Shown here one piece after another: positions 1 to 36,454 of a stretch of DNA of 36,454 nt. Positions within the stretch are counted from its first letter, which is position 1, and each line of letters begins with the position of its first letter. Source of the DNA: a virus; IMG/VR virus record IMGVR_UViG_3300048044_000171, positions 1-36,454 of that record. One strand, written 5' to 3'. A model generated the notes under the pieces. The model was not told where the DNA came from. It made no database searches and was given only the letters and a program-made list of their open reading frames with translations. The position numbers and the translations under genes are program-made.

Positions 1-1212
1 TTATTTTTTAAAACGCTTTTCTAGTTCTTTTAGAGCTTCTCTTTTTTCGAGCGGAATAAAATGAAAATAAGTTTTATACGTTATACTCATGTCGCTGTGT
101 CCAAGTCGCTTGGATACATAACTGATTTCCTCGCCTGCTGCGAGCAAGTGGCTGGCATGGGTGTGTCGGAGACAATGAAAATTAAGTCTAGGAATTCCAC
201 ATTCAATACAAAATGCGGGGAACCATGAGCTTATCGTATCAGGATGCATATAATAACCATCTTCGCGGCAAAAAATCAATTTCTTTTCCTTATTGTATTT
301 TTCTTTCAATCGTACTCTGTTAGGGGCTTGTTTTACTGCTTCAGCACGAAAAGCGTTTAAAATTTCGTCGGTAGCTTCTATAAGCCGCCGTTTTTTATTT
401 TTTGTAGATTTTAGCTCGTAACCTTTTTCTTTAGTATACACAAGCGCCTGTTTAATAAATATAGTCTTATTTTTAAAATCCACACAATCCCAGGTAAGAG
501 CCAGCAATTCCTCACGCCTCATTCCAGTTCTTAGATCAACTGAAATTAAATTTGTGTATGAAGTTCTTTTTGCTGCTTTTTCCATCTTGGCAATCTCATC
601 AGATGTAAAGACTTTAACCATATCTTCATCAGGATCATAACCGCTTAGTTGCTCAGGTTCTGGTAACTTGATTCGTGCCGCTACATTCCGGGTTAAAATT
701 TCATCTTCATATACGGCATGATTTAGAACCCGGCGAATCAACCGATGATGATGGGCAATTGTATCTTTGCCAATCGGTTTTTTGATACTTTTATTCTTAT
801 CGTCTTCATTGGTATCTTCTCTTAAGTTACCAACCTCAATAATTTTATCATAAAAATTTTGCAAGTCCGTGCGCTTTAGATCACAAAGGCGTATGTGACC
901 GAGCCAGGGAATTATGCGCAGGTCAGCACATTGCTTATATCTTTCGATAGTTTTTGATGCCAAATCCTTTGCAGCTGAAGTCTTAAACCAATACTCGAAA
1001 TATTCTTTAACAGTTATTTTTGATGTCGGTTTATAAGATCCCTGAGCAATTTCAGTTAATATCTTTAAGCGCTCAATCTCGGCCACTTCCATATCGGTAG
1101 TGTTGAGAGTGCGCGTTTCTTTTTTGCGCTTTTTAGTAATCGGGTCTATACCGTGATCAATGACTAGGGTCAAAGCTATTTTAGACCGTTGAATGATTCG
1201 GACTGTTGCCAT
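1..1212 (-). CDS. int: Phage integrase, tyrosine recombinase family
   Basis: 403-residue site-specific recombinase that would integrate and, with a directionality factor, excise the phage genome at the host attachment site. The sequence shows an N-terminal arm-binding-like part, a SAM-like core-binding domain (about residues 65-170) and a C-terminal catalytic domain with the tyrosine-recombinase signature: R232 in TGMRREELL, H346 and R349 in HCLRH, H372 in LGHSD and the nucleophile Y382 in TYKTYFHF. The length is usual for Firmicute phage integrases. The ATG at 1212 follows the ribosome site AAAGGAG. It is the last gene of the leftward lysogeny cluster but is separated from its upstream neighbour by a terminator, so it probably has its own promoter in 1213-1253. 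The attachment site lies outside the window. Family assignment is secure. Confidence 0.96.
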   Translation of the reverse strand: MATVRIIQRSKIALTLVIDHGIDPITKKRKKETRTLNTTDMEVAEIERLKILTEIAQGSYKPTSKITVKEYFEYWFKTSAAKDLASKTIERYKQCADLRIIPWLGHIRLCDLKRTDLQNFYDKIIEVGNLREDTNEDDKNKSIKKPIGKDTIAHHHRLIRRVLNHAVYEDEILTRNVAARIKLPEPEQLSGYDPDEDMVKVFTSDEIAKMEKAAKRTSYTNLISVDLRTGMRREELLALTWDCVDFKNKTIFIKQALVYTKEKGYELKSTKNKKRRLIEATDEILNAFRAEAVKQAPNRVRLKEKYNKEKKLIFCREDGYYMHPDTISSWFPAFCIECGIPRLNFHCLRHTHASHLLAAGEEISYVSKRLGHSDMSITYKTYFHFIPLEKREALKELEKRFKK

Positions 1213-1253
1213 AAGAAAGGCTCCTTTCTAGTACATATGTTCGGTTTTGGTGT

Positions 1254-1277
1254 TAAAAGAAAAGCGGCTAGGCCGCT
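1254..1277 (-). terminator. Leftward intrinsic terminator before int
   Basis: On the minus strand the arms AGCGGC and GCCGCT (1272-1277 and 1263-1268, loop 1269-1271) are followed by a T-rich tail. The stem overlaps the stop codon of the membrane-protein gene, so it should end the repressor-side transcript and uncouple int from it. Confidence 0.7.
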
Positions 1278-2007
1278 AGTTTCCGGAAAAATTTGCTGAT
1301 ACTTCGGATTGTTTCATTAAAATGCGAAGAATAGCGTACCAATGTTCAATGTCCTCTTGGAGAAGAAATTCAATGTTGTGGGATGGCTTCCTTAAATCAT
1401 TTACTATGAGATGTAAAACAAATTTATTTGTTTTATGTTCTGCCTTTCTTTTACCTGAAGCTTCTTCTATGAGAGCTCTGACGTCACCAGGCAAAATTTC
1501 GCCTGTGATTGCGCCGCCTACTTGGCTTGTACGAGATGTTTTTGTAATACTTATTTTGTCTTCTATAATCTCTATTTCTATTAGATCTTTTACTGAATAT
1601 ATATAAGGATTGAACTGCGATTCCATATCGTCAACAATACATATCTTCTTTCGAACTTCATCATATCCCAAATAGCAATTCAAGCTGTCGGTAAAGTATA
1701 AATCCGCTACTGTAAAATCAGGCAGGTTTCTAATCCGATCTTCGATCGTGATTGGCTTAGAAACTATTATCCTTGAAAATGCTAGACCTTTAATTTTCTT
1801 TCGATTAAAAATCCACCAAATTATAAGTACTAAAGCTATTGATATGATAAAAAGAGACACTGTCAAAGCCATAATTATAGCCACAAATGATAGAAATCCT
1901 ATCATTAGAGATATTTTCCACTTTCCGTTTTTATTAATTGCAAAATAGATGGAGATAAATATACTAATCCCCAAAATAATAGATAATAATTGTCCTATGA
2001 ATTCCAT
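1276..2007 (-). CDS. Membrane protein of the lysogeny cluster, function unknown
   Basis: About 243 residues. The N-terminal 75 residues contain two or three hydrophobic helices, one near residues 5-25, one or two within 33-68, then the basic NRKKIKG stop-transfer. The remaining 165 residues are a soluble, probably cytoplasmic domain with beta-rich stretches (YIYSVKDLIEIEIIEDK) and a C-terminal amphipathic segment. The second ATG (2007) is preferred because GAAGGAG lies 7-8 nt before it; the first ATG at 2013 is too close to that site. It lies 13 nt downstream of the ImmA-like gene in the same leftward transcript, so it is likely expressed in the lysogen. Position and topology suit a superinfection-exclusion or lysogenic-conversion protein, but I recognise no family. 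Confidence 0.8.
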   Translation of the reverse strand: MEFIGQLLSIILGISIFISIYFAINKNGKWKISLMIGFLSFVAIIMALTVSLFIISIALVLIIWWIFNRKKIKGLAFSRIIVSKPITIEDRIRNLPDFTVADLYFTDSLNCYLGYDEVRKKICIVDDMESQFNPYIYSVKDLIEIEIIEDKISITKTSRTSQVGGAITGEILPGDVRALIEEASGKRKAEHKTNKFVLHLIVNDLRKPSHNIEFLLQEDIEHWYAILRILMKQSEVSANFSGN

Positions 2008-2020
2008 AATCATTCTCCTT

Positions 2021-2449
2021 CTAAATAATAAATTGACTCAGTATTTGATGAACGATGTACGGATCAGGGCGCTTGGTGTTTATAATTGCAGCCAGCAATG
2101 ACGCGTTAATATCAGTGGAATACGAAAGAAGATGAAGAGCGTACTCATTAGCTTCAACTTCTTTTTTTGATCTAATAAAATATGTACCGCTTAAAGTATA
2201 GTAATATCCATAGGCAGGATGTAGTCGGGCATGTCCTAACTCATGGCACAATACTATCTTTTGATTTTCCTCGGGTAGCGCAGTATTAAGAGCTATGTAT
2301 TTCCGACGTAGGGAACGGACCATAAATCCCCTAACACGACTCGGTAAATCAAGCTCTAAAACAGTAATACCTAAATAGCTGGACAAGGTATAGGGATTAC
2401 AAGTACCATATTTGTTTATAAGGTTAGCGACCCGTAATTTTATATTCAT
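2021..2449 (-). CDS. ImmA/IrrE-family metallopeptidase
   Basis: 142-residue putative zinc peptidase. The HELGH motif at residues 69-73 gives the two histidine ligands and the catalytic glutamate, and the downstream EVEANEYALHLL helix supplies the probable third ligand, as in the ImmA/IrrE (DUF955) family. In ICEBs1 and related phages such proteins inactivate the partner repressor during DNA damage; here the repressor gene lies directly upstream, so anti-repressor activity is the natural inference. The ATG at 2449 is chosen over the upstream in-frame start (2494) because a GGGGGAG ribosome site sits just before it. The gene is at the short end of the family and lacks an N-terminal helix-turn-helix. 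Confidence 0.9.
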   Translation of the reverse strand: MNIKLRVANLINKYGTCNPYTLSSYLGITVLELDLPSRVRGFMVRSLRRKYIALNTALPEENQKIVLCHELGHARLHPAYGYYYTLSGTYFIRSKKEVEANEYALHLLSYSTDINASLLAAIINTKRPDPYIVHQILSQFII

Positions 2450-2526
2450 ATCTACTCCCCCCAGAGGGAACGCCAGTTTGGTAAAGTTCGACAAACAGTA
2501 AGCGGAAACTATCCTAAGGTAGTATA

Positions 2527-2937
2527 CTAGGATTTTTTCCGCTTATTTTGTTGCTTGGCATCCCAAAAGATTATTTCCAGTGCTTTCCGTATTTTTCCTT
2601 TATCATCTTCGGTTAATGGTACGCCATCAAACATAATTTCTTGATTATCCAAGAACTTTTGAAGGTCTTTAGGCTTTTTTTGTTCTATTTCTCCTGTATC
2701 TGTAACTGGATAGCCTGCTTTTATCATTACTTCACTGAAAGATACTTTGAGAAATGGCGCGAGTTTCGCTAATGTTTCAGGCTCTGCTTTTTGATTTCCG
2801 GATTCAATTCTCGATACCGTTGTAGTGCTAACGTTGGAGGTAAGTGCAAGTTGACGTTGGCTCGAATAGCCACTGGCCACTCTTAATTTTGAAAACCAAA
2901 TGCCAAATTCTTTTAGTTGTTCTTTATCATTAGTCAT
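2527..2937 (-). CDS. CI-like phage repressor, XRE-family HTH
   Basis: 136-residue DNA-binding protein expected to hold the prophage silent. An N-terminal helix-turn-helix (about residues 10-65, including YSSQRQLALTSNVSTTTVSR) is followed by a short charged C-terminal region ending in a lysine-rich tail. There is no LexA/Ser-Lys autoproteolysis domain, which fits inactivation by the neighbouring ImmA-like peptidase instead of by RecA-stimulated self-cleavage. The start is set at 2937 because GAGGTG precedes it by about 7 nt; the longer reading frame to 3009 runs through promoter and operator DNA. Operator-like palindrome O1 overlaps its ribosome site and start, which suggests autoregulation. 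Confidence 0.92.
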   Translation of the reverse strand: MTNDKEQLKEFGIWFSKLRVASGYSSQRQLALTSNVSTTTVSRIESGNQKAEPETLAKLAPFLKVSFSEVMIKAGYPVTDTGEIEQKKPKDLQKFLDNQEIMFDGVPLTEDDKGKIRKALEIIFWDAKQQNKRKKS

Positions 2938-2954
2938 ATTAGCACCTCGCAATA

Positions 2955-2984
2955 AGTATACCCTATCATATTTCGTGTACGCAA
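2955..2984 (-). promoter_or_regulatory. Leftward (repressor) promoter candidate
   Basis: On the minus strand TATACT (2960-2955) is preceded by TTGCGT (2984-2979) with an 18-bp spacer. O2 covers the -35 element and O1 lies immediately downstream of the -10, over the ribosome site of the repressor gene. Confidence 0.55.
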
Positions 2985-3028
2985 TATAAAACATGTCGCG
3001 ATCTCGCATAATTTTAACAAAAAAAGTA

Positions 3029-3060
3029 TTGCGCTAACGACATACATATGTTAATATAAT
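3029..3060 (+). promoter_or_regulatory. Rightward early promoter candidate
   Basis: A perfect TATAAT (3055-3060) overlaps O5 by two bases. The best -35-like hexamer, TTGCGC (3029-3034) inside O4, is 20 bp upstream, which is long, so the -35 is uncertain. Repressor bound at O4 and O5 would block this promoter, which would drive the Cro-like gene and the early operon. Confidence 0.5.
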
Positions 3061-3093
3061 ATTGCGAGGTCGCGATATAAGGGGGTGAACACC

Positions 3094-3375
3094 TTGCCGA
3101 TAAATTTAAAAAAATCCGCGTTTCAAGAATACCAACAAAAGCATAATTTAGGCGAAAGTGAGTGCGCAAAGAAGATGAACATCAGTCCCTCACAGCTATG
3201 GAAGGTAAAAGAAGGAATACATTCTCCGGGGGTGAGTTTTATTGCTGGTGCGCTAGAAGTATTTCCTGAAGCAACCTTTGATGATTTATTTTTTTTACCA
3301 TTTATGTTGCGTGATCGCGATATTGATGGCAAAACTACCGCAAAAAATGAGCATGCGGCCACTAGGTCAGCGTGA
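3094..3375 (+). CDS. Cro-like transcriptional regulator
   Basis: About 93 residues with a compact helix-turn-helix (GESECAKKMNISPSQLWKV), the first rightward gene, opposite the CI-like repressor, so a Cro-type role is likely. The TTG at 3094 is preferred: the strong ribosome site AAGGGGGTGA ends 5 nt upstream, while the alternative GTG at 3085 lies inside that site. The C-terminal part (after FFLPFMLRDRD) is encoded by DNA that also carries operator-like palindrome O6, so the end of the gene doubles as a candidate control site. The stop codon overlaps the next gene's GGAGGTGA. Confidence 0.8.
   Translation: MPINLKKSAFQEYQQKHNLGESECAKKMNISPSQLWKVKEGIHSPGVSFIAGALEVFPEATFDDLFFLPFMLRDRDIDGKTTAKNEHAATRSA
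3304..3323. promoter_or_regulatory. Operator-like palindrome O6 inside the Cro-like gene
   Basis: ATGTTGCGT ga TCGCGATAT has the same 9-N2-9 geometry and half-site as O1-O5 but lies about 245 bp downstream, within the coding sequence of the Cro-like gene. It could act as a roadblock or as a looping partner for the upstream array; this role is inferred. Confidence 0.65.
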
Positions 3376-3388
3376 GGAGGTGAGAAGT

Positions 3389-3592
3389 ATGGTTTACATC
3401 AAGATATCCGACAATGCAGCTGATGACTATTTAAAAATGCTTTATCAAATTCAGCGCCGAGAAAGATATTTGGAACGTTGTATGGGAAAGAGAATTCCGG
3501 TAGATTACAATCGTAAAGTAATGACACTAATTAAGAAATTGGAAGCATTAAGTGGTAAAAAGTATAAAAATAAAGATATTAAGGTTATTTGA
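3389..3592 (+). CDS. Small early protein, function unknown
   Basis: 67 residues, basic and mostly helical, with no recognisable family. The ATG at 3389 follows an excellent GGAGGTGA site that overlaps the stop of the Cro-like gene, so the two are translationally coupled. A longer open frame upstream (from 3278) only overlaps the Cro-like gene and has no ribosome site. The pattern of charged helices (LYQIQRRERYLERCMGKR, then LIKKLEALSGKKYK) suggests a small nucleic-acid-binding or adaptor protein, but this is a guess. Confidence 0.65.
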   Translation: MVYIKISDNAADDYLKMLYQIQRRERYLERCMGKRIPVDYNRKVMTLIKKLEALSGKKYKNKDIKVI

Positions 3593-3767
3593 TTGTTATT
3601 TGCGGTTTTTTATTGCTATTTATCTTATGTAAATTGACGCCAACTTGTATGGTCACAAAAATACATAAACAGATATACATGGACAGAAAAAATTAAGGAA
3701 AACGCAGGTGGACAAAGAGTAATAGTTATGTTGATTGCTATTATGAGATTAACTGGGAGATGAAAGC
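3593..3767. other. Intergenic stretch, no gene seen
   Basis: 175 AT-rich bases between two early genes. I see no convincing promoter, terminator or small gene; the ribosome site GGGAG of the next gene lies at its end. Confidence 0.5.
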
Positions 3768-4052
3768 ATGCAGTGTGAAAGTTGTTCAACGATAATTCCA
3801 TTAAAAGCAAAATTTTGTCCTGGCTGTGGCAGTCCAGTGCTACAACCAAAAGAAAAAAATCAAATTCCAGCAATTTTAAAGGCCAATGAAGCCATGGAAT
3901 TTCTTAGAATTTCAAGATCTCTGTTTTATCAGCTTCTAAGTCAGCCGAATGATCCGATTCCTTTTTTCCCAATGGGTAAGCGTAAAAGATTTATCACTGA
4001 TGAGCTACTAGCATGGGCTAAAAGAAATCAAAGACAGATAAGAGCTGGCTAA
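3768..4052 (+). CDS. Zinc ribbon fused to an excisionase-type winged HTH
   Basis: 94 residues in two parts. The N terminus has two CxxC pairs (MQCESC and FCPGCG) forming a classic zinc ribbon. From about residue 35 the segment ILKANEAMEFLRISRSLFYQLL, followed by FFPMGKRKRFITDELLAWAKRN, matches the MerR-like helix-turn-helix of the excisionase family, including the wing (GKRKRF) and the helix ending the domain. It could be a recombination directionality factor (Xis) or an early regulator. The fusion to a zinc ribbon is less common for Xis proteins. It has its own ribosome site after a 175-bp gap and is followed closely by a small membrane-protein gene. Confidence 0.8.
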   Translation: MQCESCSTIIPLKAKFCPGCGSPVLQPKEKNQIPAILKANEAMEFLRISRSLFYQLLSQPNDPIPFFPMGKRKRFITDELLAWAKRNQRQIRAG

Positions 4053-4072
4053 TTGAAGGGAGGTGCTTAGTT

Positions 4073-4216
4073 ATGGCTAGACCACTACCTGAAGAGGTAA
4101 AAAGCTTCTATGCTCCGCAGCGGCGAGAGCAGATCACGATCACGACCTATGATGCTTTTCCAGTTATTGTAGGGCTTTTGTTAATATTATTGGCTTTAGT
4201 ATCCACAGGCGTATAA
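4073..4216 (+). CDS. Small single-pass membrane protein
   Basis: 47 residues starting MARPLPEEVKSFYAPQRREQ and ending in one hydrophobic helix (FPVIVGLLLILLALVSTGV). The start has a strong GGGAGGTG site 8 nt upstream, and the gene lies 20 nt after the zinc-ribbon/HTH gene, so it is very probably translated. Membrane insertion is inferred from hydrophobicity; function unknown. Confidence 0.6.
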   Translation: MARPLPEEVKSFYAPQRREQITITTYDAFPVIVGLLLILLALVSTGV

Positions 4217-4321
4217 AAATAAATCCTGCTGGGGAGCAGGGGAAAGGGGAGAAGTTGATTTTACTTTAACAGATATTCTTGTCAGATTGTTTATTGATAT
4301 TCCGACAAAGGGAGTGAGAAG

Positions 4322-4891
4322 TTGGATGTTGGAACTATTTCCGCTATGGTCACGCCAGATATGTTTCAGAATGTTAGCGACATGTTGCAATTGGCTTTAG
4401 GCTGCTGTGATCGGCCACCAAAAGCAATAGCGGCAGATATAGGCTACTCGGTAGACTCGATTTACTCAGCATTGAAAGGCTCACGTAGCATACCCGTCAA
4501 GGCCAGACAAAAATTATCACAGGTTAACTTTATAGCAGCTGCAGCTGTAGCGATGGAAGCAACCGGATTTAAAAGACTTTTTGGCTACCAGCAGGTGGAT
4601 AGGCATGTGCAGTCAATGATTATCAGACTGAGTCGGCAGGATAAAGAAATATCAGGAATTCTTAGGGAACTTCCAGAAATGCTACTAGATAAAAATTCCT
4701 ATCAGGATCTTAGCAGCGAAGAAGTAGAACAAATTACATTAGTTGCCTGCCGGTTAGTCGATCGGGCGAACGGTACGATCAACTTAGTCATGGAGCTTGA
4801 AACTCGCTATAAATTGGGGTTGACGGGATATATGCAGGGCAAAGAAAAAGCCGCCTGTGTTGGACCACAGACAGCTTTAAGGACAAATTAG
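4322..4891 (+). CDS. Phage regulatory protein with HTH (CII-like candidate)
   Basis: 189 residues, starting with TTG 8 nt after a GGGAGTGAG ribosome site. Residues 25-60 (CDRPPKAIAADIGYSVDSIYSALKG... in part) form a helix-turn-helix with the look of XRE/CII-type regulators, followed by alpha-helical segments, one rich in RQDKEISGILRELPEML. It lies early in the rightward operon, 105 bp after the small membrane gene, where several Firmicute phages carry a CII-like or early regulator. DNA binding is likely; the specific role is not established from sequence. Confidence 0.7.
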   Translation: MDVGTISAMVTPDMFQNVSDMLQLALGCCDRPPKAIAADIGYSVDSIYSALKGSRSIPVKARQKLSQVNFIAAAAVAMEATGFKRLFGYQQVDRHVQSMIIRLSRQDKEISGILRELPEMLLDKNSYQDLSSEEVEQITLVACRLVDRANGTINLVMELETRYKLGLTGYMQGKEKAACVGPQTALRTN

Positions 4892-4948
4892 ATCTAATTA
4901 ACTTAAGTATATCACGACGCTAAATTTTAATCAATGGAGGCACGAACA

Positions 4949-5155
4949 GTGGACAAATCAAAATATGAGTGGGGCCGCAAGTATGCCCAGTTTATTATGG
5001 AAAACCACCAAAGTGATAGTATATGCGTTTTGGTGGAGCTGGTTGATGATTATAAATTCATGGCGTATGAGTTTGGAAGCGCATTTACTCTTGGAATAGC
5101 TGATGAAATGTGGCAGTGGGTACTGGAACGAGATTATGAGCAGGTAGCATCATGA
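4949..5155 (+). CDS. Small acidic early protein, function unknown
   Basis: 68 residues. The GTG at 4949 is preferred because the GGAGG site (4936-4940) stands 8 nt before it; the in-frame ATG at 4934 overlaps that site. The product contains VELVDDYKFMAYEFGSAF and a C-terminal WQWVLERDYEQ helix and is acidic. The stop codon overlaps the next start (ATGA), so it is coupled to the small zinc-finger gene that follows. No family recognised. Confidence 0.6.
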   Translation: MDKSKYEWGRKYAQFIMENHQSDSICVLVELVDDYKFMAYEFGSAFTLGIADEMWQWVLERDYEQVAS

Positions 5156-5292
5156 GATACCGTCGTCTGCATTGTGACAGTTGTGGGTGGTGCGATGTGA
5201 AATTTGAAGTTGTAGGCAAAATGATTTTGTGTCAGCGATGCGCTGGCCGAATTAAACGGAAAATGAAAAAGCTGAGGAGGATTAGCGCATGA
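5152..5292 (+). CDS. Small zinc-ribbon protein
   Basis: 46 residues with two cysteine pairs (CDSCGWC near the N terminus and CQRC near residue 27) and a strongly basic tail (GRIKRKMKKLRR), which suggests a tiny nucleic-acid-binding zinc ribbon. It overlaps both neighbours by ATGA junctions (5152-5155 and 5289-5292), which supports real translation within the operon. Function unknown. Confidence 0.6.
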   Translation: MRYRRLHCDSCGWCDVKFEVVGKMILCQRCAGRIKRKMKKLRRISA

Positions 5293-5495
5293 ACGAGCAA
5301 AAGAATACCGCAATTGGTACAAACAGTAGCGGCGAGTTATTAAAAATTAAGGTTGTTGTCAAGATTGAAAATATTGAAGAAGTTAATCAATTAATTCAAG
5401 CCGGATTTAAGATTATGGATATTTTTCATGGGGAATTTATATTGGGTTCAGAAGATAAAGATGCTATTGCGAGTTTTTTTCACAACTCGCAATAG
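5289..5495 (+). CDS. Small early protein with palindrome-encoded C terminus
   Basis: 68 residues; ATG overlaps the previous stop and GAGGAGG precedes it. Predicted as a small alpha/beta domain (LLKIKVVVKIENIEEVNQLI, then IMDIFHGEFIL). The last codons lie within a 13-bp perfect inverted repeat and overlap the convergent minus-strand gene by 32 nt; both proteins consequently end in AIAS...NSQ. Function unknown. Confidence 0.65.
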   Translation: MNEQKNTAIGTNSSGELLKIKVVVKIENIEEVNQLIQAGFKIMDIFHGEFILGSEDKDAIASFFHNSQ

Positions 5496-5496
5496 C
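5463..5496. repeat. 13-bp perfect inverted repeat at a convergent gene junction
   Basis: GCTATTGCGAGTT (5463-5475) and AACTCGCAATAGC (5484-5496) are perfect complements around an 8-nt loop. The hairpin forms in both transcripts and contains the stop codons of both convergent genes. It is not followed by a clear T-run on either strand, so if it terminates transcription it does so imperfectly. The arms contain near-matches to the operator half-site (CTATTGCGA) but with a 14-bp gap rather than 2 bp. Confidence 0.75.
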
Positions 5497-5826
5497 GAGT
5501 CCTGCAAGCGCAATATTGTTAACTTCTTCAATCCATTGCTGGCTGTCTGTTAAAGAATGTGGTTTTTTAATTTGGAGTATTTCACACAACAAGTTAATTT
5601 GGGCTGTGGTTTCTTTAAAAATACGATCGGCTTCTGGATGAAACTTATTTTCAAAAAGATTTCTTTTTTCGGGAATGGGTTCACCTAGAAAGCTAAATGT
5701 AAGTCGTTCGTTAATAAATGCAAAATTTTTATGGTCTGTTGTTTCTAAGCGGAGTTTAATAAGTTGGCAGTTTTCTTGAAGTGCTAAAGATAATCGTTTG
5801 ATTGTTTGGAAATTTGGTAAATCCAT
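5464..5826 (-). CDS. Leftward accessory (moron) protein, function unknown
   Basis: 120 residues, mostly alpha-helical, encoded against the direction of the early operon. No domain recognised; features include FLGEPIPEKRNLFENKFHPEADRIFKET and a conserved-looking SQQWIEEVNNIALAGLAIAS helix. It begins after a GAGGATGTGATG stretch and a sigma-H-like promoter motif lies 25-50 bp upstream, so it is probably expressed from the lysogen independently of the lytic transcript. Its end overlaps the convergent gene by 32 nt. The isolated, opposite-strand position is typical of lysogenic-conversion or anti-defence genes; the function is not known. Confidence 0.7.
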   Translation of the reverse strand: MDLPNFQTIKRLSLALQENCQLIKLRLETTDHKNFAFINERLTFSFLGEPIPEKRNLFENKFHPEADRIFKETTAQINLLCEILQIKKPHSLTDSQQWIEEVNNIALAGLAIASCEKNSQ

Positions 5827-5850
5827 ATCATCACATCCTCAAAGTTGACA

Positions 5851-5877
5851 CTTCGACAAAATACATTAATTTCCTAT
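5851..5877 (-). promoter_or_regulatory. Sigma-H-like promoter for the leftward gene
   Basis: Minus strand reads ATAGGAAAT, 11 nt, GTCGAAG: AGGA and GAA separated by 17 nt, against the known B. subtilis sigma-H consensus RnAGGAwWW-N11/12-RnnGAAT. Only the final T differs. It lies 25 bp before the start codon of the 120-residue gene. Confidence 0.55.
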
Positions 5878-5967
5878 ATGAAGGAACATTCAATTTAAAA
5901 TAATCGGCGTTAATCTTAAGAGCATTGGCACTCGGCGACAAATAAAGAAATTGAGGAGGATTACATC

Positions 5968-6216
5968 GTGAAATTAACTGCAGAGCTATTGGCAAAGCTT
6001 TTGGCCTGGAAAGAAAAGGGTAATCGTGGGTTTACAATTCAAACTTATCGGCGGTATGAAGATGCTTTTATTATTGTCTTCGACTATGCACTCGTAGGAG
6101 ATTTAGAAATCAATGAGTCCAATGTAAATAAAAACTGGTCCGAATTAATTATGCGAGAAAAGAAAGAATTCCTCGCTGCTGAATTGGCTCGGTGCGCAGA
6201 AAATATAGCATTATGA
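5968..6216 (+). CDS. Small early protein, function unknown
   Basis: 82 residues from a GTG with GAGGAGG 8-9 nt upstream. Helical N terminus (MKLTAELLAKLLAWKEKG) and an acidic middle section; no family recognised. It opens the cluster that leads through the next small gene into the Bet recombinase, so it may be a recombination or replication accessory protein, by position only. Confidence 0.65.
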   Translation: MKLTAELLAKLLAWKEKGNRGFTIQTYRRYEDAFIIVFDYALVGDLEINESNVNKNWSELIMREKKEFLAAELARCAENIAL

Positions 6217-6422
6217 GCCTTGCCGATGATAATGGGATTACAGATGCTTTTGATTTATTGAGCGGAAGATGTACAAGGCCAGAGCTGATTAATCCATATC
6301 TCAGAGAGCATTATACGGGGCGGAAACCGCGTGATGGTGAAATGTGGCGCAGTCCCATGAGTAGGGAATTAGTACGGTATGTAGACCTTGAAAAAACGAA
6401 GGATGGTGTAGAAAATGGCTAA
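6213..6422 (+). CDS. Small early protein upstream of bet
   Basis: 69 residues if the ATG at 6213, which overlaps the previous stop as ATGA, is used; a GTG at 6192 would add seven residues. The stretch RKPRDGEMWRSPMSRELVRYVD is distinctive but I do not recognise a family. The stop codon overlaps the start of the recombinase gene by 8 nt, which indicates tight translational coupling. Confidence 0.6.
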   Translation: MSLADDNGITDAFDLLSGRCTRPELINPYLREHYTGRKPRDGEMWRSPMSRELVRYVDLEKTKDGVENG

Positions 6423-7410
6423 TCAGTCCTTACCTGCAATGGTTGGTGATTTTACTCAGGAGCAAGTTGATTTAGTAAAGCGAACAATTGCGAAAGGTGC
6501 CACTGATGATGAATTAAAGATGTTCATATATTTGGCTAATAAATATGGACTCGATCCTTTTGCGAAGGAAATTTGGTTTATTAAGCGTGTGAAGAAGGCC
6601 AAGGATGGTAAAGGTCAGTGGGGTTATCCGCGGCTGCCCAATGGTGATATTGATTATTCTGATGCTGAAACAGTTATTATGACTAGTCGAGATGGTTATC
6701 TAAAAATTGCACAGCAAAATTCGGATTATGATGGTTTGATTGCTTTTGTAGTAAAAGAGGGAGACGACTTCTATATTGATGCTGACGAATATAAGGTGCA
6801 TCACCGATTTGGAACAGATCGAGGAAAAATCATTGGTGCATGGGCCCGTTGTGATCGAGAAGGTAGAAAGCCACAACTGACGTTTGTTGATTTTAGTGAA
6901 TACAATACTGGAAAAGGAGTTTGGGAGAAATATCCAAGTTCTATGATTCAGAAAGTCGCAGAAACTTTTGTACTGAAACGGCAATTTAATATTTCTGGTT
7001 TGGTTACACAGGAAGAATTAAATATTACTCAGATTGATGATCCGTCCCCAGTGGCTCCGGTAAATGTTACCCAACATGAAGCTATCGCTGAAGATCCAAA
7101 GCAGGATGTATCTGAATTTTCCAAGGCTCAGAAAGCCATTGGGGATATGCGACAAGAAGAAAAGCGAACTGCATCTCAACATGAAGGCAATGAGATCACA
7201 GTCAACGATTTGGTTTTAGCGGGGAAAATGGCTGACATGAAGATTAATGATCTTAAGGATCTGGCAGCCAGGATTTCAGGCGGTGAGGCAATATGGCCCA
7301 AAGTACCAGTTGATATTTTGTCAAATATGAGAATAGTAATTGAAGCTATAGCCAAAGCAGGTAAGAATTATTCCGATTATAAGGCTGAAATGGCTAAAGT
7401 CGGTGCATAG
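6415..7410 (+). CDS. bet: Phage recombination protein Bet (RecT/Redβ family)
   Basis: 331-residue single-strand annealing protein that pairs complementary DNA strands during phage recombination and replication. The core (about residues 15-205) carries the Bet-family pattern: ATDDELKMFIYLANKYGLDPFAKEIWFI in pieces, the VIMTSRDGYLKIAQ strand-helix, the WARCDREG hairpin and the closing YPSSMIQKVAETFVLKRQF helix. A variable linker and a helical C-terminal domain follow, probably for binding an SSB or partner protein. No lambda-exo-like nuclease is seen next to it; the nearest nuclease is the DUF1064 gene at 9798. Confidence 0.93.
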   Translation: MANQSLPAMVGDFTQEQVDLVKRTIAKGATDDELKMFIYLANKYGLDPFAKEIWFIKRVKKAKDGKGQWGYPRLPNGDIDYSDAETVIMTSRDGYLKIAQQNSDYDGLIAFVVKEGDDFYIDADEYKVHHRFGTDRGKIIGAWARCDREGRKPQLTFVDFSEYNTGKGVWEKYPSSMIQKVAETFVLKRQFNISGLVTQEELNITQIDDPSPVAPVNVTQHEAIAEDPKQDVSEFSKAQKAIGDMRQEEKRTASQHEGNEITVNDLVLAGKMADMKINDLKDLAARISGGEAIWPKVPVDILSNMRIVIEAIAKAGKNYSDYKAEMAKVGA

Positions 7411-7413
7411 AAA

Positions 7414-7608
7414 ATGCGTTGCAAACGCTGCCATAAAGTCCTGAAAGATCAAACATCGATTGAACGAAAATACGGGTCTATATGTTTTGCTAAGCGGCAA
7501 CAAGAATTGTTTGAACAGATTGAACTAAACTTTAATCCGTTGTTTGCACCAGGAATATCTGCTTTACAGAAGCATGAAATAATCAACCAAGTACTAAGAC
7601 TTAAATAA
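7414..7608 (+). CDS. Small zinc-finger protein (DUF6011-like)
   Basis: 64 residues beginning MRCKRCHKVLKDQTSIERKYG followed by a third cysteine in SICFAKR, the arrangement of the short treble-clef-like DUF6011 proteins found in many phages. It starts 3 nt after the recombinase stop and is probably in the same operon. Role unknown; nucleic-acid or partner binding is plausible. Confidence 0.7.
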   Translation: MRCKRCHKVLKDQTSIERKYGSICFAKRQQELFEQIELNFNPLFAPGISALQKHEIINQVLRLK

Positions 7609-7672
7609 TTATAAGGGCAGACTACATACAACTAGGCTGCCCTATACCTTAAAAATTATGTGGGGTGAGAAG

Positions 7673-8143
7673 ATGATTAGACTCAAAAAAGTCAAAGTCA
7701 CTAATGACAATAAAATCATGATGGTTTACGAGAAGCAGAGTAAAACAGGGGCATGGGATGAATATTCGTTTTCTTGTTCAGAGAAGGCACGGCCGGAGTT
7801 TTATAAGGCTCTGGAAGCTTTGGCGCCCCATGTAATTGAAATGTGCGAGTTGCCTAATGATTATTTATCAAGGATTGAAGTAAAAGGTGTGTCATTTAGT
7901 TATGGCGGAGAAAAAGAAGTCATGGGGGCCACAATATCTGCTGCTATGAAATTAAATGATTCCTATTGCAATCTTAATTTAAATACGCCACACAAAGCAT
8001 CGGATTCATATTCGGATGGACCAGCAGATGAAATGCAGCTTTTATCCGACAAGTGTATTAAAGCCATAGATTGCCTATGTGAGGAAGCTCAGCTTTATAT
8101 TGACGGTGATCGAGCGCAAGGAAAGTTATTTGATGTAGCTTGA
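7673..8143 (+). CDS. Conserved phage early protein, function unknown
   Basis: 156 residues. The ATG at 7673 follows GGGGTGAG; the in-frame ATG at 7658 overlaps that site. The sequence (MVYEKQSKTGAWDEYSFSC..., SFSYGGEKEVMGATISAAMKL, ending QGKLFDVA) resembles a widespread uncharacterised family found next to phage single-strand annealing proteins. Mixed alpha/beta, no catalytic motif evident. Association with recombination/replication is by position. Confidence 0.7.
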   Translation: MIRLKKVKVTNDNKIMMVYEKQSKTGAWDEYSFSCSEKARPEFYKALEALAPHVIEMCELPNDYLSRIEVKGVSFSYGGEKEVMGATISAAMKLNDSYCNLNLNTPHKASDSYSDGPADEMQLLSDKCIKAIDCLCEEAQLYIDGDRAQGKLFDVA

Positions 8144-8158
8144 TAGGGTGGTGTAACA

Positions 8159-9112
8159 ATGGCTAGGCCAGCAAAAGAAGGTTTGGATTATTTTTCTCTT
8201 GATACGGATATTGCAAACGATGACAAAATGAAGCTAATTAAAGCAAAACATGGCCTAGTTGGTTTTGCCATCGTTGTTCTCCTATTAACGAAGATTTATC
8301 ATAACGGCTATTTTTATCAGTGGTCGGAGGATGAGCTGTATCTTTTTTCAGATGATGCTAGGACTGATATAAATACCGTATCAATGGTAGTTAATGACTG
8401 CATTAATAAGGGTTTATTCAGTAAGAAACTATATGATAAATATGGAATATTGACGTCGCACGGAGTACAAAAGAGGTTTTTACAGGCTACTACTAAGCGA
8501 AAAAAAATCATTTTAATTCGTGAATATTTCATCGCAGATGACTATATTCAAACCATTAAATTAGATAACGTTACATTTACTACGGTTTTTTCCGTCAATA
8601 ACCCCATTGCTGATGAGTTAATGACGGAAGAAATACCACAAAGTAAAGTAAAGGAAAGTAAAGAGAAAGAAAAGGATAAAGATCTTTTTGTCCCGACTGT
8701 CGTCGAGGACAGGGCAAGCAATAAGAAATATCATTTTGACCAAGATCATTTGGCGCTGGCTGAGCGGCTCAAACGGCGTATTCTCGAAAACAAGGCTGAT
8801 GCTAAAGTACCGGCTGCTCTTGATCAGTGGGCTGATACCATACGCCTCATGATGGAGCGGGACGAACGGGAGTACGGAAAAATTGTTGCAGTGATTGACT
8901 GGTGCCAACAAGATAACTTTTGGCGACAAAACATTTTAAGTGTCAGTAAGTTGCGAGAAAAGTTTGATCAGCTTGAATTAAAAATGCTTTCTTGTCCAGC
9001 TGGCACTAATAATTTAACCAAGCGTCAGCTGGATGATATCAAGCGTAGGAGGTTGGCGGAAGAATATGACCGGATCAAAAGCGGACAGCTTAATCACGCA
9101 GTGCAAGGCTAA
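8159..9112 (+). CDS. Replication protein, DUF4373 (Lin1244/Lin1753-like) N-terminal domain
   Basis: 317 residues. The N terminus (GLDYFSLDTDIANDDKMKLI, followed by HGLVGFAIVVLLLTKIY) is typical of the DUF4373 winged-helix domain of Firmicute phage and plasmid replication initiators. A lysine-rich linker near residues 160-175 separates it from a helical C-terminal part that probably contacts DNA or the helicase. In related phages this domain recognises the origin, often located within the gene itself. The downstream gene overlaps its end and looks like a helicase-loader partner. Confidence 0.88.
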   Translation: MARPAKEGLDYFSLDTDIANDDKMKLIKAKHGLVGFAIVVLLLTKIYHNGYFYQWSEDELYLFSDDARTDINTVSMVVNDCINKGLFSKKLYDKYGILTSHGVQKRFLQATTKRKKIILIREYFIADDYIQTIKLDNVTFTTVFSVNNPIADELMTEEIPQSKVKESKEKEKDKDLFVPTVVEDRASNKKYHFDQDHLALAERLKRRILENKADAKVPAALDQWADTIRLMMERDEREYGKIVAVIDWCQQDNFWRQNILSVSKLREKFDQLELKMLSCPAGTNNLTKRQLDDIKRRRLAEEYDRIKSGQLNHAVQG

Positions 9113-9671
9113 TTTTCCAACTGAGTTTAGTTTTGACACGACTGACACTATGGGATTATGGCTCAAAATGTTTGGTAACGTAGCTGATGATGTTATGGAA
9201 ACGGCGATTCGGTACTGCTTGCTAAGTTGCAAAAAATTTCCGACTGTGGCCGACATAAAAAGTGCAATCAGCGAAATAAATCGCGATTTAAGTTATCAAA
9301 GTAAGCCGCAACTTGAAGCACCAAGAGCGAAATGGATGTCTAAAGCTGCATCAAAGGCTGCTGCCATTGTTCGTGAAAGTAGAGCAAAAGAATTCCTTGA
9401 TCGTCTTGATTATTCCGACTTACATATTTACGCAAAACAGTATTTCCCTGATATAGCGATTGATATAGTCAAAGAAAATTCGAATGTAGTCCAATACTGC
9501 ATGGAAGAAAACAACCGTTGTACTGGTTGTCAGTGGACAGATGGAAGGTGCCACAGTGATGGCTATTATCCGGTACCAGTGTTAAATAAAAACGGTTCGA
9601 TTTCTTGGGAAATGAAAATGTGTGGAAAGAAGGCGAGTGCATGCGGAATGAACCGTCGCCAAAGTGCATAG
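9066..9671 (+). CDS. Helicase-loader candidate (G39P-like) with C-terminal zinc site
   Basis: 201 residues. The N-terminal 75 residues (LWLKMFGNVADDVMETAIRYCL, then CKKFPTVADIKSAI) match the helical G39P-like domain that binds the replicative helicase in SPP1-type phages. The C terminus has four cysteines (CMEENNRCTGCQ...GRC), a probable zinc ribbon. The ATG at 9066 is preferred over an upstream ATT/ATG-poor extension; an AGGAGG stands about 13 nt before and GGCGGAAG closer. It overlaps the DUF4373 gene by 47 nt, so the pair is probably co-translated and works together at replication start. Confidence 0.75.
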   Translation: MTGSKADSLITQCKANFPTEFSFDTTDTMGLWLKMFGNVADDVMETAIRYCLLSCKKFPTVADIKSAISEINRDLSYQSKPQLEAPRAKWMSKAASKAAAIVRESRAKEFLDRLDYSDLHIYAKQYFPDIAIDIVKENSNVVQYCMEENNRCTGCQWTDGRCHSDGYYPVPVLNKNGSISWEMKMCGKKASACGMNRRQSA

Positions 9672-9805
9672 ATTGCCAGCTTGTAGCGAAAGGAATATAT
9701 CCTTATCCTGTCTGTTATAAGTCACCGGGTAACGAAGGAATGGCAATTAAGATTGACTGGCGTAAATCAGCCGAGAATTGCCGAGCGTTTAAGCGGAATG
9801 GTTAG
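9641..9805 (+). CDS. Small cysteine-containing protein
   Basis: 54 residues; ATG at 9641 preceded by GAAGGCGAG and overlapping the end of the loader gene by 31 nt. The motif CIDCQLVAKG...PVCYK...NCRAFKR has four cysteines spaced as in a small zinc-binding domain. It overlaps the DUF1064 gene by 8 nt. The dense overlaps support translation; function unknown. Confidence 0.55.
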   Translation: MRNEPSPKCIDCQLVAKGIYPYPVCYKSPGNEGMAIKIDWRKSAENCRAFKRNG

Positions 9806-10211
9806 CTTGTCATGGGATCACTTATCACCAGCGGTGAAACGGCTAAATTCACAACTTAAAGACGTTTTAAAGGCCGAAAAGAAGTCCAAGTATCACAGTA
9901 AGAAGGTAATGATTGACGGTATCACTTTTGACAGCCAGAAAGAGGCTAATCGGTACTGTGACCTGCTTTTAGAGCAAAGAGCAGGGCTAGTTGATCGGAT
10001 AGAGCTGCAGCCAAGCTTTTTGTTGCAGGCTGGATATATGGACAGCGGTAAGAAGGTCAGAGATATGTATTATGTGGCTGATTTTCAAGTTTGGTATAAA
10101 GATGGACGGATTGTTGTGATTGACACGAAGGGATTTAAGACGCAGGTTTACCGGATGAAGAAAAAGCTATTTCGTAGGAAATACCCGGATATTGATTTTG
10201 TGGAAGAGTGA
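9798..10211 (+). CDS. DUF1064 nuclease (PD-(D/E)XK fold)
   Basis: 137 residues from the ATG at 9798; a TTG at 9753 would extend it but runs deep into the neighbour. The body shows the DUF1064 pattern: KYHSKKVMIDGITFDSQKEA, IELQPSFLL, YVADFQVWYKDGRIVVIDTKG and a lysine-rich closing helix. The ADF...DTKG residues fit the metal-binding acids and lysine of a PD-(D/E)XK nuclease. Members occur in replication clusters of Firmicute phages and are proposed to act as resolvases or end-processing nucleases; the exact substrate is not known. Confidence 0.85.
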   Translation: MVSLSWDHLSPAVKRLNSQLKDVLKAEKKSKYHSKKVMIDGITFDSQKEANRYCDLLLEQRAGLVDRIELQPSFLLQAGYMDSGKKVRDMYYVADFQVWYKDGRIVVIDTKGFKTQVYRMKKKLFRRKYPDIDFVEE

Positions 10212-10279
10212 ATTATCGGTTATGAATTGTTATGGTTCCACGCGTATAAGAAAACAACTCAAACAAAGGAGGCGTTGAT

Positions 10280-10327
10280 ATGGCACTAAAAATGCTCAGC
10301 CTCTTCAGCATTGAACAGAGGACATAA
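10280..10327 (+). CDS. Possible 15-residue leader peptide
   Basis: ATG with a textbook AAAGGAGG site 7 nt upstream, encoding MALKMLSLFSIEQRT. Two more ribosome sites in this gene-poor region lead into three- and six-codon frames (start near 10381, and GTG at 10641-10661), both followed by or containing ATTTATAGCAT. They could be leader peptides or the decayed starts of lost genes. Translation is unproven. Confidence 0.25.
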   Translation: MALKMLSLFSIEQRT

Positions 10328-10361
10328 AAAAACAGCTATGACCTGGTGAGTGGTCCTAGCT
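10323..10361 (-). terminator. Leftward intrinsic terminator
   Basis: On the minus strand AGCTAGGACC (10361-10352) and GGTCATAGCT (10343-10334) pair with one mismatch around an 8-nt loop and are followed by G and seven Ts. It has no terminator shape on the plus strand. The only leftward gene upstream is at 10671-10928, so that transcript probably carries a 3' extension of about 310 nt. Confidence 0.65.
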
Positions 10362-10404
10362 AAAAGGAGAGGAAAAACAGTTTGCATTTATAGCATTATC
10401 ATTA

Positions 10405-10600
10405 AATTGGCTTTTATACATGGAAAAGCCAGAGTCATCAGCAAATTGACTCTGGTTACCCATTAAGTAGACCCATTTATAGTATACCTGATCAATAAGG
10501 CTTTTTACATGGAAATACGTGGAAAGGCTAGAGTCCTAGTCGCGACAGACTTGGAACCCTAGCAATCCATAGGAAAGAATGAACTTTCCTTGTTAATAGG
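10405..10600. other. Structured repeat-bearing non-coding region
   Basis: Two imperfect copies of GGCTTTT(A)TACATGGAAA lie at 10409 and about 10498. Copy one forms GGCTTTT/AAAAGCC (10409-10415 with 10424-10430) and runs into a perfect 9-bp stem CCAGAGTCA/TGACTCTGG (10429-10437 with 10447-10455). Copy two is followed by a long interrupted stem from GCTAG (10527) to CTAGC (10563). A third stem GGAAAG/CTTTCC lies at 10572-10589. The region sits between genes and within the predicted 3' part of a leftward transcript; it may be a structured RNA on either strand. No coding frame of note. Confidence 0.45.
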
Positions 10601-10670
10601 ATGCCCAAAGATAAACAGATTATGCGGGAGGTGTTAATAAGTGAAGGAATTTATAGCATAAACAACATAT

Positions 10671-10928
10671 TTAAAAAATGATTTTATATACGGCCCAGTC
10701 CTTATCATTTTGGTGACAATAAACTACGTTATTGATTTCATTTGCATCAATTTTCTTTTTAAAGCGTTTTCCTACTTTGAGGATTGATGGATTAGGATAT
10801 TGCTTCCATTCAATAAGTGTGAATAACTCTGGAATAGAAAATTCGCTTGTGATTTTATTATTCCTGCGATTGTTTACCGCAGAAATGATTTTTTGATACA
10901 TTTCAACTTCTATATCGGTAAAACCCAT
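10671..10928 (-). CDS. Leftward accessory small protein (DUF1413-like?)
   Basis: 85 residues, basic, oriented against its neighbours. The middle, SIPELFTLIEWKQYP then GKRFKKKIDANEI, and the ending DWAVYKIIF recall the short DUF1413-type proteins (W, then GxxFK...V/I), but the match is from memory and weak. A GGAGG site precedes the ATG and a sigma-H-like promoter lies about 40 bp upstream. A terminator for this strand lies at 10323-10361. As a self-contained opposite-strand cassette between early and late regions it looks like a moron; function unknown. Confidence 0.65.
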   Translation of the reverse strand: MGFTDIEVEMYQKIISAVNNRRNNKITSEFSIPELFTLIEWKQYPNPSILKVGKRFKKKIDANEINNVVYCHQNDKDWAVYKIIF

Positions 10929-10966
10929 AAATATCAGCCTCCTAAAATGTGAGCATGCTTTTGTTA

Positions 10967-10994
10967 ATTCTTGAAATGCAAAAAAAAATCCTTT
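10967..10994 (-). promoter_or_regulatory. Sigma-H-like promoter for the leftward gene
   Basis: The minus strand reads AAAGGATTT and, 18 nt after AGGA, a perfect GAAT. The only departure from the sigma-H consensus is C instead of R three bases before GAAT. It lies about 40 bp from the start codon at 10928. Confidence 0.5.
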
Positions 10995-11030
10995 GTGGCA
11001 AAGAATAATATGATAATTGGAGTGTGCATT

Positions 11031-11516
11031 ATGAAAGCCATAACCATCTTGCAGCCGTGGGCAAGCCTGATAGCCTGCGGCGCGAAGAAGATAGAGACAC
11101 GGAGCTGGGCGACGAAATATAGGGGATCAATTGCGATTCATGCGGGGAAAGGAACGCAAAATATCAATCTATGCAGGCAACGAATATTTTGGGCTAATTT
11201 ATGGCCATATGAAATAGCAGCGCAATATTCGTTACAAGAAAGAATAGATGATTTTTTACCTTTGGGTGCTGTAATTGCCATAGCTGACTTGGTTGATTGC
11301 GTTAAGGTAGTTGGGCGTGTATCACTAAAAATAGGTGATGAAAAGAATACTGTAGCATGCTTGGATAATGACGTGAGGATTATGGGGAATGAATTTGCCT
11401 TTGGCGATTACGAAATTGGCCGCTATGCATGGATACTGGATAATGTACGGAAGATTGGTCCGGTACCAGCGAAAGGTATGCAACGAATTTGGAATTGGGA
11501 GGGTGAGCAGCCATGA
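11031..11516 (+). CDS. ASCH-domain protein
   Basis: 161 residues from the ATG at 11031, which follows GGAGTG. The start MKAITILQPWASLIACGAKK, then ETRSW and YRGSIAIHAGK, is the signature of ASCH domains (PUA-like fold), with a further WxxxNVRKI-type strand near the end. ASCH proteins bind RNA or modified nucleosides, and some have nuclease or amidohydrolase activity; in phages the role is mostly unknown. It starts the block leading to the late regulator. A longer in-frame extension upstream lacks a ribosome site. Confidence 0.88.
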   Translation: MKAITILQPWASLIACGAKKIETRSWATKYRGSIAIHAGKGTQNINLCRQRIFWANLWPYEIAAQYSLQERIDDFLPLGAVIAIADLVDCVKVVGRVSLKIGDEKNTVACLDNDVRIMGNEFAFGDYEIGRYAWILDNVRKIGPVPAKGMQRIWNWEGEQP

Positions 11517-11674
11517 GCCCATGCAAAGTACGCCAAGCAACTGCAGCCGAGTTGGCAGAAGCAAATAAATTGCCGAAGCCAAAGAAGCCTATACATTATG
11601 ACCGAAGCCCGGTATTTAGGCGGCGTGATAAGAATAGTATGAGGGTAGCTGGCACTGGCTGGCAATCGAGGTAA
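11513..11674 (+). CDS. Small basic protein
   Basis: 53 residues (starts MSPCKVRQATAAELAEANKL, then a proline/lysine-rich stretch and PVFRRRDKN). ATG overlaps the ASCH stop (ATGA) and GGAGGGTGA lies 6 nt upstream, so translation is likely. No family recognised; the charge suggests nucleic-acid binding or an unstructured adaptor. Confidence 0.55.
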   Translation: MSPCKVRQATAAELAEANKLPKPKKPIHYDRSPVFRRRDKNSMRVAGTGWQSR

Positions 11675-11811
11675 TGGGGGTTTTTGAATTATTGATTATA
11701 GTGGGATTTATTTTTGGAATGACAGTGGCAATTACGATTGCACTGGCTGCAGGAAAGAATGTAAATGGATTAAAAAGAGCTGTGTTATATAGGCTCATGG
11801 ACAAAGAATAA
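11674..11811 (+). CDS. Small single-pass membrane protein
   Basis: 45 residues: an N-terminal hydrophobic helix (FELLIIVGFIFGMTVAITIA) and a short basic tail ending YRLMDKE. The ATG overlaps the previous stop (TAATG), indicating coupled translation. Function unknown. Confidence 0.5.
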   Translation: MGVFELLIIVGFIFGMTVAITIALAAGKNVNGLKRAVLYRLMDKE

Positions 11812-11817
11812 AGCAAG

Positions 11818-11845
11818 AGCAGGCACGTTGGGGAGCGTGTCTGCT
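11818..11845 (+). other. Strong hairpin before the late-regulator gene
   Basis: AGCAGGCACG (11818-11827) pairs with CGTGTCTGCT (11836-11845), one G-U, 8-nt loop. It lacks a T-run, so it is more likely a pause or processing site than a terminator. A TATAAT at 11854-11859 follows, without a good -35. Confidence 0.45.
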
Positions 11846-11876
11846 TTGGTGCGTATAATCGGGGGAGGGGTTAACC

Positions 11877-12338
11877 ATGGATTGCATTAGAGAGGCTGAA
11901 AACTATTTGCGATATTATCGTGACTTACATAAGAGTATTAAACACGCGGATCGGATTATCAGTCAGCTTATAGGCCAGTCGGCACCGAAGCCAATCAACG
12001 CGATTGTTTTAGAGGCTACAGGCGTTAGGGCATCTAATCCACGTAACACTTTGAATCAGATGTATCAGCTGCAGAAGTGGCAGGAGATAAGAGAACGGAC
12101 GCTGACCGAGATTGCTAAGGTTGATGACGTTCTTGATTCAATCTGTATTGATCCGGGCTGTGAACGGTACAAGGAATTGCTGTATATGTGGTATGTTGAG
12201 AAACTGGATAAAGAAACTATTGCAGAGGCACTTGGATACAGTAAAAATTCAAAGCAAACTGTATATGACATGAGGCGGGTAGCTATTAAAAAATTTTCTG
12301 TCTCTTTATTTGGTATTGAGGCTTTACAGGCAATCTAA
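11877..12338 (+). CDS. ArpU/RinA-like late transcription regulator
   Basis: 153 residues, helical, with a sigma-region-4-like helix-turn-helix near the C terminus (KLDKETIAEALGYSKNSKQTVY, then MRRVAIKKFS). Such proteins sit at the end of early regions of Firmicute phages, just before the small terminase gene, and activate the late structural operon. The gene has GGGGGAGGGG upstream and is followed by the accessory island rather than directly by the packaging genes, so its target promoter must lie in or beyond the island. Assignment rests on domain type and position. Confidence 0.8.
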   Translation: MDCIREAENYLRYYRDLHKSIKHADRIISQLIGQSAPKPINAIVLEATGVRASNPRNTLNQMYQLQKWQEIRERTLTEIAKVDDVLDSICIDPGCERYKELLYMWYVEKLDKETIAEALGYSKNSKQTVYDMRRVAIKKFSVSLFGIEALQAI

Positions 12339-12375
12339 AAAAGAAAAAGTCTAGACGCTTTTTTGATTTTAGCTG

Positions 12376-12384
12376 TGTTATGAT
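12376..12384 (+). promoter_or_regulatory. Extended -10 promoter candidate
   Basis: TGTTATGAT is an extended -10 (TGn plus TATGAT). Seven bases after it the sequence GTGAAAAAT begins the 5' arm of the candidate RNA. No clear -35 is visible, which is tolerated by extended -10 promoters or could reflect activation by the late regulator just upstream. Confidence 0.45.
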
Positions 12385-12390
12385 GATATT

Positions 12391-12576
12391 GTGAAAAATT
12401 GTAATTAACTATAGAACGCTTGCATAAGATGATTGAAGTTGGCAAATGATGCTGATCACATGAATAGGGAAAGGTCGTTGAGCAAGATGTAGATGTGCCG
12501 TAATAGCGGCTGTGATTTTTCACCCTCCCCTGCACTATAATGACCAAAGGCTGCTCATTGAGCGGCCTTTTTTATT
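12391..12576 (+). ncRNA. Candidate structured small RNA, about 186 nt
   Basis: No coding frame of note lies here. The 5' sequence GTGAAAAAT (12391-12399) is the perfect complement of ATTTTTCAC (12515-12523), closing a domain of about 130 nt. Inside are CTTGC/GCAAG and the small hairpin GCCG-taatag-CGGC. The closing stem is followed by CCTCCCC, an anti-Shine-Dalgarno-like C-rich stretch, and then an intrinsic terminator. Promoter, closed fold, C-rich motif and terminator together suggest a trans-acting or 6S-like RNA. Alternatively it is a 5' leader of the cargo operon with an attenuator. A second TATAAT (12536-12541) is a competing explanation. Confidence 0.45.
12547..12576 (+). terminator. 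Rightward intrinsic terminator
   Basis: AAGGCTGCTC (12547-12556), loop ATT, GAGCGGCCTT (12560-12569), then a T-run. Ten base pairs with one G-U. It isolates the first cargo cassette from the early operon and ends the candidate RNA. Confidence 0.88.
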
Positions 12577-12577
12577 C

Positions 12578-12604
12578 GCAGGGAAATATCTCCTTTTGGC
12601 GAAA
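12578..12604 (+). promoter_or_regulatory. Sigma-H-like promoter, cargo cassette 1
   Basis: GCAGGGAAA...GGCGAAA: AGGG and GAAA separated by 17 nt. It shares GCAGG and an internal CCTTTTG with the two other island copies. It lies directly after the terminator and 34 bp before the DUF4145 gene. Confidence 0.5.
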
Positions 12605-12637
12605 GATGTATGAAGACGGTAAAAGGAGAGAAACAAC

Positions 12638-13366
12638 TTGGAAGATAAAGGTGCGATTGGAAAAGTACTGTTATGTATCTCTTGTGGAAATAAAACCTTT
12701 ATGGGGAAAGTTGCTAGCTATCAGGATAAGGAAGAGGAATGGGATGAGGATGATTATGAACGTTTCCACGTAGGCACAATTAGCAAGACATGGGAGCTGT
12801 ATTTTTGCCCTGTATGCCATAACGTCACTCTAGAGCTAATTCAATGGGAAGATTATCATGGTTGCCCGGAACCTAGAACTTATACAATCGTATATCCAGC
12901 TATGATGTCAAAATCTCAAGCTGTTCCAATGAAGATTAAAAGAGCATTTGATGCTGCTTTGAAAGTAAGAAATATTGATGGGGCAATTTGTGCCTTATCC
13001 ATAAGGCGAACGTTAGAAATGATGTGTAAAGAAAAAGGAGAAACTAAAGGTTCTTTATATCAGAAATTAACCAATCTAGCCCTTAAGGGAATCCTTCCGC
13101 CTATATTGGATAAAATGGCATCAGTATTAAGAACATTAGGTAATAATGCTGCCCATGCAGAAGATAAAGATTTTCCACCAAAATTAGTTTCTTCAATGAT
13201 TGAGTTTACTGAAATTATACTTGACTATGTTTATCTACTTCCGAAGAAACTTGCTGACATTCAATCTGATATTGACAAAGAAAAATCAAATTTCGCAACT
13301 CCAATTGCTGAAACTGATGCAAGTATGTCGGAAAATATAGATGTAAAGGATTTTTTTACAATTTAA
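12638..13366 (+). CDS. Zinc-ribbon DUF4145 protein, defence candidate
   Basis: 242 residues, TTG start about 9 nt after AAAAGGAGAG. The N terminus has two CxxC pairs (C13/C16 and C57/C60), a zinc ribbon. Residues 100-215 form the helical DUF4145 domain, with the pattern ALSIRRTLEMMCKEKG, LYQKL, GILPP and LRTLGNNAAHAED. R165 and H173 in that last motif resemble the HEPN-type arginine/histidine pair, so an RNase activity is possible. DUF4145 domains are common in restriction and other defence genes. It forms its own cassette with promoter and terminator, next to the two-gene membrane module. The first 62 residues and the tail after 215 show no other motif. Confidence 0.78.
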   Translation: MEDKGAIGKVLLCISCGNKTFMGKVASYQDKEEEWDEDDYERFHVGTISKTWELYFCPVCHNVTLELIQWEDYHGCPEPRTYTIVYPAMMSKSQAVPMKIKRAFDAALKVRNIDGAICALSIRRTLEMMCKEKGETKGSLYQKLTNLALKGILPPILDKMASVLRTLGNNAAHAEDKDFPPKLVSSMIEFTEIILDYVYLLPKKLADIQSDIDKEKSNFATPIAETDASMSENIDVKDFFTI

Positions 13367-13409
13367 GTTGTAAAAAGTGAGCTTCGGAAAGATAAAGAGC
13401 TTTTTTATT

Positions 13410-13436
13410 GCAGGTAAATGATTCCTTTTGCTGAAG
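13410..13436 (+). promoter_or_regulatory. Sigma-H-like promoter, cargo cassette 2
   Basis: GCAGGTAAA...GCTGAAG: AGGT and GAAG at 17 nt spacing, sharing GCAGG and ATTCCTTTTG-type core with the neighbours. A T-run that may belong to a weak terminator of the DUF4145 gene immediately precedes it (13401-13406). It drives the two-gene module. Confidence 0.5.
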
Positions 13437-13482
13437 TAGGTAAAAATTAATAGAAATTGCATTAGGCAAAGGAGTGTATGTC

Positions 13483-14316
13483 ATGATTCGAGAAATGATT
13501 GTTTTATTTGGTCGTTTAAATTTAATTGCTAACTATGATGATAAGGGGAAATATCTACTTACCAGCTTACAAGCAGATAAGCAGATAAATGTACGTGAAT
13601 TTGACTGGGGATTTTTTGATGTTTCTGAATTTGAATATGAAGATCAGCGTTATATTTTAGGAAATTTGGTAAAATATAAATCAAAATTAACCGAAGAATT
13701 TGTTGATAAACAAACTAGAAGAACAACTAACACACAAATAAATGATCGCGTCGTGGCTAAGTCTGAATTTATTTTACATATAAAAAGTGGATTAATTGCA
13801 TATCATACAATTAATAATCACATAACTCATCAACAATTTCAAAAGTTTTTTGCTGAACTTGTAGAAGCTGCGAATGATTATCTTTTAGTAAATGCCGAGA
13901 TACAGAGTATTAATGAGCAAAATGAAATCTTGGAAGCTATTCAGAAGTTCGAAACAATTAATCGACTCACTATATATTTGCATCCATCAAATCCTCGGTT
14001 TAGTGATCGTTGGGAAAAAGTCGATAAAAAGCTAAAAGCTATGTCTGCCCATTCGTATAGAGCAATTTATCAAACACAAAGTAGCCTTGCAATCGAGGCA
14101 GATGAAGATGCTATGAGCGAAATTTATATGGCCGTTGATGGTTATGGAAGAGCTACCGTCCATGGGACTAAAAATGGTAAATCAGCTACCGCTAGTACTG
14201 TTAATGCACCAATGAAACAAAACATTTCTTTATCGGAAGATCCAAAAGAAATGCTTACTGGTGTTCTCGATAAATTTCGTGAAATTTGGGATAGGATGAC
14301 TAAAAGTGAAATGTAA
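13483..14316 (+). CDS. RexA-like soluble protein of a two-gene module (candidate)
   Basis: 277 residues, ATG at 13483 with AAAGGAG 8 nt upstream. Mixed alpha/beta protein without signal or membrane segments. Distinct stretches are SEFILHIKSGLIAYHTINNH, a helical pair around residues 125-165, LTIYLHPSNPRFSDRWEK, and a Thr/Ser/Lys-rich strand region. I associate this pattern with prophage proteins of the DUF4747 type, from memory only. The next gene overlaps by 11 nt and encodes a four-helix membrane protein. Length and partner match lambda RexA (soluble sensor, about 280 residues) with RexB. No sequence homology to RexA is claimed. Abortive infection is the working hypothesis. Confidence 0.7.
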   Translation: MIREMIVLFGRLNLIANYDDKGKYLLTSLQADKQINVREFDWGFFDVSEFEYEDQRYILGNLVKYKSKLTEEFVDKQTRRTTNTQINDRVVAKSEFILHIKSGLIAYHTINNHITHQQFQKFFAELVEAANDYLLVNAEIQSINEQNEILEAIQKFETINRLTIYLHPSNPRFSDRWEKVDKKLKAMSAHSYRAIYQTQSSLAIEADEDAMSEIYMAVDGYGRATVHGTKNGKSATASTVNAPMKQNISLSEDPKEMLTGVLDKFREIWDRMTKSEM

Positions 14317-14797
14317 GGATTTTTTTATTAGTTGGGATTTCTTTATTGCACTTGTTGTTGGAATTATATGTGCGTGTACTTTCCCTAGCGTGGTGGGGGG
14401 AAGCATTCTAAAAGACATATACTTTACTGTAATAACTGTTTTGGCTATTATATTTCCGATTTTCTTTGCTGCATTGGCGATAATGATGTCATTTAGCGAT
14501 AATGACTTTGTTGATTTTTTAGAAGAAGACCGTATATTTAGTCAATTGTTATCGCAGTTTTCTTTTTCTATAGGAGTACAATTCTTTACTCTTATTCTGG
14601 CACTTTTATTATATGGACATGTATTATTTAATGCGCCGAATCCATTTTTTGGACACTTAAAAATACAAGTAGTTGTTTTTGTCTCCTTGTTTTTATATAC
14701 ACTTATAGCTGTCTATCTTTCTACGCTAGATGCTATTCATTATTTAAAACAAAGAATAAAATTTATTCAAATAAAGTATAAGAATAAAGAAAGATGA
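14306..14797 (+). CDS. Four-helix membrane protein, RexB-like partner (candidate)
   Basis: 163 residues from a GTG that overlaps the previous gene by 11 nt; AGGATG lies about 9 nt upstream. Four hydrophobic helices at about residues 12-32, 38-62, 86-108 and 119-142, joined by an acidic loop (SDNDFVDFLEEDR) and followed by a basic tail (KQRIKFIQIKYKNKER), so both ends are probably cytoplasmic. No signal peptide or catalytic motif. Translational coupling to a soluble partner, the size and four-helix topology parallel lambda RexB. It could equally be a channel-type effector of another abortive system. Very AT-rich compared with the structural genes, in keeping with recent acquisition. Confidence 0.7.
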   Translation: MKCKDFFISWDFFIALVVGIICACTFPSVVGGSILKDIYFTVITVLAIIFPIFFAALAIMMSFSDNDFVDFLEEDRIFSQLLSQFSFSIGVQFFTLILALLLYGHVLFNAPNPFFGHLKIQVVVFVSLFLYTLIAVYLSTLDAIHYLKQRIKFIQIKYKNKER

Positions 14798-14802
14798 ATA
14801 CT

Positions 14803-14828
14803 AGCGTCCTATCCAGGGCGCTTTTCTT
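14803..14828 (+). terminator. Terminator of the two-gene module
   Basis: AGCGTCCT (14803-14810), loop ATCC, AGGGCGCT (14815-14822; one G-U), then TTTTCTT. It directly precedes the next sigma-H-like promoter, repeating the terminator-promoter-gene pattern of the island. Confidence 0.75.
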
Positions 14829-14838
14829 ATGCCCTTTA

Positions 14839-14865
14839 GCAGGAAGACATTGCCTTTTGCCGAAC
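14839..14865 (+). promoter_or_regulatory. Sigma-H-like promoter, cargo cassette 3
   Basis: GCAGGAAGA...GCCGAAC: AGGA and GAAC 17 nt apart; first eight positions agree with RnAGGAwWW except G in a W position. It has the shared CCTTTTG spacer and lies 35 bp before the next gene. Confidence 0.55.
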
Positions 14866-14899
14866 AATGTATAAAAATGGTAAAGGGAGTGTGTATAAG

Positions 14900-15205
14900 A
14901 TGAGTTGGGAAAACGATTTAAGAGATGATAATATTTCAGAATCATATAAACTTGTCGGGGAATGGAAGGTTTATGTTGGACGTAAACGGATTGGAATTAA
15001 GGTTTGGCAGAATAGTAATGGAAAATATGATTATGATACGAGCCATTTTTATCAGGGACCGCAACAACCAGGACCACATCAGTCTAGCCGAGCAAACCTT
15101 GGTACTGATCAAGAGGCCCTCCTTGCAGCGGAGTCTCAAATACTCTCATATTATGACAGTAATTATAACGATGATAAGTACTGGAAACTTAATAATGAAT
15201 ATTAA
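14900..15205 (+). CDS. Small cargo protein, function unknown
   Basis: 101 residues. ATG at 14900 is preferred, as AAAGGGAGTG lies upstream at a suitable distance; an ATG at 14867 would start inside promoter sequence. An N-terminal beta-rich part (YKLVGEWKVYVGRKRIGIKV) is followed by a proline/glutamine linker (GPQQPGPHQS) and an acidic, tyrosine-rich end (SYYDSNYNDDKY). No family recognised. It is the third cassette of the island with its own promoter. Confidence 0.6.
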   Translation: MSWENDLRDDNISESYKLVGEWKVYVGRKRIGIKVWQNSNGKYDYDTSHFYQGPQQPGPHQSSRANLGTDQEALLAAESQILSYYDSNYNDDKYWKLNNEY

Positions 15206-15392
15206 TTAAGAGATGTAAGACTCTATTTTCCATGGTTGGTTTTATAATTACTGGACGAGACTATCCGATTTAATACAGTTTGTGTCCACCTATAAACTCA
15301 ATACATTCAAGCCTTTGCGGTATCACTGGACGAACTTGTCCGGCTGGTGCCGCTTTTTAATACAAAAAAAGAAAACCGTCGGATAGGCAGCT
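15206..15392. other. Intergenic stretch with two related hairpins
   Basis: ACTGGACGA occurs at 15250-15258 and 15325-15333, each beginning a small hairpin (GGA...TCC and GGAC...GTCC). The second is nested in the terminator at 15317-15358. No gene seen. Confidence 0.5.
15317..15358 (+). terminator. Rightward terminator of the cargo island
   Basis: GCGGTATCA (15317-15325) pairs with TGGTGCCGC (15345-15353) with two G-U pairs, encloses GGAC/GTCC, and is followed by TTTTT. It ends transcription of cassette 3 before the convergent small gene. Confidence 0.75.
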
Positions 15393-15569
15393 TTAGCGAG
15401 ACATGCCTTTTGATTTTTGTTTGCGGAGATCATTACAATATTTTTCAGCTTCTTCTTGTGACGTAAATTCATCAAGAAATTTTCCAGTAAAAGAAAATAC
15501 TTTGTAAACAATCGGATCTTTGCTTTCATCCCACTTAATTTTAAAATTTCCGATTTTTTTACTTTCCAT
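15393..15569 (-). CDS. Leftward small protein, function unknown
   Basis: 58 residues (MESKKIGNFKIKWDESKD..., YKVFSFTGKFLDEFTSQEEAEKY, basic tail). ATG at 15569 preceded by GGGGTG at 6 nt; an upstream GTG at 15578 overlaps the ribosome site. A TATAAT lies 40 bp upstream on the minus strand (15614-15609), so this cassette uses a housekeeping-type promoter, unlike the other leftward genes. Resembles short prophage proteins with a single beta-hairpin and helix; no assigned function. Confidence 0.6.
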   Translation of the reverse strand: MESKKIGNFKIKWDESKDPIVYKVFSFTGKFLDEFTSQEEAEKYCNDLRKQKSKGMSR

Positions 15570-15608
15570 TTGCAACACCCCGTTTTTGAAATTGTAATGT
15601 CTAATATG

Positions 15609-15614
15609 ATTATA
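15609..15614 (-). promoter_or_regulatory. -10 of the leftward small gene
   Basis: Minus strand TATAAT. Upstream candidates for a -35 (TTGATC, spacer 21) are poor, so this is a partial promoter call. Confidence 0.35.
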
Positions 15615-15661
15615 CTACTTATTTTGGAAATGTCAGATCAACAATGAAGGCGGTCTATACC

Positions 15662-15850
15662 ATGACAATAATCGAATGCCGCCGAATTGACTGTCTTAAC
15701 CACGGCAAGGAAGTATGTACGGCCAATCGAGTTAAGTGGTACAAGGGAAAATGTGATGAATATATCACGTCCGCAGGCGGGATGAAGTTGCAAATGGCAC
15801 CAATGGAACGGAAACACGGCAGCCTACAGAATTTGAGGACAAAGCCGTAA
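15662..15850 (+). CDS. Small cysteine-rich zinc-binding protein (DUF1540-like)
   Basis: 62 residues from the ATG at 15662 after GAAGGCGG. Pattern CRRIDCLNHGKEVCTA...KGKCDEY gives four cysteines spaced as in the small DUF1540-type zinc-binding units that often precede terminase genes. Role unknown. It is the first rightward gene of the late cluster after the island. Confidence 0.65.
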   Translation: MTIIECRRIDCLNHGKEVCTANRVKWYKGKCDEYITSAGGMKLQMAPMERKHGSLQNLRTKP

Positions 15851-15889
15851 ATGCAATAGCATTAATTTTGGAGGTGGTGACTCAATGTA

Positions 15890-16774
15890 ATGGCTCAGGC
15901 TTATGAGTTAGCCGAAAAAGATTATATTCTCGGATTGAAGTATAAGGCTATAGCTGAAAAGTATGGTGTATCGGAAAATACAGTCAAGTCATGGCGGAAA
16001 AGACATGGCTGGTCTAGGGATAAAACGGCAAAAATAGGTGCACCCATTGCACCCCTAAAAAATCAAAAAGGTTGCACCCCAAAAAATAAGGGAAAACCGG
16101 AACCAGAAGAAGAGCGGTCCGATCAGGAGCAGCTTTTTTGTTATCATTACGTCCGGACGCATAACGCCACGCAAGCGGCTCTTCTGTCTGGATATGCCAA
16201 AGGTGGAAATAAGGCCAGCGCCCAGGTGATCGGCAGCCGCTTATACAATCGCCCACGTGTTAGACAAGAGATTGATCGTTTGACAGAATTATTTCGCCAG
16301 GACATTCATGTCAATATACAGGACTTTATTGCCTTCTGCATGAAGGTGGTTGGCGCTGATGTTGGTGACTATCTGACTTGGGGGCAAAAAGAAGTACCTG
16401 TTATGGGGATGTTTGGGCCTGTAATTAATCAGGAGACAAACGAGCCACTTACTAAAATGGTCAATTATGTCGATCTTGGCGAAAGCGAAATGCTTGATAC
16501 ATCGGTCATTTCTGAAGTCAAGCAAGGCAAGGATGGCATCAGCATTAAGCTAGCAGATAAGAAATGGGCCTGGGAGCAGCTTACGAAGTATTTCGACTGG
16601 CTGCCGGATCAGTGGCAGCGTAAGGTTGAAGGCGAAAGATTAACGCTTGAAAGTAAGAAAGTTAAGTTGATGGAACGTAAGCTTGGCGATGATGACGATC
16701 CCAAAGAAGACGATAACAGCTTTTTGGAAGCTTTGAAAGGTAAAGTCCCGGAGGTGTGGGACAATGGCTCTTAA
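15890..16774 (+). CDS. terS: Terminase small subunit
   Basis: 294 residues; recognises the packaging start site and presents it to the large subunit. An N-terminal helix-turn-helix (AEKYGVSENTVKSWRKRHGW) is followed by a linker and the terminase_2-type core with NATQAALLSGYAKGGNKASA and the RQEIDRL helix, then a helical C-terminal region ending in acidic residues. The ATG at 15890 overlaps a minimal AUG-UAA start-stop (15885-15890), both after the strong GGAGGTGGTG. Overlaps the large-subunit gene by 11 nt. Confidence 0.92.
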   Translation: MAQAYELAEKDYILGLKYKAIAEKYGVSENTVKSWRKRHGWSRDKTAKIGAPIAPLKNQKGCTPKNKGKPEPEEERSDQEQLFCYHYVRTHNATQAALLSGYAKGGNKASAQVIGSRLYNRPRVRQEIDRLTELFRQDIHVNIQDFIAFCMKVVGADVGDYLTWGQKEVPVMGMFGPVINQETNEPLTKMVNYVDLGESEMLDTSVISEVKQGKDGISIKLADKKWAWEQLTKYFDWLPDQWQRKVEGERLTLESKKVKLMERKLGDDDDPKEDDNSFLEALKGKVPEVWDNGS

Positions 16775-18041
16775 GGTTACTCCTTTTAAGTTTGAAACGT
16801 TTTCTAAAAAGCAGCTGCAAGTATTAACCTGGTGGCTACCTAATTCGCCTGTACGCGATATGGATATGATTATTGCTGATGGATCGGTAAGATCTGGAAA
16901 AACAATATCTATGTCATTGTCATATATTCAGTGGTCCATGTCTGAATTTAATGGCGAAAATTTTGGCCTGTCGGGCAAAACTATTGGTTCGTTTAGGCGT
17001 AACGTACTGGTGCCACTCAAACGAATGCTGAAGGCTCTGAAATACCGTGTCAAAGATCATCGCGCCGATAACATGGTTGAGATTAGTAAAGGTGGCAAGA
17101 CAAACTTTTATTACGTGTTTGGTGGTAAGGACGAGCGTAGCCAGGACCTTATACAGGGTATTACGTTGGCAGGTATGCTATTCGATGAAGTTGCATTAAT
17201 GCCCCAGTCATTTGTCAACCAGGCAACGGCTCGCTGTTCAGTAAGCGGTGCTAAGCTTTGGTTTAATTGTAATCCAGAAGGTCCTTATCATTGGTTTAAT
17301 ACTGAATATATTGAGCAGGCGGAAGAAAAGAACGCTGTTTACCTACACTTTACTATGGACGATAATCTGAGTTTATCGGATTCGGTCAAAAACCGTTACA
17401 AACGCATGTATTCAGGCGTCTTTTTTAAGCGTTACATTCTTGGCTTATGGGTAATGGCCGCCGGTGCTATTTATGACATGTTCAGCGAAGAAAAGCATGT
17501 TATAAGGGATGCACCGAAGCACTTCGACAAGTTGTGGATATGCAGTGATTATGGTACCGGAAATGCAACTGTATTTTTGTTGCAGGGGCGAGTAGGAAAA
17601 AAGTATTACACTTTACGAGAATATTACTATGACAGCCGAAAGGTAGGCCGCCAAAAAACAGATGTTGAGTATTCGGTGGACTTGAAAAAATTTATAGATG
17701 ACAGCAAAGATATCTTGCAAGGCCGCCAGGTTACGATTATCGTTGACCCTAGTGCGGCTTCTTTTATAGCTCAGCTACGTAAAGATGGCTTCACTGTTAA
17801 GTCTGCGCAGAATAGCGTGCTTGATGGTATTCGCTGGGTGGCGTCGTTGTTATCTGAGCTCCAATACTTTATTTGTGATGGATGCGTAAATACAATCAAG
17901 GAGAAAAGTGCCTATCTTTGGGATGAGAAGGCCCAGGATAGAGGCGAAGATAAGCCCGTAAAACAAAATGATCATGCTTCAGATGCTGAACGATATGGGC
18001 TATATACTAACCGCACAAAAGGCGGTATGTCTGTTTACTAG
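16764..18041 (+). CDS. terL: Terminase large subunit
   Basis: 425-residue packaging motor, PBSX/SPP1 type. Walker A GSVRSGKT (residues 40-47) and Walker B LFDEVALMP (acids 141-142) form the ATPase; the C-terminal RNase-H-like nuclease is marked by SDYGTGN, VDPSA and the closing NDHASDAERYG acids. Complete in length. Directly precedes the portal gene, the standard order. Confidence 0.96.
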   Translation: MALKVTPFKFETFSKKQLQVLTWWLPNSPVRDMDMIIADGSVRSGKTISMSLSYIQWSMSEFNGENFGLSGKTIGSFRRNVLVPLKRMLKALKYRVKDHRADNMVEISKGGKTNFYYVFGGKDERSQDLIQGITLAGMLFDEVALMPQSFVNQATARCSVSGAKLWFNCNPEGPYHWFNTEYIEQAEEKNAVYLHFTMDDNLSLSDSVKNRYKRMYSGVFFKRYILGLWVMAAGAIYDMFSEEKHVIRDAPKHFDKLWICSDYGTGNATVFLLQGRVGKKYYTLREYYYDSRKVGRQKTDVEYSVDLKKFIDDSKDILQGRQVTIIVDPSAASFIAQLRKDGFTVKSAQNSVLDGIRWVASLLSELQYFICDGCVNTIKEKSAYLWDEKAQDRGEDKPVKQNDHASDAERYGLYTNRTKGGMSVY

Positions 18042-18052
18042 GAGGTGAGAAT

Positions 18053-19510
18053 TTGTCAGATGTAATTGAGTCAAGTTTTGCCAGGTGGCTGCTGGATGAA
18101 GAAGAAGCCAGGATGCAGTATTATCAAAAGTGCCAGAAATATTATGATGGCCTGCATTTAATTATGGCGCCAGATAAATATCTTGATATGGTTCGCCATC
18201 ATTACGGCATTCGTGTCAATTATTGTGATCCGGTTATTGAGGCGCCAGTATCTCGGCTGAAAATTGAAAGTCTAGCCTGTGACGATCCCCAAACACTGGA
18301 TGCGCTTAATGTAATTTGGAAATATAACCGCATGGACGCGAAGACGATCAAGATCCATCGCAACGCTATTAAAAAAGGTGATGCTTTTGCCCAGGTGTGG
18401 CCCCATTTTCCACCAAATAGTACGGTGCCAGATCGATATGAAATAAAATTTTTGACGCCCGACATTGTTTTGCCGATTTATGAAAGTGACGACAGCGAAA
18501 GCTTATCAATGGTCCGCAAGCAATGGGTATCGTTTAATTCTGATGGTCAGCCAGTAGCTCATAAGTGGCTATTTTATACTGACCGAATAGAACGCTGGTA
18601 TTATCCACTTAATCGCAGCATAACAAGCATGACCATCGGGGATTATTCGCGCCTAACTTGGTTGCCTGATGAGACAGACGGTTTTCCGGCTATAGTGGAA
18701 AATCCTTATGGCTTTATCCCGATCATTCATTTTAAAAACAAAGAAGACGATTCGCCATTCGGCAGCAGTGAACTTCACAATGCCTTTAGCATTCAAGACG
18801 GCATAAACAAGTTGGTCGTTGACCTAATGCGGACCGCAGACTTTCAGGCATTTAAGCAGCGCTATATTACGGGTGTTGAAGAAGATGAGCTGCCGCTTAA
18901 TCCTGATACCGGGCGGAGAGAACTGCGAAGTAACCCCGGTGATGTATGGCGGTTTGGTGGCGATGGTGTGGGGCAAGTAGTAACTGTTGGCGAGTTAGAG
19001 TCAGCAGATCCGGCAGGTATTTTATCCAGTATTGATAAACTGGTTGATCATCTTTCGGCTGTTACCAGGACACCCAAGGGAGTACTACAAGATAGTTCAG
19101 GAAGTGCTTCAAGTGGTTTTGCCTTGTCTAAGATTGAGGCACCACTGCTTGATAAGGTTGCGGAGAAACAAATCAGCTTTGGCAACAGTTATGAGGATCT
19201 TAACAAGTTGCTTATTGTTATGCAGCAGTATCATGGCGACTTACCTAAGGGCGAACCGCCTGAAACAAGTCTGAACTGGAAGGAATCAACCTCTGAAAGT
19301 GCCGAGGAGAAGTTATATGATGCTCAGCGCAAGCAGATATTGAAGCAAAACAGTGTTATTTCCGCTAAGCAATGGGCGATTGAAGAAGGTTATACCGAAG
19401 AAGAGATTGCCGCCATGCAGAAAGATATTCAGTCGGAATCTGAGGCTGAAACGGCTAGTCTGGTCGGACCTGGCTTTGCCAATCCGACACCCGAAAGCGG
19501 TACAATGTAG
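18053..19510 (+). CDS. Portal protein (SPP1 gp6-like)
   Basis: 485 residues forming the dodecameric ring through which DNA enters the head. TTG start after AGGAGGTGAG. Recognisable family segments are KCQKYYDGLH, HHYGIRVNYCDPVIEAPVSRL, PIIHFKNKEDDSPFGSSEL and the long clip/crown-like helical region with SGSASSGFALSKIEAPLLDK. The C-terminal tail is acidic and disordered. Its product interacts with the terminase encoded just upstream and the minor head protein downstream. Confidence 0.94.
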   Translation: MSDVIESSFARWLLDEEEARMQYYQKCQKYYDGLHLIMAPDKYLDMVRHHYGIRVNYCDPVIEAPVSRLKIESLACDDPQTLDALNVIWKYNRMDAKTIKIHRNAIKKGDAFAQVWPHFPPNSTVPDRYEIKFLTPDIVLPIYESDDSESLSMVRKQWVSFNSDGQPVAHKWLFYTDRIERWYYPLNRSITSMTIGDYSRLTWLPDETDGFPAIVENPYGFIPIIHFKNKEDDSPFGSSELHNAFSIQDGINKLVVDLMRTADFQAFKQRYITGVEEDELPLNPDTGRRELRSNPGDVWRFGGDGVGQVVTVGELESADPAGILSSIDKLVDHLSAVTRTPKGVLQDSSGSASSGFALSKIEAPLLDKVAEKQISFGNSYEDLNKLLIVMQQYHGDLPKGEPPETSLNWKESTSESAEEKLYDAQRKQILKQNSVISAKQWAIEEGYTEEEIAAMQKDIQSESEAETASLVGPGFANPTPESGTM

Positions 19511-19544
19511 TTGAGGGGGTGGTACTATCGCTACAAACGATGAT

Positions 19545-20459
19545 ATGCAAAAGGCTAAAGCAGAGTATGATAAGCTGCTAAAATCACTTGACGCCGAAAC
19601 ACAAGAAATATTCCGGCAGCATCTTGAACGGCAGCAAGCTTTGATAGCTTCCGGAGGAATAAGTCTCTTGGAAATGCAGAGACTTGCGGATAAACTTCGT
19701 TCTGATATACGAAACCTAATTAAAAGCAAGGCTGTTATCGCGATAGACTTCGCAAAAAAAGTAAAAGCCGCTGACTTCGCACCATATCTGGCTGAAGCAC
19801 AGCGGCTTCTTGCTGCCCAACAAATAGCTGCAGCTGTTATCAAAGACGTCACAAGCTTAAATCGTATTTCACCTGTATTTGGTGGTGGCCTAGATGATAA
19901 GATCCTTGATTCAGTTTGGAATAAAGTCTGGCCAGATGCTTTAACGGTGGATGATCGAATCAAGCTGTTAAGTAAAAAAGCTATGCAATTTACCGAAATG
20001 ACGGTCAAGCAGGGTGTTAGTGAGGGCAAGAGCGCTGCTAATATATCTTATGACCTGAAACAGCACTTTGAAGTTGAGGGGCTAGAGCGTAAAGCAGCTT
20101 TTCGCTTGGCAGCTCACACAACGAATATGTGCTATCAATCGGCGCAGGCAGAAATAAGTATAGATGCTAAGTTTGTCATGGGTATTCGAATTATACGCGG
20201 CTTTTATGGTCCCGCAAGTGAAAATTGTGATATATGTGAGGAGCATGGTGGATCTGCTGATGGTGATGGCAAGGAATACCGAAAATCAGACTTTGGTGGT
20301 AATGATGCTGATATGTTTGTCATGTCGGAAATGCCAGGGTATCACCCAAACTGCAATTGTGGTATCGAAACGATCTACGAAGATGCTGTGCAGTTTGTCA
20401 ATAACGCTTTGAATGGCACTAATGATAGTTCAAGTCATTCTGGGTGGAAATTGAGCTGA
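19545..20459 (+). CDS. Minor head protein (SPP1 gp7/MuF-like)
   Basis: 304 residues. Helical N-terminal half, then a MuF-type C-terminal domain with CDICEEHGG (residues about 225-235) and HPNCNC, probably a zinc site. In SPP1 such proteins bind the portal and affect DNA ejection. The ATG at 19545 has no ribosome site; the strong AGGGGGTG (19514-19521) is 5 nt before an in-frame ATC at 19527, so an AUC-initiated protein six residues longer is likely. A terminator follows. Confidence 0.9.
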   Translation: MQKAKAEYDKLLKSLDAETQEIFRQHLERQQALIASGGISLLEMQRLADKLRSDIRNLIKSKAVIAIDFAKKVKAADFAPYLAEAQRLLAAQQIAAAVIKDVTSLNRISPVFGGGLDDKILDSVWNKVWPDALTVDDRIKLLSKKAMQFTEMTVKQGVSEGKSAANISYDLKQHFEVEGLERKAAFRLAAHTTNMCYQSAQAEISIDAKFVMGIRIIRGFYGPASENCDICEEHGGSADGDGKEYRKSDFGGNDADMFVMSEMPGYHPNCNCGIETIYEDAVQFVNNALNGTNDSSSHSGWKLS

Positions 20460-20482
20460 GAGGAGATGATCCAACATCTTTG

Positions 20483-20507
20483 CCGGGCTAAATCCCCGGT
20501 TGTTTTT
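20483..20507 (+). terminator. Partial terminator between minor head and scaffold genes
   Basis: CCGGG (20483-20487) and CCCGG (20495-20499) with a T-rich tail. Short stem; probably attenuates transcription or sets relative expression of scaffold and capsid, as seen between head genes of other phages. Confidence 0.6.
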
Positions 20508-20571
20508 ATGTCCTACAGGCTGACAATAAACGGCTGGATATGCTGACGAGCTTTATACGGAGGTAAACATA

Positions 20572-21183
20572 ATGAAATTATTTAATTCCCCAGACTTTTT
20601 ACAACTTTTTGCCGATGACGGTGCAGGTGGCGCGGGAACCGGTGGAGAGGGTGGCGGCGCAGGTGGCGCTGCTGGAAGTGGCGACGGCGGTCAAGGTGGA
20701 GCAGCCGGAGGAAAGACGTTTACCCAGGAAGATATTGACGCGATCGTAACCAGGCGATTAGCCAGGGAGCAGAAGACCTGGGAAACCAAGCTTGAAGATG
20801 AAAAGAAAAAGGCCAGCATGACTGAGCAAGAAAAGTTGAAAGCAGCTGCCGAGGAATCCGAAAAGAAAGGCAAAACGGCAGTTGAAGCGGCCAATAAGCG
20901 TATCGTAGCAGCAGAGGCGCGGGTGATAGCATCTGAACTTGGCGTCAAATCGGATAGAATAGGCCATTTGCTGAAGCTGGCCGACTTAAGCGGTGCCGAT
21001 GTCGATGAAAAGGGCGAAGTCAATACTAAGGCCGTGAAACAGGCTATTGAGGCAGTTTTAAAGGATCTGCCAGAACTTAAAGGCGGTGGCCCTGGGGGCT
21101 TTAACCTTGGCGGTGGTCCCGGTTCAAAGGGCGCTGCTGGTGGAATGAACAGTTTTATTAGACAGGCTGCAGGACGCAGCTAA
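20572..21183 (+). CDS. Scaffolding protein (DUF4355-type)
   Basis: 203 residues. Gly/Ala-rich low-complexity segment at residues 15-48, TFTQEDIDAIVTRRLAREQ, then a long charged coiled coil (about 60-115), and a Gly-rich tail ending SFIRQAAGRS. This architecture is characteristic of capsid scaffolds; the C terminus usually binds the capsid shell. It lies directly before the major capsid gene. Ribosome site GGAGG precedes the ATG. Confidence 0.88.
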   Translation: MKLFNSPDFLQLFADDGAGGAGTGGEGGGAGGAAGSGDGGQGGAAGGKTFTQEDIDAIVTRRLAREQKTWETKLEDEKKKASMTEQEKLKAAAEESEKKGKTAVEAANKRIVAAEARVIASELGVKSDRIGHLLKLADLSGADVDEKGEVNTKAVKQAIEAVLKDLPELKGGGPGGFNLGGGPGSKGAAGGMNSFIRQAAGRS

Positions 21184-21205
21184 TTCAATTTAGGGGGAAT
21201 TGTTA

Positions 21206-22150
21206 ATGGCTTATAATAGCGTAATTAATCGTACTGATGCGGGGGCACTAATTCCGGAAACTGTGTCGCAAGAAATCATCCAGGGTGCAATTGGGCAGAG
21301 TCTTGTATTGCAGTTGTTCCGCAAATTGCCGAACATGCCGACAAATAAGACCCGCATGCCTGTGCTTTCGTCTATGCCTACGGCCTATTTTGTCAACGGT
21401 GATACGGGGTTAAAGCAGACTTCGAAAATATCCTGGGATAACAAATATTTGCAGGTAGAGGAAATTGCTTGCATCGTACCCATTCCGGAAGCGGTACTTG
21501 ACGATTCGGCCTATGATATTTGGGGCGAGGTAAAGCCACGTATCATGGAATCATTTGGGCAAGTAATTGATGGCGCTGTACTATTTGGCGTGAATAAACC
21601 TGCAGATTGGCCCAACGATATTGTTACAGGGGCTACTGCGGCCGGCACGATTGTAACAGCAGCGGCAACGGATGTAGACCTAGTGGAAGACACCAATCAA
21701 CTCATGGCGAAGGTAGAAGATTGCGCCTTTGATGTAACTGGATTTGTTGGTGATATTACCATGAAGTCGAAATACCGAGGCTTACGTGACAAGAATGGAG
21801 GACTGTTGTTTCAGCCCTCGCTTGCAGCCGGTACGCCTTCCACTTTGTACGGTCAATCTATTCTGTACAATAAGCTTGGGTACTGGGATAATACTAAGGC
21901 CAAAATGATTGCGGGTGACTTTAGCCAAGCGGTATATGCTATGCGGCAGGATATTACGTACAAGGTGCTTGACCAGGCGGTTATTCAGGACGGCACAGGC
22001 GCGATTGTCTATAATTTGGCGCAGCAGGATATGGTAGCTTTGCGCTGCGTGATGCGTCTTGCTTGGCAGTTACCTAATCCGATTAACGCCCGTAGAGAAG
22101 TAGAAGCCGAGCGTTATCCGTTCGCCATCTACAAACCAGCTGCTGCATAA
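21206..22150 (+). CDS. Major capsid protein (HK97 fold)
   Basis: 314 residues from ATG at 21206 with AGGGGGAAT upstream (21200 gives two extra residues without spacing). Family traits include TDAGALIPETVSQEIIQ, PVLSSMPTAYFVNGD, VPIPEAVLDDS, the P-domain-like DITMKSKYRGLRDKNGGLLF, and the closing VALRCVMRLAWQL. HK97-like with no separate protease gene nearby, so the scaffold is probably removed by other means. Confidence 0.92.
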   Translation: MAYNSVINRTDAGALIPETVSQEIIQGAIGQSLVLQLFRKLPNMPTNKTRMPVLSSMPTAYFVNGDTGLKQTSKISWDNKYLQVEEIACIVPIPEAVLDDSAYDIWGEVKPRIMESFGQVIDGAVLFGVNKPADWPNDIVTGATAAGTIVTAAATDVDLVEDTNQLMAKVEDCAFDVTGFVGDITMKSKYRGLRDKNGGLLFQPSLAAGTPSTLYGQSILYNKLGYWDNTKAKMIAGDFSQAVYAMRQDITYKVLDQAVIQDGTGAIVYNLAQQDMVALRCVMRLAWQLPNPINARREVEAERYPFAIYKPAAA

Positions 22151-22184
22151 GTGGCTGGTATTTTCTTTAGGCGGGTGATAAAAC

Positions 22185-22508
22185 ATGACTGAAGCCGAGG
22201 CCCTTAGTAAGATGAAACGTAAGTGCTTGGTGCTGAGCCAGTTTTTCAACGACACCGACTTGGTTGGCTTTCTAGACGACAATAAATCGGGCGCTGGCAC
22301 AGAAGCCGCGCCTTATTTCTATGATATTCGGCGCAGCACGTATGATGCCCTGACAAGTGTTCTCACTACAATGGAGCAGTCAACGACTAGGGGCGGCGTG
22401 ACTACTACTTATGCCGATCTATTTAAGATCAGGCGGCAGTATGCGACAGCGGGGGTGATTAGCTTATGCGGCAATTCCGGTTCCCCGATGCGACTGCCTA
22501 CACTGTAA
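22185..22508 (+). CDS. Head-tail connector protein (gp6/gp15-like)
   Basis: 107 residues. Compact helical adaptor (EALSKMKRKCLVLSQFFNDTD, FYDIRRSTYDALTSVLT) expected under the portal. Overlaps the next gene by 43 nt, as in many connector clusters. Assignment from position and helical pattern. Confidence 0.75.
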   Translation: MTEAEALSKMKRKCLVLSQFFNDTDLVGFLDDNKSGAGTEAAPYFYDIRRSTYDALTSVLTTMEQSTTRGGVTTTYADLFKIRRQYATAGVISLCGNSGSPMRLPTL

Positions 22509-22792
22509 AGAGGCTTGTGATTACAAAAGATGAGCTGAACGCAGAAATTGAGGACTGGCAGGATATTGGCACCATTATGGCAGAGGTTTGGCCGTTGCAA
22601 GGCAATCAGTCGCGAGGAGAGATGGGCGTGACGGAAAGAAGCACTCATAAGGCGTTTTCTTCCGATCCGGGAGCCTTCGAGAGTAACACGCGACTAGTTA
22701 GCGAGAGCGGTCTTACTTATCTTGTTGGCTACACCTCACCCCAGGGATGGGGATCTCACGGAGAGGCGGTGCTTGAATTTGTCAACAGTTAG
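22466..22792 (+). CDS. Head closure protein (SPP1 gp16-like)
   Basis: 108 residues beginning MRQFRFPDATAYTVKRLVIT, followed by IGTIMAEVWPLQG and GLTYLVGYTSPQGW, a beta-barrel pattern typical of the head-completion stopper family. Starts inside the previous gene. Confidence 0.8.
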   Translation: MRQFRFPDATAYTVKRLVITKDELNAEIEDWQDIGTIMAEVWPLQGNQSRGEMGVTERSTHKAFSSDPGAFESNTRLVSESGLTYLVGYTSPQGWGSHGEAVLEFVNS

Positions 22793-23171
22793 CGCCGAAA
22801 TGGGCGGACTAAATGACTTATTACGGAATATTGACATTCTAAAAGATGTCACTGTGACAGCCCAGGCGGCAGGCATGGCCAAAGTTTGCATTGACGTTGC
22901 AGATTATGCTAGGGCAAATCATCCCTTTCAGAATCGGACGCAGAATCTTGAAAATAGCATTCAGCCAGATCCGGTAGAAATTGAAGATGGCGTGGTTGTT
23001 GGTCCTGTGCGTGCCGGTATGGAGTATGCCGCTTATGTAGAGTTCGGTACTGCAAAAAGTTCACCTTATCCGTACCTGAATCCAGCTGTTGAGGCTAATA
23101 AGCAAAACTTATCTGACACGATGAAAGCAGTACAAGAACGGGCTCAACAATCATTGAAGGTGGAAACATGA
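22773..23171 (+). CDS. Tail completion protein (HK97 gp10 family)
   Basis: 132 residues with a TTG start at 22773 after GAGAGG; an ATG at 22800 has no ribosome site. The core shows the HK97 gp10 signature: ARANHPFQNRTQNLENSI, VVVGPVRAGMEYAAYVEFGT and SSPYPYLNPAVEANKQ. It joins the tail to the completed head. Slightly overlaps both neighbours. Confidence 0.9.
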   Translation: MNLSTVSAEMGGLNDLLRNIDILKDVTVTAQAAGMAKVCIDVADYARANHPFQNRTQNLENSIQPDPVEIEDGVVVGPVRAGMEYAAYVEFGTAKSSPYPYLNPAVEANKQNLSDTMKAVQERAQQSLKVET

Positions 23172-23548
23172 AGCAGGCTAAGATAAATATCGCTGCCGGT
23201 CTAAACGCCAGTATAACTTTGGCTGCTATCGTTGGCACCCGCATTAGCGATTCTTGGCCAAGCGAAAAGACTGTTTACCCCTGCGTGACCTACCTGCAAG
23301 TGACAGGCCTGGGAGAGATTGCCGACGGCCGCACTATTGGCTTTGATGAAATCTATCAGATATCGCTATTCGCGAAGCCGGAGCCGGGTAAGTCTGCAGC
23401 AATGACACTCGAAGACATGGCCATGTCCGTGCTTGATGTGGCCGACGATTTAGGCATGCCCATGGTTGGCAATGGCGATTTAATCCTGGACGATGGATCA
23501 GGAGTGAAACACAAGCCTTTACGATTTAGATATGTAACAAGGAGGTAA
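23168..23548 (+). CDS. Tail terminator protein (DUF3168-like)
   Basis: 126 residues; overlaps the previous stop (ATGA). Segments RISDSWPSEKTVYPCVTYLQ, FDEIYQISLFAK and KHKPLRFRYVTRR match the tail terminator fold that caps tail-tube polymerisation. Next to the tube gene, as expected. Confidence 0.82.
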   Translation: MKQAKINIAAGLNASITLAAIVGTRISDSWPSEKTVYPCVTYLQVTGLGEIADGRTIGFDEIYQISLFAKPEPGKSAAMTLEDMAMSVLDVADDLGMPMVGNGDLILDDGSGVKHKPLRFRYVTRR

Positions 23549-23556
23549 TTGAAATT

Positions 23557-24477
23557 ATGACAATGTCAAAAGTTTCGGGCATTTTCGGTGTTCGTGAGGC
23601 GTGGATTGCTCCAATGATTACCGATGCGACCGACGCAGAAGTGACCTGGAATGTGCCTATCAAAGTAGATGGGATAAAATCTTTTAAACCAGATCCAAAC
23701 GTGACCAGTTCGCAAAACTCTGGTGATGAAATGACCTTGGACACTGAAGATGTGATTGACTATTATAAAATCACTTGGGAAAACGCAGAACTTCCACTTG
23801 ATCTAATCGCAGCTCTTCATGGCGGCGAGGTTAGTTCTACGGGAGCAGATTCAGCAGAGGTATTGTCTTATGTTTACGCAGGTAATACGGCAGTAACAAG
23901 CTACTTTAAGTTTAGTGCCTTGGCTAAACGAGGCAGCAATGATACAAAAGACGTTATGGTTGAGTTCTATAAAGTGAAAGGAACTTTGAGCTTTGACCTT
24001 TCATCTGGCGCATTTTCTAAATGCTCCTTCACCGGGACGGCGATTCGTACGAAGGGAACAGTAGGCGGTAAAGCAAATGCCTTATTTGGCCTTAAATATG
24101 GGGCTTCTACACTTAGTATTACCGGAGCCACTAAGCAGGTAAATACTGCTACTGTAGCAGGGACTATTACTACTGCGGGTAATGCAACGGTAACCGTTAC
24201 TGCAGCAGGAATGACAGGATCTCCGAAAGCCTTTAGTATTCCTACTGCTTTAGGAGATACTCCGGTAATTACAGCTTTCCGTATCCGTTTGGCATTGGCC
24301 GCGGATACCGCGATCACATCGTTATTCAGCGTAGGCGGTAGCGGCGCGGATATAGTATTAACGAGATTGATCCCGGCCACTAATGATGCGACGCTCAACA
24401 TTGCAATTGCAAATGGCACTTGTGTGGGCTTAACAGCTGCGCCAACTTCGATCAATACGACGCCAGGTCAAGCTTAG
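23557..24477 (+). CDS. Major tail tube protein with extra C-terminal domain
   Basis: 306 residues. The first 200 form the tube domain (VSGIFGVREAWIAPM, FKPDPNVTSSQNSGDEM, YKITWENAELPLDLIAAL, SFDLSSGAFSKCSF). From about residue 213 a separate beta-rich module follows (VAGTITTAGNATVTVTAAGM, GSPKAFSIP, GGSGADIVLTR), of a kind found repeatedly in phage surface proteins and decorating the tail exterior. The start after AAGGAGGT is clear; a second ATG two codons later is possible. A strong terminator follows. Confidence 0.9.
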   Translation: MTMSKVSGIFGVREAWIAPMITDATDAEVTWNVPIKVDGIKSFKPDPNVTSSQNSGDEMTLDTEDVIDYYKITWENAELPLDLIAALHGGEVSSTGADSAEVLSYVYAGNTAVTSYFKFSALAKRGSNDTKDVMVEFYKVKGTLSFDLSSGAFSKCSFTGTAIRTKGTVGGKANALFGLKYGASTLSITGATKQVNTATVAGTITTAGNATVTVTAAGMTGSPKAFSIPTALGDTPVITAFRIRLALAADTAITSLFSVGGSGADIVLTRLIPATNDATLNIAIANGTCVGLTAAPTSINTTPGQA

Positions 24478-24483
24478 TTAATG

Positions 24484-24516
24484 AGAGAGGCGAAAAACCT
24501 CTCTTAATCTTTTTTT
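24484..24516 (+). terminator. Terminator after the tail tube gene
   Basis: AGAGAGG (24484-24490) and CCTCTCT (24498-24504) followed after TAATC by seven Ts. Explains high expression of capsid and tube genes relative to downstream tail genes. Confidence 0.82.
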
Positions 24517-24531
24517 ATAAAGGGTGAGAAT

Positions 24532-24990
24532 ATGAAACTAACAGAACTTTTTCCTGAAGCGGTAAAGGTAAAAATATTAGATAAAGAGTATTCCGTCGTA
24601 TTTGGTACGAGAGCCTTGATTCAGCTTGAACGTGACTACCCAGATGAAAAGAAACGTGCCGGGTTATTGCGAATTTTGCCTGACAAGAAAGAAGAAAATC
24701 CGCAAATGCAGCTTAAAATCGGGGGAACCGTGGATCTGGTTAATCTGCTTTACGCCGGTCTTCTACATACGAAAGCTTTTCCTGATAAGGATTTACTGAT
24801 CGACGCAATTGAACCGCGAGATTACCCGGATTATATTAATGCCATTTTTTCAGCGTTTATCAACTCTCAGGCAACGCCTGAACAGCTTGAAAAGATGGAA
24901 GTCTTGGCCGAATCTAGCAAATCAAAAAAAAACGAGGAGCCCGCGATTACGGTTCAGAGTATGCCTTCTATCGATCAAAGTGCAGACTAA
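24532..24990 (+). CDS. Tail assembly chaperone, short form (gpG-like)
   Basis: 152 residues. Beta-strands with SVVFGTRALIQLERDYPDEK and a helical middle fit the tail-chaperone family; the C terminus (SSKSKKNEEPAITVQSMP) is variable. A -1 frameshift at 24927-24933 produces a longer second product. Short and long forms together coat the tape measure before tube assembly. Confidence 0.88.
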   Translation: MKLTELFPEAVKVKILDKEYSVVFGTRALIQLERDYPDEKKRAGLLRILPDKKEENPQMQLKIGGTVDLVNLLYAGLLHTKAFPDKDLLIDAIEPRDYPDYINAIFSAFINSQATPEQLEKMEVLAESSKSKKNEEPAITVQSMPSIDQSAD

Positions 24991-25121
24991 CAAAGGAAGA
25001 ATACCTTAACGCAACAGAACGGGAGCTACTGGCTCTGTCTATTGGCTATGCCGAAATGAACGGGGCCAAGACGGAATACGATGACCCGTTGGACTTTTTT
25101 GGTATGCAACAGAAGGAATAA
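24532..25121 (+). CDS. Tail assembly chaperone, frameshifted long form (gpGT-like)
   Basis: A single -1 frameshift at the heptamer A AAA AAC (24927-24933) fuses the short chaperone to a C-terminal extension of about 60 residues in the adjacent frame, with DYGSEYAFYRSKCRLTKEEY, then ELLALSIGYAEMNGAKTEY and a terminal PLDFFGMQQKE. Total about 196 residues. In lambda and many siphophages the ratio of the two products sets chaperone function. The extension has no start or ribosome site of its own, so frameshifting is the only plausible route. Confidence 0.85.
24927..24933 (+). promoter_or_regulatory. -1 ribosomal frameshift site
   Basis: A AAA AAC in the zero frame, preceded by three more As (nine in all, 24924-24932). 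Canonical X XXY YYZ slippery heptamer; an A AAA AAA slip at 24924-24930 is also possible. Confidence 0.85.
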
Positions 25122-25139
25122 AACCTCTTTTTGTTGAAT
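25112..25139 (+). promoter_or_regulatory. Sigma-H consensus promoter of the tail-operon moron
   Basis: GAAGGAATA, 12 nt, GTTGAAT: all defined positions of the RnAGGAwWW-N11/12-RnnGAAT consensus are met. It overlaps the stop codon of the frameshifted chaperone and ends 23 bp before the secreted-protein gene. Confidence 0.65.
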
Positions 25140-25162
25140 GATGCGGCAAGGAGGGGATCAGG

Positions 25163-25708
25163 TTGAAAAAAATAATCCTAGTGTTTATTCTATTAATGAT
25201 GATATGTTTAACTGGTTTAGCCGCACCATCGCAGGAAGAATTAGATGCGAGAAACATACTTGATGATCTTAAGAGTTTATCATTACGTTTGGAGAACCCC
25301 GCAAATTTCAATGAGTTCTCCACATATTACAATAATATATATATCAAGGTTCGTAAATTTGATATATTATACCCGTCTAGTGTCATAGGACATGATATAG
25401 CCAACGCTTTTGTTCCATATTATGATGTTTACGGAATTTGGAAAAGGCCATCCCTTGTTTCTGAAAATAAATATAGGTGGGCAAATTGGCTTAGACCTAA
25501 AGAGATAGAATATTTGCAAGAACAATATGAAGGAATGAGGGCTTTAATTAGTTCTAATTTAATTACGACGCTTGATGATGGTAATATGTTAATTGGTTCT
25601 GAAACTAATGATGATTCAATTATTGTATTGCTATTTACCACGGCTACTGAAAGGATAAAGCCATTGGAAGATAAAATAAATCAAACGTATAGAACAACCG
25701 CCAATTAA
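25163..25708 (+). CDS. Secreted moron protein, superinfection-exclusion candidate
   Basis: 181 residues, TTG start after GGAGGGG. A signal peptide (KKIILVFILLMMICLTGLAA, residues 2-21) without lipobox precedes a soluble, helical domain (ILDDLKSLSLRLENPANFNE, YSSVIG..., LRPKEIEYLQEQYEGM in parts). AT content is higher than in flanking tail genes. It sits between the chaperone and tape-measure genes with its own promoter and terminator, so it is not part of the virion programme. HK97 gp15, an inhibitor of superinfecting DNA entry, is likewise a moron among tail genes; a periplasmic block on phage entry is a reasonable but untested hypothesis. Confidence 0.78.
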   Translation: MKKIILVFILLMMICLTGLAAPSQEELDARNILDDLKSLSLRLENPANFNEFSTYYNNIYIKVRKFDILYPSSVIGHDIANAFVPYYDVYGIWKRPSLVSENKYRWANWLRPKEIEYLQEQYEGMRALISSNLITTLDDGNMLIGSETNDDSIIVLLFTTATERIKPLEDKINQTYRTTAN

Positions 25709-25720
25709 GGCGGTTGTTCT
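25691..25720 (+). terminator. Hairpin terminator of the moron
   Basis: Twelve perfect base pairs (25691-25702 with 25709-25720) around AATTAA, whose TAA is the stop codon. The tail ATTACT is poor in T, so read-through into the tape measure gene is expected. Confidence 0.6.
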
Positions 25721-25745
25721 ATTACTAAGAGGAGGTGGTGACTAT

Positions 25746-28379
25746 ATGGAAGATGCGGAGGTTGGCGGGCTAGTCGTAAAGATGCGAGCAGATCTTAGTG
25801 ATTACCTTCAAAAACTTAATCAGATGGAACAGCAATCTATATCAACTAGTAGCAACATTGCAAAAAGTTTTGATTCAATCGGGGCCGCGATGGCGAAGAT
25901 TGGCGTCGTTTTGGGTGGTTTTGCTGTAACTGCAATTAACAACGCTATGAATTGGGGGACAGCGGTTGCTAAATTAAGTCATCAAACAGGCATGGCGGCC
26001 GAAGATACCAGCCGATTTCTTGCTGTAGCTAAGAGCGTTGGGGTTAGTACTGATACGGCAGCAATGATGTTTGCGCGACTTGCTATGAACATAAACACGG
26101 CAAGCAAGTCTATGGCCACTGCTAATGCCGCGGGCAAGACTTCTGATGATGTGTTTACCAAATTAGGTATAGCTACTGTCGACCTTACAACGGGTGCCAT
26201 GAAGCCAATGAGTGACATATTTGCAGAAGTAAAAACGAAAGTAGCAGGTATGTCAGATGGGTGGCAAAAATCAGCAATTGAGATGGAACTATTCGGTAGA
26301 TCTGGAACACAATTAAATTCTTTGTTGAATATGTCACAAGATCAAATGCAAGTCGTTACCGATAAAGCCCAAGCGATGGGATTGATCATCAACGATCAGC
26401 AGGCTACTGCATGGGTTGGTCTTAAGCGCCAAGTTGAAGCTGCGAAAGGGAGCCTAACATCTATTGGTATATCAATAGGAAATGACCTGATGCCACAGTT
26501 ACAAAGTTTATTAAACAACGTTAATAGTGTAACTCGGGCCTTTACCTCGCTAGATCCACAGACACGCCAAAATATTTTATCCGTTATTAAAATTGGTGCT
26601 GAAATTGGTGTAACAAGTATGGCTGTCAGTAAGGCTATTGGCGTAATTGGCGGTGTCACAGAAGCTTTTGGACTTATGAGATTAGCCACTATTGCCGCCG
26701 CCGGTCCATGGGTGACGTTGGCCGTCGTAATTGGAGGGGCAATAAATGCCTTAGATGCCTATGCCAATGCAAAATATAAAGTTGAAGGTTATGATAACGC
26801 GGCTGAAGTCAGAAAATTATCTAGTGACGATGGCAGTCTAGTTCAGTATCAGAAGAAAACAGTAGTTAACACAATTATGGGTGTGCCCATTTACGACTGG
26901 GTTAATATGAGTGATGCGGAAAGAGAGAGACAGATTGCTTTTGAAAACAGACCAAAGCCAGAGTCAACGCCGCCACCTAACACTTCGCCCCCAGCTGATA
27001 CTTTTTTAGGTGGGGATGCCGCCGAAGCACCTAACGGGAGTACTGAAAAAGCTAAAACAAACCTTGAGACATATAAAGACAGCTTTCAGAAGGCACAGGA
27101 GGAAATGCAGAGTTATCTTGACCTTAATCAAATAACGGCTCAGCAATACATTGAATATCTGAAAGAACAGAAGAAGTATGTTGACGATATGGCCGTTGGC
27201 GACGATGAGCAACAGGATAAGCGGCTCCTACAGCTTGATATTGCAAAGCAAATACAGGCACAGCAAAAGCAAATGTCACAGGATGCTATTCAGGCGGCAA
27301 GCCAAAAGGTTCAGCTTGGGCAAATGTCTGAGGAACAATATGCCCAAGTATTGACGGATCAAGCTAAATTGGCCACGAATGATAAGGATAGGCTTGCTTT
27401 GGCGATACAACTTTATCAAGAAAACGAAAAAATATTTAATGAGCAGTTAAAAGCGCCTGATACTACAGCAACAAAGGAAAAAGCGGCTGCTGATTTAAGC
27501 CAAGCAAAGTCAAGCCATGATCTGAAAATGTCTGAAATCGCGGATATGGATGAAAGCTATGAGGCTAAACTAGCCACTTTAGCGGCCGAAAATAAACTGG
27601 CTCAGGATTATGCTACTAAGGAAAAAGAGATTGATGATAAGGCATTTGAGGCCAAACTGAAGCTGTACGACAAATTGAAAGATGCAAATGGCAAGTTCAA
27701 TCAGAAGGATCAGGAATCTTATGATAAATTAGTCGCTGATAAAGAACAACTTGATGCGAAATATCAACTCGAAAAGCAAAAACAAGATAATGCCTATACC
27801 GAGAGCGTCGCGAATCAACGCCGGGCTATTATTTCAGCGAATAATGATATGATAACTAGCCTTATCACTGGCACCAAATCAGGCACAGAAGTTTTGCAAG
27901 ATATGTGGAATAGTTTTGTCGCTAAAGTTGTAGCCAAACTCTTTTCGATTGATACTGAGACTAACCTTTTTACAAGCTTGCTGGGAGGAGCTTTTGGGTT
28001 AAGTTCAAGCAGTAGTAAATCTTATGATATGTCTTTTGGAATTACTAGCCTGTCCGGTGCAAGAGCTGGTGGCGGCAATGTTAATGCCGGAGAAGCCTAT
28101 CTTGTGGGGGAGAAAGGCATAGAAATATTTACGCCAAGCACAAACGGAGCTATCATCCCGAATAGCGACATAACATCAGGAAGAGCACTGCAACAGTCAA
28201 GCGGACAACCAATGCAGAATATCTCAAATGTAACTGTACAACAAACCTTTAATGGCCAGCAAGACGCGTCGGTGGTGGCTCAAATTAAGGCGTCAATTCC
28301 TTATATTAAGTCGGAGATTCGCAATGCCATCCATACTGAAACTTCTATGCGAAATGCAGTAAAGGGGGCTACTTCATAA
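25746..28379 (+). CDS. Tail tape measure protein
   Basis: 877 residues that set tail length and later pass into the host envelope. The N-terminal part (LVVKMRADLSDYLQKLNQME) is typical; the middle region has two hydrophobic segments (around residues 52-70 and 310-335), then a long charged helical region rich in K, Q and E (430-700), and a Gln/Ser-rich end. By length it predicts a tail of roughly 130 nm if the usual 1.5 Å per residue holds. Starts after GAGGTGGTG; overlaps the next ATG. Confidence 0.93.
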   Translation: MEDAEVGGLVVKMRADLSDYLQKLNQMEQQSISTSSNIAKSFDSIGAAMAKIGVVLGGFAVTAINNAMNWGTAVAKLSHQTGMAAEDTSRFLAVAKSVGVSTDTAAMMFARLAMNINTASKSMATANAAGKTSDDVFTKLGIATVDLTTGAMKPMSDIFAEVKTKVAGMSDGWQKSAIEMELFGRSGTQLNSLLNMSQDQMQVVTDKAQAMGLIINDQQATAWVGLKRQVEAAKGSLTSIGISIGNDLMPQLQSLLNNVNSVTRAFTSLDPQTRQNILSVIKIGAEIGVTSMAVSKAIGVIGGVTEAFGLMRLATIAAAGPWVTLAVVIGGAINALDAYANAKYKVEGYDNAAEVRKLSSDDGSLVQYQKKTVVNTIMGVPIYDWVNMSDAERERQIAFENRPKPESTPPPNTSPPADTFLGGDAAEAPNGSTEKAKTNLETYKDSFQKAQEEMQSYLDLNQITAQQYIEYLKEQKKYVDDMAVGDDEQQDKRLLQLDIAKQIQAQQKQMSQDAIQAASQKVQLGQMSEEQYAQVLTDQAKLATNDKDRLALAIQLYQENEKIFNEQLKAPDTTATKEKAAADLSQAKSSHDLKMSEIADMDESYEAKLATLAAENKLAQDYATKEKEIDDKAFEAKLKLYDKLKDANGKFNQKDQESYDKLVADKEQLDAKYQLEKQKQDNAYTESVANQRRAIISANNDMITSLITGTKSGTEVLQDMWNSFVAKVVAKLFSIDTETNLFTSLLGGAFGLSSSSSKSYDMSFGITSLSGARAGGGNVNAGEAYLVGEKGIEIFTPSTNGAIIPNSDITSGRALQQSSGQPMQNISNVTVQQTFNGQQDASVVAQIKASIPYIKSEIRNAIHTETSMRNAVKGATS

Positions 28380-28756
28380 TGCCTGAAACGTTTACAGCAC
28401 CTTGGGTGCGAGCCCACAAGCGAAAGATAAGCTTTAAAACTAATGTAGATAGCGAATATACAGCACATGAGCAAAGGGAAGCAGTTTGGGCAAGCCCGCG
28501 CAAAACCTGGACATTATCATTTGAGAAGACACCTGAAGATATGGCCGCCGTTGAGGCTTTTTTTATTGCTCGAAGAGGCAAATTCAATGCTTTTAATTGG
28601 GTATATTCCAGCATTGATAAATATGGCAGGCCGACAGGCGGTGATAATCAGACTTATCTTGTTCGTTTCGATTCTGACGATCTTGACGAGACGATATCAA
28701 CCATGGGGTACAGCACTTTTGATATAGATATCGTGCAGGTGGTGACATCTGAATGA
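28379..28756 (+). CDS. Tail tip protein, DUF2460 / gpM-like
   Basis: 125 residues: APWVRAHKRKISFKTNVDSE, RKTWTLSFEKTPEDM, FFIARRGKFNAFNWVY and DIDIVQV, a pattern of the lambda gpM/DUF2460 distal tail family. Part of an M-L-K-J type cluster with overlapping stop/start codons. Confidence 0.78.
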   Translation: MPETFTAPWVRAHKRKISFKTNVDSEYTAHEQREAVWASPRKTWTLSFEKTPEDMAAVEAFFIARRGKFNAFNWVYSSIDKYGRPTGGDNQTYLVRFDSDDLDETISTMGYSTFDIDIVQVVTSE

Positions 28757-29370
28757 GCAAAGACGCCTCTTCTATAATAGAAGCAGCGGCGCAGGGATCC
28801 GAAATCATGTCTCGTATGCTGGTCACGATATATGCGCCAAACAATGTGGTTTTTCGATTTGTGGCTAATGACGACCAAGACCTTACAATGCCGGATGGCA
28901 CTCTCTATTCATCCGCAAGCATTACCCGGGGGGATATCACAACAAACACGGATGGCGATAAGGAGCAGGTATCCCTGAAGCTGTCCAATAACTGGAAAGA
29001 ATGGGCCTCATACATGGCCAATAACGGCAAGTCTCTAAAAGGTTGCCGATGTAGGATTGAAGATGTGTTTCTGGACAATCTTGCAGAAGGAACAGTATGG
29101 CGCTTTGAGGGGATTCTAGACAACCTGTCCATGATCATAAATGAATTCAATAGTAATGTGACGCGGGATACGGTTGATTACGACATAGAAGCTCCGGTAA
29201 TGGATTATGGACCAACTTGTCAATGGACCTTCGGAGATAGCCGGTGTCGATCAACTAATCCTAATGGGCCTTGCGACCAGACTATGCCTACTTGCGAAGC
29301 GTTGGGAAATATATTGAACTATCAAGGCCATCCATCAATTCCCTTACAGATGGTCCTTAGAGTGTCATGA
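28753..29370 (+). CDS. Tail tip protein gpL-like, iron-sulfur candidate
   Basis: 205 residues. The C-terminal portion has four cysteines (C156, C165, C174, C181) in CQWTFGDSRC...GPC...TC followed by NYQGHPSIP, as in lambda gpL and relatives (DUF2163), where a [4Fe-4S] cluster has been demonstrated. Two further cysteines (C98, C100) are in the beta domain. It overlaps both neighbours by 4 nt. Confidence 0.85.
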   Translation: MSKDASSIIEAAAQGSEIMSRMLVTIYAPNNVVFRFVANDDQDLTMPDGTLYSSASITRGDITTNTDGDKEQVSLKLSNNWKEWASYMANNGKSLKGCRCRIEDVFLDNLAEGTVWRFEGILDNLSMIINEFNSNVTRDTVDYDIEAPVMDYGPTCQWTFGDSRCRSTNPNGPCDQTMPTCEALGNILNYQGHPSIPLQMVLRVS

Positions 29371-29747
29371 AGCCAGATGAATTATTAAAATATATCGGCA
29401 AGGAATATCACAAGTTGGACGCTGGCGGCAAAGCTTATGGCTGCATGATGCCGGTATATATGCTTTACCCAAATATTCCCCGCTATGACTGGCCGAAAGA
29501 AGACAAAACCTTTGCTGAATCTGTTTTATCACTGTTACAACGTCATGGTCACTCTGTCACCGAGGCTGATATACAACCTGGTGATGTGGTGGCCTTTCGT
29601 ATGCCTTTCGGTTTTCTGCACATTGGAGTATATATGGGCGACGATTGGATTGTGCATTGCATGACGGGCGAAACAATGGAACGGTGTAGGCTTAGCTATA
29701 TAACCAGGCGGCTGGAAGGCGTTTTTCGATGGGAGGTGATTGATTAA
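29367..29747 (+). CDS. Tail tip peptidase gpK-like (NlpC/P60)
   Basis: 126 residues. Triad candidates C26 (AYGCMM), H85 (FLHIGVYM) and H97 (IVHC) fit the NlpC/P60 cysteine peptidase fold. Lambda gpK-like proteins help tail-tip assembly and may cut peptidoglycan during infection. This form is short and lacks the JAB-type N-terminal domain of lambda gpK. Confidence 0.85.
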   Translation: MKPDELLKYIGKEYHKLDAGGKAYGCMMPVYMLYPNIPRYDWPKEDKTFAESVLSLLQRHGHSVTEADIQPGDVVAFRMPFGFLHIGVYMGDDWIVHCMTGETMERCRLSYITRRLEGVFRWEVID

Positions 29748-32700
29748 ATGGGTGCAGCAGTTTTAGGAGTGGTATGGCATGGTATAGTTGGATTGGTCAC
29801 CAGTTATGCGTTCAGCGCAGTGACAAACAAGCTATTTGGCAAGAAGACAAACAGTAGTAGCCCTACATACTCTATGGGAGCTCTTCAAACTCAGACCAAT
29901 TCTGACAGCGTTATGCCAATCATCTATGGCAGGGTAAAATGCGCTGGCAATGACCTTTGGCAATCCGATCCAGGTAATACGGTGCAAAGGCTTGTCGGGT
30001 TTGGAATTGGTAAGAACAAGGGAGTATCAGCAATTTGCTTAAACGATTTGCTAGTAATGCCAGGAGCAATTTTCACCATAAAGAATACTCAATATTCTGA
30101 TGCAAAGGTGTCTATTGGGGGCAATCAATTTAATTTATATACCCAGGGCCATTGGACTAATATTTTTCTAGTATCAAGTAGTTCCGCGCCACCCTATGCA
30201 AGCACAATTCAGGAACTTGTTGATCAAATACGAAGCTATTCCGGATGGGTAGTGGAAAATATAATCACTTGCTCCAATAAAGTGAGCGATTTGAACACGC
30301 TCAACGAGGTTGGTTGCTATAACTTATCCGTGAGCATAATCGTAGATGGTCTCCCAGGCTGCTCCTATACGGCTTACATGGGTGATGGTGAGCAGCAGAT
30401 TGATAGTCGAGTTACTGGGGCGACGCAGGAAGATAAGGCAAAATTAGTTGGCGGCCTTAAATATGATGCATATCTAGCCCTTACTATCACAGCCAGTGAC
30501 ACGATCAGCGGAAACCCAAATGCGACGGCTATATGGGATGGTCGCATTGTCCATATTTATGATACGCCAACTACCTATCACGAAGATTGGTCAGACAATG
30601 TGTGGTGTATTCTAGACTTAATGACCTCAGTTGATGGGTGCAATATTCCTATTTCAAATATTGATGTCCAGTCTTTTATCACGGCTGCAGCTTACGCCCA
30701 GCCAGCAGACGGATCCCGCCGGTGGTCCTTCAATGAGATACTTGATGAAAAGAAAAGTCGGCAAGACTGGTTGAATGAAATGCTGCTCTGTTTTAGGGCC
30801 TTCCGGACTTACCAGGACGGCAAGCATGGGATTATCCTTGATAAGCCGGAACCTGTTTCTCAAATTTTTATTGTTAAGCCTGATGAATCCATCCAGATTG
30901 ACTGGCAGGCGCTCAGTGAAGATGTTGAGCGAATCATTCTGAAATACCCCGACCCTGATTATGAGCGGCAGGCGGTTGGTGCACCGGCCACGATGAAGCC
31001 GCCTTTTCGGAATGCTACCTACAATCCGGATGGGACCCTATTATCAAATGGCACTCCGTTAAGTAAGACGGTTGAGGTTAACGGAATAACGAACTTTCTT
31101 CAAGCCAGCCAGCACAGCTGGTTTTATCTCAATCAAGCACAGACTTGTGGGGAGTATATAACCTATACGACAAATAAACGAGCTATTAACCGCACTATAG
31201 GTGATGTGGTGGGTATTTATAACCCGATTACGCAGGTTACTGAACCGGGGTTATCTTACAAACGCTACCGAATCATGGCCATGACTGAGCCGCAGGGGAT
31301 TAGCATTCAGCTTTATTGTCGCGAATATAATGAGGCGCTTTATACGGACCAGGCCGGAAGTGTCGCGCCTGTTGTCAATGTAACCAAACTGCCGAATCCA
31401 ACGCAAGCACCGCCGGATGTGTCAAATATTCAACTTGACCAGGTCTATTACCGGCAGAAAGACGGCACAATCGTAAGCTATATTACTGGTGCCTGTGACT
31501 TACCAGATTCTTTGTTATTTGGCAGCGCCTTAGTCGAGTACAGCGAAGATAACGGTCAAACTTGGAAATATAGCAGTACCATTACGAGGGGCCTATTTAC
31601 GATAGGCAATGTGAAAACGGGCATTACTTATTTGGTTAAAATCAAATCGGCCAGCAGGATGTCGTCCGGAATCTATTCAAACGGCGCATTATCAGGCCCA
31701 ATAACTATCACAGGGAAAGACTCCCCACCGTCAGACGTTCCCAGTATCACAGCCGTAATTGATCCGTCTGACAGCACGAAAATAACGTTGACCTGGCCAG
31801 CGGTAACAGATGTCGACCTCAACGGCTATCAGTTAATGGAGGCCAGCGCGATTCTAACTCCCACGCCGATCAGTGATACTCGGTACATTTTTACAGCCAC
31901 TCAAACCCGGCAGCATACTTTCAGCGTTCGCGCGATCGATAATAGTGGTAATCCATCGACTAACCCAGCGACGATTTCAAAAAATATAATAATCGAGCCA
32001 GCACAGGTTGCTGGTTTTTCTGTTATCCAAAAGGACGCCGATCATAGCCACGCCGTTATGTCATGGACGGCCAATACTGAAACGGATATTTCGTATTATG
32101 AGATTCGCCAGGGTGCCACGTGGGATGCTGGTAGTGTTGTTGCTACTCAGCTTAAAGCTACAAATTATGAATATATAATGAGCGCCGAAGGTAATTACAG
32201 TTTTATGATCAAAGCGGTTAATGTCTCAGGTCATTATTCGGTTGCTGCAGCAGTGGTCTCGCAGACGATTGTATTACGACCTCATGCGCCAGTTTCCGGT
32301 ACAATCACCCCTGACCCCCAAGATGCTACCACTTTGGTATTATCCTGGCAGCCTGTGACTGATACTGACTTATCGACTTATGAAATTCGCCAGGGAACAA
32401 ACTGGTCTGTTGGCACGCTGGTAATAGCAACGAAGGAAACTCAATATCGGTATAAATGCTCTGCAAGCGGCAGTTATAGCTTTATGATAGCTGCTAAAAA
32501 TGTAGCCGGGTATTATTCGACCCCGCTGAACTTGACATGCCAAGCTAACATTGAACCTCTTATGGTTACCGGATTTGCTGCGACTCAAACCATAGCAGAC
32601 CGCACAAAAGTAAGATTACTATGGAATCAACCGAATGCTCTTGATGTAGCGTATTATGAGATCCGTCAAGGTGCATCATGGAATGCGGCAATAGTGATAG

Positions 32701-34070
32701 GGCAACGCGTTACGGGTACTTTCTTTGACTATATTTTACCTGTAAACGGATCGGAAACTTTTTGGATATGTGCTGTTAATGTTGGTGGGGTATATAGTAA
32801 GACCCCTGCATCTATTACGGGGATCTACAACCTTGCTCCCGACTTTATCAGCAACCTCCAAATTGTACAAAATCCTAATGATCGCTCAAAGCTGACTATA
32901 AGCTGGACAGGAATAACCGAAAGTGACCTGCTGGAATATGATGTTTGCTTAGGTGATACGTGGGGTACCCCGTTTACGGTTAAAGAAACTTCTTTTATCT
33001 ATCCAATTAGCGCCAGCGGAAACTATACATTCAGAGTAAAATCTAAAAATACAGGCGGCTATTATTCGTCAGAGGTTTTCGCAAGTGGAACGTTTCAAAT
33101 AGAGCCTGCTGATGTTATTGGATTATCAGCAATGCAGAACGGGAAAAATGTCATGCTAACATGGGCGAAGTCGGCAGATAATGATGTGGTTGGTTATGAG
33201 ATTCATCAAGGAAATTCATATGATAATGGCTCAACTGTTGCCAGCGGAGTAACATTAGCAAATTACACTGTGCCTGTTGATACCAATAAACTATATCAAT
33301 ATTATGTCAAAGCAATTAACAGCTCTGGACATTATAGCGTCAATGCCGCTTCGGTGACTATCACAGTAGCCGACTTGCCACCCATTAATGTTATCGCAAG
33401 TTATGACGAGATCGCCTTGAAAACTGGCACAAACAGTAATACCGTTTTTGGAGCATCGACTTTTACTTTTGCAACTCTCGGCGGCAGATTTAGCGATTAC
33501 CCTACGACAAGATTTAGTGATATTGGTGGGACAACGGTATTAAAACTTGCCCTTAATGGGGCGGTTTATTTTTCCAGTGGCACATATACCTGCCAGCGGA
33601 TTGATGTAGGCTCAATAATCACAGCCAATATCTCGGCAGTATTTCAGCCGTCTGTTTTATTGCAGGGAGGAGTCACAGCCAATTTACAATTCAGATATTC
33701 GCAAGACGGAACTAATTTTACGGCATGGCAGAACTTTGTGCCTTTACAAGCAACATTCCGCTATTTGGATTTCCAAGTGCTGTTGGCTACGACAAATACG
33801 GCAATCAGCCCAGAGGTCAATCAGTTTACCATTCGTATTGATGTACCCGATAAGGCGACATATGGAAATGCCACAATAGCGGTAGGCGGCACAACAGTTC
33901 CATACGGCTACACCTATTATAATCAGGCTCACCCCTTACCGATGGCCATAGGTGCGGGGCTGTACGCTCAGATAGTCAGCATTGGGCTAAGTAGTTTTGT
34001 CTGCAAGGTAGTCAATACAGCAGGAACAGATGTAGGTGGGCCAATATCGTGGACTAACAATGGATATTAG
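29748..34070 (+). CDS. Central tail hub / host-specificity protein (gpJ-like) with FN3 repeats
   Basis: 1440 residues. The N-terminal 550 resemble lambda gpJ hub domains (MPIIYGRVKCAGNDLW, then WSFNEILDEKKSRQDWLNEML and the FRAFRTYQDGKHGIIL strand). From about residue 600 to 1190 there is an array of fibronectin type III-like domains; five copies share the motif (Y/E)YEIRQG-W at roughly 782, 877, 968, 1062 and 1148. The last 250 residues form a beta-rich receptor-facing end (GRFSDYPTTRFSDIGG). Such proteins contact the receptor at the outer surface. The largest gene in the window; ATG 4 nt after the gpK stop. Confidence 0.88.
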   Translation: MGAAVLGVVWHGIVGLVTSYAFSAVTNKLFGKKTNSSSPTYSMGALQTQTNSDSVMPIIYGRVKCAGNDLWQSDPGNTVQRLVGFGIGKNKGVSAICLNDLLVMPGAIFTIKNTQYSDAKVSIGGNQFNLYTQGHWTNIFLVSSSSAPPYASTIQELVDQIRSYSGWVVENIITCSNKVSDLNTLNEVGCYNLSVSIIVDGLPGCSYTAYMGDGEQQIDSRVTGATQEDKAKLVGGLKYDAYLALTITASDTISGNPNATAIWDGRIVHIYDTPTTYHEDWSDNVWCILDLMTSVDGCNIPISNIDVQSFITAAAYAQPADGSRRWSFNEILDEKKSRQDWLNEMLLCFRAFRTYQDGKHGIILDKPEPVSQIFIVKPDESIQIDWQALSEDVERIILKYPDPDYERQAVGAPATMKPPFRNATYNPDGTLLSNGTPLSKTVEVNGITNFLQASQHSWFYLNQAQTCGEYITYTTNKRAINRTIGDVVGIYNPITQVTEPGLSYKRYRIMAMTEPQGISIQLYCREYNEALYTDQAGSVAPVVNVTKLPNPTQAPPDVSNIQLDQVYYRQKDGTIVSYITGACDLPDSLLFGSALVEYSEDNGQTWKYSSTITRGLFTIGNVKTGITYLVKIKSASRMSSGIYSNGALSGPITITGKDSPPSDVPSITAVIDPSDSTKITLTWPAVTDVDLNGYQLMEASAILTPTPISDTRYIFTATQTRQHTFSVRAIDNSGNPSTNPATISKNIIIEPAQVAGFSVIQKDADHSHAVMSWTANTETDISYYEIRQGATWDAGSVVATQLKATNYEYIMSAEGNYSFMIKAVNVSGHYSVAAAVVSQTIVLRPHAPVSGTITPDPQDATTLVLSWQPVTDTDLSTYEIRQGTNWSVGTLVIATKETQYRYKCSASGSYSFMIAAKNVAGYYSTPLNLTCQANIEPLMVTGFAATQTIADRTKVRLLWNQPNALDVAYYEIRQGASWNAAIVIGQRVTGTFFDYILPVNGSETFWICAVNVGGVYSKTPASITGIYNLAPDFISNLQIVQNPNDRSKLTISWTGITESDLLEYDVCLGDTWGTPFTVKETSFIYPISASGNYTFRVKSKNTGGYYSSEVFASGTFQIEPADVIGLSAMQNGKNVMLTWAKSADNDVVGYEIHQGNSYDNGSTVASGVTLANYTVPVDTNKLYQYYVKAINSSGHYSVNAASVTITVADLPPINVIASYDEIALKTGTNSNTVFGASTFTFATLGGRFSDYPTTRFSDIGGTTVLKLALNGAVYFSSGTYTCQRIDVGSIITANISAVFQPSVLLQGGVTANLQFRYSQDGTNFTAWQNFVPLQATFRYLDFQVLLATTNTAISPEVNQFTIRIDVPDKATYGNATIAVGGTTVPYGYTYYNQAHPLPMAIGAGLYAQIVSIGLSSFVCKVVNTAGTDVGGPISWTNNGY

Positions 34071-34081
34071 GAGGTGGTCAC

Positions 34082-35233
34082 ATGGCATATAACCCATTAC
34101 TTCCGGCAGATAACGATTTTATATCAGCTGGGCCTAGTGAAATACGTGCAAATAACGAAGGACTTAGAACCGGGCGTGTAGTTGACGCTGCAACAGTCAT
34201 GGGGGTAGCTCCTGGCAATACTGCGGGGGCAATTCCTCTGAATAATGGGGCAGTGAATACCAATCTTAATGCTGATATGGTTGATGGCAAACACGCCTCT
34301 GATTTAGCTTTAGTAGGGCATACGCATACTGATGCAACGGAGACTTCTGACGGGTTTCTGTCTATCTCCGATAAGCAAAAACTTGACGGCGTTGCCGCAG
34401 GTGCTCAAGTCAATGTTCCGGCATTTGCTAACGTATTATCCGGTGGAGTAACTGTACAGGCAACAAGCACCGGGGGAACAGTAGAACTTGCTCCAGGGAC
34501 AAATATTTCTATAACCCCGGATAATGTTAATAAGCGTTTGACGTTTTCGGTCAGTGGCAAGGTTGCGAGTGCGGCGAGTGCTGACACCGCGGCGGCTTGT
34601 ACAGGGAACTCTGTAACATCAACAAATGCCACTAATCATATTGCCGCAACGTCTGGCGCTCACGCTGCTAGTGCTATTAGCGGATTGTCCGCAGTAGCTA
34701 CAAGTGGAAGCTATAATGATCTGAGCAGCAAGCCTGCGTCACTTCCCGCTAACGGCGGAACATCTGCGGCCTGCTCTGGTTTAGCGGCAACAGCTACGGC
34801 ATTAGCAACCGCGCGAAATATCAATGGTGTAAGCTTTAACGGAACAGCAGACATAAATATCACACAGGTTGGCGGTAAAAATATTGCAACAACAGATCAA
34901 ATTCCCGCTGTAGCTACTGATTATGTGATATCCCAATCTCTTGGCGTTAACGGATATAAAAAGTGGAAAAGCGGACTAATTGAGCAATGGGGATATATTG
35001 CACCGATAACAGTTGGCGGAGCTAATGCGAACACGATAGCGGTCAGTTTTCCTACACCTTTTCTCACCGCAGTTCACAATGTCGTTGCTGGCATTGCTAA
35101 TTCAACGAATCAATCAGGTCAAATGGCATCCAATGCTTACAACTGGTCATTAACTGGTTTTACTTTTGAGTTTTATAATCCCCAAGGTAACAATAATACA
35201 GCAGGTGGCACTTATACTGCCAAGGGTTACTAG
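34082..35233 (+). CDS. Tail fibre / receptor-binding protein
   Basis: 383 residues, ATG after AGGAGGTGGTCAC. The N-terminal region is followed by collagen-free beta-repeat motifs (HTHTDATETSDGFLSISDKQK, typical of phage fibres) and Ala/Thr/Ser-rich stretches. The C terminus (YKKWKSGLIEQWGYIAPI, NWSLTGFTFEFYNP) resembles the gp53-like fibre head. It probably attaches to the hub encoded just upstream. Ends before a terminator. Confidence 0.85.
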   Translation: MAYNPLLPADNDFISAGPSEIRANNEGLRTGRVVDAATVMGVAPGNTAGAIPLNNGAVNTNLNADMVDGKHASDLALVGHTHTDATETSDGFLSISDKQKLDGVAAGAQVNVPAFANVLSGGVTVQATSTGGTVELAPGTNISITPDNVNKRLTFSVSGKVASAASADTAAACTGNSVTSTNATNHIAATSGAHAASAISGLSAVATSGSYNDLSSKPASLPANGGTSAACSGLAATATALATARNINGVSFNGTADINITQVGGKNIATTDQIPAVATDYVISQSLGVNGYKKWKSGLIEQWGYIAPITVGGANANTIAVSFPTPFLTAVHNVVAGIANSTNQSGQMASNAYNWSLTGFTFEFYNPQGNNNTAGGTYTAKGY

Positions 35234-35243
35234 AATGGTGTGA

Positions 35244-35270
35244 AGACGCATAGGAGGCGTCTATTTTTAT
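35244..35270 (+). terminator. Terminator between fibre and lysis genes
   Basis: AGACGC (35244-35249) and GCGTCT (35257-35262) followed by ATTTTTATT. Six-base stem; likely leaky. Confidence 0.6.
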
Positions 35271-35286
35271 TTGAGGAGGGCGAGGC

Positions 35287-35544
35287 GTGGAGATAAACTT
35301 AGGCAATTTAGTGCAACTTATTACGATTGCCGTGTTTGTTGGTGCAGGAATCAATCTTATTGTTATTAAGCCGCTTGGTAGCGCAATTACGGCATTAAAA
35401 GATACCATCCTTGATCTAAAAAATGCCATTGAAAATACAGAAAAGGCTAGGCAGGATATGGATAAACGCCTTGTAAGGGTGGAAGAAAGTACAAAATCAG
35501 CACATCATCGAATTGATGGAATAGAGGGAGGGCTAAAGCATTGA
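35287..35544 (+). CDS. Small membrane protein of the lysis cluster
   Basis: 85 residues, GTG start after GAGGAGGGCGAGG. An N-terminal hydrophobic helix (LVQLITIAVFVGAGINLIVI) is followed by a long charged coiled coil (LKDTILDLKNAIENTEKA...). The shape recalls XhlA-type lysis accessory proteins, with a reversed order of anchor and coiled coil. Overlaps the next gene (TTGA). Holin accessory or spanin-like role possible; not established. Confidence 0.65.
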   Translation: MEINLGNLVQLITIAVFVGAGINLIVIKPLGSAITALKDTILDLKNAIENTEKARQDMDKRLVRVEESTKSAHHRIDGIEGGLKH

Positions 35545-35876
35545 AAAACAAATTTCTCATATTTTGCAACTGGGCACAGGCTAATTGGCTTGCGCTTGTT
35601 ATTTTCATGGTTGTCTTGATGCTCTCGTTCTTGTGTCTCGTGCTTGCATCGTGGATCATAGGATATTGGTGTAACGCACTTTATGGCACAAAATTCGAAC
35701 TGAATTCCTGCTGGACGGGTGTGGGCGTGGTTGTAACAGGACTGGGAGGCGTTGCAGCTCTTGCAAAAGCGGCTTGGACAAAATATGGCACGGACAGCCA
35801 ATTTAATTCGCCAGCAGGCATGCATCCAGCACAAGATATATTAAAAAATATGCAAAGTGAGGTTATGAAGAAATGA
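35541..35876 (+). CDS. Holin candidate
   Basis: 111 residues with a TTG start after GGGAGGG. Two hydrophobic helices, about 17-42 (LALVIFMVVLMLSFLCLVLA) and 57-78 (WTGVGVVVTGLGGVAALAKA), and a soluble C-terminal tail. Position directly before the endolysin and two-helix form support a holin. No closer family assigned. Confidence 0.65.
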   Translation: MKNKFLIFCNWAQANWLALVIFMVVLMLSFLCLVLASWIIGYWCNALYGTKFELNSCWTGVGVVVTGLGGVAALAKAAWTKYGTDSQFNSPAGMHPAQDILKNMQSEVMKK

Positions 35877-36454
35877 AAGGGATTGATGTATCAGAGCACA
35901 ATGGCACAGTAGATTGGCAGGCTGTGAAAGATGGCGGATATGAATTTGTAATTATTCGGTTGGGATGGGGAACCAGACACCTTGACGGGAATTTTGTAGA
36001 TAATGTTAATGGGGCGCTAGCTGCTGGTTTGAAAATTGGCGTATATTATTACAGTTATGCGCTTGATGTGGATGACGCCGAAGTAGAAGCGCAATTTGTG
36101 CAGGAGACATTACAGGAATCCGGTATAAATCCGGAATTAGGTATTTGGTATGACATGGAGGATGCGGACGGCTATAAAGAGCGAAACGGCATGCCCAGTA
36201 ACGAAACTATCACGGCAATGTGCTCTGCTTTTATTTGTGCGCTCAATGAAGCTGGTTATTCATATGTCGGAATTTATGCTTCATATTCGTGGCTAACAGA
36301 TGTAATCGATACGGCGCAGTTGGCCGACTATGTACCTTATTGGAATGCACAATGGAGTAGGAGCAATGATTTTCCCCAGGCGAGAATGTGGCAGTTTACG
36401 GATTCGTTGGATATTGGTGGACAGACATTTGATGGCGATGAGTATTACGAATAA
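35873..36454 (+). CDS. Endolysin, GH25 muramidase
   Basis: 193 residues cleaving the glycan strands of peptidoglycan. GH25 signatures include GIDVSEHNG with D5, VIIRLGWG, GVYYYSYA, IWYDMED (D94 and E96 as likely catalytic acids) and a closing MWQFTDS. Starts 4 nt inside the holin gene end. The sequence reaches a stop at the window edge, so the enzyme is a single domain without a cell-wall binding module. Confidence 0.95.
   Translation: MKGIDVSEHNGTVDWQAVKDGGYEFVIIRLGWGTRHLDGNFVDNVNGALAAGLKIGVYYYSYALDVDDAEVEAQFVQETLQESGINPELGIWYDMEDADGYKERNGMPSNETITAMCSAFICALNEAGYSYVGIYASYSWLTDVIDTAQLADYVPYWNAQWSRSNDFPQARMWQFTDSLDIGGQTFDGDEYYE

Follow-up and report, generated by a model that had tools for sequence, protein, structure and literature searches.

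A sigma-H-like promoter with an anti-Shine-Dalgarno spacer: a probable transferable cassette for cargo genes in phages of spore-forming Bacillota

Cargo cassettes at the locus

The window (i.e. the whole stretch of viral DNA analysed, 36,454 nucleotides) carries an ArpU/RinA-like late regulator (11877-12338, + strand; phrog_36, phrog_248) just 5′ of an island of three cargo cassettes, and the packaging genes begin on the 3′ side of the island (15890-18041, + strand), with a probable small subunit at 15890-16774 and the large terminase at 16764-18041. A fourth cassette is found within the tail operon. No near DNA relatives of the window were found among named phages, and no relatives of the island proteins encoded from 12638 and 13474 among viral contigs; the relatives of the terminase are spread over Bacilli and Clostridia.

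In all four cassettes, two boxes resembling those of sigma-H promoters flank a spacer that is predicted to act as the 5′ (anti-Shine-Dalgarno, anti-SD) arm of a hairpin formed with the SD region of the cargo gene. An intrinsic terminator (12546-12570, + strand; 11-bp stem and T tail) lies directly 5′ of cassette 1, the sigma-H-like promoter element of which (GCAGGGAAA-TATCTCCTTTT-GGCGAAA; 12578-12604, + strand) contains the anti-SD arm, at about 12589-12601, as its spacer. The 3′ arm of hairpin 1 (12617-12629, + strand) includes the SD AAAAGGAGA, and the hairpin has a folding energy of -14.3 kcal/mol, equalled in 0/200 shuffles; the predicted probability that the SD is unpaired is 0.01 in read-through RNA vs 0.91 in RNA from the predicted transcription start. 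The cargo gene (12638-13366, + strand) encodes a DUF4145 protein (phrog_1305) that resembles the defence protein PD-T7-4.

The element of cassette 2 (GCAGGTAAA-TGATTCCTTTT-GCTGAAG; 13410-13436, + strand), with its anti-SD arm at about 13421-13428, forms in the predicted fold a weaker hairpin (z -1.2) with the SD AAAGGAGT as 3′ arm (13468-13475, + strand), the SD being unpaired with a probability of 0.04 in read-through RNA vs 0.66 from the predicted start. It precedes the gene of a DUF4747 protein (13483-14316, + strand), for which the ATG at 13483 is the likely start codon in preference to the GTG at 13474, and which is overlapped by the gene of a small membrane protein with no family match (14306-14797, + strand), probably carried on the same transcript. 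A second intrinsic terminator (14803-14822, + strand) is followed by the element of cassette 3 (GCAGGAAGA-CATTGCCTTTT-GCCGAAC; 14839-14865, + strand; anti-SD arm about 14847-14861), by the 3′ arm of hairpin 3 with the SD AAAGGGAG (14879-14892, + strand; -14.8 kcal/mol, 2/200 shuffles; predicted probability of an unpaired SD 0.05 in read-through RNA vs 0.98 from the predicted start) and by the gene of a hypothetical protein (14900-15205, + strand; likely start the ATG at 14900).

Cassette 4, within the tail operon, has a 12-nt spacer (GAAGGAATA-AAACCTCTTTTT-GTTGAAT; 25112-25139, + strand), the anti-SD arm of which (25124-25136) forms 13 bp with the 3′ arm CGGCAAGGAGGGG (25144-25156, + strand; -15.2 kcal/mol, 2/200 shuffles), so that in read-through RNA its SD has a predicted unpaired probability of 0.02. 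No terminator was found by eye in the folded 30 nt upstream of 25112. The cargo gene, placed between tail genes (25163-25708, + strand), encodes a protein with a signal-peptide-like N-terminus, an orthologue of which, 83% identical, is found in prophage record L015.

The original prediction had placed six sigma-H-like promoters in the window, namely the four described above and two on the minus strand (5851-5877 and 10967-10994), and all six sequences are indeed present. The geometry by which they had been recognised, i.e. AGGN and GAA at a distance of 17 or 18 nt, shows no enrichment: it occurs 29 times in the window, and shuffled sequences contain it 36 times on average. Near-perfect matches to the consensus RNAGGAWWW-N11/12-RNNGAAT are slightly in excess of chance (eight 12/13 matches vs 5.2 expected, and two 13/13 matches vs 0.2 expected). 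The site at 25112 fits every defined position (13/13), as had been claimed; the second full match (10841-10867, - strand) falls within the coding region 10671-10928(-), and the island copies at 12578, 13410 and 14839 agree with the consensus at 11/13 positions.

A weight matrix trained solely on other phage contigs, and therefore independent of the window, gives scores of 35.6 at 12578, 30.9 at 14839, 26.6 at 13410 and 19.0 at 25112 (the last scored with a spacer 1 nt longer), the shuffle maximum being 9.3. These four sites are true members of one family. That the window sites are chance matches to a loose consensus holds for the geometry as first worded and for the site at 10967(-), but for the four strong sites this explanation is already refuted by scores above those of every shuffle, and as a general account it retains practically no probability. 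The site at 5851-5877(-), ahead of the gene 5464-5826(-), matches 12/13 consensus positions and scores 11.0, just over the shuffle maximum; it can be counted as a plain sigma-H-like promoter at best and lacks a hairpin, the SD being unpaired with a probability of 0.46 in read-through RNA. The site at 10967-10994(-) is a chance-level match, was not recovered by the matrix scan of the window and has a value of 0.38 for the unpaired SD in read-through RNA, in which the four members give 0.01-0.05, and it was rejected as a member of the family.

Thus, the proposal of a cargo regulon with sigma-H-type promoters stands for four of the six sites, and is extended by the wider family described below, but 10967(-) drops out and 5851(-) is weakly supported. 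All four strong sites lie ahead of non-core genes, and none is found before the replication or the structural operon, in agreement with what had been noted by eye. In the relative record G001 the site at 25112 is kept, and additional copies are found at 13421(+), 14071(+) and 4299(-). The last of these lies left of the replication genes, near the position of the window site 5877(-) but before a different gene; the SD here, GGAAAGGAAA, is a weak one and pairs with the spacer TTTCTTTTGTC.

The element in phage and host genomes

When a 26-bp pattern derived from the island copies (GCAGGNWN7CCTTTTGNCGAA) was searched in viral contigs, at least 118 phage contig stretches proved to carry the element GCAGGAAAnTnTCTCCTTTTGTCGAAT, vs 2 for a reversed-pattern control, with 110 sites left once near-duplicates were removed; among spacer-length variants of the pattern, the 11-nt version occurs in 41 stretches and the 12-nt version in 15. 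The patterns used to gather the sites fixed certain positions, so that conservation at those positions is partly by construction. The distance from GAA to the start codon of the following gene has a median of 28 nt in the phage sites. Named carriers are Anoxybacillus phage A403, Aeribacillus phage AP45, Geobacillus phage GBSV1 and Parageobacillus phage NIIg3.2. In all loci with a recognised large terminase (41/41), the motif is on the terminase strand and 0.8-7 kb upstream of the gene, usually 0.8-4 kb 5′ of it. In a sample of Bacillales genomes, seven of the eight exact matches adjoin a large terminase gene, i.e. belong to prophages, and the eighth stands ahead of a HAD hydrolase gene; with one mismatch allowed, 57 matches are found in 40/200 genomes vs 4 control matches. 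Matches in plasmids are mostly weak and off-motif.

The proteins encoded behind the motif are mutually unrelated, short and mostly without a known family. Those recognised include PIN domains, DUF3908, Cse60, DUF4145, an AbiGi-like protein and a TIR effector; the PHROG families listed for the cargo are all of unknown function but for one DNA-binding protein, and no head, tail or replication families are among them. In one phage (G016, locus L043), four near-identical elements stand before four different genes within about 2.6 kb, forming a cassette array, and at least three prophage records of a single genome, IMG 2901394022 (L015, L029 and L075), each carry the element. A variant is seen at L232 (11583-11609, - strand) and L238 (1805-1831, + strand), where the -35-like box and CTCC are kept and TTTTGTC is replaced by ATAGCGC or ATAACAC, with a distant CGTGTTA...GGAGG, in what looks like a second hairpin architecture.

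Pairing of the spacer with the Shine-Dalgarno sequence

The original prediction had noticed that the island copies share CCTTTTG, which they do, but had overlooked that this sequence belongs to the arm of an RNA hairpin and that this arm is complementary to the SD further 3′. Indeed, the spacer CTCCTTTTG is complementary to the SD of each cargo gene, about 15-25 nt downstream, and is near-fixed in phages (TTTTGTC is kept in 32/39 sites when these positions are left free); it is not conserved at spoVG. Spacers with CCC or additional bases are accompanied by corresponding changes around the SD, and in locus L044 the arms AATAGTACCTTTTGT and ACAGGAGGTGCTATT are paired along their whole length. 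Over the family, spacer and SD covary with a z of about -7: native arms pair with -14.19 kcal/mol vs -12.73 kcal/mol (sd 0.21) for arms swapped between loci, and the native value is reached in 0/200 swaps (z -6.9). The difference persists for the non-modal, i.e. variable, arms alone (z -6.6), and anchoring the register on the core still leaves more pairing at the flanking positions than swapped arms give (p=0.0025).

These comparisons bear on the possibility that the cassettes are plain sigma-H promoters, in which the spacer CTCCTTTT is kept for a DNA-level reason, such as a contact with RNA polymerase or Spo0A, and the complementarity to the SD is a by-product. The sequence TTTTGTCGAA could pass for a Spo0A box, any CTCC run pairs with AGGAGG, and swapped arms still hide the SD in 90/110 sites; the superior pairing of native arms, also among the non-modal ones and beyond the core, and the lack of the spacer in spoVG promoters make such an explanation quite unlikely.

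Folding of the 110 sites was used to compare the two RNA forms, the RNA from the predicted start being taken to begin 7 nt after GAA. The SD is unpaired with a probability of 0.12 in read-through RNA, 0.68 in RNA from the predicted start and 0.42 when the motif is scrambled, and the spoVG leaders used as controls give 0.39 in both RNA forms. The models thus predict that read-through RNA buries the ribosome-binding site and that RNA from the predicted start leaves it open. Compared with shuffled sequences, the hairpins at 13410 and in G001 have only moderate stability.

The strong hairpin and the covariation would also be expected of an RNA-only element, i.e. a leader with a sequestered SD that is opened by a ligand, a protein or a small RNA and contains no promoter. 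However, GCAGGAA is found at a fixed upstream distance, is unpaired in the hairpin and matches the -35 box of sigma-H promoters, and no Rfam family matches the element, which leaves this reading very unlikely. A description of the element was found neither in Rfam nor in the literature covered, which was mostly open-access text and has the motif sequence in just one, unrelated, paper, and an earlier description may exist.

Promoter boxes, proposed mode of action and relation to known systems

The sequence GCAGGAAAA-N11-GTCGAAT meets the published sigma-H consensus, and the outer boxes of the phage sites are GNAGGAWW and GNYGAAW. Nearly all spoVG genes of Bacillales, taken as a positive control (25 loci), have G[AC]AGGAWW-N11/12-GNNGAAT about 40 nt before the start codon, the spacer between the boxes being unconserved. 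With one mismatch allowed, the pattern also hits host promoter regions, among them those of spo0A, divIVA, a DUF948 (ytxG-like) gene and a comGA-like gene. A one-mismatch scan of Clostridia likewise returned the promoter region of spo0A itself (L195, 1501-1526). A point of caution is that sigma-H prefers T after GAA, but this base is T in only 54% of the phage sites, and A, G and C in the island copies. A spore sigma-H above the curated cut-off is encoded by 16/16 motif-bearing genomes tested vs 0/41 Lactobacillales, and the motif, even with one mismatch, is absent from all 199 Lactobacillales genomes scanned (199/199). Judged by their sequence, the outer boxes of the cassette are most likely a promoter read by host sigma-H.

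Which factor reads the promoter may nonetheless be asked with the ArpU/RinA-like gene of the window in mind, since a phage late factor (ArpU/RinA or a positive-control sigma-like protein) could act on the cassettes as on late lytic promoters of the T4 kind. Cassettes are often found just 3′ of such a regulator gene, as in the window and in 20/29 loci where a regulator was found, and Aeribacillus phage AP45 and Parageobacillus phage NIIg3.2 share this order. However, a relative of the regulator is found in only 29/72 loci, no cassette was seen ahead of a structural operon, and the same boxes precede host spoVG, spo0A and divIVA, genes that need no phage factor. Furthermore, ArpU-family genes are present in 17/41 genomes of the motif-free Lactobacillales, which counts against a phage-encoded reader. 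A phage late regulator is, therefore, disfavoured as the reader, and its involvement is unlikely.

With host sigma-H as the preferred reader, it is likely that the element is a transferable cassette for moron genes in phages of spore-forming Bacillota, which combines a sigma-H-type promoter with an anti-SD spacer silencing read-through RNA. It is also likely, if somewhat less firmly so, that one 26-bp stretch serves both as a host stationary-phase promoter and as an anti-SD arm, the cargo being on in lysogens that enter stationary phase and translationally silent in lytic read-through. Host sigma-H would read the outer boxes and the cargo would, thus, be made in the lysogen on leaving exponential growth. 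The anti-SD arm lies 5′ of the predicted transcription start and would be carried only by RNA coming in from further 5′, for instance a late lytic transcript; such RNA would fold via the arm and mask the ribosome-binding site. A transcript initiated at the promoter itself would begin past the arm and, therefore, be translated. In many cases the cassette has a terminator before it, as do 12578 and 14839, which would be a first barrier; at 25112, inside the tail operon, the hairpin would be the sole insulation. What the sequence comparisons establish is the motif family, its position, the covarying pairing, the likeness to sigma-H promoters and the joint occurrence with spore sigma-H; the transcription start, the use of sigma-H, the expression of the cargo, its translational silencing and the benefit of having cargo off in lytic growth are inferred.

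Morons of temperate phages are extra genes with their own promoter and terminator, which stand outside the lytic programme. The cassette genes share these features, being non-core genes inserted in the phage genome with a promoter and a terminator of their own. Unlike in usual morons, the promoter is sigma-H-like and not of the sigma-70 type, and a translational insulation lies within the spacer. Bacillus-type sigma-H promoters (e.g. spoVG and spo0A; RnAGGAwWW-N11/12-RnnGAAT) have the same -35 and -10 boxes and the same spacing as the cassette, but their spacer is unconserved and the SD is not sequestered.

The closest parallel is offered by phage T4, in which the promoters of gene e, soc and I-TevI (also of segB and mobE) lie inside a hairpin that sequesters the ribosome-binding site, so that long upstream transcripts hide it and the short RNA from the promoter in the 5′ arm or loop, lacking the arm, is translated (PMC2988022, PMC3014915). 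As with e, soc and I-TevI, the hairpin of the cassette is predicted to hide the site in long RNA, with the 5′ arm preceding the start of the short one. In contrast, the T4 genes depend on a late sigma of the phage and are limited to late infection, whereas the boxes of the cassette are of the host sigma-H type and not those of a phage late sigma, which would restrict expression to lysogens or stationary cells and so serve an opposite purpose; the cassette is, furthermore, one standard element placed before more than 100 unrelated cargo genes. It works like the T4 system but is not a member of it, and the two are a case of convergence on a promoter placed inside its own silencing hairpin.

In Staphylococcus aureus, host sigma-H drives the prophage gene int (PMC2869324), also from a sigma-H-type promoter that lies near the SD in a 5′ region conserved in the phages, but with a different sequence (GGGTAGCCC...TTTTTTGCCAATTT), the integrase as target, no SD-pairing spacer reported and an occurrence in staphylococcal phages only. 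The action of host sigma-H on a prophage gene is, thus, already known; what may be new is a promoter with a gene-matched anti-SD spacer before phage cargo.

If the proposed mechanism is correct, the cassette lets a temperate phage hold cargo within or beside its lytic operons and keep it silent during lytic growth, host physiology serving as the switch. The signature could then serve to locate phage cargo, lysogenic-conversion and defence genes via their regulation instead of homology, defence-like examples behind the motif being the PD-T7-4-like protein of the window and a TIR-domain protein elsewhere. In a Bacillales chromosome, boxes of the same sigma-H-like type, without the CC spacer, precede a gene for a BREX BrxC/D-like ATPase (L212, 1501-1526). 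A TIR-domain gene of a host chromosome stands behind GCAGGATTTTCCTACTTTTTGTCGAA (L209, 1501-1526), where pairing with the SD region GTAGGAGG is again seen, here through the spacer CCTAC, and three sites of this last type are found in genome G074.
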